Source: a virus. From it: 53,143 bases of DNA. This document shows positions 1-53,143 of this stretch, in pieces (position 1 is the first letter of the stretch; every line of letters starts with the position of its first letter). The DNA lies in the IMG/VR virus record IMGVR_UViG_3300039412_000400, positions 1 through 53,143 of that record; one strand, written 5' to 3'. The notes beneath the pieces were generated by a model that saw only the letters and a program-made list of their open reading frames with translations, did not search any database and had not been told where the DNA came from. The position numbers were made by a program, and so were the translations under genes.

Positions 1-477
1 CTTGAAGGTATTTTCTCTCCAGAAAACGAATTCAGTCTTAATTGGGCAGAGAATATGTATGAAATCTTGAAGCGTGAAGTTCCTGACTATCAGAATTTAT
101 CATATAAAGAGTTTATGAAGATAGCTGATTTAAGCATGGTTGATTGCGAAAATCCGCCAAAACCAAAGAAGACGCAGTCTACAGAAATATTGGAAGTTGT
201 TGCAGACGATAATACGTCAATTGACGCTTTTTTACATAATGCACAAAAAGAATATACGGAAGAATTAAAAACAAATTTTCCAGAACTTACTAATCTTGGT
301 AGGCTTCTTTTACGTGAAGTAGAAAAACAAGCAGATCATATTACTCCAGAATTAAAGCAAAAAATTGATAATGCGCTGAAAAATGCAGAACAAAAATTTG
401 GGATCAGTTTTACTGACAAAATAAAGGTAATAGGAGAACAAACAATTGTTGGACCAGATCGAGGAGACCAAAAATGA
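1..477 (+). CDS. hypothetical protein, 5'-truncated by window edge
   Basis: The reading frame is open from base 1 to the stop at 475-477 with no stop upstream of the first ATG (base 55), so the gene most likely begins outside the window and this is its C-terminal 158 residues. The visible part is charged and mostly helical, with a KPKK stretch near residue 50 and a helix-rich end. I recognise no domain. It shares a 4-base ATGA overlap with the next gene, so the two are probably translationally coupled. Its position at the head of the replication block suggests a replication or nucleotide-related role, but that is only context. An internal start at base 55 remains possible. Confidence 0.7.
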   Translation, partial: LEGIFSPENEFSLNWAENMYEILKREVPDYQNLSYKEFMKIADLSMVDCENPPKPKKTQSTEILEVVADDNTSIDAFLHNAQKEYTEELKTNFPELTNLGRLLLREVEKQADHITPELKQKIDNALKNAEQKFGISFTDKIKVIGEQTIVGPDRGDQK

Positions 478-1334
478 AGTGTATTTCATGCTCAACAGAA
501 ATAGATCCAAAATGGACTCACGCTATTAATATGAATGTCTGTCCATTCTGTGGGCAATCTATTCTTGAGAATAAGCTTAAGGGCCTTCTATCTACATTAA
601 GCCAAGTTATGGCAGAAATGCAGGAATATCCCGAACAACTAAATGATTGGTTATTATCTAACTATAATTATATCAAAACAGATTCTCCAGATCTTCCACT
701 ATATCTTCCAAAAGAATTGATTAAAGAGCTAAACAAATCAATCAATGATCAAGAATGTCAGGATAAAAAGACAGAAGTTAGAAAGATTAAGATGCCTGAT
801 GGTACCGTAACAGAAACAGTTGTTGAAAAACTGATGACGGATAAGAAGACACAAGAAATTTTTGATAGAACTGAAATCATTAAAGGACTGGGAAAGACCT
901 CTGGCAAAGCTCCAAGAGACCCGAATGCGCCAGAACCGCCCAAAAGCCTTGCCGAAAGAACTGAATATTTTAAGGGAATTGTCCAAAAAATCAAACAAGA
1001 AAACGCCCAAGGATATGTCAGCGAAGCTCAAATGGCATCTATGATTGCTGCCGGCGAAACTATTGACGAATCAGTTCCAGAAGTCGCAACATTACAGGCG
1101 GCTATCTTAGGTGCTGATCCAGTCATATCTGCAATACCAGATGCAGATGGCGATAGCGATGCAGAAGAAATTCGAGGTATCAATGTAGTTGCCGCGCTAA
1201 CACAACAAGTTGGCGGCGCCAATAGACAAAAAGCACAACAACAGGATCTTGAATCATTGCAAAAATTGCACCGTAAAGTAGCGTATGGACAGCAAGACAT
1301 GCTATCTGGTAAAGGTGGATTTAGTAGATCATAA
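474..1334 (+). CDS. zinc-ribbon protein of unknown function
   Basis: The N-terminus carries two CxxC knuckles (C3/C6 and C23/C26, the second as CPFC) that would form a zinc ribbon within the first 30 residues. A long charged and helical region follows, then an Ala/Gln-rich C-terminus. The start is fixed by the ATGA overlap with the previous stop and a GAGGAG Shine-Dalgarno at 461-466. The 286-aa length and the zinc ribbon do not match a family I can name. It sits upstream of the recombination genes, so a nucleic-acid or protein-bridging role is plausible but inferred. No signal peptide or membrane segment is seen. Confidence 0.75.
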   Translation: MKCISCSTEIDPKWTHAINMNVCPFCGQSILENKLKGLLSTLSQVMAEMQEYPEQLNDWLLSNYNYIKTDSPDLPLYLPKELIKELNKSINDQECQDKKTEVRKIKMPDGTVTETVVEKLMTDKKTQEIFDRTEIIKGLGKTSGKAPRDPNAPEPPKSLAERTEYFKGIVQKIKQENAQGYVSEAQMASMIAAGETIDESVPEVATLQAAILGADPVISAIPDADGDSDAEEIRGINVVAALTQQVGGANRQKAQQQDLESLQKLHRKVAYGQQDMLSGKGGFSRS

Positions 1335-1346
1335 AGGCAAAAGTTA

Positions 1347-1694
1347 ATGGCAACATATATTGTAGATAATCAGAAGCTCGATATGTCTGACAATGAATGG
1401 GTCCTTTATCAAAAGATAGTTGCTTCATATACGAATCAATATCAGAGAGGGCAAGATCTATTTATTGATCTGTTTCAGTCAGATGATAATGGAATTATAG
1501 TATTCTTAAAGCCACCATCCAAGCGACATACAAGTCTTGAAATTTTCTTGTTTTTGGTAGCTTTACAACAGCAGCAGCATTTGCGGGTTATGTATGCGCT
1601 TGTGCAAGATGCTTGCGATCAAATGAGGGAAAAAATAGAGGAAACATTAAGCAAACCCAAACAAACAAAACAGACAAAAAAGAAGGATGTGTAA
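1347..1694 (+). CDS. hypothetical protein
   Basis: A 115-aa protein with a compact N-terminal part and a Lys/Gln/Thr-rich basic tail (residues about 95-115). A hydrophobic stretch near residues 62-70 is short and followed by poly-Gln, so it looks like a buried helix rather than a membrane span. It starts 13 bases after the previous stop with AAGGC upstream. I do not recognise the family. The basic tail would suit nucleic-acid contact, which is inference from composition only. Confidence 0.65.
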   Translation: MATYIVDNQKLDMSDNEWVLYQKIVASYTNQYQRGQDLFIDLFQSDDNGIIVFLKPPSKRHTSLEIFLFLVALQQQQHLRVMYALVQDACDQMREKIEETLSKPKQTKQTKKKDV

Positions 1695-1759
1695 TAATCT
1701 TTTGTCGAGAAAAAGTTAAACGTAATATATTATTAAGATGTAAGCAAGGAAGTAATAAA

Positions 1760-2269
1760 ATGACAGAGCAAGCAATTAAGTTAAGCGATTTTTTAGGAAC
1801 TGAAGACGAAGAAGACTTTATGGAGTTTGATCTTACTGAGGTTGAGGAGGTTTTAAGTAATTTAGAGAGTATTGATGCGATAGATCTTGCTCACGCGGAG
1901 CTGCTACAACAGCAAGCATTACGAGGAGCAGACGTCATTACAGGATATTTAGGACGATTGGTTAAGACAATTGGATTTTTAGAGACCAAAGTAAATAGTG
2001 TTAAGAATAAGGTATCTCTTGAATATAAGGCTCCAGAGGGAACAAGAACCACAACAGATATGAAAATCTGGGCAGCAAACTGTTCAACAGACGTAGAAGA
2101 CATACAAAACAGACTAGCAAAAGCAAAAGCATCGAAAATGGTTTTAGATAAGAAGTATGATATACTTATTAAGAGCCACCACCATTACAAAGATATCGCG
2201 CAAGGCTTGCGAAAGACGATATTAGGTTACGGACAAACAAAAGAAGATGCGGTGCCCGGTTACGAATGA
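1760..2269 (+). CDS. possible UvsY-like recombination mediator
   Basis: A 169-aa, acidic N-terminal, helical protein. The open frame extends back to 1613 inside the previous gene, but I choose ATG 1760 because AAGGAAG at 1746-1752 sits seven bases upstream and the extension would overlap the previous gene by 80 bases. The C-terminal third (IKSHHHYKDIAQGLRKTI) resembles the coiled, basic end of phage recombination mediators that load RecA/UvsX on SSB-coated DNA. The resemblance is by eye and weak. Support comes from its place directly before the recombinase and near a gp32-like SSB, the trio expected in a T4-type recombination system. It could equally be an unrelated small helical protein. Confidence 0.5.
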   Translation: MTEQAIKLSDFLGTEDEEDFMEFDLTEVEEVLSNLESIDAIDLAHAELLQQQALRGADVITGYLGRLVKTIGFLETKVNSVKNKVSLEYKAPEGTRTTTDMKIWAANCSTDVEDIQNRLAKAKASKMVLDKKYDILIKSHHHYKDIAQGLRKTILGYGQTKEDAVPGYE

Positions 2270-2306
2270 AAAAAAATTGGACGTAAAAAGAAAAAATTAA
2301 CCGCCC

Positions 2307-2313
2307 GTTATAG
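2307..2313 (+). promoter_or_regulatory. candidate GTTATA-class promoter before recombinase gene
   Basis: GTTATAG lies 27 bases before the recombinase start. It is a weaker member of the GTTATATA motif class seen before other replication-side and endonuclease genes. No clear -35 is visible. Confidence 0.3.
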
Positions 2314-2340
2314 AGGATCGAAGAGAAAAATGGAGCAAAA

Positions 2341-3519
2341 ATGTCAGAAGATAAGAAAAAGAGACCAGATAAATTAACCGCATTTTTTCAGAGCTATGCA
2401 GAGTCAGAAGACCAATTAGATTTTAGATTTGCTAATGAATCAGTAGGGGAGAAGACTCCGGTTATTTCGACTGGTTCAGACGCATTAAATGATGCATTAT
2501 CATCTGGCGGATTGCCTAAAGGCCGCCTAATTCAGTATTACGGCCCATCAGGTTGTGGCAAGACTCTCATGGCAATGATTGCTATGTCAGAAGCACAAAA
2601 GCAAGATCCTTTTGCACAACAAATGTTCATTGATGCAGAGCAAACTTTCGACCCAAACTGGGCAGAGACACTTGGCGTAGATACTTCAAGAGTTATCCAT
2701 GTTGAGGGAGATCTTGCAGCTAATGGTCGTAAGTGTTTTGAGATGCTTTTAGGTGTTCCAAAAGAAGACGCAAAGACACACGTTCTCAAAGGTAAGACAA
2801 AGGACGGCTTGCTTGATAATATTATCAATGGAGAGTTAAATATTAACCTAATCGTTCTTGATTCTCTTGGCTCACTCATTCCGCCTGGCGAGGACACGGC
2901 AGCCGTCGGAAAAATGAACATGGCGCTGCTCGCCAGGTTCTTGACAACCACGTTCAAGAAGCTTACATTGGAGCTGAGCAAGGCCCGCATCCCGTTCATC
3001 GTCATCAACCACAAAAAAGATAACATGGACCCATATGGTGCAGACCATACATTCTCTGGTGGAAATACATACTCACATACTTTGAGTGCCAATGTTTATT
3101 TCGAGGCAATTCAACGAAAAGACTCGATGATAGTAGATGAAAAAGAGAATAAAATTGGACATCCACTTCGTGCAACAATTGAGAAGAGCAAGTTTGGGCC
3201 TTGGCCTCGTAAGTGTGAGTTTAAGGTAAATTTTGGAATCGGAGTTATTGACAAACATGAAGAAATTGCCCAATTGGCACTTGATTATGGTGTTGTTCTA
3301 AAACCAACCACAATGTCATATGTATATGGCGATAAGACTTGGGTAGGACTCGGTAAGTTCTGTGACGCAATTGCAACAGATGCCAAATTAGCAGAAGAAC
3401 TACTTGTTAAGATAGATTTAGCACGTGAAGCTAAACTCGAACAAAAGAGACAAGAACAGATAGCTAAAAGAGCAGCTCTTGAGCTTGCAAATGAAGAAAG
3501 ACGCAAGAAAGGTAAGTAA
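2341..3519 (+). CDS. RecA/UvsX-family recombinase
   Basis: ATP-dependent strand-exchange protein, acting in the cytoplasm on ssDNA coated by SSB. Visible motifs are Walker A GPSGCGKT (68-75), the RecA-type FIDAEQTFDP (96-105), Walker B LIVLDS (170-175) followed by the loop-1 region, and VINHKKD with the downstream SGGN (about 239-242) matching the RecA/UvsX core. Length 392 aa fits the UvsX/RecA range, with a basic Lys/Arg-rich C-terminal tail. It starts with GGAG six bases upstream (2332-2335). It sits between the possible mediator and small replication genes. Codon use changes sharply at 2881-3015, where GC-rich codons replace the AT-rich style of the rest of the gene. This is at the ATPase core, a region that often hosts inteins or introns. 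No intein is present. Confidence 0.93.
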   Translation: MSEDKKKRPDKLTAFFQSYAESEDQLDFRFANESVGEKTPVISTGSDALNDALSSGGLPKGRLIQYYGPSGCGKTLMAMIAMSEAQKQDPFAQQMFIDAEQTFDPNWAETLGVDTSRVIHVEGDLAANGRKCFEMLLGVPKEDAKTHVLKGKTKDGLLDNIINGELNINLIVLDSLGSLIPPGEDTAAVGKMNMALLARFLTTTFKKLTLELSKARIPFIVINHKKDNMDPYGADHTFSGGNTYSHTLSANVYFEAIQRKDSMIVDEKENKIGHPLRATIEKSKFGPWPRKCEFKVNFGIGVIDKHEEIAQLALDYGVVLKPTTMSYVYGDKTWVGLGKFCDAIATDAKLAEELLVKIDLAREAKLEQKRQEQIAKRAALELANEERRKKGK

Positions 3520-3522
3520 ATC

Positions 3523-3876
3523 ATGTCATCCGATAAAGATATCAATATTTTTGCTGGCAATTTGATCCCAAGCGGGGCGCCAACATTAAAAAAGCCGCCC
3601 TACCTAATTGTTATGGAACGCACGGAAAAGAAAACCCAAGTTATTGAGAGGTTCATATCGTTAGATAAGCCATCTTCACAATTGAATGGATTTATTGAGG
3701 TTAAAGGAATCTATACAGACAAAACAGAAGAAGAAGTTATAAAAAGTTTTAATGAGATTTTGGCAAATACACCAAAAGAAGCAATTTTAGAAATGATGTT
3801 TCCAATACATAGAATAATCAGTATTAGAAGTTTGATTTTCAATGCAGTTAAAGGCGCCCAGCCAATTCTCAGATAA
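3523..3876 (+). CDS. hypothetical protein downstream of recombinase
   Basis: A 117-aa protein starting three bases after the recombinase stop, with AAGG inside the end of that gene as ribosome site. It has a Pro-rich opening and a mixed alpha/beta body with several acidic and basic patches. I recognise no domain, membrane segment or metal site. Co-directional tight spacing suggests co-transcription with the recombinase. Confidence 0.65.
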   Translation: MSSDKDINIFAGNLIPSGAPTLKKPPYLIVMERTEKKTQVIERFISLDKPSSQLNGFIEVKGIYTDKTEEEVIKSFNEILANTPKEAILEMMFPIHRIISIRSLIFNAVKGAQPILR

Positions 3877-3905
3877 ATAATAAAGTAAGAAAGGTAAGTA
3901 ATGAA

Positions 3906-4190
3906 ATGACAAAGAACAAAAAGAATACAACACATGATATCGTTATAGAAGGAGTCTTAAAGGTAATCAATAATAATAACAAGAAATGGACCGGCACGAT
4001 GACTGAGCTTAACTCAAACTTAAACAAAGTCCTCGGGCGAAAGCAATCCAAGGTTCTGCCTGGTTCCCCAAGCGCGCTACGGATTGTATTAAATAGAGTA
4101 GCAAATAGGCTGCGTTGCCGTGGCATCAGCATCAGGTTCGCCAGAACTAATGACCATACGCGCACTCGTTACGTAAAATTAGCAGAATAA
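3906..4190 (+). CDS. small winged-helix DNA-binding protein
   Basis: A 94-aa protein whose middle and end (W28-x-GTMTEL, then a helix, then LNRVANRLRCRGI and a basic beta-hairpin with RTRYVKL) match the layout of the winged-helix domain often found at the C-terminus of phage primase/helicase and DUF927/DUF3631-type replication proteins: W-x-G-T at the first helix, then L-x-x-x-x-R-L-R-x-x-G-I and a basic wing. Here it stands alone. AAGG at 3891-3895 lies a little far upstream and the start ATG at 3906 follows. The segment 4030-4145 is more GC-rich than its surroundings, as in part of the recombinase gene. The DNA-binding call is inferred from the pattern. Confidence 0.6.
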   Translation: MTKNKKNTTHDIVIEGVLKVINNNNKKWTGTMTELNSNLNKVLGRKQSKVLPGSPSALRIVLNRVANRLRCRGISIRFARTNDHTRTRYVKLAE

Positions 4191-4282
4191 GAAGAAAGAT
4201 AACAAACAACAAATATAAGTATGTTAAATAGAGTAAGTCGTTCGATTATGAACAAAACGATAAATAACAATGGAGAAATAAA

Positions 4283-5011
4283 ATGACAATGACATTCGGT
4301 GAAATTAATTGGGAAGACGATAGTTTTAGTGATAAAAAGGCAAATAACAATAAGGATCTATGGCTTCGCCTCGGTGAAGGTCCAAATGAATTAAGAATTA
4401 TTACTCAGCCTTACCAGTATTTGGTTCATAAGGTCAAGAAAGATCCAAGCAATCCAAAGGATTTTGGACAGAAAGTTTCCTGCTCACAAATTAGTGGATC
4501 ATGTCCGCTATGTGATGAAAATGATAAAGCAAAGCCCCGTTGGCTGCTTGGCGTAATCAGCCGCAAGGATAACACATTTAAGATCCTTGATATCTCTTAT
4601 GCAATCTTCTCGCAGATTCGTAAGCTTGCAAAAAACCCAAAAAAGGGCGATCCAACTAAGTATGACATCAACATTGAAGTTGATAAGAACGGTGGCGCAA
4701 CTGGATACTATTCAGTTCAGTCTTATGATAAGGAGCCACTTTCTGCCGCTGACCAACTAATCAAGGACAGCGTTGATTTGACCGATCTACAGCGTAGAGT
4801 TACTCCTCCAAACGCAGAAACAGTCCAAAAGAGAATCGAAAAGATTCGTGGTGAAACCCCAGCAGCAGATGCAACCGTTGCGGCAGCAACTACAAAGGCC
4901 CCAGCAAAGGCAACGAAAACTGTCAAAGCCACAAAGCCAGTTAGCATGACCGCAGACGATGAGGAAGTTGAAAAGTCTTTCCCAGATTATGATGGCACCC
5001 CTGCCCAATAA
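4283..5011 (+). CDS. single-stranded DNA-binding protein, gp32-like
   Basis: Coats ssDNA during replication and recombination and partners the recombinase. The N-terminal half carries H49, C67, C74 and C77, a His-Cys-Cys-Cys set whose order matches the zinc site of T4 gp32, followed by a beta-rich OB-type segment (about 85-145) with aromatic residues. The C-terminus is Ala/Thr/Lys-rich linker (about 195-220) ending in an acidic tail (DDEEVEKSFPDYD), the usual SSB tail that recruits partners. GGAG at 4272-4275 sets the start; a second in-frame Met at codon 3 is possible. A hairpin terminator follows immediately. The family call rests on the zinc spacing, tail and neighbours. Confidence 0.82.
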   Translation: MTMTFGEINWEDDSFSDKKANNNKDLWLRLGEGPNELRIITQPYQYLVHKVKKDPSNPKDFGQKVSCSQISGSCPLCDENDKAKPRWLLGVISRKDNTFKILDISYAIFSQIRKLAKNPKKGDPTKYDINIEVDKNGGATGYYSVQSYDKEPLSAADQLIKDSVDLTDLQRRVTPPNAETVQKRIEKIRGETPAADATVAAATTKAPAKATKTVKATKPVSMTADDEEVEKSFPDYDGTPAQ

Positions 5012-5048
5012 TTGATCCAAAAATAGCTAATAGCTAAAAGCTAAATGA

Positions 5049-5087
5049 GAGGCCGGAGGTTAATTACTTCCGGCCTCTTGTTATATT
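5049..5087 (+). terminator. intrinsic terminator after SSB gene
   Basis: A 9-bp GC-rich stem (5049-5057 with 5069-5077) and an 11-base loop are followed by TTGTTATATT. The U tract is imperfect. The same T-rich tail also contains the -10-like motif of the next gene. Confidence 0.75.
5080..5087 (+). promoter_or_regulatory. GTTATAT-class promoter before resolvase gene
   Basis: TTGTTATATT contains TATATT (5082-5087) preceded by TG, an extended -10. The ATG at 5095 lies 8 bases after it with no Shine-Dalgarno, so the transcript would begin at or next to the start codon. Confidence 0.5.
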
Positions 5088-5094
5088 CTGTGAT

Positions 5095-5676
5095 ATGACA
5101 AAGAAATTAATAATGGGGTTTGACATATCTACTACCACAACAGCCTATTCTGTATTAGAGCTTGATGATATAACAGGTGATATAAAACTTGTTAAATGCG
5201 AATATATTAAGCCAATTAAAAAAGGCAATATTATTGAACGAATTGCAGATACCAGAGATAAGATTAAGGCAGCAATTGATGCAGTTAAACCAGATTATAT
5301 TGGCATTGAAGACATATTGACATTTATTCCGAGAAAAAGTACGGCTCAGACAGTTATCATTTTAGGTATTTATAATAGAATGATTGGTCTTCTCGCATAT
5401 GATTATTTGGGTAAGCCACCAGTCTTATTCAGTGTTATGAAGATAAGACACGGATTGAAAATTAAAAAAGATTTGCCATCTAAAGAAGATATGCCGGCCC
5501 TTGTCGCGCAGCATCTAATGATTACGTTCCCCTACGAGTATCAGACCCGAGGCAAGTCCAAGGGCAAGATAAAAGTTGAAAATTATGACAAAGCCGACTC
5601 GATAGCCGTTGCTTTGTATTATGCATTTCAATTAAGTAATAGACTAAAAAAGAAAACAAAGAGCAAGAAGACATGA
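5095..5676 (+). CDS. RuvC-like Holliday-junction resolvase
   Basis: RNase H-fold nuclease expected to cut branched DNA made by recombination and replication. Acidic catalytic residues fit RuvC: D10 in the first strand (GFDIS), E72 in IGIED, and D165/D168 in YDKADSIAVAL near the end. A helical region with RKSTAQT (80-86) matches the RuvC arginine-loop area. The 193-aa length is typical. There is no ribosome binding site, and the start codon lies 8 bases after a TATATT -10-like box, suggesting leaderless translation. The stop overlaps the DnaJ start by four bases. A GC-richer patch appears at about 5490-5575. Confidence 0.85.
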   Translation: MTKKLIMGFDISTTTTAYSVLELDDITGDIKLVKCEYIKPIKKGNIIERIADTRDKIKAAIDAVKPDYIGIEDILTFIPRKSTAQTVIILGIYNRMIGLLAYDYLGKPPVLFSVMKIRHGLKIKKDLPSKEDMPALVAQHLMITFPYEYQTRGKSKGKIKVENYDKADSIAVALYYAFQLSNRLKKKTKSKKT

Positions 5677-6647
5677 GACTAGACGAAGCCTATAAGTTGC
5701 TTGAGCTATCCGAGGATGCAACGCCTGATGATGCAAAGAAACAATTTAGGAAAATGGCTGCAACACTGCATCCAGACGTTAATAAGGCGCCAGACGCAGA
5801 AGAGAAGTTCAAGCAAATTAACGAAGCATATGAGTGTGTTAAAAATGGACGTGGCAGCGATCGAGAAGGCCAAATAAGTTATGATGACGTTCCATTTGAT
5901 CCATTTTTTGGAGGAAATCCATTTGGCGGAAGTCCATTTGGAAATATGCAACAACACCAAAATGTTATTCAGACAGAGAATATAGAGGTTCATATTCCTA
6001 TTTCATTTAAGGAATCAGTTTTGGGGTGTAAGAAGGAAGTAAAATATAAAAGAAATGCCAAATGTAATGAGTGTAAAGGAACTGGCAATATAACCAAAAA
6101 TAATGGATGTCAAAAATGTGGTGGCAAGGGAAGATTTATTCAGCAGCAACGTGGCATGGTCATTATGCAGGTTTGTGATGCTTGTCACGGCCGAACCAAT
6201 AGTAATCCGTGTTCAGTTTGCAGCGGCAAATGCTACATGCAGGCGGATATATCATTAAGTGTTACGGTCCCACCAGGCATTATTGATGGCAATATATTAC
6301 GTATTCAGGGAAAGGGCAATTTTGCTGGTCCAACAATGTTTGGTGATGGATTTACTGATCTTTTCTGTCATATGCACGTAACTCAAGAAGAGGGCCTACA
6401 TATTGAAGGAAATAACGTAGTATCAACACTTAACATATCATTACTTGAAGCATTGCGCGGATCAACTCATAGCATTAAAACTATATTTGGTAATAGGCAA
6501 GTCACCGTTTCACCACAAACCAAACATCGAGATGAAATCCTTGTTCCGGGCTGTGGTGTTGGGGGCAGAAATCCTCAAAGAGTTATCATAAATATTGATT
6601 ATCCGAAAAATCTTGATAAGCTTATTAACGCGTTAAGTGAGGTATAA
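5673..6647 (+). CDS. dnaJ: DnaJ/Hsp40 type I co-chaperone
   Basis: Full type I layout: J domain with HPD at 33-35, a short Gly/Phe-rich stretch (about 78-92, FFGGNPFGG), four zinc knuckles (C131/C134, C146/C149, C168/C171, C180/C183) and a C-terminal substrate-binding part with the typical VPPGIIDG (199-206). The 324-aa length is shorter than bacterial DnaJ (about 375), mainly at the G/F and C-terminal ends. It would stimulate host DnaK. It overlaps the resolvase gene by ATGA and is followed closely by the next gene, so it is part of the replication operon. The fourth knuckle reads CSVCSGKC rather than the usual CxxCxGxG. Confidence 0.92.
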   Translation: MRLDEAYKLLELSEDATPDDAKKQFRKMAATLHPDVNKAPDAEEKFKQINEAYECVKNGRGSDREGQISYDDVPFDPFFGGNPFGGSPFGNMQQHQNVIQTENIEVHIPISFKESVLGCKKEVKYKRNAKCNECKGTGNITKNNGCQKCGGKGRFIQQQRGMVIMQVCDACHGRTNSNPCSVCSGKCYMQADISLSVTVPPGIIDGNILRIQGKGNFAGPTMFGDGFTDLFCHMHVTQEEGLHIEGNNVVSTLNISLLEALRGSTHSIKTIFGNRQVTVSPQTKHRDEILVPGCGVGGRNPQRVIINIDYPKNLDKLINALSEV

Positions 6648-6648
6648 T

Positions 6649-7020
6649 ATGGCGCTTTCTCTAAATTGTCCCAATTCATATATAGATGCAGCTGGTAAAA
6701 CAAAAAAATGTGGAACCGTATATCCTTATATTGATCCTAAAACAGACAAAGTTTATTGCTCGGTTTGTAATAATGAACTTACAAATGTATCATATTTTCA
6801 GAAAACAACGCTAAAAACCTTGAAACAATATAAACAAAAATCAACGGCAACGTTTTCTGTTACCTGTAAAAGCTGTGGGCACGAAGCTCAACCTATTCTT
6901 GAGAATGGTAAGGTTATTTGTCCGCAATGTAAGAAAGAGCACTCCCATCTGACCGAGCAGTTTAAGTTTATGTTGAAGAAATGCTTAAAAGAGGCAAATC
7001 AAGACATTAATCTCGCGTAA
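6649..7020 (+). CDS. double zinc-ribbon protein next to primase
   Basis: A 123-aa protein with two likely zinc ribbons, one from C7, C17, C33 and C36 and one from C71/C74 with C88/C91. ATG 6649 is chosen because GAGG (6639-6642) lies just upstream; an in-frame GTG at 6637 would overlap the DnaJ end. It directly precedes the primase core, which lacks its own zinc domain, so it might act beside it. The cysteine pattern is not the usual CHC2 primase finger, so this is a guess. No other homology is recognised. Confidence 0.65.
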   Translation: MALSLNCPNSYIDAAGKTKKCGTVYPYIDPKTDKVYCSVCNNELTNVSYFQKTTLKTLKQYKQKSTATFSVTCKSCGHEAQPILENGKVICPQCKKEHSHLTEQFKFMLKKCLKEANQDINLA

Positions 7021-7040
7021 GTAAGAGAGGCAAGAGTAAG

Positions 7041-7820
7041 ATGTATGCCAAGATAGTAGAAGCGTGTCGATTTTTATTACAGAATTATCCGGCCGCACAA
7101 GAGGCGAAAGATTATATTGATTCTAGGCTGAGTAAGGAAAGCCAGGAACGATTTCAATTTGGATATTTTCCAAATGTAAAGAATCTTCCTGCCATTATTG
7201 ATATTGTTGGAGAGGAAGAGCTGCGCAATACCGGCCTATTCTATACAAGAAACATAGAAGATTCGCTTTTTCCAAGGCATGTGCCAACCTGTTATTTTGA
7301 GGATTATCCAATAGTTATGCCATTTAGAAATGCTTATGGCGAGCCTGTGGCATTAGTTGGCAGAACTATTTTAAGTGAAGAAGAGAGAAAAACAAAGAAG
7401 ATTTCTTCTAAATATAAAAACACACAAAAAACAACAGAGTTTAAGAAAGGTAATTTGTTATTTGGTTTATATGAAAATAATCAATATATATTAGAAAAGG
7501 ACAGCGTTTTTGTTGTTGAAGGACAGTTTGATGTTATTAAGGCAGGAGAGACGGGTCTAAAAAATATAGTAGGTCTTGGCACAAATAATATGACAAACTA
7601 TCAATTTTCTGTTATTAGTAGATATTCTAATAACATATTTCTGCTATTAGATAATGATGAAGAGGGTAAAAAGGGCAGGCAAAGAATCACAAAAGAGTTT
7701 GAGCAATTTGCCAATATCCGTAATTTCTATTTGCCCGATGCTTATAAAGACATAGACGAGTATATTACTAAAGAAAATATTAGTAAATACGAGGATATGT
7801 CTTTTGTCGTGAAAGAATAA
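7041..7820 (+). CDS. DnaG-type primase catalytic core (TOPRIM)
   Basis: Makes RNA primers for DNA replication. The protein (259 aa) holds the DnaG core order: RFQFGYFP (38-44), YPIVMPFRNAYG (89-100) with VALVGR, KYKNTQKTTEFKKG (124-137), then the TOPRIM domain with VVEGQFDV (E160) and LLLDNDEEG (D204, D206) that bind metal. The N-terminal CHC2 zinc finger and any helicase domain are missing; a bacterial DnaG is about 600 aa. A separate small zinc protein lies just upstream. The start ATG has GAGAGG at 7024-7029. No frame damage is visible, so the short form looks native. Confidence 0.88.
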   Translation: MYAKIVEACRFLLQNYPAAQEAKDYIDSRLSKESQERFQFGYFPNVKNLPAIIDIVGEEELRNTGLFYTRNIEDSLFPRHVPTCYFEDYPIVMPFRNAYGEPVALVGRTILSEEERKTKKISSKYKNTQKTTEFKKGNLLFGLYENNQYILEKDSVFVVEGQFDVIKAGETGLKNIVGLGTNNMTNYQFSVISRYSNNIFLLLDNDEEGKKGRQRITKEFEQFANIRNFYLPDAYKDIDEYITKENISKYEDMSFVVKE

Positions 7821-7857
7821 AAAACATTTAATGTTAAGAAGAAAGGAAGATTCGTAA

Positions 7858-7865
7858 GTTATATG
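7858..7865 (+). promoter_or_regulatory. GTTATAT-class promoter before sigma-like gene
   Basis: AAGTTATATGTAAGT resembles the motif before the HNH gene at 8441 (both continue ...GTAAGT). It lies 70 bases before the gene, leaving a leader that contains the hairpin at 7891-7909. Confidence 0.4.
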
Positions 7866-7890
7866 TAAGTCGTTAGTTAGAAAGTTCACG

Positions 7891-7909
7891 ATACAGATAT
7901 CATCTGTAT
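7891..7909 (+). promoter_or_regulatory. inverted repeat in leader of sigma-like gene
   Basis: A perfect 8-bp inverted repeat (ATACAGAT and ATCTGTAT around a 3-base centre) sits 27 bases before the start codon. It could be a protein operator or a leader hairpin. No U tract follows, so it is not a terminator. Confidence 0.5.
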
Positions 7910-7935
7910 GAAAACTCAAAACAAGGAGCTTGTAT

Positions 7936-8376
7936 ATGGGAAAAAGACCTAACAGGAGCGATCATTATCAACCATTTTTTCTTGAAACAGCTTACTCAAA
8001 CGACATGATGGAGTCTTTTTGTAACGAAGATAGTCTTTCTGTAAGACTAAATCCATTTCAATATAATGAAGATCTAATCGATCTGGAAGATCAATTAAAA
8101 GAAGAGTTTTGGAGAATAGTAAATACTCTGCTAACAGATAGACAACGAGATGTTCTTAGGCTATATGCTGACGGTTATACTCAGATGGAAATCGCAAAGA
8201 AGCTAAATGTAAATCAAAGTAGCATCACCAAATCAATTCACGGTAACGTAGATTATAAAAATGGGAAAAGGGTTTACGGCGGAAGTGAGAAAAAATTAAA
8301 AAAGATTTTACAGACCGACACTAAGATAGCGGAAATATTAGATAAAATGACACAGCTCAGAACAGAAAAATGGTAA
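7936..8376 (+). CDS. sigma-region-4-like transcription factor
   Basis: A 146-aa protein with a clear helix-turn-helix at about residues 67-101 (LTDRQRDVLRLYADGYTQ then EIAKKLNVNQSSITKSI), the layout of sigma factor region 4 and related activators. No region 2 is visible, so it is not a full sigma factor. It may bind a promoter and recruit RNA polymerase, as phage late or middle factors do, which would fit the two promoter classes in this window. ATG 7936 is chosen over TTG 7930 because AAGGAG (7923-7928) is seven bases before it. The leader carries an inverted repeat that could be its own operator. Confidence 0.75.
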   Translation: MGKRPNRSDHYQPFFLETAYSNDMMESFCNEDSLSVRLNPFQYNEDLIDLEDQLKEEFWRIVNTLLTDRQRDVLRLYADGYTQMEIAKKLNVNQSSITKSIHGNVDYKNGKRVYGGSEKKLKKILQTDTKIAEILDKMTQLRTEKW

Positions 8377-8425
8377 ACGGTCTGTAAATTATTTTGTAGT
8401 CGCTTGATAAAAAGACGAAACATAC

Positions 8426-8433
8426 GTTATATA
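8426..8433 (+). promoter_or_regulatory. GTTATATA promoter before HNH gene
   Basis: GTTATATA with TATATA at 8428-8433 and a TTGATA 18 bases upstream (8404-8409). The gene's ATG is 8 bases after the box with no Shine-Dalgarno, the same spacing as at 5095. Confidence 0.5.
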
Positions 8434-8440
8434 TGTAAGT

Positions 8441-9490
8441 ATGAAGACATGTAAATCTTGTGGAATAACAAAAGAATTAGACAATTTTTCCAAAAATAAA
8501 CGAGAGCCAGACGGGCTGCAATCGCGCTGTAAAGAATGCTGCAAGCAATACCGAGAACAAAATAAAGAGAAAAATAAAAATCGCGATGTTACTCAAATAA
8601 CGTCCCTAGAATGCACTAAATGTGGATTAACTAAGGACGTTATTTATTTTTCTACAAAAGAAAATGGTCCTCGCGGATTTGATTATTGGTGTAAAGAATG
8701 TCGCAAGAGTTATCTTTCTCAATACAGAGATGATAATGCAGAAAAAACAAAAGAATATGATCGTAAAAGGATCGCAGAAAGGATTCAGTGGCTTCAAGAA
8801 TTAAAATCTGATACTCCGTGTATGGATTGTGGCCAAATATATGAGCCATATTGTATGGATTATGATCATGTGCCTGGCCGTGGTCAGAAAATTAAAAGTG
8901 TTACTAGAATGGTGTTGGATAATACTCCAAAAGACAAGATTTTAGAAGAAATTAAGAAATGTGATTTAGTATGTTTATTGTGTCATAATAAAAGAACATT
9001 TGATCGTTTCAATGAAACGTTGGGAACAACTAGAAAATATAAACCACATCAATTACGAAATATCAATATGATAAATACATTTAAGACACAACCTTGTGCT
9101 ATGTGTGGCAAACAATATGAATCATATAATATGCAAATTGACCACATTGATCCGACCACTAAATTATATGACGTGTGCAATCTAAAAAACTTTAAGGTTT
9201 CTACATTATTGGCTGAACTTGCTAAATGCCAAGTTTTATGTGCATTATGTCATCGTAAAAAATCTATTACAGAACAAAAAGAAGATAAATATTCCGAGCC
9301 ACGAGATAAGCCACCAAAACGAGTAGAATTATTTTATGATCCGATAACTAATACAAAAGAGTGCGGCCTATGTCATCAAATTAAAAATGCAGAACAATTT
9401 AGAAAAAGAAAAGACACAACATCAGGTTTAGATACCTATTGTAAAGAATGTTTTAACAAATATAGACGAGAAAGAAGACAATATGAATGA
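8441..9490 (+). CDS. HNH endonuclease with two HNH domains and three zinc fingers
   Basis: Likely free-standing homing endonuclease (349 aa). In order: two N-terminal zinc fingers of the form CxxCGxxK...F...CKEC (about 4-34 and 57-87), a first HNH module (PCMDCG..., YDHVPGRG, then CLLCHNKRT, about 125-190), a second HNH module (PCAMCG..., IDHIDP, then CALCHRKKS, about 216-280), and a third finger of the same CxxC...CKEC type at the C-terminus (about 312-343). Duplicated HNH in one chain is unusual. Codon use is very AT-rich. A GTTATATA box lies 8 bases upstream and no Shine-Dalgarno is present. It overlaps the next small gene by 8 bases. Confidence 0.85.
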   Translation: MKTCKSCGITKELDNFSKNKREPDGLQSRCKECCKQYREQNKEKNKNRDVTQITSLECTKCGLTKDVIYFSTKENGPRGFDYWCKECRKSYLSQYRDDNAEKTKEYDRKRIAERIQWLQELKSDTPCMDCGQIYEPYCMDYDHVPGRGQKIKSVTRMVLDNTPKDKILEEIKKCDLVCLLCHNKRTFDRFNETLGTTRKYKPHQLRNINMINTFKTQPCAMCGKQYESYNMQIDHIDPTTKLYDVCNLKNFKVSTLLAELAKCQVLCALCHRKKSITEQKEDKYSEPRDKPPKRVELFYDPITNTKECGLCHQIKNAEQFRKRKDTTSGLDTYCKECFNKYRRERRQYE

Positions 9491-9731
9491 AGATCATAAT
9501 CATACGCGTCCAGTAAGTTATGAAGACGATTGTGAAATATGCCAACAAAAAGCTTTTATTATAAGAGAGTTTTTTAGAATATTAGAAATACCGGTGATAA
9601 ACTCAAAAAGTATAAGCGGTGCACCATCATCAGATATAAGATTAAATGGCCATATGCTATATAATATATTAATGGATGAAGAGAAACTTAAAATACTTGT
9701 CTCAAAACTAAGACTAAAAGCATTCTGGTAA
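9483..9731 (+). CDS. small hypothetical protein
   Basis: An 82-aa protein starting inside the end of the HNH gene (8-base overlap). The N-terminal part has a His/Cys cluster (H5, H7, C17, C20) that could bind a metal. The rest is a small alpha/beta body. It is the last gene before the strong terminator at 9762-9794. No family recognised. Confidence 0.55.
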   Translation: MNEDHNHTRPVSYEDDCEICQQKAFIIREFFRILEIPVINSKSISGAPSSDIRLNGHMLYNILMDEEKLKILVSKLRLKAFW

Positions 9732-9761
9732 TAATATAAAAGTTTGAACTAAACAGAATTG

Positions 9762-9794
9762 GCCCTCGTGGTAAAAAATCACGAGGGCTTTTTT
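9762..9794 (+). terminator. strong intrinsic terminator ending the replication block
   Basis: A 9-bp perfect stem (9762-9770 with 9780-9788, GCCCTCGTG arms) is followed directly by six T. It separates the replication block from the structural block. Confidence 0.93.
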
Positions 9795-9834
9795 GTGCCA
9801 AAAAATTGGCATATGTTTGACATAATACTACATG

Positions 9835-9850
9835 GTAATATTTTTGCAAT
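9835..9850 (+). promoter_or_regulatory. late-class promoter motif before structural operon
   Basis: GTAATATT-TTTG-CAAT fits the motif [GCA][CT]AATA[AT]T-N4-[CT]AT found before other structural units. A TTGACA at 9817-9822 lies upstream and TATAAT at 9850-9855 downstream, but their 27-base spacing is too long for a sigma-70 pair. Confidence 0.45.
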
Positions 9851-9948
9851 ATAATGTAATAAATACGGGCTCGCCAATAAAAAACAGAATAAGGTATCAA
9901 TATTCCTCTATTTAAGATAGGATATAATTCTGTGCAACAGGAGACATA

Positions 9949-10539
9949 ATGTCGAAATTTAGTTTAGATTACTCAGATCTGGCAAACAAAATCGTTAAGA
10001 GAGCATATCGTCTGTCAGACGTTAAAGATCAATTAGAAACCGTAGCTTTCGACATAGTTCGTTTCAAGGATGCCGATAAAGGTGCCGAGCTATGGCAAGT
10101 TCAGAGCGCTGATGATGGCGATTATATTGTCGCTCTATATGATGATACATCAGAGGCCGAGCTTGAAAAGACGGCCGGTAAAGCTAAAGAATGCAACTGC
10201 GGTCATGATAAGAGAGAGCACAAGGATGATGGATGCACAAAATGCAAACATTGCAAAAAGTTTAGGCCATTATCTGATGAGATCTCTGAAGAAGAAATGA
10301 AGGAGTGGGGCGTAAAATCCACGAAGAATGGTAGCTTCTTACAAATCTCTTATAAGGGAGACCCCATTATCAAGATGTCTTCTGCACAACTTGGCATTCC
10401 ACAAAATGAACTACACCTGGCAGAGCACTATTTGCCAGAAAAATTAGCGACAAATAAGTCGCTGGTTAAAGCGCTTCTAAAAGAGCTGAATGATATTGCG
10501 CGCTCAGAACTTTTTAAGAGATATCCAGAACTGGTTTAA
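9949..10539 (+). CDS. zinc-knuckle protein, structural operon
   Basis: A 196-aa protein. The middle holds a dense Cys/His cluster (CNCGHDKREHKDDGCTKC followed by HC, about residues 83-105) that would bind zinc. The C-terminal half is compact and helical. GGAG precedes the start. It heads the long operon to 20471, so a virion or assembly role is likely from context. I do not recognise the family. The first 40 residues are basic and helical, like other proteins in this operon. Confidence 0.7.
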   Translation: MSKFSLDYSDLANKIVKRAYRLSDVKDQLETVAFDIVRFKDADKGAELWQVQSADDGDYIVALYDDTSEAELEKTAGKAKECNCGHDKREHKDDGCTKCKHCKKFRPLSDEISEEEMKEWGVKSTKNGSFLQISYKGDPIIKMSSAQLGIPQNELHLAEHYLPEKLATNKSLVKALLKELNDIARSELFKRYPELV

Positions 10540-10556
10540 CGGAATATAAGGTGAAC

Positions 10557-12164
10557 ATGAGTTTCGACAAAATACATCAATTGGTCAATTCTTTAGCGAA
10601 AGAGCTTGACAATAGTCAAAAGCTTGCGACTCCATTTCTGGCTTCCAAGCTATCTAAGTATGCCGCCTTATATCCTCAAGATAAAACGCTTGGTAGTATG
10701 AGCAGAATAATTACAGATATGGTTGATCATAATAAGATGTTCATCTGTAAATCAGACCTGAAATCGCTCTATCATCAAATGCACTCATATGGAACGCATT
10801 TTGCTGAGCTATTTCAGACAGAACTTGGCGAAGCTCCTCCAGAGCCAACTGTAACGTTTGCTAAGACGGCTTCACCAAAAGAGATTGATCAATATAGCTC
10901 GGCCGATCAAGTTCTCGTAAATGCACTGGAAAGCGTTTTTGACAAGAATGTCCCATTGAAGATGTATTCTAAGAAACTTGCTGATAAGGCTCTTAAATCT
11001 GTGGCAACTACTTTTGATGCATGGAATATGTCTCCGACTCAGCTTGCTGTCGTTGAAGGTAATGATCGTTTTCTTGTTATTAAAGCCGACTATGAAACTC
11101 CAAAGGGCGTTACAAGTCTTTATGTTCCCGTTGAGGTCGCAAAGAATGATGTAATTGATCCAGAGATTTTTATGGGAAACAAAGGCCCGCAGCCACTTGA
11201 TAATGCAAATATTAAAGCATATGTAACACAACAGGCGGGCGTCAAAAATAAGATTGCCGCAAAAGACATCCTTAATGTTCTTGTTACTGCTGCCGCAGAA
11301 AAACGAGACATTAGTTCTGCCGAGATGGCGGTCATTCGTCTCAATGCTGCACGTAAAAATGATACAGAGTTTGCAGCTAATCAGGTCGGGAGTTTTGAGA
11401 CATTTGCCGCTCCAAAGCCAGATGTTCAGCTTCCAAAACATGATGAGTTTGAGTCGTTTGAGAAGCAATTTACAACTCCAAAGGGCGTTGCTGCATGGCA
11501 ATTTGGCGCAGAAACTGTTGCACTTGGTCGCACAAGTCTTGCTCGCGAATTAACTTCTTATGGTTTCACAAGCCCACAAATTGTTGTTACGGGCAGCGAT
11601 AAAGACACAATTTTCTATGGCGTGTCGCTTGATACAGGTAAGGCTGCGTTTGTTGTTCCCATTAAGATTGCAGATGGCAAAAAGCTTATGGCCCCAACCG
11701 TATTACTTTGCAATGGCTCGCTAGCCTCATTTGATAGGACAAGTATTAATGAGCTTGTTAGCACAAACAAGAAAGATACCAAGATTGCTGCCGTTGCTTC
11801 AACAATGGCAAGTCTTAAACCAAGCGAAATCCTTAATAATCTGCGCGATGCATTAGCAGAAGGTAATCTTCCAAAGGCAGAGGATGCGCTTAATGTTCTT
11901 GCAAAGTCTGGCGATGAAAAAGCCTATGCAACAGCATTTGCTATTTATATGCAGGGCTTGGCCGGAATTACAAAGACCGCCTCAACAGAATGCTCGCGCA
12001 TGATTAAGAGTGCAGTTAGCGAATATCCAATCTGCTCACATACCGGGCTTCCTATTAATAAGGTGTATCAGGATAAGGACGGTAATTGCCGACCACTATA
12101 TCGCAAGGGCATGGATGAGACATATGAAGGTGCCTCATTTATGAACGCCAAGATTTTTGGATAA
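10557..12164 (+). CDS. putative virion protein with internal duplication
   Basis: 535 residues if started at ATG 10557; GTG 10551 is an equally possible start because GGAA lies six bases before it. The protein contains two related segments: one with LAVVEGNDRFLV then SLYVPVEVA and FMGNKGPQPLD (about residues 165-230), and one with IVVTGSDKDTIFYG then AAFVVPIKIA and LLCNGSLASFD (about 340-410). Both share the order beta-strand, VP[VI]x[VI]A, then a loop and helix, so a domain has been duplicated. Similar segments join to basic helical ends. No enzyme motif is visible. It lies in the long virion-protein operon. Confidence 0.72.
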   Translation: MSFDKIHQLVNSLAKELDNSQKLATPFLASKLSKYAALYPQDKTLGSMSRIITDMVDHNKMFICKSDLKSLYHQMHSYGTHFAELFQTELGEAPPEPTVTFAKTASPKEIDQYSSADQVLVNALESVFDKNVPLKMYSKKLADKALKSVATTFDAWNMSPTQLAVVEGNDRFLVIKADYETPKGVTSLYVPVEVAKNDVIDPEIFMGNKGPQPLDNANIKAYVTQQAGVKNKIAAKDILNVLVTAAAEKRDISSAEMAVIRLNAARKNDTEFAANQVGSFETFAAPKPDVQLPKHDEFESFEKQFTTPKGVAAWQFGAETVALGRTSLARELTSYGFTSPQIVVTGSDKDTIFYGVSLDTGKAAFVVPIKIADGKKLMAPTVLLCNGSLASFDRTSINELVSTNKKDTKIAAVASTMASLKPSEILNNLRDALAEGNLPKAEDALNVLAKSGDEKAYATAFAIYMQGLAGITKTASTECSRMIKSAVSEYPICSHTGLPINKVYQDKDGNCRPLYRKGMDETYEGASFMNAKIFG

Positions 12165-12181
12165 AACGCGAGGTCGAAGTA

Positions 12182-13252
12182 ATGAGAATCGAAAACATTG
12201 GAAGGATATTGGCAATAAAGTATGCCCAACAACTTCCATCTAATATAGATAAGCAAGGAGTTCTTGAAGACATTGCAAGAGATGTCAAGGGTGCGTTGCA
12301 GTCTTATGTTTTCGATACCACATCAAAAAATCCTATTATTCAATATTTAGATAGACGAGGTTATGGTGGAACAATTGATCTTTTTGTTAAATATCTAATT
12401 AGCGAATCACTGACACTATATACAAAGATAGATGAATTAATAAAAGAGCCAGTTCAAGATCGTCTTCTTATGATTATGATGAATATTAAAAACGATATTC
12501 TTCAGGGTAAAAAAGCTGTTGTTGAGGCATTAAAACATTCTCTAAAATTAAATAATGAATCATCGCGTAATGAAGCAAATAGACTTGCAAGTAAATTTGA
12601 CATTACTGTGACTAACTTAGCAGATAATTTAACTCGAAAAGGTAGAATAGTTTATAAGTATTGCTCTCCAGAGTTCCAAGAGATTGCTGCAGATATAATA
12701 AAAGCCAAGGTTGAGTCGCAAAGAATGCCACTTACAAAAATGCAGCTTTTCATTTTTGCACATACGCCAGTTGCAGAAAAATATGGGCTTACATCTATTG
12801 AGATTTTGCAGAGACTTCTAGAAGATCCTGAAATGCGTGAAAAACTAACAACAGTTATCAATGCAGTTCATAGGGGGCATAATTTTCCAAAGAATGGGCC
12901 AGAAATTTTGGAAGAAGCGCAGGCAATAGCAAAACGAATGCAAATGCAACAGCCAAATAAAACTCTTGAGCTACCAGAAGGTGATTTTAGAGAGGCTCTT
13001 AATGTTTTTGTAGATCCTGCTGAGCGTGCATCGCATGTTGGCGTAGATGCTAAAAAACGTTTAGAAGAAGAGCGAGCTATTGAATCTGGCGGTCCAGAAG
13101 GCTCCGGTGAAACAGAAACTATGAGTCCAGAAGAACTTGAGCAAAAAATTCAAGAACGAGATGAGCTTGCAAGAAAAAACCAAGAACAACTTAACAAACC
13201 AAATAAGGAAAGAAGTTTCCTTCTTGATCAACTTTTGAGGATGAACCGATGA
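12182..13252 (+). CDS. hypothetical helical protein, structural operon
   Basis: A 356-aa, almost wholly helical protein with a charged C-terminal coiled region (about 300-350, rich in E, Q, R and K). No metal site, signal peptide or membrane span. GAGGTCG upstream (12170-12176) supports ATG 12182. It overlaps the next gene by ATGA. A head-completion or scaffold role would suit the position before terminase and portal, but nothing in the sequence proves it. Confidence 0.68.
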   Translation: MRIENIGRILAIKYAQQLPSNIDKQGVLEDIARDVKGALQSYVFDTTSKNPIIQYLDRRGYGGTIDLFVKYLISESLTLYTKIDELIKEPVQDRLLMIMMNIKNDILQGKKAVVEALKHSLKLNNESSRNEANRLASKFDITVTNLADNLTRKGRIVYKYCSPEFQEIAADIIKAKVESQRMPLTKMQLFIFAHTPVAEKYGLTSIEILQRLLEDPEMREKLTTVINAVHRGHNFPKNGPEILEEAQAIAKRMQMQQPNKTLELPEGDFREALNVFVDPAERASHVGVDAKKRLEEERAIESGGPEGSGETETMSPEELEQKIQERDELARKNQEQLNKPNKERSFLLDQLLRMNR

Positions 13253-13962
13253 GAACCGCAGAATTATTACAAGCTATGGCTTCATGGCTAGAAAGCCCAA
13301 ATAATGAAGCAATGTTATTGGCCGAGAATGATGAGAAGGCACTTAAGGTTGTTGCCGAATCTTGTGTTCTTGCTGCGGCATTACTAAAATCCGCCGCTGA
13401 AGAAGTTGATTTAATCGAGCCACAGCCCGAATCACTTCTTACACCAGAGGCAATTGAACAGACCGCTGCAATTGCTACCGCGTTTGATGCATCTGGTGAT
13501 CCACAACTAAAAAAGATGGCATCCGTTTTGGATGAACTTCTGCTTACAATTGCGGCTCCACCAAACGCACTCGCTCAAATCAAGCAAGCCGAAGATGACA
13601 GAATTGAACAGCTTCGTAAGAGATATGAACAACCACGCAAAGATCTACATGAATACAACAAGATAGGCGTTTCTGAACAGGCAATTGATAAGAGTAATTT
13701 TGCGAAGCCTCAGACAATAAATGAACGTCCGCTACAAACTCGCACATGCCCAGATCATCCGGGAGCACAGATGTCAAGAGTTGGCGAGCACATGTTTCAG
13801 TGTGATTTAGATAAGAAGCAATACAATTATGAAACTGGATATACTTTAGAGAACGGCGAGCACGTGCCAGGCGGATCGGTTGATTTGCAAACCGGTGATC
13901 AGAATACTCCATTCCATGCGATTTTTGATACAAGACAAGGGCGATTGGGCTACAATAGCTAA
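13249..13962 (+). CDS. putative virion protein with C-terminal CxxH/C module
   Basis: 237 aa. The N-terminal half is helical and Ala-rich. The C-terminal 80 residues contain TCPDHPG, then VGEHMFQCDLDKKQYNY, then GYTLENG and VPGGSV. That order (Cys-Pro-x-His near a later Cys, followed by Gly-rich turns) looks like a small zinc-stabilised beta module used in phage structural proteins. It overlaps the preceding gene by ATGA, so it is translationally coupled. Function unknown. Confidence 0.68.
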   Translation: MRTAELLQAMASWLESPNNEAMLLAENDEKALKVVAESCVLAAALLKSAAEEVDLIEPQPESLLTPEAIEQTAAIATAFDASGDPQLKKMASVLDELLLTIAAPPNALAQIKQAEDDRIEQLRKRYEQPRKDLHEYNKIGVSEQAIDKSNFAKPQTINERPLQTRTCPDHPGAQMSRVGEHMFQCDLDKKQYNYETGYTLENGEHVPGGSVDLQTGDQNTPFHAIFDTRQGRLGYNS

Positions 13963-13983
13963 TATTCACTTTTGCTAACTATC

Positions 13984-14007
13984 TATAATATTGTATCTAT
14001 TTTGACG
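13984..14007 (+). promoter_or_regulatory. weak candidate promoter inside structural operon
   Basis: TATAAT (13984-13989) overlaps a degenerate late-type motif ATAATATT-GTAT-CTAT (13985-14000), and TTGACG (14002-14007) follows. The 68-base gap before 14031 is one of the few spacers in this operon, so an internal promoter is plausible. Confidence 0.3.
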
Positions 14008-14030
14008 TATTATTTTATACAAAGGTCAAA

Positions 14031-14789
14031 ATGAACAAAACTGTAGTCCGTAAGATACTTGACCATCCTGATAGGGATGAGATAGTTAATAAGCTAATGT
14101 TAGATATTCCAGAGAGCGATATCAATGAGTGGCTTGCGGAAAAATATACAAACGTTAATGAAGCAAAGTTTGTATTAACCGAGAAAAATATTAAAGCATT
14201 TAAGGATAATTATTTAGACATTTATAGAACAATTCAAGACGATATGCACAAAACAAAATTGGCTGTTGTCAATAATGCAGAAGAGCAACTGGATTTGGCC
14301 GTCAAAAATAATCCGGCTTATAAGAGCAAGATTATGGAAGCTGTTGGTAAAGAGATTGACGTTCGCCAAATGGTTGCACATTTATGTGCTGCTATTGAAA
14401 TTCGTGTTGGACAGGTTTTTGATGAAATTCAGAATGATCCAAGAAATATTAATACCAAAGTTGACCGCCTCCTAATTGATTATGCCGAAGTTCTTGGCAC
14501 TATTTTAGAAAAGTATTACAAGTTTACAGAAAATCCTGCAGACCAAGTTATACAACATAATGTAACATTACAGGTTGTAGATCAGCACGTATTGCTTGTT
14601 CAAGAATGTATTCGTGAAGTTTTGCAATCTTTGGACCTTGAGAGTTCTATGTTGTTCATGGATCTATTTACAGAAAAAATGGCCAAGCTTAAGCTGCCTG
14701 CGCCAGAATCTGTAATGAACTCTGATACTAAGCTTGCTGAAGCAAAGGTCTTAAGCGAAACCATTAACAAAAAGCTAAATAGCAAATAA
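14031..14789 (+). CDS. hypothetical helical protein, structural operon
   Basis: 252 aa, mainly helical with no hydrophobic span, no cysteine cluster and no known motif. AAAGG (14021-14025) precedes ATG 14031. It stands after one of the operon's few spacers and four bases before the next gene. Function unknown. The even spread of charged and aliphatic residues suggests a coiled or helical-bundle structural protein. Confidence 0.68.
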   Translation: MNKTVVRKILDHPDRDEIVNKLMLDIPESDINEWLAEKYTNVNEAKFVLTEKNIKAFKDNYLDIYRTIQDDMHKTKLAVVNNAEEQLDLAVKNNPAYKSKIMEAVGKEIDVRQMVAHLCAAIEIRVGQVFDEIQNDPRNINTKVDRLLIDYAEVLGTILEKYYKFTENPADQVIQHNVTLQVVDQHVLLVQECIREVLQSLDLESSMLFMDLFTEKMAKLKLPAPESVMNSDTKLAEAKVLSETINKKLNSK

Positions 14790-14793
14790 AGAT

Positions 14794-16689
14794 ATGTCAA
14801 TAATAGATAAGCCATCAAAAAAACAATTAGAAAAATGGATGCATGATTGGATTGCACATGAATCTCCAGAAACGCCAGAAGAAGACGAGCGCGCCCGGAA
14901 GATTATTGAGTTTTTTGAGCAATATGGCATCACATTTGACAAGTTTAATCCAAAGAACTTTTCTATTTTTGATTCCACGGCATATCCCAATTATGATCAG
15001 TATGCTTATATACCAGGACAACACGATGTTAGAAAATGGCTTATGGCAGTTAAGAATATGCAATATATGCAAAAATCTGGTATGCCATATCGAGAAGCTA
15101 TTCGTGAATCAACCAAAGGCTGGAAGAAAATGGAAATCTATGATTTCCTAAATTGGCTAAAATATTATGAAGAAGGCACTCATATGAAATACAAATTTGC
15201 TCAATCTTATTATGTAAATGATTCTATGCCAGGATATTTTGTTCCAATTAGGCAGGACGTATCAAATGCAGATGACGTTGCTCCAGCTGATTTTGAGGCT
15301 GACCAACAAGCCGCACAGGAAAAGGAAGAAAAGAAACAAATCATCGCTCAACAGCGCAAAAAGATTCTAAGCAGACTTGACTCTATTAGAAAAATGTTGC
15401 GTTCAGAAGATGGCCGCACATTTGCCGGTGATGAACTTGAAACATTATTAGAGGCTATTCACACTTTAGAGAAAAAAATTAGCACATTAAACAAATTGAG
15501 CACGTCAATTCGTCTTTATGAAGATATGATTGTTCGTGAAGCTAATGTTCTTTACAGTAAAGGATTTAATAAGGCGGCTGATGCGCTATATACCGCAGCA
15601 CAAACGCCAGGAGCATCAGGGCAACAATTATCAAAAGGCCCACAAGCAGAACAAGATGCCCCGCCTCCATCAGCTCCACCTCCATCAGCGCCACCTGCAA
15701 TACCATCTGGCGAAGGCCAGACAGGAAGCTCTGGAGCAGTAAATGAAACACCAGCTGGAGTTGGCGCTCCAAATCCACAGTCACCGTCGGGTGGTGCAGA
15801 AACAACGCCAGAATCAAAGGGCCAAGAAATAGCTGTTGAAGATCCGCAGCCAATCGGTATCAAACAATTTATTGATGCAATGAATGGCCAAGAAGGAAAA
15901 ACAATAGAAGAAGAACATGCGACCGATGATGATTTAGAAGTTGAAGATGCCGATGATCAATTATTGGTTACAGAAGCGCAGGCTTTACCACCAAGACCAC
16001 CAGAAGCTGTTATGGAAGATTTGCCATTAACAGATGATCCTGCGCCCGCAAGAGGCAAACCAGCACAACTTCCAAGAGATCCGTTCATTGCAAAAGCTCC
16101 AGCTACAAAACCAGCAGTTCCATTTACTATGGATGAAGAGCCGCTGGAAGTTACTGAAGACGATCTTGAAACTCCAAAAGAAAAAGAAGCAGATAATGTT
16201 ATCCCAACAACCTCTAATTTTGACGTTAAAATAGATAAGGTTCTTGCCAGTGTAACTTTGGAAGATATCGTTTCAGAACTTGAAGATTTGGCAAAAGTAT
16301 TTAAGGTTAGGGAGATTCCACGAAGATTGGCGCTTGTTGATGTAATGTTAGATAGCAAGGGGCTTGCCTCATTCTTCCCACAATTATCTGAAGCCCAGAA
16401 TAAGAGTCTTGAAAGCAATAACTATATCTCAACTCGTATTGAAGATATACTTGCAAAGTTGCGCGGTGCCCTTGAAACAAAAGATATCGATCTTGAAGGT
16501 AAAGAACAGGAAGCAGCAGTAGATGCTTCTGGAGTTAAAGCCAAGTTACAAGAAGATGCCGCAAAAGAACAGCAACGAAAACAACAGCGTAAAGAACAGT
16601 CAGAAGCTGAATTGGCTACTCCCGAAAAAGAAACTCCAGAAATAGATATGGGCGAACTGGCAGGCCCAGTCGCAAGACCAATAGGTTGA
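14794..16689 (+). CDS. large putative virion protein with proline-rich linker
   Basis: 631 aa in three parts. Residues 1-160 form a compact region rich in Trp and Tyr. A helical part follows that includes a short helix-G-helix motif (YSKGFNKAADALYTA, about 253-267) also seen in other proteins of this window. Residues 290-470 are low-complexity Pro/Ala/Glu linker. The last 160 residues are helical and end in a Gln/Lys/Glu-rich coil. No enzyme motif is seen. The linker composition and position fit a head or scaffold protein, by inference. Confidence 0.68.
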   Translation: MSIIDKPSKKQLEKWMHDWIAHESPETPEEDERARKIIEFFEQYGITFDKFNPKNFSIFDSTAYPNYDQYAYIPGQHDVRKWLMAVKNMQYMQKSGMPYREAIRESTKGWKKMEIYDFLNWLKYYEEGTHMKYKFAQSYYVNDSMPGYFVPIRQDVSNADDVAPADFEADQQAAQEKEEKKQIIAQQRKKILSRLDSIRKMLRSEDGRTFAGDELETLLEAIHTLEKKISTLNKLSTSIRLYEDMIVREANVLYSKGFNKAADALYTAAQTPGASGQQLSKGPQAEQDAPPPSAPPPSAPPAIPSGEGQTGSSGAVNETPAGVGAPNPQSPSGGAETTPESKGQEIAVEDPQPIGIKQFIDAMNGQEGKTIEEEHATDDDLEVEDADDQLLVTEAQALPPRPPEAVMEDLPLTDDPAPARGKPAQLPRDPFIAKAPATKPAVPFTMDEEPLEVTEDDLETPKEKEADNVIPTTSNFDVKIDKVLASVTLEDIVSELEDLAKVFKVREIPRRLALVDVMLDSKGLASFFPQLSEAQNKSLESNNYISTRIEDILAKLRGALETKDIDLEGKEQEAAVDASGVKAKLQEDAAKEQQRKQQRKEQSEAELATPEKETPEIDMGELAGPVARPIG

Positions 16690-16694
16690 AATGA

Positions 16695-18758
16695 ATGAAA
16701 CTGCGAGAACTTTTTCAAGAACTAACTGAAGTCCAAAAAGAACTTGGCATTGCCCCAGTTCTTATATGTGGTGGTACAGCCAGAGATAAATATATGGATA
16801 AGTTAGAGAATATCTCTGATGTCGATTTGACCAATGGCGAAAAGACAATGGATTATTTGTCTCAAGAGCTTGTTATTCAGTTAAGAAAAAAATATAATGT
16901 TACACGCAAAATTCATAAAGATCATAGCACAATTTTTGTTGGTAAATTAAAGTTAGACTTTTCTTCCAATTTTATGGTCCCCAATATAGACGCCATATTA
17001 GCAAAACTTGGTGTTACAAATCCGACTGATTTGCAAAGAGAAATGTATTCAAGAGATTTTACTTGTAATTCGTTGTTATTAACTCTTGATCTTAAACAGA
17101 TTTTAGATCCGACAAAACGTGGTGGCCAAGACATTGATGCAAAGAAAGTTAAGACATGTTTGGCCCCTGAAATAACTTTGGTTTCATATAAGAACAGAGT
17201 TATAAGAGCAATTTATCTTGCTTGTAAATTAGGGTTTGATATAGATGACAGTATTATTGAATATGTTCTAAAAAATCCGGCATCTGCCAAAATAGCAACT
17301 GAAAAAACTGTTATTGATAAACTTAATGCCGCTTTTGATAAAGATGCAGATAGGGCAAGTTATTATCTAACAAAAATGAATATTTGGAATCAGGTTCCAA
17401 TTATTGAAAAGGCCGCCCCATATTATAATCAAAGTCTAAAGAATACAACAAAATTGGCCTATTATCAAGGCGGTGGCGGCGTTAATGAACCAACGCCAGG
17501 AAAACCAAAATATGATGTTGATCCTGCAATTGTTGTTCAGCCTCATTTTGAGGAACCGTTCTATTACAATTATGATTATTTAGACACGGAAGGCATTGAT
17601 GGACAGCCACAATACGGTCCAGGAAGTGGCTGGGCGCATATGAACGAGTTCAAGAGTATAAAGGATTTTCTTGACTTCAGGCGCAAAAGATTAAAAAACA
17701 AGTACGTGGCTGACGACTCGTACATTGATGACTCGTCCGCAAATTATAAAGAACGCGTAGATAAGATGAAAATTCGGGCCAGTCTTTTATCCAAAATTAT
17801 AAAGACTGCAAAAAAAGAAGAACCAGAAACAGTTCCAGTTATCGAGCCAGATAATAATTGTTTTTTCTATGCAGCTATTATTGCTGCGCTTAATCCAAAG
17901 CTTAAGCTTATGAAGGGCCGACATACGGGACAACATAAAGAAGATACTGCACATTTTTGGGTTGAAAGTGAAGATGGAAAAATTACAGATCCAACCGCCT
18001 CTCAATATAAAGAAGGCCATGTTGAAGACGGAAAGCAGATAGATGTTCGTAAGAATATTGATGCAATTACTGGGCATAAGCTATTTTCATCATTACCAGA
18101 AAAATATCAAAAAAGAATTAAAGCTTTAAGTAAAGACGAAAATGATGGCCCCAATTTTGATTATGGTTCTGGCCTTTATATGAATATGGATAAATATAAA
18201 AGCATTAAAGATTTTGAGAAAAATAAACCAAAAGGCCAAGGCGCATTTTATAATGATGACAACAATATAGATTTTCCTGTTGATATTCAATCAGATACGA
18301 CGGCAGAATCACAAGCCGGCCCCATTCTTGGAGATTCAGAAACCTATCTTAAACCGGCTGTTATTGGTCCGTCTGTAGATGGAAATCCAAATGATGGAAT
18401 TATTCCAGGTTCCGTTGGTCTTGGTGATTTTACGACATATCCGCAGTCTAATCAATTAAGCGGATTCATGGATAGTTCTTTGCCACAGAACGATTTTGAG
18501 GGCAAACCACCGACAGAGCTTGATTTTGGAAGAGATTATACAGAAGATGTGGAGTTTCCCGGAACTCTTAATGAAGATGATTTAGAATCGCTTGAACATA
18601 AGTATCTAACACCGTCTGAAACTGACCTATTTGGCTTGCCAGATGGAATAGATCCAATTTCTGATGAAGACGCCGATGTTACTGTAAATAATAAGAATAC
18701 ATATTATGGAACTCCCGATACTGGAAGACAAATGTATGAAGATAAATGGAATATATGA
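16695..18758 (+). CDS. CCA-adding/poly(A)-polymerase-like nucleotidyltransferase fused to papain/transglutaminase-like segment
   Basis: The first 250 residues match the class II nucleotidyltransferase head: GGTARD (26-31), SDVDLT with D42/D44 as metal carboxylates, SRDFTCNSLLL (119-129) and a DP-x-x-GG-x-D region (138-146), then helices like the neck. Next comes YYQGGGGVNEPTPG (256-269), a module found twice in the 1202-aa protein at 30098. A later segment has NNCFFYAA (C389), AHFWVESEDG (H420) and TDPTASQ (D432), the Cys-His-Asp order of papain or transglutaminase folds. Two related pieces, YGPGSGWAHMNEFKSIKDF (307-325) and DYGSGLYMNMDKYKSIKDF (489-507), flank it. The last 160 residues are acidic. 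Bases 17590-17725 use a GC-richer codon style. The catalytic roles are inferred. Confidence 0.75.
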   Translation: MKLRELFQELTEVQKELGIAPVLICGGTARDKYMDKLENISDVDLTNGEKTMDYLSQELVIQLRKKYNVTRKIHKDHSTIFVGKLKLDFSSNFMVPNIDAILAKLGVTNPTDLQREMYSRDFTCNSLLLTLDLKQILDPTKRGGQDIDAKKVKTCLAPEITLVSYKNRVIRAIYLACKLGFDIDDSIIEYVLKNPASAKIATEKTVIDKLNAAFDKDADRASYYLTKMNIWNQVPIIEKAAPYYNQSLKNTTKLAYYQGGGGVNEPTPGKPKYDVDPAIVVQPHFEEPFYYNYDYLDTEGIDGQPQYGPGSGWAHMNEFKSIKDFLDFRRKRLKNKYVADDSYIDDSSANYKERVDKMKIRASLLSKIIKTAKKEEPETVPVIEPDNNCFFYAAIIAALNPKLKLMKGRHTGQHKEDTAHFWVESEDGKITDPTASQYKEGHVEDGKQIDVRKNIDAITGHKLFSSLPEKYQKRIKALSKDENDGPNFDYGSGLYMNMDKYKSIKDFEKNKPKGQGAFYNDDNNIDFPVDIQSDTTAESQAGPILGDSETYLKPAVIGPSVDGNPNDGIIPGSVGLGDFTTYPQSNQLSGFMDSSLPQNDFEGKPPTELDFGRDYTEDVEFPGTLNEDDLESLEHKYLTPSETDLFGLPDGIDPISDEDADVTVNNKNTYYGTPDTGRQMYEDKWNI

Positions 18759-18804
18759 ATTATTTCGTATATAAACACGTAAAAAATGTATGAGGTAACC
18801 TAAC

Positions 18805-19773
18805 ATGACATTAAAAGCTAATGCACAGGAACAATTTACTATTTCCCCAGTTTCTCCGGCATCACAATTGCCTGCCGCAGATACGCACTTTGCAGATGGG
18901 CCATCTTTTGAGGTGGTTGAGGCTCCTGAAATCATAGATTTATTAGAACAAGGCCAGCATGATGGTTTGCCTATTGAAGTTGCAGATCAAGAAGCTCCGC
19001 TTGAAGTTGAAATCACCATTGGAAGACTTCCAGGTGCCCCAGATGATTCGCCAGAGCCACAGCCTCCAATTGAGGTTAGTGAAGAGCCAATTGACGTAGA
19101 AGATCAAGAAAAACCAGAAGACGCAAATGATGCAAAAAAGGGCAAGAATGATAAATGGAACTGGTCAAAACATGGGCCAACTGGATTTATTGCCTGGATT
19201 AAAGAACGTATTGATAACGTTCCAAGGCATAGCGGATTAGACACCGCAGGGCTTGAAAGAGCACAAGCTTATCTTGAAAAACTTGATAGCGAAATCTCAA
19301 AAGCCATGAGAATGGATTTGGATGAAGAATTAGACGCAAATCAGATTGAAAAAGTTCGAGCACAAATTGATGATGGCATTGCAAGACTTAATGCTCGTCT
19401 CGAAAAGGTTAAGAAAAACAAGAAATCTGTTCGTAGAAAGAAGTCAGAGTACGAATATGATGAAGACGGTTTTGTTAAAGAAGCGCAAAAAATTACTGGC
19501 GTTCAAGGAATTTTCGTTACCGTTCCACTTATGATTTCAAGTCTTGCCAGAACATGTATTAATGGTATGGTTTCTGCCGGTCACGATATTGAAAGAATGT
19601 ATGGCGATCAGGTTCAGAAATATAAACTTAATGACAGGGAACAGCTAGAATTACGTCAATGTCTATGGGATATGGGATATCCAATGCGCATTGATATGGG
19701 CGTTCAACCAGAAGAAGATCTTGAAGTTTCCGATAGTGATAATTATAACTGGGCCACAAACTATAAGGCATAA
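18805..19773 (+). CDS. hypothetical protein, acidic N-terminus
   Basis: 322 aa. Residues 1-110 are acidic and Pro-rich and look disordered. Residues about 115-220 form a charged coiled region ending in a Lys/Arg cluster (KKNKKSVRRKKSEYEYDEDG). The last 100 residues are compact and helical. GAGGT at 18791-18795 lies upstream, with a near-match to the late promoter motif at 18756-18771. It precedes the terminase block, so a packaging or scaffold role is possible. No family recognised. Confidence 0.68.
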   Translation: MTLKANAQEQFTISPVSPASQLPAADTHFADGPSFEVVEAPEIIDLLEQGQHDGLPIEVADQEAPLEVEITIGRLPGAPDDSPEPQPPIEVSEEPIDVEDQEKPEDANDAKKGKNDKWNWSKHGPTGFIAWIKERIDNVPRHSGLDTAGLERAQAYLEKLDSEISKAMRMDLDEELDANQIEKVRAQIDDGIARLNARLEKVKKNKKSVRRKKSEYEYDEDGFVKEAQKITGVQGIFVTVPLMISSLARTCINGMVSAGHDIERMYGDQVQKYKLNDREQLELRQCLWDMGYPMRIDMGVQPEEDLEVSDSDNYNWATNYKA

Positions 19774-19775
19774 AT

Positions 19776-20471
19776 ATGAACAAACTTTCACGACATCAGC
19801 CAGTTGTTCAGAGACAATCTGAATCTGACGATAATGGTGATCATTGGCTTAAAGAGTTTGAGAATAAGCTCGTTAAAACTAGCGTTCAACCAATTCAGAG
19901 AAGCTTATTCGATCAGATTAGCTCTATTATGAATGGCAGCTCCAAATATTCTTCTGTTCAAGAAAAAGTTAATGATATGCTTGAACGAAGTGGTATGAAG
20001 GCATATATTGATGGTGTAAAAGCAGCTGAACAAAATAAACAAGATAATAAAAAAGTTGCACAACAGATACCTGCCCCAAAACAAACGACACCTGCTGCCG
20101 CCGATGATAATAATGCCAAGAAATCAGATAAAGACGGTAAACAGGTTACAGTTTTAGTGTTTCAGCAGAAGCCTACCATTGCAAATACATTGCGCAATAT
20201 TATCGAATCTTCACGAGGAAATCTTCCAATACCAACCATTATTGATAAACTACACTCTCTTCATCAAAAAGATATTGCAGATGATAATGACTGGGATGAT
20301 GATAATTTAATTCGTGAAGTTAGTAGGCTAAATCTCGAAGCAAAATGCAATAATCCATCAAGTTATGAAGACGATCATGATCTTGGTAGAGCGGATAGCT
20401 CCACTGCTGATTCTGATATTGACGCAAGTAATACAGATGCATTCCACGCGCTTGATACTGCCAGAATGTAA
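19776..20471 (+). CDS. hypothetical protein before terminase
   Basis: 231 aa with a charged, Gln/Lys/Asp-rich disordered middle (about 88-125) between an N-terminal helical part and a small helical domain (about 130-195). The tail is acidic and Ser/Asp-rich. Small terminase subunits often sit just before the large subunit, and a helical, charged protein here could be one, but I see no clear helix-turn-helix and make no firm call. It starts two bases after the previous stop. Confidence 0.62.
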   Translation: MNKLSRHQPVVQRQSESDDNGDHWLKEFENKLVKTSVQPIQRSLFDQISSIMNGSSKYSSVQEKVNDMLERSGMKAYIDGVKAAEQNKQDNKKVAQQIPAPKQTTPAAADDNNAKKSDKDGKQVTVLVFQQKPTIANTLRNIIESSRGNLPIPTIIDKLHSLHQKDIADDNDWDDDNLIREVSRLNLEAKCNNPSSYEDDHDLGRADSSTADSDIDASNTDAFHALDTARM

Positions 20472-20499
20472 AAAAATAAATTGTATATGGGCGTAAATA

Positions 20500-20517
20500 C
20501 TAATATTTTTGTATGAT
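20500..20517 (+). promoter_or_regulatory. late-class promoter before terminase
   Basis: CTAATATT-TTTG-TATGAT matches the late motif. TATGAT ends five bases before the terminase ATG (20523), and there is no Shine-Dalgarno, so the message may be leaderless. Confidence 0.55.
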
Positions 20518-20522
20518 CTGTT

Positions 20523-22403
20523 ATGAAAACAGAAAATCAAGATCTATTTAGTGAATTCAAGGAAAGACTTCTTAGACTTGATTGTGTGACTTTTTGTGAA
20601 AAATATCTTACTTTAGATGGCTCACCTTTTACGCTGAGTGGGAATGGTTATAAACCCTTCAGTGAGATATACCGATATGTCGGAATTAAGGCTCTTGAGC
20701 CAAGTGCCAAGCCAATTATTATGGTTAAAGGACGTCAGACCGGTGCAACAACAATGGCCTCTGCTCTTGAAATGTATTTCATGGGTAGTGGCCTTTTTGG
20801 TGGCAATAGTGGCCGCCCACCAATTAGAATTATTCATGCTTTTCCACAATTAGAGCATGCCGCAACATACTCAAAGACCAAACTAAGCCAAATGATTTCG
20901 CAGTCAAAAATCATGGATGAAAGCAAAATCGTTAAAGGCGCTCGCCCAAAGTCATATATGCAGAGTCTTTTAGACCAGACAACCGCCACAAATGAATCTT
21001 TGCACTTTAAGCAATTTGTTGGCGGAAACCACTTATTCATTGAATCAACTGGCATTGACTCTGATAGAATCATGGGCCGAACAGCCGATATTCTTTTTTT
21101 TGATGAGGTTCAGAAAATTAGCCCACAGGCCATTGGTAATGCACTTAAAATTTTGACAGCTGCAAAGTATGGCAAACCCTCAAAAGGTGTCCAGGTATAT
21201 TTTGGAACTCCAAGACGTAAAGGCTCAGAGTTCTTTAAGATGTGGCAGAAATCTTCACAGCAATACTACTATCTTGGCTGCGAGAGTTGCAGACAATACT
21301 TCCCGCTTTATACTCCGGGAACAGATGAATGGGAAAAGATTTGGATTCATGGCTACATCGTTAGATGCCCGCATTGTAATCACGAACAAAATAAGTTAGA
21401 AGCAGCCGAGCGTGGCAAGTGGATTTCGACAAAAGATGTAGATGATCCAGATTGTGATATGGTTGGATTCCATATTAATCAACTTTATATGCCAATGTTT
21501 ACAAGAGAAGACATTGAAAAAGAAAAGCCGGGTAACCATCCAATTAATACAGAACGAGTTTTCCAGAATGAAGTTCTTGGAGAGTTTTTCCAGGGAGATT
21601 CGAGTCCTATTACGGCTGATGAAATCAGGGAAGCTTGCGGCGATATTGGAAGACGTTTTAGTGCAACGATTAAATCTACACCGGGACTAACACAGCAAAC
21701 TGCAGTTCTTGGTATTGACTATGGTGCAAGAGCAGACCTTGAACAAGCGGCAGATCCAGAAAAAGCAAAGCAATCTGGCCAATCATATAGCACGGCAGTT
21801 GTTCTTTTGAGCAAGGGTCCGGGGTTATTATCTATCGAGTTCTGCACAAAATTTAAGAAAAACGATCCAGAAAGCAAAAAGGGAATTATTGACCAACTAA
21901 TGAGACAATATAATATTCAGTTGGCAGTTGGAGATATTGGATACTCAAATGACTTCTCATATAATATGCAGATGGCATATGGCGACAGATATCTTGTTTC
22001 ACGTGCAGCTGGCAAACTAAATAACTACGTCAAGTTCAGAACAGACATTATCCCCAAGGAAATACAGTTTGAGCGCGATCATTATATTGCCGAACTATTT
22101 GAGCAAATGAAAAAGGGAATGATTCGATTCCCATTTGGTGATTATGAGCGTATTGCATGGCTTGTTGATCACTGCTCAAGCATGGAACTTAAACCATCTA
22201 TTTCGCGCACAGGCGGAGATCCTGTTGTCCATTATGTTAAGGGAGGCACTCCCAATGACGGATTTATGGCACTGCTTAACGCCTATTTGGCTTATAAGTT
22301 TTTGGTAAGTAAAGGTTTTACAAATAAAGATCCTGGAACCAACTCACTTGATGATCTAAATAAACCTTTAGTTTTAGCAGGATATGTGCCAAGACGAATC
22401 TAA
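20523..22403 (+). CDS. terL: terminase large subunit
   Basis: ATP-driven motor and nuclease that packages DNA into the prohead. ATPase motifs: Walker A-like GRQTGATT (70-77) and Walker B ILFFDE (190-195), with TPRRKGSEF (229-237) as the coupling region. A CxxC pair (253/256) and CPHC (282-285) form a zinc site as in gpA-type terminases. The C-terminal nuclease begins at GIDYGARAD (D399). The 626-aa length is normal. No ribosome site precedes the ATG. It is followed by the portal gene, the standard order. Confidence in function is high. Confidence 0.95.
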   Translation: MKTENQDLFSEFKERLLRLDCVTFCEKYLTLDGSPFTLSGNGYKPFSEIYRYVGIKALEPSAKPIIMVKGRQTGATTMASALEMYFMGSGLFGGNSGRPPIRIIHAFPQLEHAATYSKTKLSQMISQSKIMDESKIVKGARPKSYMQSLLDQTTATNESLHFKQFVGGNHLFIESTGIDSDRIMGRTADILFFDEVQKISPQAIGNALKILTAAKYGKPSKGVQVYFGTPRRKGSEFFKMWQKSSQQYYYLGCESCRQYFPLYTPGTDEWEKIWIHGYIVRCPHCNHEQNKLEAAERGKWISTKDVDDPDCDMVGFHINQLYMPMFTREDIEKEKPGNHPINTERVFQNEVLGEFFQGDSSPITADEIREACGDIGRRFSATIKSTPGLTQQTAVLGIDYGARADLEQAADPEKAKQSGQSYSTAVVLLSKGPGLLSIEFCTKFKKNDPESKKGIIDQLMRQYNIQLAVGDIGYSNDFSYNMQMAYGDRYLVSRAAGKLNNYVKFRTDIIPKEIQFERDHYIAELFEQMKKGMIRFPFGDYERIAWLVDHCSSMELKPSISRTGGDPVVHYVKGGTPNDGFMALLNAYLAYKFLVSKGFTNKDPGTNSLDDLNKPLVLAGYVPRRI

Positions 22404-22456
22404 AATACTCTTGATATAGTATCTTTATAGCATTGTATTAGGAATGATGAGGACTT

Positions 22457-24364
22457 ATGGGTTTAATTAAAAGATCAGGTTTGGGAAATGATGCGTCGTT
22501 TTCTGCAAGATATTTAGAAAATAGATCTACAGTGCCGCAAGTCAGTGCAATTATGGCCAATAGTATTTCGCAAGAAAGACGCGTAATTCTATCAGATGAG
22601 GTTGAGCAGGGCCGATTTATGGACGGTTCTCAGAGCTACAGCTATCTAAACGGCCGCCCCAACGTCGGAACAGATAATGGAAACGTAATTTGTTCTGTTG
22701 GTTTTAAGAAAAATGCCCAGTCTTTTGGTGGTGGTGGTGGTGGTGGTGGCGGTTTTAATCATGGCATGTCTGGTGACACAATTAAACAGATGCCAGAAGT
22801 TTATTCTCCGCTTTGGTTAAATAGTAATCTTAATATGCCACGAGATCGTGCGACTATAAATGCATGGTGTCGTTCATTTTTTGCGCTTAATCCATTTGTT
22901 CATAATGCAATAAGCCTTCACTCTACATATCCTATTAGTAAATTATCAATCAAATGTCCAAATAAAGATATTGAAAAGTTCTTTAATGATATGATTGAAG
23001 AAATTGATCTTATGAATATTTGTGTCCAGATTGCACAAGAATATTTCCTTCTTGGTGAGGCATTTGTATTTGCAGAGCTAGATGAAGGAAAAGGTAAGTG
23101 GGGAAGACTTCATATTCAGAATCCCGACTATATGATTGTTAAGCGTACAGTGGCAACTAGTGAGCCTATTATTATGTTAAGACCAGATGAAAATCTAAAG
23201 AAAATCATTTTCTCAAATCGTCCAACAGATATTGAACAACGCAAACAACTTAATCAGCACATTATCGAGTCAGTAAGACGTGGAGAAAATATTCCTCTTG
23301 ATAATTTTAACATCTCTCAATTGGCAAGAAGAATCAGCCCTTACGAGATTAGAGGAACGGGTCTTCCAGTTTGTATTTTCCGTCAATTAATGCTTTTTGA
23401 CAAGCTTCGTGAATCAAAGTTTGCACAAGCAGATAATATGATTAATCCTTTAACTGTTGTTAAGATTGGATCAGCAGATTTTAAGCCATCACTTGCGGAT
23501 CTTGAAGCCTGGCGCGCGACTTTTGAAGCAGCCGAATATGATAAGGATTTCAAGATTTTTACTCATGAGGGCGTTGACATTCAGAGAATTGGCTCTGGAC
23601 AAGGTATCTATGACATCTCTGGTGATATAACCCAGCTAATTAAAGAAATTTTAATTGGTCTTGAAGTGCCGCAGGTAATGCTTGATGGTGGCTCTGACAC
23701 AACATATGCCAATGGTGGCGTTGCTTTGGACGTATTGCGCCAGCGCTACATGCAATTCCGTAATATGATGTCAACATGGCTCAAGCGTAAGATTTTTGCT
23801 CCGATATCGAAGATTCAGGGCTTCTTTGATTATTCTGGTGGAGAAAAGCAGCTAATTGTCCCGGAAATTGACTGGAACCATATGTCACTATTTGATGCCG
23901 GTGACTATGTTAATAATCTTGTTCAGTTAAGTCAAGGCGGGCCAGATCAGAAGAGAGTCTCTCTACATACTCTTTATCGCTCTATGGGTCTTGAGATTGA
24001 AGACGAAAATCGAAAGATGCGTCAAGAGAATATTCAGGCAGAGATTGTTAAGAAGGAAGTTTCCGCTCTCGCGACAATGACACTTAACGCCCTACGTTCG
24101 TTGGATGATGAGGATGAGATTCCAGAGCCACCAGCACAGGTTGCACAGCCAGAAGCACCACTTCCAGGTGAAACTCCAGGTGGAGCGGGCGGCGGAATGC
24201 CAGACCTTGGACTTGGAGGAGGTTCCGCGCCTTCAATACCACCTATGCCGCCAAATAGTGGCGGTAGTTCGGCGCCTCCATCGCCTACACTTCCAACGCC
24301 CCCAATTAGCTCTAAACCAACAGGCGAATCTGCGGCACTACCGCCTCTTCCTCCAACTAAATAA
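22457..24364 (+). CDS. portal protein
   Basis: Forms the dodecameric ring at the capsid vertex through which DNA passes and which docks terminase. The core (about 115-560) has the portal order: an N-terminal wing (NPFVHNAISLHSTYP), EYFLLGEAFVFAE, then IGLEVPQVMLDGG and the helix ALDVLRQRYMQFRNMM. N-terminal residues include a nine-glycine run coded by a near-pure GGT tract (22727-22753). The C-terminal 90 residues are Pro/Gly-rich. GATGAGG at 22444-22450 precedes ATG 22457. Next to terminase, as expected. The family call is by overall pattern and context. Confidence 0.88.
   Translation: MGLIKRSGLGNDASFSARYLENRSTVPQVSAIMANSISQERRVILSDEVEQGRFMDGSQSYSYLNGRPNVGTDNGNVICSVGFKKNAQSFGGGGGGGGGFNHGMSGDTIKQMPEVYSPLWLNSNLNMPRDRATINAWCRSFFALNPFVHNAISLHSTYPISKLSIKCPNKDIEKFFNDMIEEIDLMNICVQIAQEYFLLGEAFVFAELDEGKGKWGRLHIQNPDYMIVKRTVATSEPIIMLRPDENLKKIIFSNRPTDIEQRKQLNQHIIESVRRGENIPLDNFNISQLARRISPYEIRGTGLPVCIFRQLMLFDKLRESKFAQADNMINPLTVVKIGSADFKPSLADLEAWRATFEAAEYDKDFKIFTHEGVDIQRIGSGQGIYDISGDITQLIKEILIGLEVPQVMLDGGSDTTYANGGVALDVLRQRYMQFRNMMSTWLKRKIFAPISKIQGFFDYSGGEKQLIVPEIDWNHMSLFDAGDYVNNLVQLSQGGPDQKRVSLHTLYRSMGLEIEDENRKMRQENIQAEIVKKEVSALATMTLNALRSLDDEDEIPEPPAQVAQPEAPLPGETPGGAGGGMPDLGLGGGSAPSIPPMPPNSGGSSAPPSPTLPTPPISSKPTGESAALPPLPPTK
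22727..22753 (+). repeat. GGT trinucleotide run in portal gene
   Basis: Seven GGT triplets, one GGC and one GGT encode nine glycines. In-frame slippage would change the linker length without breaking the gene. Confidence 0.9.
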
Positions 24365-24374
24365 GTAAAAAAAT

Positions 24375-24794
24375 ATGAGAAAATGTAGAATCTGTAATAT
24401 TGAACTTACTAATGAAAATACTCATAATTATACAACAAAACAGCACCGCATATGTAAAGAGTGCGAAAGAAAGAGAAAAAATGATAAAAATTATAAAGAC
24501 AAAATCGCCCTTATAAAAGAATATGGCGGAAAATGCGTTTGTTGTGGAGAATTTGAGCCTATTTTTCTGACTATAGATCATATAAATGAAGATGGAGCTA
24601 AACATAGAAAAGAAAATGGCATATATGCTGGCGCAAGTTTTTATAGATGGCTTAAACAACAAGGATATCCAAAAGATAATTATCAAGTTTTATGTTTTAA
24701 TTGTAATTTTGCAAAACATGTATTAGGTAAATGTCCTCATCAACTCCCACCAGCAGGAGGCGCACCACCGCCACCCCCACCGCCAGCAAAATAA
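24375..24794 (+). CDS. small HNH homing endonuclease with proline tail
   Basis: 139 aa. An N-terminal zinc finger (C4/C7 with C27/C30) leads to an HNH module: CVCCGE (52-57), LTIDHINEDG with H71 as the catalytic His, then VLCFNCNFAKH. The last 20 residues are Pro-rich (PPPPPPPAK), a composition like the end of the upstream portal gene. It begins 11 bases after the portal stop without a Shine-Dalgarno. AT-rich codon use marks it as an insertion between portal and the next structural gene. Likely a free-standing homing nuclease. Confidence 0.85.
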   Translation: MRKCRICNIELTNENTHNYTTKQHRICKECERKRKNDKNYKDKIALIKEYGGKCVCCGEFEPIFLTIDHINEDGAKHRKENGIYAGASFYRWLKQQGYPKDNYQVLCFNCNFAKHVLGKCPHQLPPAGGAPPPPPPPAK

Positions 24795-24814
24795 ATTAAG
24801 CTTATCTCTATTTA

Positions 24815-24830
24815 CCAATAATTAGACATA
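24815..24830 (+). promoter_or_regulatory. late-class promoter before 24863 gene
   Basis: CCAATAAT-TAGA-CATA fits the late motif, 33 bases before the start codon. Confidence 0.5.
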
Positions 24831-24862
24831 GTTTTAGTTATTATACAAATCGGAAGGGTTTC

Positions 24863-26137
24863 ATGGACAAAACTGCTCAACGAAGAGGCATCTTAAATAA
24901 GATAAGGGAAAAGGCAAATATACCTAAATCTTATCTCGAAAGATATTTCCAACCCGAATTAAAAAAAGCAATGGAAGCAATCATTGCTGTTGATAATAAG
25001 GTGCGTGCTGAACTAACCGGATCTGTTATTGAAAAAGTTCATCCAGAAGATAAAATATCTGCCAAAGAACTAATTAAAAGTGCTCGCTCTCATTTTAATA
25101 GAAGAGAATATATGCCTGGTATAGCAGATCTTGCACATTTTCGTAAGAAGATGGTTCTTGTATCACAGGCAATTAATTCACTCAAAGACGATACGCTTGG
25201 TATTGATTTTGAGAAAGTTCATCACAAGTATTTATTTGATGAATTTCCAGATGAAAGTTTAGAGCAACTCAAACAACACGTTCAGCTTAAAGCAGAAGAT
25301 GAATCGAATATTATTATAAAAGAAGCCGGCATTTTTGATACCGTGCATAATGTTGTTACAGAAAAGGGCCGCTCACTTTCTCGTTGGGAAAGACAAAATC
25401 AAAAAGCAACAGAAAAGCTAAGAAAAGATGGTATGAAGCTTATTGATGCTGCACAAGGTCTTTTGAGTGAAGTAATTTCAGATCTAAAAACCATGGCACA
25501 TCATAGGGCCGTTCGAGAGCCACAACAATATGTTGAAACGGCCAAAAATATTGTAACAAAATTTAGTAAGCAATTTGATGCTCCATTTACTACGTATTAT
25601 TCAACTATTGTTGAGCCGCGCATACAGCAACATGAAAAGATTATGGCTCAGGAAAAAGCTAAAGCAGAAGCAGAGGCTGCAAAATTACAGCCGCAAGAAC
25701 AACCGCCACAAGCTGGATTGCCGCCTATTCCAGATCTTGATTTACAGACTCCACAAGCTACAACGCCATCTGGGCCACCAGAAAATGTTCCTCCAATGCT
25801 TGGCGGACCGGAGGCACCACCTCCACCACAAACACCTCAATTTACTGCCGAATTAGAAGCGTCTCAACCAAAACCAGTTCAAGCGCCAATGCCAGTAGAA
25901 ACGGTAAGAGAGCTTGATCCAAGTGAGGTGCCACCGTCAGTATTGGACATGGTAAATAAACTAAATGCTCGAAAAAAGGCAAAAACCGAATTTTTTAATT
26001 CGCTCAAAGTATTTGCAGATGAAGATCCTACATTTTTAGCAAACTATATTCTTAAATATGCCAGATCAATTCAGCATGAAGATTTAGAAACGGCAGTGAA
26101 GCTATTTAACATCGTGAAACAAATTAAAAGAGGATAA
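24863..26137 (+). CDS. putative virion protein with proline-rich linker
   Basis: 424 aa. Residues 1-260 are helical and charged, ending in an Ala/Glu/Lys coil. A Pro/Gln-rich linker covers about 270-355. The final 70 residues form a helical unit (FFNSLKVFADEDPTFLA and onward). No enzyme motif. GGAAGGG at 24851-24857 precedes the ATG. The gene has its own late-type promoter motif and is followed by the transglycosylase gene one base after its stop, so the two are co-expressed. Function unknown. Confidence 0.7.
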   Translation: MDKTAQRRGILNKIREKANIPKSYLERYFQPELKKAMEAIIAVDNKVRAELTGSVIEKVHPEDKISAKELIKSARSHFNRREYMPGIADLAHFRKKMVLVSQAINSLKDDTLGIDFEKVHHKYLFDEFPDESLEQLKQHVQLKAEDESNIIIKEAGIFDTVHNVVTEKGRSLSRWERQNQKATEKLRKDGMKLIDAAQGLLSEVISDLKTMAHHRAVREPQQYVETAKNIVTKFSKQFDAPFTTYYSTIVEPRIQQHEKIMAQEKAKAEAEAAKLQPQEQPPQAGLPPIPDLDLQTPQATTPSGPPENVPPMLGGPEAPPPPQTPQFTAELEASQPKPVQAPMPVETVRELDPSEVPPSVLDMVNKLNARKKAKTEFFNSLKVFADEDPTFLANYILKYARSIQHEDLETAVKLFNIVKQIKRG

Positions 26138-26138
26138 A

Positions 26139-27245
26139 ATGTTGGGATCTAATTTTTATCCAAAGTTAGTTGAGATGTGTAGAGATGTTGGTATGAAGCC
26201 AGAAGATCTTCTTGCAGTTATGAAGTTTGAGTCTGGTTTTAGCCCATCAGCATATAATAAAGATGGTGGAGCAAGCGGACTAATTCAATTTATGCCACAA
26301 ACTTTACGTAGTATTGGTTTTCCAGGATCTGCTGCCGATTTTAGAAGACTTTCTGGTGAAGAACAATTGCCTTGGATAAAAAAATATATTCAAGATAAAG
26401 GTATGAAGTTTAAGTCGGCACATAAGTACTATGTAGCTAACTTATTTCCGGTTGCACTTAATTTGCCAGGTGTTAAAAATGAAGACCCAAATACCCCAAT
26501 TTTAGAGCAAAATCCAGAGAGCTTACCAAATGGTTTAAGCAAAAAGTATTCAGATATAGGAGCAAAGGTTAGCGCGTCATTTGAAAGAGCGGCTTATAAA
26601 TCTAATCGTGGTTTAGATCATGGCTCTAAGGGAAGCATTACCTATGGTGATTTAATGAAAACTATGGATGATTCTAAAAACTCTAAATCGTTTCAATTGG
26701 CCATATCACAAATGCAATCAAGTACTGGATATCAACCATCTGAATCAGCACCAACTCCAGAGCCATCTATGGTGGCGTCAAAAATACCTACCAAACCATC
26801 AACATCATTAGTTGGTATGTTAGAAAAACTAAATCAAGAGTTCAGTATTGCCGCAGGGCAAAGCCTAAAACATATTTATAAACGGGCCCTGCCAAATCAT
26901 GATGTCCTTATACAGATTTCTGCGCCAGATTATGCTTCTGCTGTAGAGTTTTCTCGTGTGTTATGTGCCGCGTTAGATGAGAATCTCTTATCAACATCAT
27001 ATCCGCATACAGATGGAAGCAAAGTAGAAATAGAGTGCTCAATAAATGGTCCAGAACAAGAATGTTTTAATGCTATTCAAGAAATGTCAGGACTAATTGT
27101 TGATGTTTTTAAGGAAGCCACCAAAAAAATTGGAGGAATTGTAGTTAAAGCCGATTGTATTATGAATAAAAAGTCATCTTATCAACCGATTAATGTAAAA
27201 ACTGCATGTATTAATTATAGAATATTTCAACTAAAGTTTATCTGA
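26139..27245 (+). CDS. virion lytic transglycosylase (SLT-like)
   Basis: Cleaves the peptidoglycan glycan strand, probably from the virion during entry. The N-terminal 130 residues match the soluble lytic transglycosylase fold: LLAVMKFESGFSPSA with catalytic E31, then GASGLIQFMPQTL (44-56, the GLIQ[FM]MP signature). A later aromatic region (AHKYYVANLFP) fits the third motif. There is no signal peptide, which supports delivery in the particle. The remaining 230 residues are a linker plus an unrecognised alpha/beta C-terminal domain. AGAGGA at 26129-26134 sets the start. Confidence 0.85.
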   Translation: MLGSNFYPKLVEMCRDVGMKPEDLLAVMKFESGFSPSAYNKDGGASGLIQFMPQTLRSIGFPGSAADFRRLSGEEQLPWIKKYIQDKGMKFKSAHKYYVANLFPVALNLPGVKNEDPNTPILEQNPESLPNGLSKKYSDIGAKVSASFERAAYKSNRGLDHGSKGSITYGDLMKTMDDSKNSKSFQLAISQMQSSTGYQPSESAPTPEPSMVASKIPTKPSTSLVGMLEKLNQEFSIAAGQSLKHIYKRALPNHDVLIQISAPDYASAVEFSRVLCAALDENLLSTSYPHTDGSKVEIECSINGPEQECFNAIQEMSGLIVDVFKEATKKIGGIVVKADCIMNKKSSYQPINVKTACINYRIFQLKFI

Positions 27246-27258
27246 AGGAAAAACTACA

Positions 27259-27675
27259 ATGGTTACAGAAAAACAAATAAAAGATACTGTTCAACAGCTT
27301 CAAGGTTCAGGTAAAACTTTTGCCGAGTTTCTTGCAGAGATTTTTAAGGATAAATTTATAGAGATTTATGTTGGCGACTCTTATGAAGACCTAAGCACAG
27401 AACAAGTTAGCACTCCTTATCCAGCAGTATTTTGTGGAAAAGTTATTGCCGCTTATCGGGAGTGCCTTGTAATAAGTTGTGCTTATGTTAGAAACCACCA
27501 TCTTAAGCTTGGTAATATACTTTTTATTAATGAAAGAGCAATTAGGGCGTTAAATGAGATTGATGGAAATGGAATTATGGAAGAAATGATGATGAGAAGC
27601 AAAGAATCACTTGCCATCAAAGATGTTTTCATTGATACCAATAAAAAAGCAGACGATATAAAAATTAAAAGATGA
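27259..27675 (+). CDS. hypothetical protein
   Basis: 138 aa, mixed alpha/beta, with a beta-rich middle (about 55-95, AVFCGKVIAAY and LVISCAYV) that resembles a small barrel. GAAGGA upstream supports ATG 27259. It overlaps the next gene by ATGA. No family recognised; the virion operon context suggests a small head or tail-connector component. Confidence 0.65.
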   Translation: MVTEKQIKDTVQQLQGSGKTFAEFLAEIFKDKFIEIYVGDSYEDLSTEQVSTPYPAVFCGKVIAAYRECLVISCAYVRNHHLKLGNILFINERAIRALNEIDGNGIMEEMMMRSKESLAIKDVFIDTNKKADDIKIKR

Positions 27676-28403
27676 ACAATGTTGATATCCTCTTAAAATT
27701 TGCCGACATCTATGAAGGTAGATGTTTAGAGGCGCTGGCAAAGATTAGAAAATTGCCAAGCGGCGAATATAGAGTATTATCTCAAAAAGGCAAAAATCTT
27801 GGAACATGTAAATCTCGCAAGGGCGCAGAAAAACGTCTTGCAGAGGTTGAAATGTTTAAGCATATGGACAAGAATAAAATAGATGACAGCAAAATTATCG
27901 ATCTAACTGATATTGATGACTTTGCTTTATCTGCAATTATGCGAAAGCTTCGTGAAAAATCTGAACCTGAAATTGCTAAACAATTTTTGCAACTATTTAA
28001 GAAACATTTTGATAATGCAGTTAAGAACAAAATTCACAAACCAGATAGAGTGGCACTTCAGAAGGCATTATTGTCATTTAGCAAGCTGCACAAAGTAAAA
28101 CTTAATAAAAAGATGGTTAAAACAGCAGCAATATCTGAACTTGGCAATGCAGAACAAGTTGGAAGATACCTTTCAGATATTGTTAAATTTACTTTACAGC
28201 GCATTCCTCCTGCAAAGCGTCCTTGGGCAATTCAGAGACTTAAACACAAGTTTGATACGTTGAGTGAAATGGAGATAGCATCCAAGCATCTGCCATCTTC
28301 GAGCGCCTTGGGTCAATCTATAACATTCGTTAAGCATGTTCTGTTTAACCATGATGCTACATACATACGAAACGTCCTAAACAGTCTTGTGAGGAGCCTA
28401 TGA
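27672..28403 (+). CDS. hypothetical protein, structural operon
   Basis: 243 aa. The N-terminal 60 residues contain IRKLPSGEYRVLSQKGKNLG followed by a Cys-x-Ser-x-x-x-Ala pattern and a helix, a small beta-alpha unit that I have seen described only as a conserved phage segment. The rest is helical. It overlaps both neighbours by ATGA-type junctions, so it is made together with the phosphatase-like protein. No catalytic motif seen. Confidence 0.65.
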   Translation: MNNVDILLKFADIYEGRCLEALAKIRKLPSGEYRVLSQKGKNLGTCKSRKGAEKRLAEVEMFKHMDKNKIDDSKIIDLTDIDDFALSAIMRKLREKSEPEIAKQFLQLFKKHFDNAVKNKIHKPDRVALQKALLSFSKLHKVKLNKKMVKTAAISELGNAEQVGRYLSDIVKFTLQRIPPAKRPWAIQRLKHKFDTLSEMEIASKHLPSSSALGQSITFVKHVLFNHDATYIRNVLNSLVRSL

Positions 28404-29173
28404 TTCATCGTTTTCGAGAAGTCGTGCCGGGCGTCCTTTATAGAGGTTCCGCTCCATCACCGCTTGATGTTAAAGAGCTAAAAAATAAGCTTGGTATTAA
28501 GAAAATTGTGAGTTTGGATAAAGATACAGGCGAAAAAATAGACAGGGCCTGTAAGTTGCTTGATATTGAACACATTAAGATGTATATTGATACAACAAAT
28601 GCTAAAAATCAAAAGAAACACCTATTACGATTGCTGACGCGAGATTTAAGAAGAACATTTTTAGAGGAAGGTCCAACATTTGTTCATTGTCTTCACGGAA
28701 AAGACAGAACTGGCCTCGTTTGTGCCATTATAGAGTGCAAATTTTTTGGAGAGTCTCCAGAAAAGGCCATTCATAGAGCAAAATCTCTTGGATTTGGTAT
28801 TGGGGTGCCGCCAGAGGTTGTTCATCTCTATGAAAGCGTCATTAAATCATGCAAACCATTAAAAGATGATAATAGTGCAGATATAGTTGGTAATGAAAGA
28901 GAATATATTAGCGATAATCGTTCAAGTATGTTAGATGAGGCATATCGGCATTCATTTGCTCCATATTTAGACACAACAAGAACAGACGCGCCCTATAATT
29001 CAATAAATGATCAAAGCATGACGCGCAGTAATTATAAACTTGACGAACTATTAGATAAAGTTCAAGATTATTACCAATCGAGCACGATACCAGATGTTGG
29101 CGTTTTTAATAATGATGCAGGTATGATGGCGGCAGGCCCAACCCTTAATCAGACGGGATTTGTTTATGCATAA
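28400..29173 (+). CDS. dual-specificity/tyrosine phosphatase-like protein
   Basis: The signature HCLHGKDRTG (96-105) is the CX5R phosphate loop of cysteine phosphatases, with C97 as nucleophile and R103 for phosphate binding. An upstream YRGSAPS (14-20) and KKIVSLD (34-40) match the opening strands of this fold. The catalytic part ends near residue 150; the last 100 residues are a polar tail ending in Gly/Ala-rich sequence. GAGGAG lies just before the start and overlaps the previous gene. Placing a phosphatase inside a virion-protein operon is unusual. Substrate (protein, lipid or nucleotide) cannot be told. Confidence 0.85.
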   Translation: MIHRFREVVPGVLYRGSAPSPLDVKELKNKLGIKKIVSLDKDTGEKIDRACKLLDIEHIKMYIDTTNAKNQKKHLLRLLTRDLRRTFLEEGPTFVHCLHGKDRTGLVCAIIECKFFGESPEKAIHRAKSLGFGIGVPPEVVHLYESVIKSCKPLKDDNSADIVGNEREYISDNRSSMLDEAYRHSFAPYLDTTRTDAPYNSINDQSMTRSNYKLDELLDKVQDYYQSSTIPDVGVFNNDAGMMAAGPTLNQTGFVYA

Positions 29174-29196
29174 TCTCATATTTTGTTTAGGATAAA

Positions 29197-29847
29197 ATGA
29201 TTAAATTGTCTTATAGCACACAAATGTCATATAAAGTGACCGATGCTGAAAAACATCAGGCTGAACAGGCCCTTTTGTATTTTAATGCTGCTGGAAAAAC
29301 ACTGACAGATGCACAAGACTATCTAAACGTTATGAAAACGCCATTTAAGGACAATCAGGACATGGCTCCGGATGATGTTTGGAAAGCAAGGCCCGTTGTT
29401 CGTCGTTTTAGAGATACAGCAATTGATAAATTCAATATATTTAAGAGAGATGCATTTAAGTGTGTTGATCTTATGCAGATTTTCTCAACAGATACCCAAA
29501 CATTAAAACTTATTAAATCTTTTATATCTGCTATTGATGAACTTGAAGTATCAGTTAATAGTTTTGTAGATTTATTTAATGATTTACAGGCAAAAAACTT
29601 TGTAACTGATGCTGTTGCAAGTATTGAGACAATTCAGAAACAATGTGATGATATTGATGAAATTATTGATGAAAGAATCAAATCTCATATTCAGACAAAT
29701 ATATTGGCGACAAGTTGGGTTGATACAATTGGTAATGACCTTGATATGAAAATTGAAAAGAAAACTCCGCTAATTTTAGATTTGTATAATAAACGTCAAG
29801 AACAACTAAATGATGCGGTTGAAGAAAGAGGCAGAGTTGGAGTATAA
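29197..29847 (+). CDS. hypothetical helical protein
   Basis: 216 aa, almost all helical, with long heptad-like stretches (about 100-200). Charged throughout, no metal site and no membrane span. AGGA upstream of ATG 29197. It ends the operon that begins at 24863. Function unknown; a helical bundle or coiled-coil structural part is the best description. Confidence 0.66.
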   Translation: MIKLSYSTQMSYKVTDAEKHQAEQALLYFNAAGKTLTDAQDYLNVMKTPFKDNQDMAPDDVWKARPVVRRFRDTAIDKFNIFKRDAFKCVDLMQIFSTDTQTLKLIKSFISAIDELEVSVNSFVDLFNDLQAKNFVTDAVASIETIQKQCDDIDEIIDERIKSHIQTNILATSWVDTIGNDLDMKIEKKTPLILDLYNKRQEQLNDAVEERGRVGV

Positions 29848-29852
29848 AATAG

Positions 29853-29868
29853 CTAATATTATTGCATA
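29853..29868 (+). promoter_or_regulatory. late-class promoter motif, distal copy
   Basis: CTAATATT-ATTG-CATA. A second, closer copy lies at 29896. Confidence 0.35.
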
Positions 29869-29895
29869 AAAGTTGTGCCATAATTCAGAATCGTA

Positions 29896-29912
29896 GTAAT
29901 ATCACATTATAG
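29896..29912 (+). promoter_or_regulatory. late-class promoter before 29939 gene
   Basis: GTAATATC-ACAT-TATAG fits the late motif with one change, 27 bases before the small gene at 29939. Confidence 0.45.
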
Positions 29913-29938
29913 CTATATACGGCACATGGAGAAAGAGT

Positions 29939-30094
29939 ATGAGTTTTATTAAAAATGGTGACGGTAAAATAACTGATGTCTTTGATGAAGACGGCCTTAC
30001 AGAGGAACAGAAAAAGTCTGTAAAGGAAATGTCAGAAAAGAAGGTTGCCAAAGAGGAAGAGCCTTCTAAAGTAGTTAAGAAATCAGGGAGCTAA
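29939..30094 (+). CDS. small acidic-basic protein, 51 aa
   Basis: A short gene beginning MSFIKNGDGKITDVFDEDG and ending in a Lys/Glu-rich tail. GGAGA (29928-29932) lies six bases before the ATG and a late-type motif precedes it, so it is likely real. Its stop lies three bases before the prohead protease start. Small partner or regulator of the protease/scaffold is a guess from position; no family known. Confidence 0.7.
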   Translation: MSFIKNGDGKITDVFDEDGLTEEQKKSVKEMSEKKVAKEEEPSKVVKKSGS

Positions 30095-30097
30095 CAT

Positions 30098-33000
30098 ATG
30101 ACTGGGTTTATAAAACAAGGAGAGGCGCTAGAAATTAAGTTAGAAGATACTGCCTCTTGTATTCCAGAAGTCAGCGAAGAGATTTTGGAAGTCTTTAGAA
30201 AGACCGCTGCCGAACTTAAAAAAATCGCCCCAAAGGCTGATGATTTTTTGTATTTTAGTGCAACCATTATTCATGCTGCCGAAGCTTCTGCGCTTAATGA
30301 TGACGGAACACCTAAACTAAATCTTAAAGGTGAGGCCGTTAAGGTTGGTTGGGATACAAGCAATGATACCTGGAAATGGGTAACAAACGATCCGAATATT
30401 AAGCCATATAAGAACTCAAATGGCGATATTTTTCCAGAAGCAGAGCTAAAAAAAGCATATAAAAAGTGGCAACACAAACCGCTCTGCGTTGATCACAAAT
30501 CAAGCTCCGTAGATCATACGAGAGGATTTATTGTTGATACATATTACGACCGTAATCTAAAGAGAGTCGTTGCATTATGCGCATTAGATAAGGCCAACTA
30601 TCCAGAGCTTGCACGAAAGATTTCAACCAAGATGCAAACTGCAGTTTCAATGGGAACAGCAGTTGGCAGAGCCATTTGTTCAGATTGTGGCAGAGTCGCT
30701 CGCATAGAGTCCGACTTTTGCAAGCATATGAAGGACAAAACATGCTATGGTGAAATTAATATTGATCTAAATCCTATTGAGTTATCTATTGTAGTAACTG
30801 GAGCAGATCCAAAAGCACATATTAAACAAATTATTGCCGCAGCCAATACTATGAATACCTATTTAGAGAATAGGGCTAATGAATTAAAGAAATTAGCAGA
30901 ATATTCGGCAACTATTATAAAGAGTAATGGCGAACCGGGAAGCACGGTTAGACAGCAACAGTCTGTTGATGTGCATGGCAGCGATATTGAGGCTTTTAAG
31001 CAAGAAATTGATAGGGCACTTAAAGATTTAGATGAATTGAACGAAAATATTACAGAAAATACTAATAGTTCTGCATCTAATCAATCGTCGGGTTCGATTG
31101 CCCAGGATGAAGACGTGCCAGTTAGTGAAAATCCGGCCCTTCAACCGCCACCCGCAAGGCTTGCATCTGCTGACAATATACGTGAAGAGTCCGTATCTGA
31201 CTTTTATAAGGTCGCATCAGAAATTGAATCAAAACTAACTCAAATGAAAATAAGTTTGGATAAGTTATCACAAAATCTTTCTATTAAAACACAAGAGGAA
31301 AATATGTCTGGAACAGAAATCAAAAAAGAAGGTTACTATCAGGGCGCCGGTGGCGTAAACGAACCAACCCCAGGTCAAGTTAAGTACCCAAAGGATGGGC
31401 TTAACGAACAACTTCGTGAGAAGGAAGATAAACACATGACAGGCCAACCTCCTTTCCCAGAGGTAGGATCTGTTGATGGTATGCATCCATCTCCCGCATC
31501 AGTCGATCCGTCTGATGAATTGCAGCGCAAAAAGATGCTCGCTCGTGCGGAGTTAGAAGACCGTCAAATAAAGCGTGAAGCAATTGTGCAAACTGCCAAG
31601 GAAGCATTAGGCTACTGGAATGGTGGCGGTGGCGTTAATGAGCCAACCCCAGGCAAACCAAAGTATCCCAAGGATAAACTCAATGAGCAGCTTCGTGAAG
31701 ACGAAGATAAACAAATGGTTGGGCAGCCCCCATTCCCGGGTGTTGGCGCAGTCGATGGTTTGCATCCATCACCAGCATCTGCTGATATCAAGGATGAACT
31801 AAAACGTAAGGAAATGCTCGCTCGCGCTTCTCTAAAGGCACGTTTTAGCAAGGTAGCAAATAGTGATGGTAGCCTTAATAAGGCAGCTAGCGCATGGAAC
31901 GTTTATCTTGGCGACAAGCTTATTCTAACTGCATCCGTTTCCGATCTATGCAGCGGTAATGTTAATGATGTTCTTTATGACAGCATTGCCACCAAGCCTT
32001 TTGGTATTCAGCTAATCGAAAAGATTAAGGCTAATGGTGTAGATGCCGTTTCCAAGCTAATTAAGAAAGCACAGCCAATGCCTCCTCCAGGCGGTGATGC
32101 TCCTCCTCCAGTCGGTCCAGATATGGGCGCTCCTCCTCCAGGCGGTCCAGATATGGGCGCTCCTCCTCCAGAAGCTGGGCCTCCAGTTCCAGATACAGGA
32201 AAGACTGGCGATCCAAAGCAGACTGCTCTTAAGATGGCAGAAGACATGGTTTCCATGGCATCAGATTTACTCGAAGCTATTCGCGCACTAACTGGCGAAA
32301 AGGCAGAGATGGGCGAAGAAGGGCCAGAGGGCACCTCGGCTCCAGAAGGCATGTCTGCAAAGAGTGCGTCTGATAAGTTTAGTGCAAATACCCTATATTC
32401 CTTGAGAAAGGAACTTAATGGTGCGCTAACTCAAGCCATGAAGGAATCTCTTGCAGAGATTGACAATAGTCGTAAAGAATTAGAAATGATTGCCGGAATG
32501 TATGATGAAGGTTCTATCAATGATAGCAACTCAGACCTTACAGACTCGCTCATTCAAGATTCAATTAATGAAGCAAAGACTGCTATGGCAGACGGATTTA
32601 AGCTTATGACTGCTTTTGTTAAATATGCTCGCGGTACCAAGGCCATTATCAAGCGTGCAGAAGTTGAAGCAGGACTTCAATCACTTGCGGCCGAAGGAGA
32701 ACCCGAAATGAACGATGATGATACCAACCTCGCAGATCTACTCGATCAGAATAACGCAGATATTGATGAACTTGCCGGTCTATTAGCAGACGACGGTGAA
32801 GCAAAAGATAAAGATATAGGCGATCCACTACTCGAAGAGCTACTTTCAAGTGAGCTTTTAGCTGATGACGCCAATGATCTACAGGTTGATCCTGCAGGAT
32901 TAGATAAGCTACAAAAGGATCCAAATGCAAAGATAACTGTTGCATCTTACGATTCAAGACTTGGACGTCAGGCTCTTAGAGCAAAGCTTGCTGCTGATGC

Positions 33001-33706
33001 AACAGGCAAAGAGGAAGACGGAGAGATTCATGACATGTCAAGTCAGAAGTTTAGCGATATGCTTGATCAGGCTGATAAACTCACAAACGGACAGACCAAG
33101 CTTGATGTAAAGCCATCTGATAATCTTGGCTATGTTGAAACGCTTCCAGAAGTTAATGATGCTATGATGGATCTTGCAAAGGCTCCACCAAGTGTTAGAA
33201 AAGATGCAGCTGCTCTTAATCAGCTCATCAAGGAAGGTAAAGTTGATCCAGCAGACTTTGATGATCTAATTGCTCAGGGTCTTGATAAGGAAGCAGTTTC
33301 TTACTGGAAGAAATATTACGGTGAAGTTGAAGGCGGAAGCGAATTCGCCAGTGAACTTGTCAAGGAACATGTTAAGGCCGCTATGGCAGAGGAACTCAAT
33401 AAGTTTAAGGTTAAGCTAGCCCGCGCCTATGAGACCGCCTATGATATGGCAGACCGTGGTATGTGCAAGAGTGATAGAAACACTATCTCGACACAGGTTG
33501 ATGAAATCATGAAGTTTAGTGATGAAAACTTTGAGTCTCTCAAGAGAATCATTGCAAATCATGAACCAATCATGCGCAAAGAAGCAAATCGTATTCCACA
33601 AGTTGGATACAGAAGCGACAGTGAAATGACGGTAACGGCAGCAGTCGAGAGTGATGAGTTCTCAAAACTATCATCTGCCTTCGGAACCAAAAAGGGTTTG
33701 TTCTAA
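30098..33706 (+). CDS. prohead protease fused to scaffold-like region
   Basis: 1202 aa. Residues about 45-245 match the phage prohead serine protease type: LYFSATIIHAAEA, WQHKPLCVDHKSSSVDHTRG (H133, H140), then VVALCALDK and VSMGT with S184 as likely nucleophile, and a Cys/His site (C194, C197, C208, H210). The rest is too long for a protease alone and looks like scaffold: coiled segments, two copies of a 93-residue module beginning with GGVNEPTPG (31331 and 31610), a Pro/Gly linker of 10-residue units (32085-32172), and a long acidic helical end. A protease-scaffold fusion would process itself during head maturation. GGAG precedes the start. Confidence 0.8.
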   Translation: MTGFIKQGEALEIKLEDTASCIPEVSEEILEVFRKTAAELKKIAPKADDFLYFSATIIHAAEASALNDDGTPKLNLKGEAVKVGWDTSNDTWKWVTNDPNIKPYKNSNGDIFPEAELKKAYKKWQHKPLCVDHKSSSVDHTRGFIVDTYYDRNLKRVVALCALDKANYPELARKISTKMQTAVSMGTAVGRAICSDCGRVARIESDFCKHMKDKTCYGEINIDLNPIELSIVVTGADPKAHIKQIIAAANTMNTYLENRANELKKLAEYSATIIKSNGEPGSTVRQQQSVDVHGSDIEAFKQEIDRALKDLDELNENITENTNSSASNQSSGSIAQDEDVPVSENPALQPPPARLASADNIREESVSDFYKVASEIESKLTQMKISLDKLSQNLSIKTQEENMSGTEIKKEGYYQGAGGVNEPTPGQVKYPKDGLNEQLREKEDKHMTGQPPFPEVGSVDGMHPSPASVDPSDELQRKKMLARAELEDRQIKREAIVQTAKEALGYWNGGGGVNEPTPGKPKYPKDKLNEQLREDEDKQMVGQPPFPGVGAVDGLHPSPASADIKDELKRKEMLARASLKARFSKVANSDGSLNKAASAWNVYLGDKLILTASVSDLCSGNVNDVLYDSIATKPFGIQLIEKIKANGVDAVSKLIKKAQPMPPPGGDAPPPVGPDMGAPPPGGPDMGAPPPEAGPPVPDTGKTGDPKQTALKMAEDMVSMASDLLEAIRALTGEKAEMGEEGPEGTSAPEGMSAKSASDKFSANTLYSLRKELNGALTQAMKESLAEIDNSRKELEMIAGMYDEGSINDSNSDLTDSLIQDSINEAKTAMADGFKLMTAFVKYARGTKAIIKRAEVEAGLQSLAAEGEPEMNDDDTNLADLLDQNNADIDELAGLLADDGEAKDKDIGDPLLEELLSSELLADDANDLQVDPAGLDKLQKDPNAKITVASYDSRLGRQALRAKLAADATGKEEDGEIHDMSSQKFSDMLDQADKLTNGQTKLDVKPSDNLGYVETLPEVNDAMMDLAKAPPSVRKDAAALNQLIKEGKVDPADFDDLIAQGLDKEAVSYWKKYYGEVEGGSEFASELVKEHVKAAMAEELNKFKVKLARAYETAYDMADRGMCKSDRNTISTQVDEIMKFSDENFESLKRIIANHEPIMRKEANRIPQVGYRSDSEMTVTAAVESDEFSKLSSAFGTKKGLF
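31331..31850 (+). repeat. tandem 93-residue module in prohead protein
   Basis: Two copies spaced 279 bases apart (starts 31331 and 31610). Each encodes GGVNEPTPG, then PKD-x-LNEQLRE, a Gly/Pro turn with GQPPFP, and DG[ML]HPSPAS, then a helix with KxMLARA. Confidence 0.9.
32085..32172 (+). repeat. 30-base tandem repeat coding Pro/Gly linker
   Basis: About three units of GGTCCAGATATGGGC + GCTCCTCCTCCAGGC (30 bases), coding GPDMGAPPPG. It is coding, not a CRISPR array. Confidence 0.85.
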
Positions 33707-33715
33707 AATAACTTA

Positions 33716-33760
33716 ATGGCTTGAAATCCTCCAGACAGTGCTCTGGAGGATTTCTGCCAT
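33716..33760 (+). terminator. long hairpin after prohead protein gene
   Basis: A 13-bp perfect stem (33723-33735 with 33742-33754) extends with an outer 5-bp stem (33716-33720 with 33756-33760). There is no U tract on the + strand, so it may be an RNA-stability or processing hairpin rather than a standard terminator. Confidence 0.6.
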
Positions 33761-33797
33761 ATAATCAACTTCAATAATCACCACAAGGACTATAATT

Positions 33798-34493
33798 ATG
33801 AAAACAGACAGCGTAGCAGATTTTGTCGCCAACACAATGGACGAAATTCTAAAGAGTGCAGAACATAAGGCCATTTTTGGAACCCAATATAAGTTCGCAG
33901 AAGACGAGAATGATGCAAAGTGCCCAAAGTGCAGTTGTGCCAAGAAAGATTGCACATGTGCCGATGATAATGATGCAAAAGCAACATCAGATGGCGCAAG
34001 CGATTGCTCAATGGTCGATGATAATGATGCAAAGAAAAAGAAGGAATCAACCGATGGTTCAAGCGATTGTTCAATGGCAGAAGATGATAATGATGCCGTA
34101 AGCGAAGGAACAAAAGTTTCATCAGCATTTGATATCGCAATTGATAGTCTTTTAACGGCATCTGCTGCTATGGACTCTCTTGGATTCGATAATGGCTCAA
34201 CCGTTATTCTAAAGGTTGCCTCTTTTGTTGTTGATGCAAAGAAAAAAGAAGTAAAGAAAGCTCCAAAGTCCAAGTCCTCAAAGAGCGACTCCTCAAAGTC
34301 CTCAAAGACTGATTCTAATGCCGCAAAAGATAAGGCCGCAAAAGAAAAGGAAAAGGCCGCAAAGGAAAAGGCTAAGGAAAAGGCCGCAAAAGATGCACAG
34401 GCAGCAAAAGATAAGTTAGCCAAGGAAAAAGCTAAGGAAAAAGAAAAGGCTGCAAAAGAAAAGGCCAGCAAATCATCGTCCTCAAAGAAATAA
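33798..34493 (+). CDS. Lys/Ala-rich basic protein, histone-H1-like tail
   Basis: 231 aa. Residues 38-105 contain a Cys-rich metal-like patch (CPKCSCAKKDCTC) and acidic repeats with DDNDAK and SDCSM. A small helical part (about 112-150) matches a helix-G-helix motif of neighbours. The last 80 residues are AAKEKAKEK-type Lys/Ala/Glu repeats. Such tails resemble histone H1 and bacterial Lys/Ala-rich DNA-binding proteins, so DNA condensation or charge balancing in the head is plausible but inferred. CAAGGA at 33783-33788 precedes the start. Confidence 0.72.
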   Translation: MKTDSVADFVANTMDEILKSAEHKAIFGTQYKFAEDENDAKCPKCSCAKKDCTCADDNDAKATSDGASDCSMVDDNDAKKKKESTDGSSDCSMAEDDNDAVSEGTKVSSAFDIAIDSLLTASAAMDSLGFDNGSTVILKVASFVVDAKKKEVKKAPKSKSSKSDSSKSSKTDSNAAKDKAAKEKEKAAKEKAKEKAAKDAQAAKDKLAKEKAKEKEKAAKEKASKSSSSKK

Positions 34494-34504
34494 AGGATTA
34501 TCAC

Positions 34505-34918
34505 ATGTTTAAGGTCGGCAGTTGCGAAGAAGATCTATTTAGCTCCATGCAAAAAATCCTGGTTAAAAATCAGGAAGAAGCAAATAATTATGGTATCAAT
34601 AAGCTAGCAAAAGCTGCCGACCTATTAAACGAAGCTGCATCAATTTTTGATAAAGCTGGGATGTATGATAAAGCCGATGAAGTAACAGAGATTATACTAA
34701 GTTTAGCACAAGACGAAGAAGTAAATGAAGATGATGATGAAGATGCGGCAAATACTGCACCTCCAATACAACCAATTACTCCAAATACGACACAAATACC
34801 GGCTCCCAAAAAACCGCAACAGCATCCGACACAAAAGCCGCATCATCATGGACGAAAACATTCGGTAGGCCCATGGCAGCCACCACCAGAAGGTCATCAC
34901 AATAAGGGCGGGAGCTAA
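34505..34918 (+). CDS. small virion-type protein with helix-G-helix motif
   Basis: 137 aa. The N-terminal 75 residues are helical with AASIFDKAGMYDKADEV, a pattern repeated in the next gene and elsewhere in the window. The C-terminal half is disordered, Pro/Gln/His-rich (KPHHHGRKH). AAGGA precedes the start. It is a paralogue of the following gene through the helical part. Function unknown; a structural or scaffold-related role fits context. Confidence 0.68.
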   Translation: MFKVGSCEEDLFSSMQKILVKNQEEANNYGINKLAKAADLLNEAASIFDKAGMYDKADEVTEIILSLAQDEEVNEDDDEDAANTAPPIQPITPNTTQIPAPKKPQQHPTQKPHHHGRKHSVGPWQPPPEGHHNKGGS

Positions 34919-34919
34919 A

Positions 34920-35282
34920 ATGAAGTATGAAAATTACGAGAATGATTTAATAATTGGGATGCAGCGCGGACTAACCAAGCTAGCTTTCGATGAGCAACCG
35001 AATTTAGTAAAAGCAGGAGAATGCCTGCATGCCGCATTGGAGATTTTTGAGAGAGCCGGAATGACGAAGCAGGCTGATGCAGTTCTACAATTAATGCAGA
35101 AAATTGCAGAAGATCAAAATGATGCCACAAAGAAACAAGTTAGCAAAGCTCCAAATACAAAACAACAAATTAAAAATCTAAAAGAGTTTGGCACACCATG
35201 TAATATGCATGCCGATGATTTAGAGTTGGCCGATGATGAATTATTTGTATTTGATGACGCAGAAGGTTTTGAGAACGAATAA
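34920..35282 (+). CDS. paralogue of preceding small protein
   Basis: 120 aa. Residues about 5-62 align with the previous protein: the order EN/EE-DL-x-x-[GS]MQ, then a helix with [AG]...IF[DE][KR]AGM, then AD-x-V and [IL]A[EQ]D. The C-terminal half differs and is acidic. GGGAG precedes ATG 34920, one base after the previous stop. Tandem duplication and divergence of the tail is the simplest reading. It is followed by a strong terminator. Function unknown. Confidence 0.68.
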   Translation: MKYENYENDLIIGMQRGLTKLAFDEQPNLVKAGECLHAALEIFERAGMTKQADAVLQLMQKIAEDQNDATKKQVSKAPNTKQQIKNLKEFGTPCNMHADDLELADDELFVFDDAEGFENE

Positions 35283-35306
35283 ATAATAGTCAATAATTAA
35301 TTAGAG

Positions 35307-35346
35307 AGCCAAGCTGCCCATCCTATTCGGTTGCTTGGCTTTTTTG
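35307..35346 (+). terminator. intrinsic terminator shared with end of LAGLIDADG gene
   Basis: An 8-bp stem (AGCCAAGC 35307-35314 with 35333-35340) is followed by TTTTT. The right arm also encodes the last residues of the convergent endonuclease gene on the minus strand. Confidence 0.88.
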
Positions 35347-36165
35347 TTTCTGATATTCTATGAACTCTTGATATTTTTCGTATTTTCGTGGGAGATAAAT
35401 GGTTGCGTCTTTGTATAGCCAATCAAGAACTTGACGAACTTGTAAGTTCCCGCCAACAGATAAAGAGGTTGTTATTTGATTTGTTTTTGGTTTGCATAAT
35501 GATTTAGAACAGGTAATATTAAGTTCATCTTTTAATAGTTTTGAAGTCTCATTACAAAATTGTTTAGTAGATACGATTTTCCATATTGTATTAATCGTCT
35601 TTTTTTTCTTAAACTGGTTTTTATAAATTGTTCCATCACCATCACTATATCCTCTAAGAAAATGTCTGATAAACTCTTTGGGAACAGTTATGGGGAACTC
35701 TAAAATTAGCGATTTATTTGGAACGCATCCATGTGAAACGAGTTGTTCACATATCTCTTTTTGATTAATTCTAAAATAAGAATATGTATTACTAGATTTT
35801 TTATTTCGTGTTATTTTTATTGGAGATGACGGAGACATAATATCTCGAAAGTTTTCTATAATATATTGATCATTAGATTTTAGTTTAAGCGTCATACAAT
35901 AGTTATTATTATTAGTTTGTACATTACCATCAGCATACAACAATCCAAGAAAATATGCGCTATTCTCGCTATTGATCTCTTGAAAAAACTGAATATTTAT
36001 GTCTGTATAAACAATTTTTTTACCAACTCTTGTTGTAATATTTTTGCGTCGTAAAACCGCACTTACACCAGTTTGTGTACAACCAATTAGTATAGCAATT
36101 TCTTTTTGAGTTTTTCCAGTATTGTATAAGTCAATCATTTCTTGCATTTTTTGCTCTGAAAACAT
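35323..36165 (-). CDS. LAGLIDADG homing endonuclease with N-terminal HTH
   Basis: 280 aa from ATG 36165, which has GGAG eight bases upstream; the frame extends to 36195 without a better start. An HTH fills residues 1-45 (KTQKEIAILIG...GVSAVLRR). Two LAGLIDADG helices are visible: AYFLGLLYADG (70-80) and FLRGYSDGDG (169-178), each ending in the acidic metal residue. It is a paralogue of the N-terminal part of the fusion at 47650. Free-standing, on the minus strand and convergent with the upstream structural genes. Its stop codon lies in their terminator hairpin. AT-rich codons. Confidence 0.92.
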   Translation of the reverse strand: MFSEQKMQEMIDLYNTGKTQKEIAILIGCTQTGVSAVLRRKNITTRVGKKIVYTDINIQFFQEINSENSAYFLGLLYADGNVQTNNNNYCMTLKLKSNDQYIIENFRDIMSPSSPIKITRNKKSSNTYSYFRINQKEICEQLVSHGCVPNKSLILEFPITVPKEFIRHFLRGYSDGDGTIYKNQFKKKKTINTIWKIVSTKQFCNETSKLLKDELNITCSKSLCKPKTNQITTSLSVGGNLQVRQVLDWLYKDATIYLPRKYEKYQEFIEYQKQKSQATE

Positions 36166-36185
36166 AATTTCACTCCATAAAATGA

Positions 36186-36193
36186 TATATAAC
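36186..36193 (-). promoter_or_regulatory. GTTATATA promoter for LAGLIDADG gene
   Basis: On the minus strand, TTGTTATATAT contains TATATA preceded by TG (extended -10), 20 bases before the start codon. Confidence 0.5.
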
Positions 36194-36280
36194 AATGAGA
36201 TACTAATTTTTGCTACGCATTGTACAAAAATAAATTATGAGGCGTTGGAGATACGACAATGGACTACGATTCTTAGATTA

Positions 36281-36958
36281 GTGCAGGTGGGCAACACATT
36301 GCCGGTAAGTTTCATACGCGATCCGAGTGCGGAATTTCAGCCCGGCCAATGTGCTGAGCTTGCCGTTATTGGTAACCAAGTTATGGCTACCGTAAGTAAT
36401 GGAACTGCTCCAATTGGTATTATTGACGATATTAGGACAAAAGCATTTACAAATATTATATGGAATGAATGTGTTGCGGTTAGTGTTCCAACTCCTCAAA
36501 TGTATAATGGCGTTTGGATTACTCCATATGATGTTAAGGCAGAACTTGTCAGACCAAATATTATTCCTTCAAGCTTTGCATCAACAGTCACTGTAGCACT
36601 TAATCCAGTCAATGGCGTTATTACATTCCCAGCAGGGACGCCTCTTAATATCGATCTTACAGGACAAAATACACCAAATGGCATTAGAGCTTTCGTAAAT
36701 TATACATATGCAGTTGCAAACATCCCCGGCGATGATAGCACACAAGGCTCTGGTCGTATGACAGTATGGTTTGAGCGTATGTTTTTCCAGACAGATCAAT
36801 ATGAAACCAATCAGATTTATCCAGTTCGCGCGAATGTGTATGTAAGTGAAGTTGGACTTCTAACAACAAGACGCCCAAGTAACATACATCCTGCTGTTGG
36901 AACTGTAACAGCACCTCCGTCTAGCCTACATAGCATGTTGGAAGTTATGTGGTATTAA
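36281..36958 (+). CDS. putative virion surface protein, uncertain start
   Basis: At least 225 aa from GTG 36281. The body is beta-rich (FIRDPSAEFQPGQCAEL, then VMATVSNGTAPIGIIDD), a barrel-like pattern of phage structural proteins. The start is unclear. The frame is open back to 36122, a TTG at 36245 is possible, and the only well-placed ribosome site (GGAG 36247-36250) serves an ATG at 36259 in another frame that stops after five codons. Either GTG/TTG is used, or one base has been lost or a +1 shift occurs near 36274. It lies between two inserted endonuclease genes. Confidence 0.7.
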   Translation: MQVGNTLPVSFIRDPSAEFQPGQCAELAVIGNQVMATVSNGTAPIGIIDDIRTKAFTNIIWNECVAVSVPTPQMYNGVWITPYDVKAELVRPNIIPSSFASTVTVALNPVNGVITFPAGTPLNIDLTGQNTPNGIRAFVNYTYAVANIPGDDSTQGSGRMTVWFERMFFQTDQYETNQIYPVRANVYVSEVGLLTTRRPSNIHPAVGTVTAPPSSLHSMLEVMWY

Positions 36959-36992
36959 TTTCAGAAAACATGTAAAAATAAGCTAAACTCGT

Positions 36993-37000
36993 GTTATATA
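36993..37000 (+). promoter_or_regulatory. GTTATATA promoter before GIY-YIG gene
   Basis: GTGTTATATAG gives TG-x-TATATA (extended -10), 18 bases before the ATG. The same motif class precedes the other endonuclease genes. Confidence 0.5.
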
Positions 37001-37018
37001 GTGTGTTGGAGAAGCAAA

Positions 37019-37834
37019 ATGTCACAAGACACAACACAAAAAATATGGTCGCTTTACAAAATTATTAACCTAATTAATGGAAAAATCTATATAGGACAGA
37101 CTGTACAGCCAGAAAAACGTTGGTATCAACATCGTAGAGACGCTGCTAATCCAAAATATCCTATACATTTTGCTATCAATAAATATGGGGCACACAATTT
37201 TGAGTTTGAAGTCATTGCGTCTTGTAAATCGCAAGATGATGCAAATTGTATGGAAGAAGAGCTTATTAAGCAATATGATAGTTTGGTAAAAAATGGCAAA
37301 GGATACAATATCTCGCTCGGCGGCATGGTAGCTCAAAAATCTGATGAATGGAAACAAGCATTAGAAAAATGGAGATCGTCACTTACTCAAGAAGAAAAGG
37401 ATGCTATAAATAAAAAACGATCTGACGCAACGATCAAACAAATTGAAACACAAGGCCACCCATCACTTGGTAAAAAACGAAATGAAGAACAACTAAAACA
37501 AATGAGTTTAACTCGTCAAGATCATCCGATAGAATATACAGAAGAAATTAGACAGCATATGTCGAAAGCGCATATAGGACTTAAAGACACTGAAGAAACA
37601 AAGAAAAGAAAATCGGAAAGCATCAAAAAATCATGGGAGAAGCGTCATCAAAATATGATAATGTCTGGTGAATTAAAATGTAATGCGCCTGGATGTAATG
37701 TTAGTGGTATAGTCAGTTATTTGATTGTAAATAATATTAGATATTGCTATAAGCATGGTGATCGTCTAAAACGAACTGGATTTTTAGAATTGCAGCAGAA
37801 GAAAACTAAATTAGAGAATAAAGACAATCTATGA
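37019..37834 (+). CDS. GIY-YIG homing endonuclease
   Basis: 272 aa from ATG 37019, chosen for GGAGAAG at 37008-37014; an in-frame GTG at 37001 would lack a site. The GIY-YIG domain is at residues 10-102: LYKI then KIYIGQT, R34, a Glu in MEEELI, and YNISLGG. Next comes a helix-rich linker with a NUMOD3-like DNA-binding patch (HPSLGKKRNEEQ). A C-terminal zinc-finger-like C-x4-C...YC-x2-H segment ends the protein. AT-rich codons and placement between structural genes mark a homing endonuclease gene. Confidence 0.9.
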   Translation: MSQDTTQKIWSLYKIINLINGKIYIGQTVQPEKRWYQHRRDAANPKYPIHFAINKYGAHNFEFEVIASCKSQDDANCMEEELIKQYDSLVKNGKGYNISLGGMVAQKSDEWKQALEKWRSSLTQEEKDAINKKRSDATIKQIETQGHPSLGKKRNEEQLKQMSLTRQDHPIEYTEEIRQHMSKAHIGLKDTEETKKRKSESIKKSWEKRHQNMIMSGELKCNAPGCNVSGIVSYLIVNNIRYCYKHGDRLKRTGFLELQQKKTKLENKDNL

Positions 37835-37835
37835 T

Positions 37836-37854
37836 ATAATATTCCTGTATATAG
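37836..37854 (+). promoter_or_regulatory. late-class promoter before ejection-type operon
   Basis: ATAATATT-CCTG-TATATAG is a full match to the late motif, 29 bases before ATG 37883. Confidence 0.55.
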
Positions 37855-37882
37855 GGAGGAATATTCATTAAAAGGATGCCAT

Positions 37883-39673
37883 ATGACTTATAAACACACC
37901 AAATTCGACGATTCGCCCGTCATGCGCTCTCTTGAGAAATTAGCCTTGGAAAAGGGCCTTATTAAGCCGCAGCCTGCTATGAAAAAGGAAGCAGAAGCAC
38001 AAAAACCAGTTGATCTTGCGCCAACAGATAATTTGATGCAAAATGTTCTGAAGTTATGTGCTGGTCTTAGGTCTCAAGGATTTGTTAAGGACGCAGAAGA
38101 GCTTGAAGAGAAGTTTTTGGCATATAAACAAGCACAAACTATCTATGATGTTTCTAAAGAGACAGGTGAAGATTTACTTGGCGCAGCCCACCCAAAGGGA
38201 AGTCATAAGATGGAAAATATTGACTCCGATGAGGCGACTGTTGAAGATTTAATTGATAAGCACGATAAAATACTTGAAGTTGTTGATAAAACTCCAAAAG
38301 GAAAACTCTCATCAAAAGAGATTCTTGAAGCTGTAAAGGTAGCTATAGGTGCCCGCCCTTTAGCACTAAGCGGTAAGACAGCATTAGCCGATGCTGAAAG
38401 TGACTTCTTGAATGCTCCAACTCCGGCACCAGCTACACAGGAATCTTCTGTTGGCAAGATTACTGCAGAAATGGTTGGAGCAGTAACTGCACTAGGTTTA
38501 TTGAGAATGGTTTATAAAAGACTTGGAACGCGCCTAACATCTATGCTTGAAAAATCAGGAGTAGAGGTTATTAAAAAACAAGTAGAAAAAGGTACAACTG
38601 AAAAATTAGCGAAAGCATCATTAGACTGGATTTTTAGAAAGCTTGGGGTTGAGTCATTTCAGATTATCAAGAAAGACGCACTTATACAAATAGGAAAGTT
38701 ATTTGGCATTGAAGCAGTTAAAGCCCCAGTATTTACAGCAGAATTGGCATTGCCAGAAGCTGCTACAGAATTGGCAGGAAAAGCAGCCGCAAAAGCTGCA
38801 GCAAAAGCTGCCGCCGAAAGGGCCGCAGCCGGATTAGGAGAAGAGGCTGCTGCCAAACTTATTGGATGGAGATTATTTGGAAAACTAATTCCATTAGTTG
38901 GAGAGATTTGGCTTGGATATGATCTTGGCACTTGGGCAGGAGAAGAGCTGTTTAAACATTATTTGAGGCCAGATCAAATAAAAGATGCCGGCGATAAACT
39001 TACTGAAAAAGGTGAATATTTTAGAACAGCATCAGTTTATAATGATCCGTTGGGAGAGCAAGGAAGTTTATATTTGGATAATTTCAAGAAAGAATTTGCC
39101 AAAGTAATGGAAAATTATTCAGCAATTGAGCTAATACAAAAAGAACATTCCAATGAATCTGTATTAAAATTAAAAGCACTAGATGATGCATTAATAGAAT
39201 CTGGTAGATGGGCCAGTGAATTATGGCGCTTTGCAGATAGCAGAATGGATCAAAAAACATTCAGTTTTAGATGGTCTCCACTTGTTAATTATCAAGACCT
39301 ATCAGTTTTGAGTAATAATTATGTTGTAATTTCTAATAAACATCATAGTGCAATTGCAAAATTTGTTGATGACGCCAATAGCGCAATTCAGCAAGAATTA
39401 AAAAAGCAAAGTGGCGGAACAACATTAATAACAGATTACCAAAATACATTAAACTTTATTTCTAAATATAAAAATCTAATTGAGCACACTGATCGTAAAG
39501 ATAAAACAGAACTAATTAAATGGTTAGATAATATGGACGCGTATGTTAAAGAGCAACAGACAGATTTTAGTGGCGTGCAGGTAGAAAATAGACCACAGCT
39601 TGCGCCACAATATGTAAATAGATTAAAGAGCGTAAAAAACGATCTTATGTTGCTAACAAAAGCGAGACTATAA
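37883..39673 (+). CDS. putative internal/ejection virion protein, Ala-rich helices
   Basis: 596 aa. Residues 1-130 form a conserved-looking presequence (LKLCAGLRSQGFVKDAEELEEK, then a GEDLLGAAHP segment). Residues about 290-345 are an Ala-rich helix (AGKAAAKAAAKAAAERAAAG) followed by a hydrophobic Gly-rich stretch (LFGKLIPLVGEIWLGYD) that could insert in a membrane. The rest is helical. Along with the downstream membrane proteins, this suggests an ejected pore or internal head protein set, by inference. AAAGG precedes the start and a late-type motif lies upstream. Confidence 0.68.
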   Translation: MTYKHTKFDDSPVMRSLEKLALEKGLIKPQPAMKKEAEAQKPVDLAPTDNLMQNVLKLCAGLRSQGFVKDAEELEEKFLAYKQAQTIYDVSKETGEDLLGAAHPKGSHKMENIDSDEATVEDLIDKHDKILEVVDKTPKGKLSSKEILEAVKVAIGARPLALSGKTALADAESDFLNAPTPAPATQESSVGKITAEMVGAVTALGLLRMVYKRLGTRLTSMLEKSGVEVIKKQVEKGTTEKLAKASLDWIFRKLGVESFQIIKKDALIQIGKLFGIEAVKAPVFTAELALPEAATELAGKAAAKAAAKAAAERAAAGLGEEAAAKLIGWRLFGKLIPLVGEIWLGYDLGTWAGEELFKHYLRPDQIKDAGDKLTEKGEYFRTASVYNDPLGEQGSLYLDNFKKEFAKVMENYSAIELIQKEHSNESVLKLKALDDALIESGRWASELWRFADSRMDQKTFSFRWSPLVNYQDLSVLSNNYVVISNKHHSAIAKFVDDANSAIQQELKKQSGGTTLITDYQNTLNFISKYKNLIEHTDRKDKTELIKWLDNMDAYVKEQQTDFSGVQVENRPQLAPQYVNRLKSVKNDLMLLTKARL

Positions 39674-40573
39674 ATGAAAAAAATAGCACTTGAAAAACCT
39701 CCTATCCCGCAAACTTTATTAAGTGAAGTTCAGCACGATACACCGCCACAGCAAGACAAAGCAACTCCTGCTCAACCACTGATAGGGCCTACCGCACCAT
39801 CAGCAGCCAAGGCGCCTTCAGTAGATAACAAATCAGGCACATATATTGCTCCGGCAAATAAAGCTATTGAGTCGATGCAATTAGAGATGATTGAAATAAT
39901 CAACGAAACAGCCAAAACAAATGGAACGCCACTTGTTGGCCCAGAGTTTATCAAATATATTGTTGGAAAAGCAGATCCAAATGCTACTGAACAGCAATTA
40001 CCAACGAAGTTTGCCGAAATTATGGCAGCAATGAGAAACATTGGACATGAAGGACATCCGGCACCAGATGGTATTTGGGGACCAAAAACTAATGCGTCAT
40101 TAAATAGTCTCTATAATTATGCCGCCAATTTGCTTGAGCTTGCAAAGGTAAAACAAAATAAAATACAATATACAGATAGTGATCTTGCAGAGTTTAGACA
40201 GTTAGTCCCATCTGATGATTCATTTACTGAACAACAAAAAGTAGAAACTGCTCCAAAAATTACAGAAGCTCTTAAAAAACTTCATAATCTGTATAATAAA
40301 GTTGCTGAACAGAATTTGTATAAAGTAGCTCCACAAGAAACTGCAAATGCTCCAACACAGGCACGAGATTTATCTCCACAAGAACTATCAGATCTAAAAA
40401 TGCATTATCCGGCTGGATGGAGTCTTGGTAACAATCTTATAATTCAGGTAACAGATTTTGTCGATAAAGAAGCGTTTCATAACTGGTTTGTAAAAAATCA
40501 AGCCGTTTTGCCGCAAAATATGACAGAAATTGCTGTATTAGAAAATATTGCATCTCAACTTGGAGCTAAATAA
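39674..40573 (+). CDS. virion protein with peptidoglycan-binding-like motif
   Basis: 299 aa. N-terminal 55 residues are Pro/Ala-rich linker. Residues about 134-152 contain PDGIWGPKTNASLNSL, the DG-x-[WF]G-x-x-T core of the PG_binding_1 repeat. The C-terminal 80 residues are helical. It starts directly at the previous stop, so translation is coupled. Binding to cell wall would suit a protein delivered with the ejection set. The motif is single and partial, so the call is tentative. Confidence 0.66.
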   Translation: MKKIALEKPPIPQTLLSEVQHDTPPQQDKATPAQPLIGPTAPSAAKAPSVDNKSGTYIAPANKAIESMQLEMIEIINETAKTNGTPLVGPEFIKYIVGKADPNATEQQLPTKFAEIMAAMRNIGHEGHPAPDGIWGPKTNASLNSLYNYAANLLELAKVKQNKIQYTDSDLAEFRQLVPSDDSFTEQQKVETAPKITEALKKLHNLYNKVAEQNLYKVAPQETANAPTQARDLSPQELSDLKMHYPAGWSLGNNLIIQVTDFVDKEAFHNWFVKNQAVLPQNMTEIAVLENIASQLGAK

Positions 40574-40575
40574 CT

Positions 40576-41196
40576 ATGTCTTTTATACATGATGATACAG
40601 ATTTGCTAAAAAAGTTATTGAAGCTTGGCGCAGAACCACAAAGCTCTGTTGATATTAATAAGCAAAATCTTATACGCCTCATTAAAAGACTTATTGCATC
40701 ATATCAAACATCACAAACAACAGCGCCAGTAGGCACTCAGACAGCTACTGATAGAGCAACTGCAGAAGACTTATCAAGATATGAAATTTTCAATGGAAGG
40801 AATGTTAATTTTCATCATATTGAAAAGTTTGCTACTGATTTTGCAGCTTTTGCACAAAATCCTGAAGTCACTAATATGGCAAATGGAATACATGATAAGA
40901 TTCAAGTTGTTAAGCATTATATGAAACAACCAATAGATATTGTTAATTTTGGTAGCGCCAATGATATTCTTGCGCTTACAAATGAACCATATGTATTTTT
41001 GCAACAATTACGAGAGCTTGTTCAGTCTGCTGTAACTTTATATGCAGATTGTGAAGCATATTTACAAGGCAAAGTGAGTGATGTGGAAGTATTAAAACAT
41101 AATATTCTTGCTGGTAAAGATAATTTGATTACTATTGATAATCTAGAACCAGCAATTAGAGCTGAACTTTATCAAAGATCGAAACCTGTGAGATAA
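40576..41196 (+). CDS. hypothetical helical protein, ejection-type operon
   Basis: 206 aa, helical, with no membrane span, metal site or known motif. It lies two bases after the previous gene and four before the next, so it belongs to the same operon. GAG before the ATG is a weak ribosome site, suggesting coupling. Function unknown. Confidence 0.65.
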   Translation: MSFIHDDTDLLKKLLKLGAEPQSSVDINKQNLIRLIKRLIASYQTSQTTAPVGTQTATDRATAEDLSRYEIFNGRNVNFHHIEKFATDFAAFAQNPEVTNMANGIHDKIQVVKHYMKQPIDIVNFGSANDILALTNEPYVFLQQLRELVQSAVTLYADCEAYLQGKVSDVEVLKHNILAGKDNLITIDNLEPAIRAELYQRSKPVR

Positions 41197-41200
41197 TATT

Positions 41201-42235
41201 ATGTCAAACATTAATGCCTTATCAGATATACTACTTATAAAATCTCTTTTTGATGAAGACACGGAAAGATTTTATAAACAAGCAGGCGTTGCGAATGATT
41301 TCCTTAATCATATGAAAGATTATTTTAAGGGTCATATTAATCCAAATGATAAAACTGGAAGCGTTATTAATCTTTTGGTGCCAGGTATTCTGATTACTGC
41401 ATTTGGATCATTTGGGGCAACCGGTCTTGGCATATTTATTGCTATTCTTGTTCGTGCATTACATATAGACGTTGCAAAGTTATTAACACCATTATGTGAG
41501 TCGGTTAAGTCTATGATTAGCGGCGGTTCTAAAGTTTCTTCAAGTCAGGTTAGTGCGGCAGCGGCACAAGCAGCAGCACAATATTCTTCAACCATGGATG
41601 CCCAGCCAGAAGCTACATTTGCAGAAATGTCGCGAGGCGTAAGAATACTTAAGCTCGCTGCCATTGATTTAGAACATCAGACATTAAGATTGACCAATGA
41701 ACAAATTGATCCTGTTGAATATCTTCAGAAAACGGCAGCAGTTGTTGGCGCGGGGCTTGTTGTAAGCCTTCTTGGCAAACTATTTGGGCTTATGATTTCA
41801 GTTATTTTATGGTCTGCCGGATTTATGGTTGTTGGCGATATTATTGATCATTTTTTAAGCGGATCTTCATTGATGCCGTCTAGCACGTCATCTTCTTCAT
41901 CAGAAGAACAAGATGCTCCGGCTCCAACTCCAACACAAACAAAATTCCATCCAAAAGGTGGTGAGCAGCCTCTTCCAAAATCAATTCATATTACCAATAC
42001 TCCAGAGAATATTGATAATATGATTGTTCAATTTGCTAAAGACGTTTATGATGGATTAGATGGTAAAGAATCTATCATTAGAAATTCTGCAGGATTTAAG
42101 GCCGTTAAACATGCAATTGTTTGGTATAATACGAACAATGCTGGAAGTGCAGAAGTTTTTATACCAGCACTTTTTTCATCAAAAAAGCGTATGGTTGATA
42201 ACTTCATTGATGATGTTGCAAGAAACTCAGCATAA
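41201..42235 (+). CDS. membrane-type virion protein
   Basis: 344 aa with two hydrophobic regions: about 54-86 (VINLLVPGILITAFGSFGAT and onward) and about 183-224 (GAGLVVSLLGKLFGLMISVI and onward). Between them is an Ala/Ser/Gln-rich helical stretch, and after them a Ser-rich linker and a helical C-terminus. No signal peptide, so it is probably packaged and inserted during infection. That is inference from the pattern of ejection proteins and from its neighbours. Confidence 0.7.
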   Translation: MSNINALSDILLIKSLFDEDTERFYKQAGVANDFLNHMKDYFKGHINPNDKTGSVINLLVPGILITAFGSFGATGLGIFIAILVRALHIDVAKLLTPLCESVKSMISGGSKVSSSQVSAAAAQAAAQYSSTMDAQPEATFAEMSRGVRILKLAAIDLEHQTLRLTNEQIDPVEYLQKTAAVVGAGLVVSLLGKLFGLMISVILWSAGFMVVGDIIDHFLSGSSLMPSSTSSSSSEEQDAPAPTPTQTKFHPKGGEQPLPKSIHITNTPENIDNMIVQFAKDVYDGLDGKESIIRNSAGFKAVKHAIVWYNTNNAGSAEVFIPALFSSKKRMVDNFIDDVARNSA

Positions 42236-42264
42236 ATTATTTGTGCATAAATGGGAATAATAAC

Positions 42265-43530
42265 ATGAACGAAATATTCAGAAACTATGTAAAAATACTT
42301 CAAGAAAACGCAAAAAAGACCAAGATTGCGCAGGCAGATCATGCTGAGCATACCGAAACTTCATTTAAGGAAACAAATCCAAGAATGGACTCGCTATCTA
42401 TTGAGCAAATTAATAAGCTTTATGATACAAAGCCAAGTCTTCCAAAAGATATGGAATATAAGAAGAATATTATGGAAGACGCACATCCAGAATCACAAGT
42501 TCTGTGTCCATCATATGATAAGTTAAATGGTCTTGTTGAAAACGAAATAGAGGGCCAGGCTATTCGTATGCGCATTGTAAATAAGATCCCAGATGGCCTT
42601 TCTACACAGCGCAGATATGCAAAACAAGATTTTGTTTATTCGCTCGTTTCATTAGCTAATGAACTTGATAGACAGGGCAATGCAGAATTACTTGATCTGG
42701 CAGATGTTTGTCTTCTTCAATTATCTGGCAGTCCAATAGAAAAAAAGGCATTTTGGCCGGCAGTTCTTGGTATTGGCGCAGTTATTGGGCTTATTTATGC
42801 CAAAGAACATCTTGCATTAAGAAGTCAAGGGCTAATTCAAGATATGGGTATCGCTATTGAAAATATTGATGCAATATTAAATGAAAGTGAAACAATAGGT
42901 GTTGGATATACATATTCTCCAGCGTTTATAAAATATATGCAAATGCTAAAAAACAAATTAGACACATTACGGGCGGCAGCCTTGAAAGTTCAGCCTATTT
43001 TAGAACGAAGAGACATTCCATTAGATAGATTAGAACTCAAAGATGCAATTGCAAAAACTAAATCATCAGATACTGCGGCAGAAGTTCAAGCCATGACTGA
43101 GTTTAAGAAAGTGGTTGATAATATAACTCCGGCTATCACTAAAGCAACTGAAACTTTAAGCAAGCCAGGTATTGAGCAGCGTATTGTTCAACATAAAGGA
43201 ATGATTACTGGATTACTTGATGATATTGGTCTTCATGGTGGCTATGGATTGATTGGAACAAAATTCAATGATCTTAAAGGCGTATTAACAACACTCGCAA
43301 AAGATATTGTTGAATTTCACAATCAATTCCCAACAGATTCAATTGTTCAAGATTATCAAGCAAGATTAGAACAGCCATCTCTATTAAGCGGCACTCCAAC
43401 AGCTGAAGCCCCGACGACAACTGAAACCCCAAGCGTTTCTCCAGATATAGATAGAATGATGGAATCTATAACAAAACACCCAGAACAATTAAGAAAAATG
43501 ATTGAAGATATGTTAGCTGGTAAGAAATAA
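42265..43530 (+). CDS. putative virion protein with one membrane helix
   Basis: 421 aa from ATG 42265; a TTG at 42241 is in frame but lacks a ribosome site. Residues 45-150 contain EDAHPESQVL, PSYDKLNGLVEN, and a helix with LANELDRQGNAELLDLAD, a segment matching the presequence style of the gene at 37883. A hydrophobic helix (WPAVLGIGAVIGLIYA, about 161-176) follows. The rest is coiled and ends in a Thr/Pro-rich linker and a helix. Likely part of the internal or ejection set by position. Confidence 0.68.
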   Translation: MNEIFRNYVKILQENAKKTKIAQADHAEHTETSFKETNPRMDSLSIEQINKLYDTKPSLPKDMEYKKNIMEDAHPESQVLCPSYDKLNGLVENEIEGQAIRMRIVNKIPDGLSTQRRYAKQDFVYSLVSLANELDRQGNAELLDLADVCLLQLSGSPIEKKAFWPAVLGIGAVIGLIYAKEHLALRSQGLIQDMGIAIENIDAILNESETIGVGYTYSPAFIKYMQMLKNKLDTLRAAALKVQPILERRDIPLDRLELKDAIAKTKSSDTAAEVQAMTEFKKVVDNITPAITKATETLSKPGIEQRIVQHKGMITGLLDDIGLHGGYGLIGTKFNDLKGVLTTLAKDIVEFHNQFPTDSIVQDYQARLEQPSLLSGTPTAEAPTTTETPSVSPDIDRMMESITKHPEQLRKMIEDMLAGKK

Positions 43531-43550
43531 TAACATTTTATCAAAATCTA

Positions 43551-43566
43551 GTAATAATTAAGTATA
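43551..43566 (+). promoter_or_regulatory. late-class promoter before first surface-protein paralogue
   Basis: GTAATAAT-TAAG-TATA. A conserved leader follows (see the entry for 43573-43630). Confidence 0.55.
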
Positions 43567-43572
43567 AAGTCA

Positions 43573-43630
43573 TTGTAAGATTAGGTGTAAGAAATCGCGT
43601 TTATACGCATTTTCCAAAAAGGAAATCATT
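43573..43630 (+). promoter_or_regulatory. conserved 5' leader shared by two paralogues
   Basis: The stretch AAGATTAGGTGTAAG, a small GCGT...ACGC inverted repeat and a TTCCAAAAA-GGAAA site are shared with the leader at 44472-44527. The leader may fold or bind a factor and carries the ribosome site. Confidence 0.6.
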
Positions 43631-44365
43631 ATGTTAAAACCACTACAAGCAATTATGCCAATGGGCCAGTTTGACGGCCATGACACAGAAGTCGCCTCAT
43701 TCGTAGGTGGAGAAGTCTGCTCACTTATGTATGTCGCCAATACAGTAGCTACCGATAAGGCAGCTTATGACGCATTTGACGGATATGTCCTTGCGAGTAC
43801 CACACAGGTTCGTCCAGTTGTAACTAAGACCTTTAGTTCCGCCGTATCTCTATCTCCATCTGGTCCAATGTTCTTGGCCGATGATGGTATTTGGGGTTAT
43901 GGAACTCTATTAGGCTCTGTTGTTGGGCAAACTGTCGGCCAAACCACTTATGGTTACGGCCAAGTTCCTTCAACTCTACTTGGACCAAGTACAGCTACCG
44001 GCTCTGGCAAGATCACTTGCTGGGGTATGCCAGGTCTATATCTAATTTCTCTTGATGCAGTTGATAGCACTAACGCAACAGCGAGCACAGGTCTTAGCCC
44101 AATCAACGCCGCACTAACAGGTGGCGATGCTCTTACCTTCACGACTTCTGGTCAATTAACTCCAGTTGGAAAGAAAGTTGCCGGCTCAACTTATGCTTAT
44201 GGTAGCCCACAGGTTGGTCACCTCGTTGACTTCAATACAAACGGCTCACTTGTAAATACACCAAATTACCTTGTCGCCGCTCTAAACAGCCCAAGTGGTA
44301 ACATGTCGTCAGTAACTGCAAGATCACTGCTTTACGCAACTGTATGGTTTAATCCAACTCAATAA
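43631..44365 (+). CDS. abundant virion surface/decoration-type protein, copy 1
   Basis: 244 aa, beta- and Gly/Ser/Thr-rich with several aromatic turns (IWGYGTLLGSVVGQ, TTYGYGQVPSTLLG). No enzyme motif. Most residues from about 82 to the end match the next gene, with the N-terminal third more diverged. Codon use is GC-richer than in the endonuclease genes, as for the major capsid gene, which suits high expression. AAAAGGAAA upstream gives the ribosome site. A capsid decoration or head-surface protein is the likely role, inferred from composition and neighbours. Confidence 0.75.
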   Translation: MLKPLQAIMPMGQFDGHDTEVASFVGGEVCSLMYVANTVATDKAAYDAFDGYVLASTTQVRPVVTKTFSSAVSLSPSGPMFLADDGIWGYGTLLGSVVGQTVGQTTYGYGQVPSTLLGPSTATGSGKITCWGMPGLYLISLDAVDSTNATASTGLSPINAALTGGDALTFTTSGQLTPVGKKVAGSTYAYGSPQVGHLVDFNTNGSLVNTPNYLVAALNSPSGNMSSVTARSLLYATVWFNPTQ

Positions 44366-44400
44366 AGTAATATGACCTAAAAAGGTAAAATATAGATAAC

Positions 44401-44437
44401 AAAATGGCACAAATAAAAATTTGTGCCATTTTTATTT
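44401..44437 (+). terminator. strong terminator between paralogues
   Basis: A 14-bp perfect stem (44401-44414 with 44419-44432) with a 4-base loop, followed by T-rich sequence. The arms include ATGGCACAAAT, which also gives a false short reading frame. Confidence 0.92.
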
Positions 44438-44446
44438 ACAAATATG

Positions 44447-44462
44447 GTAATAATGTTATATT
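44447..44462 (+). promoter_or_regulatory. late-class promoter before second paralogue
   Basis: GTAATAAT-GTTA-TATT, with the same shared leader below. Confidence 0.55.
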
Positions 44463-44471
44463 AATGTATTG

Positions 44472-44527
44472 CAAGATTAGGTGTAAGCCGCGTTTCATAC
44501 GCAAATATTCCAAAAAAGGAAACTACA
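44472..44527 (+). promoter_or_regulatory. conserved 5' leader, second copy
   Basis: Shares AAGATTAGGTGTAAG, the GCGT...ACGC inverted repeat and the TTCCAAAAAAGGAAA site with 43573-43630. The inverted-repeat loop differs by one base (TTCAT in place of TTAT). Confidence 0.6.
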
Positions 44528-45250
44528 ATGTTAAAACCACTACAAGCAATTATGCCCATGGGTCAATTCGATGCAGCCGATGCTGAACTCGCATCATTCA
44601 AGGGTGGCGAAGTTTGCACACTCGGATATGTTGTTAATACAGCAGCTACCGACAAAGGCGCCTATGACGTTTTTGACGGCTATGTTGATACCGCTGGCGG
44701 ATTCAAGCGCCCAGTCGTAACCAAGACCTTCAGTTCTTCAAGCGCAATAGGCGGACCACTCTTCCTCGCAGATGACGGTATTTGGGGTTACGGGACTCTT
44801 CTTGGTTCAGTCGTAGGTCAGACCGTTGGTCAGACAACTTACGGTTACGGTCAAGTTCCATCAACTCTACTTGGACCAAGCACTGCTGCAGGTTCTGGTA
44901 AGATTACCTGCTGGGGTATGCCAGGTCTATATTTGGTTTCGCTCGATGCAGTTGATAGCGCAAATGCTACATCAAGCACGGGCCTTAGCCCAGTAAATGC
45001 TGCCTTAACTGGTGGTGACGCACTCACAATGACCATAGCTGGTCTTTTGACTCCAGTTGCTTGCCCAGTTGGAACTCCTGCTGACGCAAGTCCACAAGTT
45101 GGCCATCTTGTTGATTTCAATACTAATGGTTCGCTTGTTAACACACCAAATTATCTAGTTGCAGCTCTAAACAGCCCAAGTGGTAATATGTCGTCAGTTA
45201 GCCCACGTTCATTACTTTACGCGACAATCTGGTTCTCCCCAAGAATCTAA
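44528..45250 (+). CDS. abundant virion surface/decoration-type protein, copy 2
   Basis: 240 aa, paralogue of the gene before it. The opening MLKPLQAIMPMGQFD and the whole C-terminal two-thirds (from ADDGIWGYG on) are nearly the same, while residues about 30-75 and 165-185 differ. The promoter motif and leader are duplicated with it, so the unit was copied whole. It ends at a terminator that also carries the stop of the convergent HNH gene. Confidence 0.75.
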   Translation: MLKPLQAIMPMGQFDAADAELASFKGGEVCTLGYVVNTAATDKGAYDVFDGYVDTAGGFKRPVVTKTFSSSSAIGGPLFLADDGIWGYGTLLGSVVGQTVGQTTYGYGQVPSTLLGPSTAAGSGKITCWGMPGLYLVSLDAVDSANATSSTGLSPVNAALTGGDALTMTIAGLLTPVACPVGTPADASPQVGHLVDFNTNGSLVNTPNYLVAALNSPSGNMSSVSPRSLLYATIWFSPRI

Positions 45251-45292
45251 TCTGACTTGAAATAAACAGATAGGTAATAATAGATAATACGA

Positions 45293-46267
45293 TTAGGCAC
45301 AGATTAATTTCTGTGCCTTTTCTTTTTGATATTCTTGAATTCGTTTGATCCAATCGTGAAATTGTTCGAGAGTAAGATTATTTTTAGCAAAATTACAGCG
45401 TATACAGCAAGGAACAATATTATCAATTGCGTGTGTTTTAGACGGATCAATTCTATCAATGCCATTATAATAGAAATTAGAGTTTTCTTTTGCTATTTGT
45501 GAAGCTTTTTTATCATTCAAATATGGATTACAACAATTAGTATTTTGGGCCCCACAATATGTACATGGTAATTGAGAATAAGTATAAAATGTTTGAAGAT
45601 CTATTTCCATAGTTTTATAATTTACTACATAATGTCTATAAGCCATTTTTAATGAATGAAGTATATATGTTTCTGGTAATTTTAGTAGGACTTGTGGTTT
45701 AATAAAATCAATATTTTTTAATGTATTAATATACTTATAAAAATCATTTAATGAGTAATCACATTTTGCACAATTACAAATAAGGCAACATGCAACTACA
45801 TTATTAGAAATATGTGGTAATAAATTATCAATTCTATCTAATCCGTTGTATGTAAAACTACCATTGTCTTTTGCATATTGTGATGATATATTTTTTGTTA
45901 AAAAATAGTTATATATATTTGATGGTCTATTTCCGCAATAAAAACAATTTTGCTGGCTAATATTAAACCATTCATCAAATGTTAATGTACACAATTTATC
46001 TTGATAACAATAGCTTTTCCACAATCTTCGTGCCGAAGCAATATGCGGCTTATATTTTCTATTGGCTTTAATTGCATATTTTACATTATTTTTTGATGCG
46101 TTTACTTTTAGACAACCACATGATTTAGTATTTCCAGATATAAGATGTGTAGTTGATACAATAGTTTTATTTCCACAATCACATATGCAATTCCAATATC
46201 CGCTATCATAAAATATTGGTGTTAGTTTTTCAAATTTTTGTCCAAGTAAATTAATTTTTTTAGCCAT
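45293..46267 (-). CDS. HNH endonuclease with two HNH domains
   Basis: 324 aa from ATG 46267; the frame extends to 46303 but the inner start is preceded by AAGAGA. The N-terminal 50 residues form a zinc ribbon typical of phage HNH proteins (CICDCG and SCGCLK). Two HNH modules follow: one with CFYCG, YNGLDRID and CLICN, and one with CTYCG, YNGIDRID and CIRCN, each ending in FxxWI/FYKYI-type helices. Duplicated HNH is unusual. AT-rich codons. The stop codon and last four residues lie inside the terminator hairpin of the upstream gene on the other strand. Confidence 0.88.
   Translation of the reverse strand: MAKKINLLGQKFEKLTPIFYDSGYWNCICDCGNKTIVSTTHLISGNTKSCGCLKVNASKNNVKYAIKANRKYKPHIASARRLWKSYCYQDKLCTLTFDEWFNISQQNCFYCGNRPSNIYNYFLTKNISSQYAKDNGSFTYNGLDRIDNLLPHISNNVVACCLICNCAKCDYSLNDFYKYINTLKNIDFIKPQVLLKLPETYILHSLKMAYRHYVVNYKTMEIDLQTFYTYSQLPCTYCGAQNTNCCNPYLNDKKASQIAKENSNFYYNGIDRIDPSKTHAIDNIVPCCIRCNFAKNNLTLEQFHDWIKRIQEYQKEKAQKLICA
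45295..45327 (+). terminator. terminator overlapping end of HNH gene
   Basis: A 9-bp stem (AGGCACAGA 45295-45303 with 45310-45318) and a T-rich tail. It ends the second surface-protein unit. Confidence 0.88.
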
Positions 46268-46307
46268 AATAATCTCTTTTGTGTTAGCAGCTCGCACTAT
46301 CATATTG

Positions 46308-46315
46308 TATATAAC
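46308..46315 (-). promoter_or_regulatory. GTTATATA promoter for minus-strand HNH gene
   Basis: Minus-strand GTGTTATATAC (TG-x-TATATA), 40 bases before the start codon at 46267. Confidence 0.5.
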
Positions 46316-46345
46316 ACTTTACGAACATTTTTATTTGAGTTTATT

Positions 46346-46361
46346 ATAATAATTTCATATG
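46346..46361 (+). promoter_or_regulatory. late-class promoter before major capsid gene
   Basis: ATAATAAT-TTCA-TATG fits the late motif. The leader to 46429 also carries a TTTGCC/GGCAAA palindrome (46394-46405) and an ATTCCAAA like the surface-protein leaders. Confidence 0.5.
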
Positions 46362-46429
46362 AATGAAGATACTTCGATGTATCACGCTGGTATTTTGCCG
46401 GCAAACAATTCCAAATAACAGGAGAAAAT

Positions 46430-47443
46430 ATGAATTTCTTTAACGGACAAGGCCAGCTTAATGCCGGCTCATTCTCAGAAGCTTTACAGCAATTAGTAAA
46501 ATATGCTTCGATCCTTGAGAATAATGTTCCAGCAAATCAAGGACTTGCGGGACAGCCTTCTATGAGTGACGAAGCCAGGGACGAGTTGATAGCGAGAGCT
46601 ATACAAACTCAGGACGGTAAGATCGCGTTAGCACAAGCAATGGCAAATCCGATCAGAAGGAATTTAGATTATCATGGAATTGCGAGACGTGCATTAGTAG
46701 TTGATCCATTACCACAGGGTGCCATTCCAACTTACGATAGAGATATCGATGTTACCGCAGTTGTAATCTCCTCAAACGGCACAGGCCCAGAGTCTCGTGT
46801 GTTTGGTGACAGAATTGTTGTTCCAGAATTTGAGGTTTTCGCGAACCCAACAGTCCGTATCGCAGAAGTCAAGCGACGCAGATTTAACGTTATTGACAGA
46901 GCGGTGCAGAAGGCTCGTCAAGAGATTATGGCCCAAGAAGATGCAAACATCTTTGCGGCACTCGATGCGGCATCAAACGTTGAAAACACGTTGACCGATA
47001 TCGCAGACTCAGGTCTACTCAAGAGGGACTTGGTTGAGATCAAGCAGCAAATCGACCGTTGGGACCTTGTCACCACAAAGTATTTCATGAATATCAATGA
47101 ATTCACTGATATCTTGAAGTGGGGAGCAGGCGGCGGACAAGGCGTAGGTGGCGGCGATTTCGATCCAGTCACAATGCGTGAAGTTCTACAGACTGGGCTT
47201 TATGCTCACATCTGGGGCACAGACATTATGGTCTCAAAGATCGTTCCACCAGGTAGCATCTATGGCGTAGCAGACCCTGAGTTTGTTGGAGTAATGCCTA
47301 TACGTCAAGACATCGAGGTTTTGCCAGCGGATGAACCAAAGCAGCTCAAACTCGGATGGGTCGTTAGCGAAATCATAGGCCTAGCGATCGTAAACCCACG
47401 TGGTTGTGCTTGTGGCCGCAAATCAGTCGTTATTGGCGCATAA
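46430..47443 (+). CDS. major capsid protein, HK97 fold
   Basis: 337 aa. The pattern fits the HK97-fold capsid of large phages: an N-arm, a region around LDYHGIARRALVVDPLPQGA, then FEVFANPTVRIAEVKRRRF leading into a long spine helix (about 150-172, RAVQKARQEIMAQED), and a C-terminal axial part with RQDIEVLPAD. GGAG just before the ATG is strong. GC-richer codon use and a unit with its own promoter motif and terminator fit very high expression. The C-terminal end has a GCACGRK segment whose role is unclear. Confidence 0.93.
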   Translation: MNFFNGQGQLNAGSFSEALQQLVKYASILENNVPANQGLAGQPSMSDEARDELIARAIQTQDGKIALAQAMANPIRRNLDYHGIARRALVVDPLPQGAIPTYDRDIDVTAVVISSNGTGPESRVFGDRIVVPEFEVFANPTVRIAEVKRRRFNVIDRAVQKARQEIMAQEDANIFAALDAASNVENTLTDIADSGLLKRDLVEIKQQIDRWDLVTTKYFMNINEFTDILKWGAGGGQGVGGGDFDPVTMREVLQTGLYAHIWGTDIMVSKIVPPGSIYGVADPEFVGVMPIRQDIEVLPADEPKQLKLGWVVSEIIGLAIVNPRGCACGRKSVVIGA

Positions 47444-47472
47444 TTAGCCTATAAGTAAGTGTTTTAGCTTAT

Positions 47473-47512
47473 ATTGGGCCCGGGTATTAGGTTACTCGGG
47501 CCCAATTTTTTA
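47473..47512 (+). terminator. strong terminator after major capsid gene
   Basis: A 10-bp perfect GC-rich stem (47473-47482 with 47497-47506, ATTGGGCCCG arms) is followed by TTTTTTAT. Confidence 0.95.
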
Positions 47513-47519
47513 TATTCGA

Positions 47520-47593
47520 TTTACGGTTCGTCAGTTTAAATTGTCGTTATAGTGGTATTTTTTACGGTTCGTGTGTTATTTTTTACGGTTCTT
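47520..47593 (+). repeat. three phased direct repeats upstream of fusion gene
   Basis: TTTACGGTTC[GT]T occurs at 47520-47531, 47561-47572 and 47582-47593. Starts are 41 and 21 bases apart, close to four and two helical turns, so they could be a protein-binding array before the promoter at 47596-47623. Confidence 0.85.
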
Positions 47594-47595
47594 CG

Positions 47596-47623
47596 TTGCA
47601 TAATTCAAAATATTCGTTATATA
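47596..47623 (+). promoter_or_regulatory. promoter of LAGLIDADG-methyltransferase gene
   Basis: TTGCAT (47596-47601), a 16-base spacer and TATATA (47618-47623) form a sigma-70-like pair that includes the GTTATATA motif at 47616-47623. The third direct repeat ends just before the -35. Confidence 0.65.
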
Positions 47624-47649
47624 CGTTGTGACAGCAAAGGAGCCGTACC

Positions 47650-49719
47650 ATGAAAAAACTAGCAAATGAGCAGATTTCAGAAATTATCGCGCTATATCAA
47701 CAAGGCGTGCCGCCAAAAATTATTGGAGAAAAGTTTGGCATTTTTAATAACAGTGTTACGCGCATCTTACGTAAAAAAGGCATTGATCGCAATCAATTAG
47801 AAAAGGTTAATGATGAAGATGTCAAATACTTGATTGAACAATATATTGCTGGCAAATCATCTACACTTATAGCGTGTGAACTTGACATTTGCGATACTAC
47901 CGTTGTAAGGATACTCAGGCGCAATAATATTACTATACGGCCAAATGAAGATAATAAGCGAAAATACAAGATCGATCAAAATTATTTTCATGCCATTGAT
48001 ACCGAAGAAAAGGCCTATTTTTTAGGGCTATTATATGCTGATGGTAATTTGTCTAATACACGCCATGACGTAAGATTATGCCTACAAAAAGAAGATAGCG
48101 ATATTGTTGAGAAGTTTTCTAGAGCAATATATGGATTTGCTAAAACCTATCAAACGGAAGCTACATTGCAAGACGGATCTGTTAGATATTATGTAAACGC
48201 GCCAATATATAGTAAACAAATACATCACGATTTAGTTAAATTGGGGTGTACGCCGAATAAAGCATTTGATATTCGTGTGCCAACATTTTTGTCAGCAGAA
48301 TTGCTTCGTCATTTTATTCGTGGATATTTTGATGGCGATGGGTGTATTAGTATTGCTAATGTAAATAAGCCAGTAATTGACTTTAGTTCTAATGCTATTT
48401 TCATTAGAGAACTAATTCCGATTTTAGAGTCAAATGGAATTAAATGTGGCAAATTATGTCTAAATAAAGAGAACGAATTATCTGGAAGCGTTCAACTAAC
48501 AAGCCTAGATAATGTTGTAAAGTGCTATAACTATTTATATGATGGCTGCACTATTTATATGAACAGAAAATACAACACATTTCAAGAGCTGTTACGCGTG
48601 CAAAAAGACAAATGCGATCGTAAAACTGGTAAAATATGCAATATAAACAATTATGGAACAACATTTATACCAACATACAATGACACAATACTAACTAGTG
48701 ATAACATTAAAATTATGAGCGCCGAGCAAAAAGAAGATGTCGCACAGTTTTTGCTATCTTTTTATAGGCAGCATGGATTTCCATATCCAATACTGGAAGA
48801 CGTGGAATTGATACGACAATTTGCTGCACTTAAAAATACGAATGTTGATACGATAGAGAAAGATCATATATTGCGTACAGATAACCAGTCTGGCTCCAGA
48901 ATAACTCGACATTTTTCACCACATTTTTTCGAAGTAAAATCTGGTATTGATACTTCTTGGCCGAGCCTATTAGAAGCTTTTGAGAGCGATAAACTTCTAC
49001 TACACACCATCAAAAATAGATTGGGATATAACTATGGTATGACTGGAAATATGCTACGACAGGGGCTAGCAAACTCAAAAATAGCTTTCAAGGCTAGCAC
49101 ATTTAATACTGTTGTTGCTAAATACATTTATTCCAAATACACAAAAGAAAACAGCATAATTTACGACTACTCAATGGGTTTTGGACAAAGATTGACTGCA
49201 GCATTGTCGCTTCCATACCACATCAAATATGTGGGAGTGGATGTTTGGGACAAGTCATATGAAAGTAATCAAAAGATTTTTGCGTTCCTTAATAAAAATG
49301 TACCGTTTCTAAACAAAGAGGCAGAGCTTTATTGTATTGGATCGGAAAATTATTGTGCCAACGAAATGATTGGAAAAGTAAATGTTGCTTTTTCTAGCCC
49401 ACCATACTATATTTTGGAGCACTACACTGATGATGAAACGCAGGCATATGCTAGTGGCAATTATTTGAAGTTTTTAGATTGGTGGCGAGCAACTACTAAC
49501 AATGTTGATCGGCTATTGGCAAAAGATGGAGTATTCATTATAAACGTGAATAATATTGTGGATGGATTTAATATTGGCGAAGATATGTGCGGAATAATAA
49601 AAGAGAAAGGCTATGTTTTGGAGGAAACATATAGGATCAGGCTTACCAGAAACCTTCAATTTGCCAACAAAACCGGAACACACAAATATGAGCCAATTTA
49701 TGTTTTCAGGCGCGGCTAA
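47650..49719 (+). CDS. fusion of two HTH units, LAGLIDADG endonuclease and DNA adenine methyltransferase
   Basis: 689 aa. Residues 1-45 and 50-95 are two HTH units. Then comes a LAGLIDADG nuclease with AYFLGLLYADG (122-132) and FIRGYFDGDG (222-231), closely like the protein at 35323. After about residue 345 begins a methyltransferase: a conserved lead-in (FYRQHGFPYPILEDVELIRQ, then HFSPHFFEV), motif I YDYSMGFGQRL (505-515, AdoMet site), and motif IV SSPPYY (582-587), the [DSN]PP[YF] catalytic site of N6-adenine or N4-cytosine enzymes, with DGVFIINVNN after it. The C-terminal end fits the target-recognition or last motif region. AAAGGAG sets ATG 47650. No frame break is seen, so the fusion looks intact. 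The two enzymes may cut and protect related sites, by inference. Confidence 0.88.
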   Translation: MKKLANEQISEIIALYQQGVPPKIIGEKFGIFNNSVTRILRKKGIDRNQLEKVNDEDVKYLIEQYIAGKSSTLIACELDICDTTVVRILRRNNITIRPNEDNKRKYKIDQNYFHAIDTEEKAYFLGLLYADGNLSNTRHDVRLCLQKEDSDIVEKFSRAIYGFAKTYQTEATLQDGSVRYYVNAPIYSKQIHHDLVKLGCTPNKAFDIRVPTFLSAELLRHFIRGYFDGDGCISIANVNKPVIDFSSNAIFIRELIPILESNGIKCGKLCLNKENELSGSVQLTSLDNVVKCYNYLYDGCTIYMNRKYNTFQELLRVQKDKCDRKTGKICNINNYGTTFIPTYNDTILTSDNIKIMSAEQKEDVAQFLLSFYRQHGFPYPILEDVELIRQFAALKNTNVDTIEKDHILRTDNQSGSRITRHFSPHFFEVKSGIDTSWPSLLEAFESDKLLLHTIKNRLGYNYGMTGNMLRQGLANSKIAFKASTFNTVVAKYIYSKYTKENSIIYDYSMGFGQRLTAALSLPYHIKYVGVDVWDKSYESNQKIFAFLNKNVPFLNKEAELYCIGSENYCANEMIGKVNVAFSSPPYYILEHYTDDETQAYASGNYLKFLDWWRATTNNVDRLLAKDGVFIINVNNIVDGFNIGEDMCGIIKEKGYVLEETYRIRLTRNLQFANKTGTHKYEPIYVFRRG

Positions 49720-49817
49720 AATTTCATATCTATCGCTAATAAATAGCATATGTGCCATATTACAAGCCATACCAATATTTTTGCATTACCACATAGATCT
49801 ATCATAAGAAGAGGCCC

Positions 49818-50537
49818 ATGCTTTTACCATTACCAGACGTTTTTGACATATATGATTTGATATCAAGCGGCTCAAAAGATATTAATGTTCGCAATCAATC
49901 AAGAATGCTTAGAAAAGCCGCATTTGACACATTATGTCCAAAAGATGGGTTCACAAAAGTAGCATTTGATACACGTCGTATTGATCAAGAAACTGGTTTT
50001 AATCCAAGACGTGGATTACAGAATTATAATCGAAGTGAAGCATTTGTTAGCGAAGCAATGTCGCAAAAAGTAAAAAACTTTGCGAAACTTCGCACAGTTC
50101 TCAATACAATTCACGATAAGTATGGCAGAGAACATGAATGGCAAGATTCTAATGCGCGTGTTCTGCTTTCAACGCTTGATAATGGATTAAGAACATTCAT
50201 AAAAGACGGCGATTTCACTGATAGTCAGCCATCAATGGGCAGTTTTGATTATATTGAAGAGCTTCTTCATGTTCGATATAGACTTGGCTTCGATGATCTT
50301 ACAAAACTTGGTGAGCAAGAACTTGAACATATTATTCTTTCTAAAGATGAAGATTTGCTTCATAAAGACATGAACCATGCACTTGAAATTAGAAAATCAG
50401 ATATTGGAAAAGAAAATTACAATGATCTGATTGAGAAGTTATTAGCTGATTGTCGAGCAAGTGCTGAACACCCAAATGTTGAACGAGAAATCACCATTAG
50501 AGTTAGAGATACGTTTTTGGAGAAGAAAGGCGCCTAA
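49818..50537 (+). CDS. hypothetical virion-block protein
   Basis: 239 aa, charged and helical, without cysteines in a metal pattern and without membrane spans. AGAGG (49809-49813) precedes the ATG. A near-match to the late motif occurs at about 49735 (CTAATAAA...CATA). It is three bases before the next structural gene. A connector or tail-completion role would fit position but I do not recognise the family. Confidence 0.66.
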   Translation: MLLPLPDVFDIYDLISSGSKDINVRNQSRMLRKAAFDTLCPKDGFTKVAFDTRRIDQETGFNPRRGLQNYNRSEAFVSEAMSQKVKNFAKLRTVLNTIHDKYGREHEWQDSNARVLLSTLDNGLRTFIKDGDFTDSQPSMGSFDYIEELLHVRYRLGFDDLTKLGEQELEHIILSKDEDLLHKDMNHALEIRKSDIGKENYNDLIEKLLADCRASAEHPNVEREITIRVRDTFLEKKGA

Positions 50538-50540
50538 CCA

Positions 50541-51179
50541 ATGGATGTTTTTGCGCCAGGTCATAAAAAATGTTGTGCATTTGTTGTGAGAAACGTTTCA
50601 CGACAATATAAGACCATTCATATTTTTCATTATCCTATTAATTTAGGCTGCACACGAGATTTGCTTGCAATTCCTGGCGTTGCAGAGGACGATATTCGTG
50701 CATCTTTATTAAAAGGCGAAATTAAACATAAGTTTGATTGCAAAGATATTGAACTTGTTTATAGCGATATTGATTTGCTACAATTTAGTGAATGTAATAG
50801 GAATTGGCTTATAAGTCTTGGTTTTACAATTGGAGTTCAAGTTGGATATGACGAATTAGACGGATATGTGCAAAGCCTTTTCCAAACAAGTGGGGGCATT
50901 CGTTATTTATGGAGAGAAGAAAAAAATCTTATAGGAATATGTGATTGCACAAATAGAGTTTTTAATACCGTAGAAAAATTCTTAAATGGAACATATGTCA
51001 CTGGTGATCAGTTCCACATTCATATAAAACATAACGGAAAAGACCTTTATGAAGGAATAGACTATCTTATTAGCGAATCTGGTGGAACAGGAACAGGATA
51101 TGATACAATCACACTTATATCATTCACTCCAAATAAACACAGTGTATTAAAATGCACATATGCTGTTCCAGTTCCATAA
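50541..51179 (+). CDS. putative virion structural protein
   Basis: 212 aa. The N-terminal half has RDLLAIPGVAEDDIRASLLKG and a later DIDLLQFS segment, a combination I associate with conserved phage structural proteins of unknown fold. The C-terminal part is beta-rich with Gly-rich turns. AAAGGCG ribosome site upstream in the previous gene. Followed by a late-type promoter for the fibre-like gene. Function not certain. Confidence 0.68.
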   Translation: MDVFAPGHKKCCAFVVRNVSRQYKTIHIFHYPINLGCTRDLLAIPGVAEDDIRASLLKGEIKHKFDCKDIELVYSDIDLLQFSECNRNWLISLGFTIGVQVGYDELDGYVQSLFQTSGGIRYLWREEKNLIGICDCTNRVFNTVEKFLNGTYVTGDQFHIHIKHNGKDLYEGIDYLISESGGTGTGYDTITLISFTPNKHSVLKCTYAVPVP

Positions 51180-51196
51180 TCTTTTTGCAAATATAG

Positions 51197-51214
51197 GCAA
51201 TAATCTCATATATA
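51197..51214 (+). promoter_or_regulatory. late-class promoter before fibre-like gene
   Basis: GCAATAAT-CTCA-TATATAG fits the late motif, 38 bases before GTG 51252. Confidence 0.55.
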
Positions 51215-51251
51215 GTTTGAGTTATATCAATTGATTACTTAGGAAAATAAC

Positions 51252-53048
51252 GTGCCAACCGTTTATAATGCTGTGCGATTAAACCTTGTGGATCAGGCAC
51301 TTGACATCGCCGGTTCATTATCACAAAATTCAACAATGACGCTAATTAATGAGCCAGCGGGCATTGGACTACCTCTTACTGGTCAGGCAGGTTCCGGAGC
51401 CACTGTTGCGTCAATAAATGCTGGTGATGTAACAATTACTGGCTTAACAGGTATGACGGCTGATTCTGTCGGTCATTTCTTGGGGATATCAGGCGCAACA
51501 AATACCACAAATGATGGATATTTCCTAATTGATGGATATAATAGCGCAACATCGGTTAATATTGTTAATACAAATGCTGTTCTTGGCGATAGTTTTGCAT
51601 GGTGCGAATGCTATTCTTATAGCTTGCTTGCTGACTTAAACTATGAACGAACGGATCGTACTTTAATTAAGGGCGTTCCTTATTATGATCCAATTCCAAC
51701 ATATCAGCGTCCAACAGCCATTGGTACAAATGTTCCTGCCAATTTATCTAATATTGCCGGCTGTACAACAGATGCAGTTGCATATTGCGTTAACCGAGCA
51801 TTCTATGGTGTTCAGGTAAATCCTGGCGATCTGAAAGAAACGATTACTGCTACGGGAATGTTAAAACACGCCGATGCAGTTGATCAAACAGGTATTCCTT
51901 GCTTCGATTCTGGTCCATTTGCCGGTGACTGGAACTCTTGCTACGTTCATGTTGTAGATGGCTATCAAGAAGGTATTGAGTTTAGCGTTTTGGCAGGCGT
52001 GCATCAAGGTGAGAGAATCTTTGGTATTACATATGCAGGTGCAACCGGAACTTCAAAAGACTCGGTTGAAGTTCATTTCTATTCGGCACCATGGCAGTTA
52101 AATTATGCAACAAATGCAACTCCATATGAGTGGGAATCTGGACAGGATGGATATGCCAACTTCCTATATGGCTACAACGAGCGCCTTGATAGCATGGATA
52201 AGAACGCTTTAAGAACTGTTCCAACTCTTGGTATTCTTGTTGATGCTCAAATGGAAAGCCAGATTAATAATATCATCGAGACCATTGGTTCATTTGATGG
52301 TTATACAAGCCTTGCTGGCCTATTAACAAATCTTGGCGAATACTATCCGTTCTATCATCTAAATACAGCAACTCCAACTGTTGTTGATGCTCTTAATATC
52401 CTAAATCAACAGGACGGCGACAATACCTTTACAGGTAATATTTATGGTGGCGGAACACTACTTGAAGACGGCTATACCACAACCTATAACTTAAACGTTT
52501 TAGGTGCCAATTTAGGTGTAAATACCAATTATACCGAAGGTAGTTTCAATACTGGCACTTTGCTTGTTGATGGTTACAGCATTACACAACTATTGCAGCT
52601 CTTGGGCTCAAACATCGGTGATAACACCAATTATTCTGGTGGAAACGTTTCTGATGGTTACTCAATTACTCAAAGTATACAATACTTTAACCAGACAATT
52701 GGATATTATGGAAACTTTACTGGCTCAGTTCTTAATGATGGATATTCGATTTCACAGAACTTGCAGCAACTTGCTAATTCAATTACGACATCAACCACCA
52801 CTCGCTATATTGATAGAATAACAGGTGGAGATGTATCAGCAAATACACCTCGTACTCTTCCGGGCGGTGCAACATATACATTAGATGGTACCGGAAATGG
52901 CGCAAATCTCTTTGTATATACTCGCGGACTTCTCAGAGACCCAGGACCAGTTTCTGGCTCAAATGATTATACAGAAACGAGCACCACGTCTGTAACGTTC
53001 TATACCAAGCTAAAAAACGGTGATCATATTAACTATTTCATCAAGTAA
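51252..53048 (+). CDS. fibre-like virion protein with C-terminal repeats
   Basis: 598 aa, starting at GTG with AGGA (51240-51243) upstream and no better ATG. The protein is rich in Gly, Asn, Thr, Tyr and Asp and mostly beta. Near the C-terminus at least three 30-40-residue units repeat the order DGY[ST]xT, then LxxL and LGxNxGxNTNY (about 415-515), like shaft repeats in phage fibres. An N-terminal domain with GDVTITGLTGM has the look of an adhesion or baseplate module. A surface fibre or collar role is inferred from repeats and composition. Confidence 0.72.
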   Translation: MPTVYNAVRLNLVDQALDIAGSLSQNSTMTLINEPAGIGLPLTGQAGSGATVASINAGDVTITGLTGMTADSVGHFLGISGATNTTNDGYFLIDGYNSATSVNIVNTNAVLGDSFAWCECYSYSLLADLNYERTDRTLIKGVPYYDPIPTYQRPTAIGTNVPANLSNIAGCTTDAVAYCVNRAFYGVQVNPGDLKETITATGMLKHADAVDQTGIPCFDSGPFAGDWNSCYVHVVDGYQEGIEFSVLAGVHQGERIFGITYAGATGTSKDSVEVHFYSAPWQLNYATNATPYEWESGQDGYANFLYGYNERLDSMDKNALRTVPTLGILVDAQMESQINNIIETIGSFDGYTSLAGLLTNLGEYYPFYHLNTATPTVVDALNILNQQDGDNTFTGNIYGGGTLLEDGYTTTYNLNVLGANLGVNTNYTEGSFNTGTLLVDGYSITQLLQLLGSNIGDNTNYSGGNVSDGYSITQSIQYFNQTIGYYGNFTGSVLNDGYSISQNLQQLANSITTSTTTRYIDRITGGDVSANTPRTLPGGATYTLDGTGNGANLFVYTRGLLRDPGPVSGSNDYTETSTTSVTFYTKLKNGDHINYFIK

Positions 53049-53143
53049 GTAATTAGGTGAACTACTCATCGCCTAAAGGCGAGAGCTTCTTGGATCGTCA
53101 TTGATCCAACATATGACGGTTGAGCCATCATAGCCTGTCCCAG
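53049..53143 (+). other. two hairpins at window edge, possible mobile-element or guide-RNA end
   Basis: After the stop, a GAACTACTC segment leads into a hairpin CTC-A-TCGCC / TAAA / GGCGA-GAG (53065-53085), then CTTC, then a second hairpin TTGGATC / GATCCAA (53090-53096 with 53103-53109). The first matches by memory the end hairpin of IS200/IS605-type elements. Nothing beyond the edge can be seen. Confidence 0.35.

Follow-up and report, generated by a model that had tools for sequence, protein, structure and literature searches.

Phage SPO1 has a cascade of phage sigma factors, gp28 and gp33/gp34, and a -35 box is present in both its middle and its late promoters, unlike the motif described here. 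Promoters of the T4 late type depend on the sliding clamp gp45. In the passages of the T4 review cited here (PMC2988020), the T4 late promoter is TATAAATA, which works with gp55 and gp33. The AR9 late promoter, AACA-N6-T(A/G), is read by the phage's non-virion RNA polymerase, according to the relevant parts of two reports (PMC5312081, PMC9209446). Among jumbo phages, Bacillus phage G is placed in subgroup 3.2, and group 3 phages are said to lack sigma factors, in the sections of PMC7824862 on which we draw.

Here we analyzed a 53,143-nucleotide stretch of viral DNA (the window) together with its relatives, which are IMG/VR contigs of uncultured jumbo phages of up to 481 kb. The portal, protease, and capsid proteins resemble those of Bacillus phage G. 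With a rough probability of 70%, we read a two-block motif in this DNA as the late promoter of an uncultured jumbo-phage family, most likely recognized by host polymerase carrying a phage sigma factor of 209 amino acids.

A two-block motif upstream of particle-building genes

An earlier note on the window had proposed a phage-specific late promoter with fixed inner spacing before ten structural-side units, an idea that would fall without enrichment over shuffled AT-matched sequence. We scored the pattern as VYAATAWTNNNNYAT and used dinucleotide shuffles as controls. The whole window has 11 matches (10 forward and 1 reverse) versus 2.82 ± 1.66 in 100 whole-window shuffles, the largest of which gave 9. 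Nine of the ten forward matches are intergenic, each of them sharing the orientation of the gene that follows, and the 25 gaps between genes contain no reverse match. When only the gaps were shuffled, the mean was 0.20 matches and the maximum 4, and none of 1,000 shuffles reached the observed 9. The motif upstream of particle-building genes is real, and the enrichment holds. Exact matches within reading frames, at 45957 (forward) and 15953 (reverse), look like chance.

Eight of the ten positions listed in the earlier note fit the pattern (20500, 24815, 29853, 37836, 43551, 44447, 46346, and 51197); the other two depart from it, 9835 by CAA at its end and 29896 by C as the eighth base. Its three near-matches fared differently: 18756 is strong (profile score of 10.0), 13985 is moderate (6.8, with the core shifted by some bases), and 49735 does not exceed 4.5. 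An exact match that the list had missed lies 37 bases from the last of these, at 49772. The predicted sites, with scores against the family profile, are as follows:

9897..9911, + strand: predicted late promoter of the 9949 unit; profile 8.1; predicted +1 at 9910; absent from the earlier list
9835..9849, + strand: possible second start of the 9949 unit; profile 7.1; one mismatch, CAA for YAT
13982..13996, + strand: moderate promoter-like site before 14031; profile 6.8; predicted +1 at 13995
18756..18770, + strand: predicted late promoter before 18805; profile 10.0; 8/8 relatives; predicted +1 at 18769
20500..20514, + strand: predicted late promoter before the terminase large subunit gene (20523); exact match, profile 8.0; predicted +1 at 20513
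24815..24829, + strand: predicted late promoter before 24863; exact match, profile 11.7; 8/8 relatives; predicted +1 at 24828
29853..29867, + strand: predicted late promoter of the small ORF 29939 and the head-protease gene 30098; exact match, profile 10.4; predicted +1 at 29866
29896..29910, + strand: weaker second site in the same gap as 29853; profile 7.4; one mismatch
37836..37850, + strand: predicted late promoter before the 37883 operon; exact match; predicted +1 at 37849
43551..43565, + strand: predicted late promoter before the surface paralogue 43631; exact match, profile 11.7; 3/3 relatives; predicted +1 at 43564
44447..44461, + strand: predicted late promoter before the surface paralogue 44528; exact match, profile 11.4; 5/5 relatives; predicted +1 at 44460
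46346..46360, + strand: predicted late promoter before the major capsid protein gene 46430; exact match, profile 4.7; predicted +1 at 46359
49772..49786, + strand: predicted late promoter before 49818; exact match, profile 8.2; 4/7 relatives; predicted +1 at 49785
51197..51211, + strand: predicted late promoter before the fibre-like gene 51252; exact match, profile 8.6; 2/2 relatives; predicted +1 at 51210

Upstream of the 9949 unit, it is the 9897 site that relatives conserve, not 9835, and the orthologue has a site scoring above 6 in all seven relatives tested. Two listed sites score weakly, 46346 and 37836 (5.1), yet the latter operon has a site above 6 in 7/8 relatives. The site at 13982..13996 was not conserved in any of the three relatives tested.

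Blind motif discovery by EM ranked the element first in each of five sets of relatives, with a shuffled control for two of the five. In 61 pooled loci of relatives, some of which overlap or share contigs with the other sets, 26 kb of intergenic DNA contained 33 matches in forward and 4 in reverse orientation, and 780 kb of ORFs contained 13 and 7, respectively. A held-out relative of 481 kb had scores above 6 in 53 of 234 gaps, versus 17 in antisense and an average of 4.2 for permuted profiles. Summed over 441 gaps, the motif occurred in 174 and its reverse complement in 46, a background that is not negligible because an AT-rich and partly palindromic motif resembles its own reverse complement. 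For phage G, the blind search covered 182 gaps from the first 250 kb and yielded T-rich patterns only, not this motif.

The motif follows gene class. With labels defined in the window only, and with four homing-endonuclease families and the window itself dropped, it was found in 62/92 virion-side gaps versus 1/17 left-side gaps of eight relatives (Fisher p = 2e-6); counted by family majority, the difference is modest (12/21 versus 0/5, p = 0.03). An earlier version of this test (102/140 versus 1/34) was set aside as biased, some G001 labels having been chosen by score. Replication genes were hardly ever preceded by the motif in these gaps, and the sole left-side exception was the orthologue of 1613, which exceeded 6 in a single relative. 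Particle genes are not uniformly marked: upstream regions of the major capsid protein gene scored above 6 in 25/61 cases and 6 or below in 36/61, those of the portal gene above 6 in 3/9, and those of the head-protease gene in 0/5. We infer that the genes so marked are transcribed late.

Promoter layout and start register

The consensus of 155 sites from relatives is T(-15)..[CT]AATA[AT]T..R[CT]AT, with the base before AATA given once as N. This bears out the statement in the earlier note that the motif is not of the T4 TATAAATA type, and that block was not found here. At -40 to -25 the 155 sites hold at most 0.06 bits per position, so there is no sign of a -35 element. The passages of PMC2988020 cited here describe T4 late promoters that likewise have a -10-type block alone, no conservation at -35, and late virion genes; the motif of the relatives differs from them in its consensus and in its conserved start block.

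The Shine-Dalgarno sequence sets a bound on the transcription start. In the 86 sites that have one, it never begins fewer than 8 bases after the Y of the start block, it begins at 8 to 10 bases in 17, and the motif ends upstream of it in all 86. Because of these positions, we take the A of [CT]AT as the predicted start, which puts AATA at -11 to -8 and the pyrimidine-A at -1/+1. We rejected an alternative register in which [CT]ATA would serve as -10 hexamer, as it would cut off the Shine-Dalgarno sequence in those 17 of 86 sites.

We also considered whether the motif is a promoter at all. Many genes have their site 10 to 40 bases upstream of the start codon and AATATT forms a partly palindromic core, as might suit a translation leader, an operator, or a processing site of late mRNAs. 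However, sites lie anywhere from 10 to more than 200 bases ahead of the start codon although their inner spacing is constant, the motif stops short of every Shine-Dalgarno sequence, and its sense orientation is unlike that of a symmetric operator. We regard a nonpromoter role as very improbable. Blind discovery in relatives, sense orientation, the link with virion-side genes, and a derivable start register uphold the proposal of a late promoter that is phage-specific and fixed in its spacing.

In its geometry the motif matches the AR9 promoter as described in the parts of PMC5312081 and PMC9209446 cited here, with a four-base block spanning -11 to -8, then six free positions, and a start dinucleotide made of a pyrimidine (-1) and A (+1); the letters differ (AATA for AACA). 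The AR9 polymerase reads template-strand uracils, whereas no such polymerase was found in the relatives here: PF00562, positive in the AR9 control, detected a multisubunit phage RNA polymerase in 0/10 and 0/12 relatives. A single-subunit enzyme of the T7 type was likewise not found (PF00940, positive in the T7 control, 0/9 relatives; a second search without a positive control, 0/8). The AR9-like spacing is probably convergent. It is conceivable, if doubtful, that the promoter is truly bipartite, with a phage-sigma holoenzyme reading both -11 to -8 and the start block in melted DNA so that sequence fixes the start. In that case a late factor with fused sigma2 and sigma4, acting on host polymerase, would have arrived independently at the layout of the AR9 viral polymerase promoter.

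Candidate recognizers

The earlier note had named a sigma-like protein at 7936 as the candidate recognizer:

7936..8376, + strand: conserved 146-amino-acid sigma-region-4-like HTH protein; Pfam Sigma70_r4_2 25.9 bits (cutoff 25.7), PHROG sigma families

This candidacy is weakened, although the protein is indeed conserved (61 to 77% identity) and sigma-like. It matches region-4/HTH families only, with the best stretches within residues about 26 to 143, and no region 2 was recognized in it. Recognition by the 7936 protein alone is very unlikely in our view. The gene directly precedes the virion block and lies outside the motif regulon (motif in 1/57 upstream regions, which is background), and therefore the protein could be present before the late genes. 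However, it would have no region 2 for a -10-type element, and the motif offers no -35 box to region 4. Its structure model is weak and gave no Foldseek match at E ≤ 0.001. By analogy with T4 gp33, the protein may instead have a helper role.

A better candidate, judged from sequence, is a sigma factor of 209 amino acids with regions 2 and 4, found outside the window in 32 contigs and carried by large relatives. It matches PHROG 351 (E = 8e-19) and, in a PDB profile search, SigA over both regions (E = 1.6e-10), and its predicted sigma2 superposes on that of SigA at 2.1 to 2.5 Å over about 100 residues. PF04542 (region 2) was found in 9/10 genomes, over the cutoff in eight, with one such match in each of those eight. 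The motif occurs in all 27 distinct regions upstream of the sigma gene, three of these genomes having served in profile training. In one relative, G007, the motif is weak and the sigma search gave no match; its contig probably stops short of the gene's expected place. The window is a 53-kb fragment without the sigma gene, and we infer the presence of the factor in its phage. In the relatives G001 and G013 the gene lies downstream.

Since the sigma gene itself bears the motif, something else must start it, and no source of the first sigma was found. This, and the resemblance of the blocks to a -10 element, would suit a late promoter recognized by a sigma of the host, or by some phage factor not seen here, with the 209-amino-acid sigma serving other promoters. 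We consider this unlikely: the host enzyme should read the replication genes first, but they lack the motif; motif-free gaps of relatives yielded only weak or AT-rich patterns and no other strong promoter-like motif for the sigma to serve; and a single region-2 match over the cutoff per genome in 8/10 genomes also argues against it.

In the reading that we prefer, the 209-amino-acid sigma (sigma2 plus sigma4) would reprogram the host RNA polymerase core to recognize a promoter without a -35 element, made of the -10-like AATA[AT]T block and the [CT]AT start block, whose A would be the first base transcribed. Late in infection, the reprogrammed polymerase would start the virion, packaging, and lysis operons, and the late promoter of the sigma gene would amplify the sigma. 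The gene of the 7936 protein lacks the motif, and this lone region-4-like HTH may act earlier as a polymerase cofactor like T4 gp33. As far as the cited passages of PMC2988020 go, this arrangement would share with T4 a phage sigma on host polymerase and a separate region-4-like protein beside the region-2 factor; sigma2 and sigma4 are fused in the 209-amino-acid protein, while in T4 they belong to two proteins, gp55 and gp33. Like the group 2 jumbo-phage sigmas in the cited sections of PMC7824862, the pair comprises a minimal HTH-only type and a fuller type that would recruit host polymerase; unlike those sigma carriers, the phages here have particle genes resembling those of phage G (subgroup 3.2).

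Occurrence and implications

The motif would provide a readable late-gene code, with a candidate sigma, for widespread uncultured jumbo phages, and early and late genes could be sorted from sequence alone in these genomes. It also offers a putative fused late sigma, about which the T4 review asks in the passages cited, T4 having none (PMC2988020), and a promoter layout in common with AR9 despite a different polymerase. In open-access journal papers, TAATAAT occurred with "late promoter" and "phage" in none, no title or abstract opening among the papers listed named the motif, and we found no study of gene timing in this family. The capsid gene was seen on one MAG contig, in a Chitinophagales bin, which is too weak to name a host. 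In the viral collection, 282 places were confirmed to carry the capsid gene; the phage family is widespread but uncultured.

A jumbo phage family

The window terminase retrieved 61 relatives from IMG/VR (64-77% identity), and the capsid protein was confirmed at 282 places, with 86-93% identity in the best 80 of the 282, on contigs of up to 480,838 bases. The window, a 53,143-base IMG/VR virus record, is therefore most likely part of a jumbo phage genome. Of the isolated phages, Bacillus phage G is similar in its capsid (53%), portal (34%), and head-protease region (34%), and no match to the window terminase was found within the phage G stretches searched. A contractile tail is probable, given the tail sheath and baseplate protein genes of one relative. 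A capsid stretch with 80% identity lies on a contig of 383 kb, JAIXLO010000160.1, from the bin of a Chitinophagales MAG, which is a weak hint of the host.

A probable late promoter motif and the genes that carry it

The two-block motif T(-15)..[CT]AATA[AT]T..R[CT]AT is probably a late promoter class of this uncultured family. We found 11 window matches to the pattern as originally written, [GCA][CT]AATA[AT]T-N4-[CT]AT, against 2.82 expected, and each of the nine intergenic forward matches is oriented toward the next gene. Enrichment over shuffled sequence was borne out: dinucleotide-shuffled intergenic regions (gaps) gave a mean of 0.20 matches, and 0 of 1,000 shuffles reached 9. The earlier note had listed ten positions, eight of which fit the pattern; 9835 and 29896 have one mismatch apiece, and 49772 had been overlooked. 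Two similar surface-protein paralogues, at 43631-44365 and 44528-45250, are each preceded by a strong late promoter.

The 61 relative loci, which played no part in defining the pattern, served as an independent test, with 33 forward and 4 reverse matches in 26 kb of intergenic sequence and 13 forward and 7 reverse matches in 780 kb of reading frames. Blind expectation maximization (EM), run without any knowledge of the pattern, recovered it as the top motif in relatives G001, G002, G003, and G004 and in pooled G009 to G012; the log-likelihoods were 105 versus 59 for the shuffle in G001 and 95 versus 63 in G003, the only two shuffled. A profile initialised from the consensus and pooled over 417 gaps of eight relatives yielded about 200 sites. 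In the window and these eight relatives, largely the training set of this profile, 174 of 441 gaps scored above 6, versus 46 for the reverse complement and about 12 for permuted profiles. In the 481-kb G013, which was never in training, 53 of 234 gaps did so (17 antisense, 0 to 9 permuted), with 0 of 50 between 420 and 480 kb. The repeat TCCCATTCAC occurs in G013 in 48 copies on the + strand and none on the - strand; 45 lie past 415 kb (415-480 kb block), with the next ATG 31 bases downstream in 11 of them, and ten other genomes tested have 0 or 1 copies. It may serve this block, which lacks late promoters, as an early promoter or leader repeat. In G007, 30 of 199 gaps scored above 6 (14 reverse-complemented, 5 permuted), and the pattern was not the top blind EM motif, a repeat ranking first. 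Copies of a repeated element, CCCATGACTAAA..TCATGGG with a conserved tail after it, occur on both strands of G007 and resemble a small mobile inverted-repeat element.

Genes were classed by homology to the window only, those right of 9800 as virion side and those left of it (RecA, SSB, RuvC, etc.) as left side. On this basis, the motif is present in 62 of 92 gaps on the virion side and in 1 of 17 on the left side across eight relatives (p = 2e-6); when each family is counted by its majority, the figures are 12/21 and 0/5 (p = 0.03). As an illustration, with examples chosen after the scores were seen, in G001 it stands upstream of tail sheath, baseplate, and tail-fibre genes and is absent before DNA polymerase, ligase, tyrosyl-tRNA synthetase, RNA ligase, and ribonucleotide reductase. 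The virion side is uneven (capsid, 3/7; portal, 3/9; head protease, 0/5); in a larger set, 25 of 61 capsid upstream regions have the motif, versus 6 reverse-complement and 4.0 permuted. The window is also interrupted by homing-type endonuclease genes:

8441-9490
24375-24794
35323-36195 (- strand)
37001-37834
47650-49719

A separate AT-rich element around GTTATATA, perhaps the first motif class of the earlier note, lies directly upstream of endonuclease genes in gaps 8377-8440, 36959-37000, and 47444-47649.

Start-site register

Across 155 non-redundant sites, the strongly conserved positions all fall between -15 and +2, and conservation is absent at -35. A Shine-Dalgarno sequence is present at 86 of the 151 ATG-start sites scoring above 6; its first base always lies at least 8 bases after Y, the pyrimidine of [CT]AT, and in 17 cases 8 to 10 bases after it. 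Because it can start so close, the transcript must begin at or very near [CT]AT. With the +1 that we infer from this, AATA falls at -11 to -8 and Y-A at -1/+1. The layout is the same as in the AR9 late promoter, AACA-N6-T(A/G), where transcription starts at the final base (PMC5312081) and the positions are given as -11 to -8 and +1 (PMC9209446).

Polymerase and sigma factors

The late promoter is most likely read by the host polymerase with a phage sigma factor. No multisubunit RNA polymerase was detected in 12 relatives or in 10 further large relatives, alongside which the AR9 positive control was detected, and no single-subunit enzyme in 9 relatives (T7 positive control detected). A region-2 sigma was found in 5 of 8 relatives in one search and in 9 of 10 large relatives in another (8 over the cutoff). 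The exception is G007, in which the capsid gene lies near the contig end, so that the contig probably stops short of where the sigma gene would be expected. At 209 residues, the phage sigma shows 67-100% identity across 32 contigs and matches sigma factors across regions 2 and 4. The sigma2 part of its predicted structure (pLDDT, 74.6; pTM, 0.45) overlays SigA at 2.1 to 2.5 Å over about 100 residues. Its own gene has the motif in 27 of 27 distinct upstream regions, 31 to 50 bases before the start (versus 1 reverse-complement and 2.0 permuted). In SigA, two tryptophans open the -10 element and other residues touch -12. In the alignment, the tryptophans are replaced by N/K/H and Y and the -12-touching residues by T and S, substitutions that would fit the looseness of the motif at -12. 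The components belong to known types; what makes this class a new variant is its consensus together with the fused sigma and a layout like that of AR9, and we found no earlier report of it in the open-access papers searched.

The sigma-like protein at 7936..8376 (+ strand, 146 aa), previously proposed as the recogniser, is conserved and syntenic in relatives (61-77%). Its candidacy is weakened, as a region-4-like helix-turn-helix is the sole recognised domain and its own gene is without the motif (1 of 57 upstream regions; background, 4 to 5), for which reason it is probably made earlier. T4 gp33 is described as mimicking sigma4 and making up a split sigma together with gp55 (PMC2988020), and by analogy the 7936 protein may be a helper of this kind.

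Follow-up and report, generated by a model that had tools for sequence, protein, structure and literature searches.

A LAGLIDADG nuclease joined to an amino-methyltransferase beside a phage major capsid gene: a candidate self-protecting homing element

The fusion gene and its domains

The window considered here, a stretch of 53,143 nucleotides of phage DNA analysed as a whole, carries 3' of its major capsid gene one open frame in which two HTH units, a LAGLIDADG nuclease and a methyltransferase follow one another in a single chain (Table 1). The ATG of this fusion gene is preceded by AAGGAG, a ribosome-binding-like sequence, at positions 47637-47642. An earlier note on this DNA had described an intact 689-aa frame with two HTH units, a full two-motif nuclease and a methyltransferase with motif I and SSPPYY, and each of these assignments agrees with the family profiles, the open frame and the modelled helices reported below. 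An AlphaFold2 model of the fusion protein, made with 43 aligned relatives, has a mean pLDDT of 92.5 and a pTM of 0.69; the single domains are predicted with confidence, their mutual arrangement less so. All of the evidence presented consists of sequence and predicted structure, and derives from metagenomic contigs.

Table 1. Genes and sequence features at the capsid-side locus, with the GNAT-like loci of related contigs
Feature	Position	Strand	Remarks
HNH/endonuclease VII-like homing-type gene	45293..46303	-	PHROG 1035/374; other side of capsid gene
Major capsid protein gene	46430..47443	+	PHROG 2522, E 3e-78; 53% to Bacillus phage G gp27
Terminator-like hairpin	47473..47506	+	capsid gene/fusion gap; 14-bp stem and T tract
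Three direct repeats, TTTACGGTT(C)	47520..47590	+	copies at 47520, 47561, 47582; about 21-bp register
HTH-HTH-LAGLIDADG-methyltransferase fusion gene	47650..49719	+	689 aa; ATG 47650, stop 49719; open frame
HTH unit 1, residues 6-42	47665..47775	+	model helices; weak Pfam HTH_7/HTH_23; Cbp1-like below cutoff
HTH unit 2, residues 55-91	47812..47922	+	model helices at 55-91; Pfam; Cbp1-like below cutoff
LAGLIDADG nuclease domain, residues 105-318	47962..48603	+	two motifs, single-chain type; LAGLIDADG_3, PHROG 4645, PI-PfuI fold
LAGLIDADG motif 1, FLGLLYADG, residues 122-132	48019..48045	+	catalytic D131
LAGLIDADG motif 2, IRGYFDGDG, residues 222-231	48316..48342	+	catalytic D230
Linker, residues 319-335	48604..48654	+	gap between nuclease and methyltransferase profile matches
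Methyltransferase, residues 336-689	48655..49716	+	class I Rossmann core preceded by a helical N-terminal part
Methyltransferase motif I, YDYSMGFGQRL region (DYSMGFGQR), residues 505-515	49156..49194	+	D506, G510, G512, R514
Methyltransferase motif IV, SSPPYY, residues 582-587	49393..49410	+	alignment
Downstream flank gene	49818..50537	+	adjoins capsid gene in empty-slot relatives
GNAT-like loci	L149:5233-6987; L185:2571-3323; L134:4638-5402; L140:6342-7136; L080:7552-8337; L007:5980-6777

The nuclease half is matched by the PHROG 4645 endonuclease profile over residues 16-316 (E 3e-57) and by Pfam LAGLIDADG_3 above its cutoff (E 4e-7). Both catalytic positions are conserved in the alignment, the residue corresponding to D131 being aspartate in 24/24 fused proteins and 95/95 solo relatives and that corresponding to D230 in 23/24 and 93/95, respectively. 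The best solved fold match of the nuclease part (model residues 117-321) is PI-PfuI (Z 18.3, rmsd 2.9 over 184 residues), with I-Tsp061I as a further match (Z 16.1). With its two motifs, catalytic acidic residues and LAGLIDADG fold, the domain has the structural features of a LAGLIDADG homing endonuclease. The tandem HTH region that precedes it (47665-47922) resembles Cbp1, a CRISPR repeat-binding HTH protein, with an E-value of 5e-12 that falls under the curated cutoff. A second, solo HTH-LAGLIDADG gene of PHROG 4645 is located at 35326-36195 on the minus strand of the window, and is about 35% identical to the nuclease part of the fusion.

In the methyltransferase half, the four marked residues of motif I are kept in 26/26 fused sequences, and the PP of motif IV is present in nearly all sequences with letters there. 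When the domain is searched alone, Pfam N6_N4_Mtase scores 36.3 bits against a cutoff of 26.7; the same profile matches 24/29 members of the methyltransferase family at E 0.01 or better, and PHROG 12517 covers fusion residues 464-638. A profile search of solved chains returned the modification methylase 2zie (E 2e-7) and the DNA cytosine-N4 methyltransferase 8s9n (E 7e-6). Relative to these beta-type enzymes the two matched parts are in permuted (reverse) order, and motif I (506) precedes motif IV (582), so the domain departs from the beta-class arrangement in which IV precedes I. Its model is of high quality (pLDDT 93.7, pTM 0.91), and the solved folds nearest to its Rossmann core are tRNA methyltransferases (Z ~18); no DNA methyltransferase is among the top 50 fold matches, a result that does not exclude a DNA enzyme.

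The AdoMet motif I, motif IV and the family score together point to an N6_N4 amino DNA methyltransferase of the PF01555-like type. Amino methylation of DNA, favoured by the sequence profile, is probably the best reading of its chemistry, with RNA a possible substrate by fold. The earlier note had called the domain a DNA adenine methyltransferase: the amino-methyltransferase part of that name is supported by the Pfam and profile matches, and the choice of adenine is without support, given that SSPPY and the match to 8s9n make N4-cytosine at least as likely.

Solo HTH-LAGLIDADG proteins align to the first 320 residues of the fusion, and solo methyltransferases align end to end, from about residue 336 or slightly later to the C-terminus; in the fusion model the last helix of the nuclease side extends to residue 330. 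Because both halves align with complete solo enzymes, the gene consists of two whole genes joined, with neither one interrupted, and this weakens the earlier suggestion that the nuclease landed in a methyltransferase gene. In the model the nuclease core reaches from directly behind the HTH units to the linker, a layout that does not fit an intein. No Pfam match to a Hint-type intein domain was found in the fusion protein, and the window gave no Rfam match at the gathering threshold, which divergent group I/II introns could escape.

Recurrence, the capsid-side slot and the history of the cassette

Scans of viral contigs, plus one scan of genome contigs, recovered the same domain order many times. 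The 35 fusion ORFs found represent 24 that are distinct by nuclease sequence, including the window protein, and thus at least 23 further distinct fusions occur in other phage contigs, with identities to the window protein from 54% down to about 25%. Among the 24, five were found via the capsid gene and 19 by scans made without it. In the closer relative pairs tested, dN/dS is about 0.15-0.3 in the nuclease and methyltransferase halves alike, and both halves are, judged by these ratios, under purifying selection. The homologous fusions, the kept catalytic residues and the dN/dS values together mean that a gene-joining sequencing error cannot explain the fusion. The earlier note had proposed abandoning its reading if the halves were joined here only through such an error, or if either had lost its catalytic residues; neither is the case. 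The contig of one relative, L289, had been assigned to the bin of a Chitinophagales genome.

Of the 24 distinct fusions, 23 are located at the 3' end of a major capsid gene like that of phage G. The remaining one comes from an unrelated phage (L208) and counts as a separate fusion; it starts 117 nt past a different major head gene (PHROG 138), and a search with the L208 protein returned its own contig alone. Some variation exists in the local arrangement, as a solo nuclease stands between the capsid gene and the fusion in L006, L144, L154 and L159, and the two genes are tail to tail in L010. In relatives whose slot is empty (L059, L108, L109, L111, L112, L121 and L133), the downstream flank gene comes straight after the capsid gene. 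Other contigs have a solo LAGLIDADG gene, an HNH gene or some unrelated accessory gene in the slot, which is therefore a general hot spot for accessory genes. Relatives of the HNH/endonuclease VII-like gene that flanks the window's capsid gene opposite the fusion fill the post-capsid slot in many contigs, and another HNH/endonuclease VII-like gene is present at 8441-9490 of the window. Several relatives (L005, L007, L139, L149, L159 and L289) have a capsid gene that is split, apparently by introns.

Capsid similarity alone was used to select a set of 54 distinct slots. Eight of them hold the methyltransferase, and 8/8 of these also hold a homing-type nuclease (Fisher p 7e-5), an association driven by the fusions themselves. 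When the fusions are left out, 3/3 methyltransferase slots contain a nuclease (p 0.02; three loci only). A methyltransferase is lacking from 11/19 nuclease-occupied slots, and thus protection by such an enzyme would not be obligatory. In 20 large contigs of this clade, copies of the methyltransferase were found only in the slot, bar three marginal partial matches.

A short repeat array lies between the capsid gene and the fusion gene, where TTTACGGTT is present in three copies as compared with 0.34 expected in the whole window. Related arrays with a period of about 22 bp, and a sequence of roughly [A/G]GGTT[C/A]NNNTGC, precede the corresponding genes in L007, L138, L139 and L289, and a single copy precedes that of L005. 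Given that the L007 gene has no nuclease and still keeps its array, the array is tied to the HTH part, and its likeliest role would be that of an autoregulatory operator. We also considered the array as the homing site, since the repeats resemble the reverse complement of the conserved capsid codons for PADEP, 116 nt before the capsid stop; this candidate was rejected because the match is at chance level. Two scans of viral contigs for similar arrays recovered the L138 and L139 contigs; in all other contigs that they returned, these genes are absent.

In a tree of the nuclease, fused members are interspersed among solo slot members, and a constraint placing the fused nucleases in one clade is rejected (lnL 353 lower, AU p 2e-150). 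In the methyltransferase tree, the fused, the HTH-only and most slot-linked solo forms make up one clade (98*) within a large phage family. These results indicate that fusion or fission happened several times. Across 23 fusions, nuclease and methyltransferase distances correlate closely with each other (Mantel r 0.82) as compared with the correlation of either with capsid protein distances (r 0.26-0.29), and L065 provides an extreme example, its capsid protein being 92% identical to that of the window and its nuclease and methyltransferase only 30% and 29%. Thus, the cassette moves as a unit, largely independently of the capsid gene. This mobility and the patchy occupation of the slot are indirect signs that the fusion gene may cut a long specific site and home.

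Separate and reduced forms also occur. Nuclease and methyltransferase are both present in the slot as separate genes in L155, L160 and L140, and the order in L185/L187 is capsid gene, solo LAGLIDADG, GNAT-like ORF and solo methyltransferase; at some loci with separate halves an HNH nuclease takes the place of the LAGLIDADG gene. A comparison of relatives with and without the nuclease segment, as the earlier note had proposed, revealed two HTH-HTH-methyltransferase genes (L007 and L149) that lack the LAGLIDADG part alone. Their junctions differ, and in the methyltransferase tree each falls with another group of fused enzymes, a pattern that reads as two independent nuclease losses. The L007 gene is followed by an HNH gene that overlaps its stop codon and then by a GNAT-like gene, as though one nuclease partner had been swapped for another.

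The GNAT-like protein (LPG_synthase_C, below cutoff) is encoded beside the methyltransferase or near the HTH-methyltransferase gene in 6/6 distinct loci (Table 1) and is fused to the nuclease in L149; it may represent a second enzyme that modifies DNA. Many other phages have related solo methyltransferases and lack this nuclease, and two family members are close together in L222, L237, L243-L245, L247, L250, L256, L257, L262 and L273.

A possible self-protecting homing element and its rivals

An intron homing nuclease is safe because its insertion splits its own target site. The cassette described here stands beside the capsid gene without interrupting it, and therefore its insertion cannot destroy a site there. 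We consider the chances roughly even that the gene encodes a mobile nuclease linked to the capsid gene, which serves homing or interference and has a protective methyltransferase of its own in the same chain, and relative to the other readings of the fusion this self-protecting homing idea fits best. The tandem HTH units and the LAGLIDADG domain would bind and cleave the DNA of a co-infecting, unmarked phage within or close to its capsid locus, and the cut would then be repaired from the genome with the cassette, or the rival phage would lose to that genome. In place of site disruption, the genome with the cassette would receive the mark of the methyltransferase, which the same HTH units would steer to protect the target. 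The intact domains, the recurrent fusion, the unfused pairs, the mobility as a unit, the purifying selection and the nuclease losses are observed; that the methyltransferase acts on DNA, that both enzymes share a site, that this site is near the capsid gene, and that protection operates in the cell with an advantage during co-infection, is inferred.

We put forward a more specific version more tentatively, at somewhat less than even confidence. The element would home under the protection of methylation, its target being left intact and marked by the methyltransferase on the same chain; such elements would have arisen repeatedly, and some relatives would have dropped the nuclease and retained HTH-methyltransferase as an immunity allele.

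Several observations support the protected-nuclease reading, including the position of 23/24 fusions at this capsid gene, though 19/24 were found without using it, and the separate L208 fusion, which also follows a major head gene. The recurrent fusion, the unfused pairs in the slot, the 8/8 co-occurrence, the nuclease-loss forms, the correlated nuclease and methyltransferase distances, the purifying selection and the near absence of methyltransferase copies outside the slot add further support. Other observations count against it, namely the nuclease-occupied slots without a methyltransferase, the widespread solo methyltransferases, the other accessory genes in the slot and the resemblance of the fold to tRNA methyltransferases. 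LAGLIDADG sites are long and methyltransferase sites are short, and thus matched specificity is not a given.

The main rival, which we judge unlikely but deserving of serious weight, is that the methyltransferase is anti-restriction cargo. It would shield the phage from restriction by its host, the nuclease would only make this useful gene mobile, and the fusion would let the pair spread together, with the targets of the two unrelated. Solo methyltransferases of the family are widespread in phages and are found beside replication genes, orphan methylases of phages are usually read as anti-restriction (PMC9957025), and a methyltransferase without LAGLIDADG, as in L007 and L149, suits cargo as well as immunity. 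However, this explanation does not account for the pairing of 8/8 slot methyltransferases with a nuclease, for the recurrent fusion, or for the retention of the HTH units with the methyltransferase after nuclease loss.

Distinctly less probable is a broad one-chain restriction-modification enzyme that cleaves whatever DNA of a competitor or the host is unmodified at a short motif, without homing, for superinfection exclusion or host DNA breakdown. The logic and composition of the fusion are as in Type IIC enzymes (PMC4081073), and a role for a homing nuclease in phage-phage interference is documented (PMC11620839). Against this, the long sites of LAGLIDADG nucleases, none of which has been described in restriction-modification systems (PMC9957025), do not suit such a role, and the fixed capsid-linked position and the movement as a unit point instead to homing.

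An accidental fusion without functional coupling, in which two accessory genes of a hot spot were joined by loss of a stop codon, is already disfavoured and we regard it as quite improbable. Although the slot is such a hot spot, with solo nucleases and solo methyltransferases both occurring there, the recurrent joining established by the constrained nuclease tree, the conserved order and linker, the purifying selection on both halves and the independent fusion in another phage lineage (L208) count against it. The earlier note had offered this as its simpler reading, which is further disfavoured by the methyltransferase kept after nuclease loss and the unfused pairs in the slot. We give very little credence to a spliced in-frame intein or intron within an HTH-methyltransferase gene: despite the segment-free forms that resemble an empty allele and the known in-frame element in a phage methylase (ShiLan, PMC11855218), LAGLIDADG alone accounts for the nuclease part of the confident model with no splicing domain seen, the segment-free junctions of L007 and L149 differ, and the solo HTH-LAGLIDADG proteins place the HTH units with the nuclease family.

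Known systems and significance

The nearest precedent is provided by the mycobacteriophage Taj_79-type methylases (Gosselin et al. 2023, PMC9957025), which likewise combine LAGLIDADG and a DNA amino-methyltransferase in one phage ORF with no detectable splicing element. In Taj_79, a single-motif LAGLIDADG_1 (63-160) is inserted in the methyltransferase just after DPPY, whereas the fusion joins two whole enzymes end to end, has tandem HTH units, is repeated and is located beside a capsid gene; no similarity between the two proteins was detectable in either half. The Taj_79-type gene is reported to be vertically inherited in nine related phages. The authors of that study considered whether it might act in restriction-modification and thought this improbable, as no such system with a LAGLIDADG nuclease had been described (PMC9957025).

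Type IIC/IIG enzymes (PMC4081073) share with the fusion the plan of an N-terminal endonuclease and an amino-methyltransferase in one chain. Most of them have a PD-(D/E)XK nuclease, a gamma-class NPPY methyltransferase and a specificity module, and the fusion differs from this majority form in having LAGLIDADG, SSPPYY and HTH units and in being a phage gene in a fixed capsid-linked slot. We file it as a LAGLIDADG nuclease plus amino-methyltransferase whose mode of action may resemble Type IIC restriction-modification.

Free-standing phage homing endonucleases (T4 Seg-type intronless homing, PMC1564403; PHROG 4645) occupy an intergenic slot beside a conserved gene, as does the fusion, and solo relatives of its nuclease occur in the same slot; unlike the fusion, the known examples have no methyltransferase. 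One published proposal treats homing enzymes as restriction-modification systems whose modification step is the insertion itself (PMC1564403), and the fusion may be a literal version of that proposal. The Lactobacillales fusion of a GIY-YIG Slx1-like nuclease with an NPPY methyltransferase, restriction-modification-like according to its authors (PMC1564403), also occurs together with unfused neighbours, but involves another nuclease fold, cellular genes and no homing locus. The intron endonuclease gp210 of PhiPA3 is a homing nuclease that acts against a co-infecting jumbo phage; it differs from the fusion in being HNH and intron-encoded, and the available part of its account describes no methyltransferase partner (PMC11620839). 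In the open-access literature, we found no LAGLIDADG-methyltransferase homing or restriction fusion beyond Taj_79.

Free-standing homing genes face a problem of self-immunity when their target is in an adjacent gene that cannot be disrupted. If the self-protecting homing idea is true, the methyltransferase in the same chain would be a direct answer to this problem, and the fusion would link homing genes with restriction-modification, the two being separate classes of selfish DNA. Through the recurrent fusions, the unfused pairs and the forms that lost the nuclease, the question of LAGLIDADG restriction-modification becomes testable with one expressed protein, and the family could be a source of nucleases that have long sites and come with their own blocking methyltransferase.
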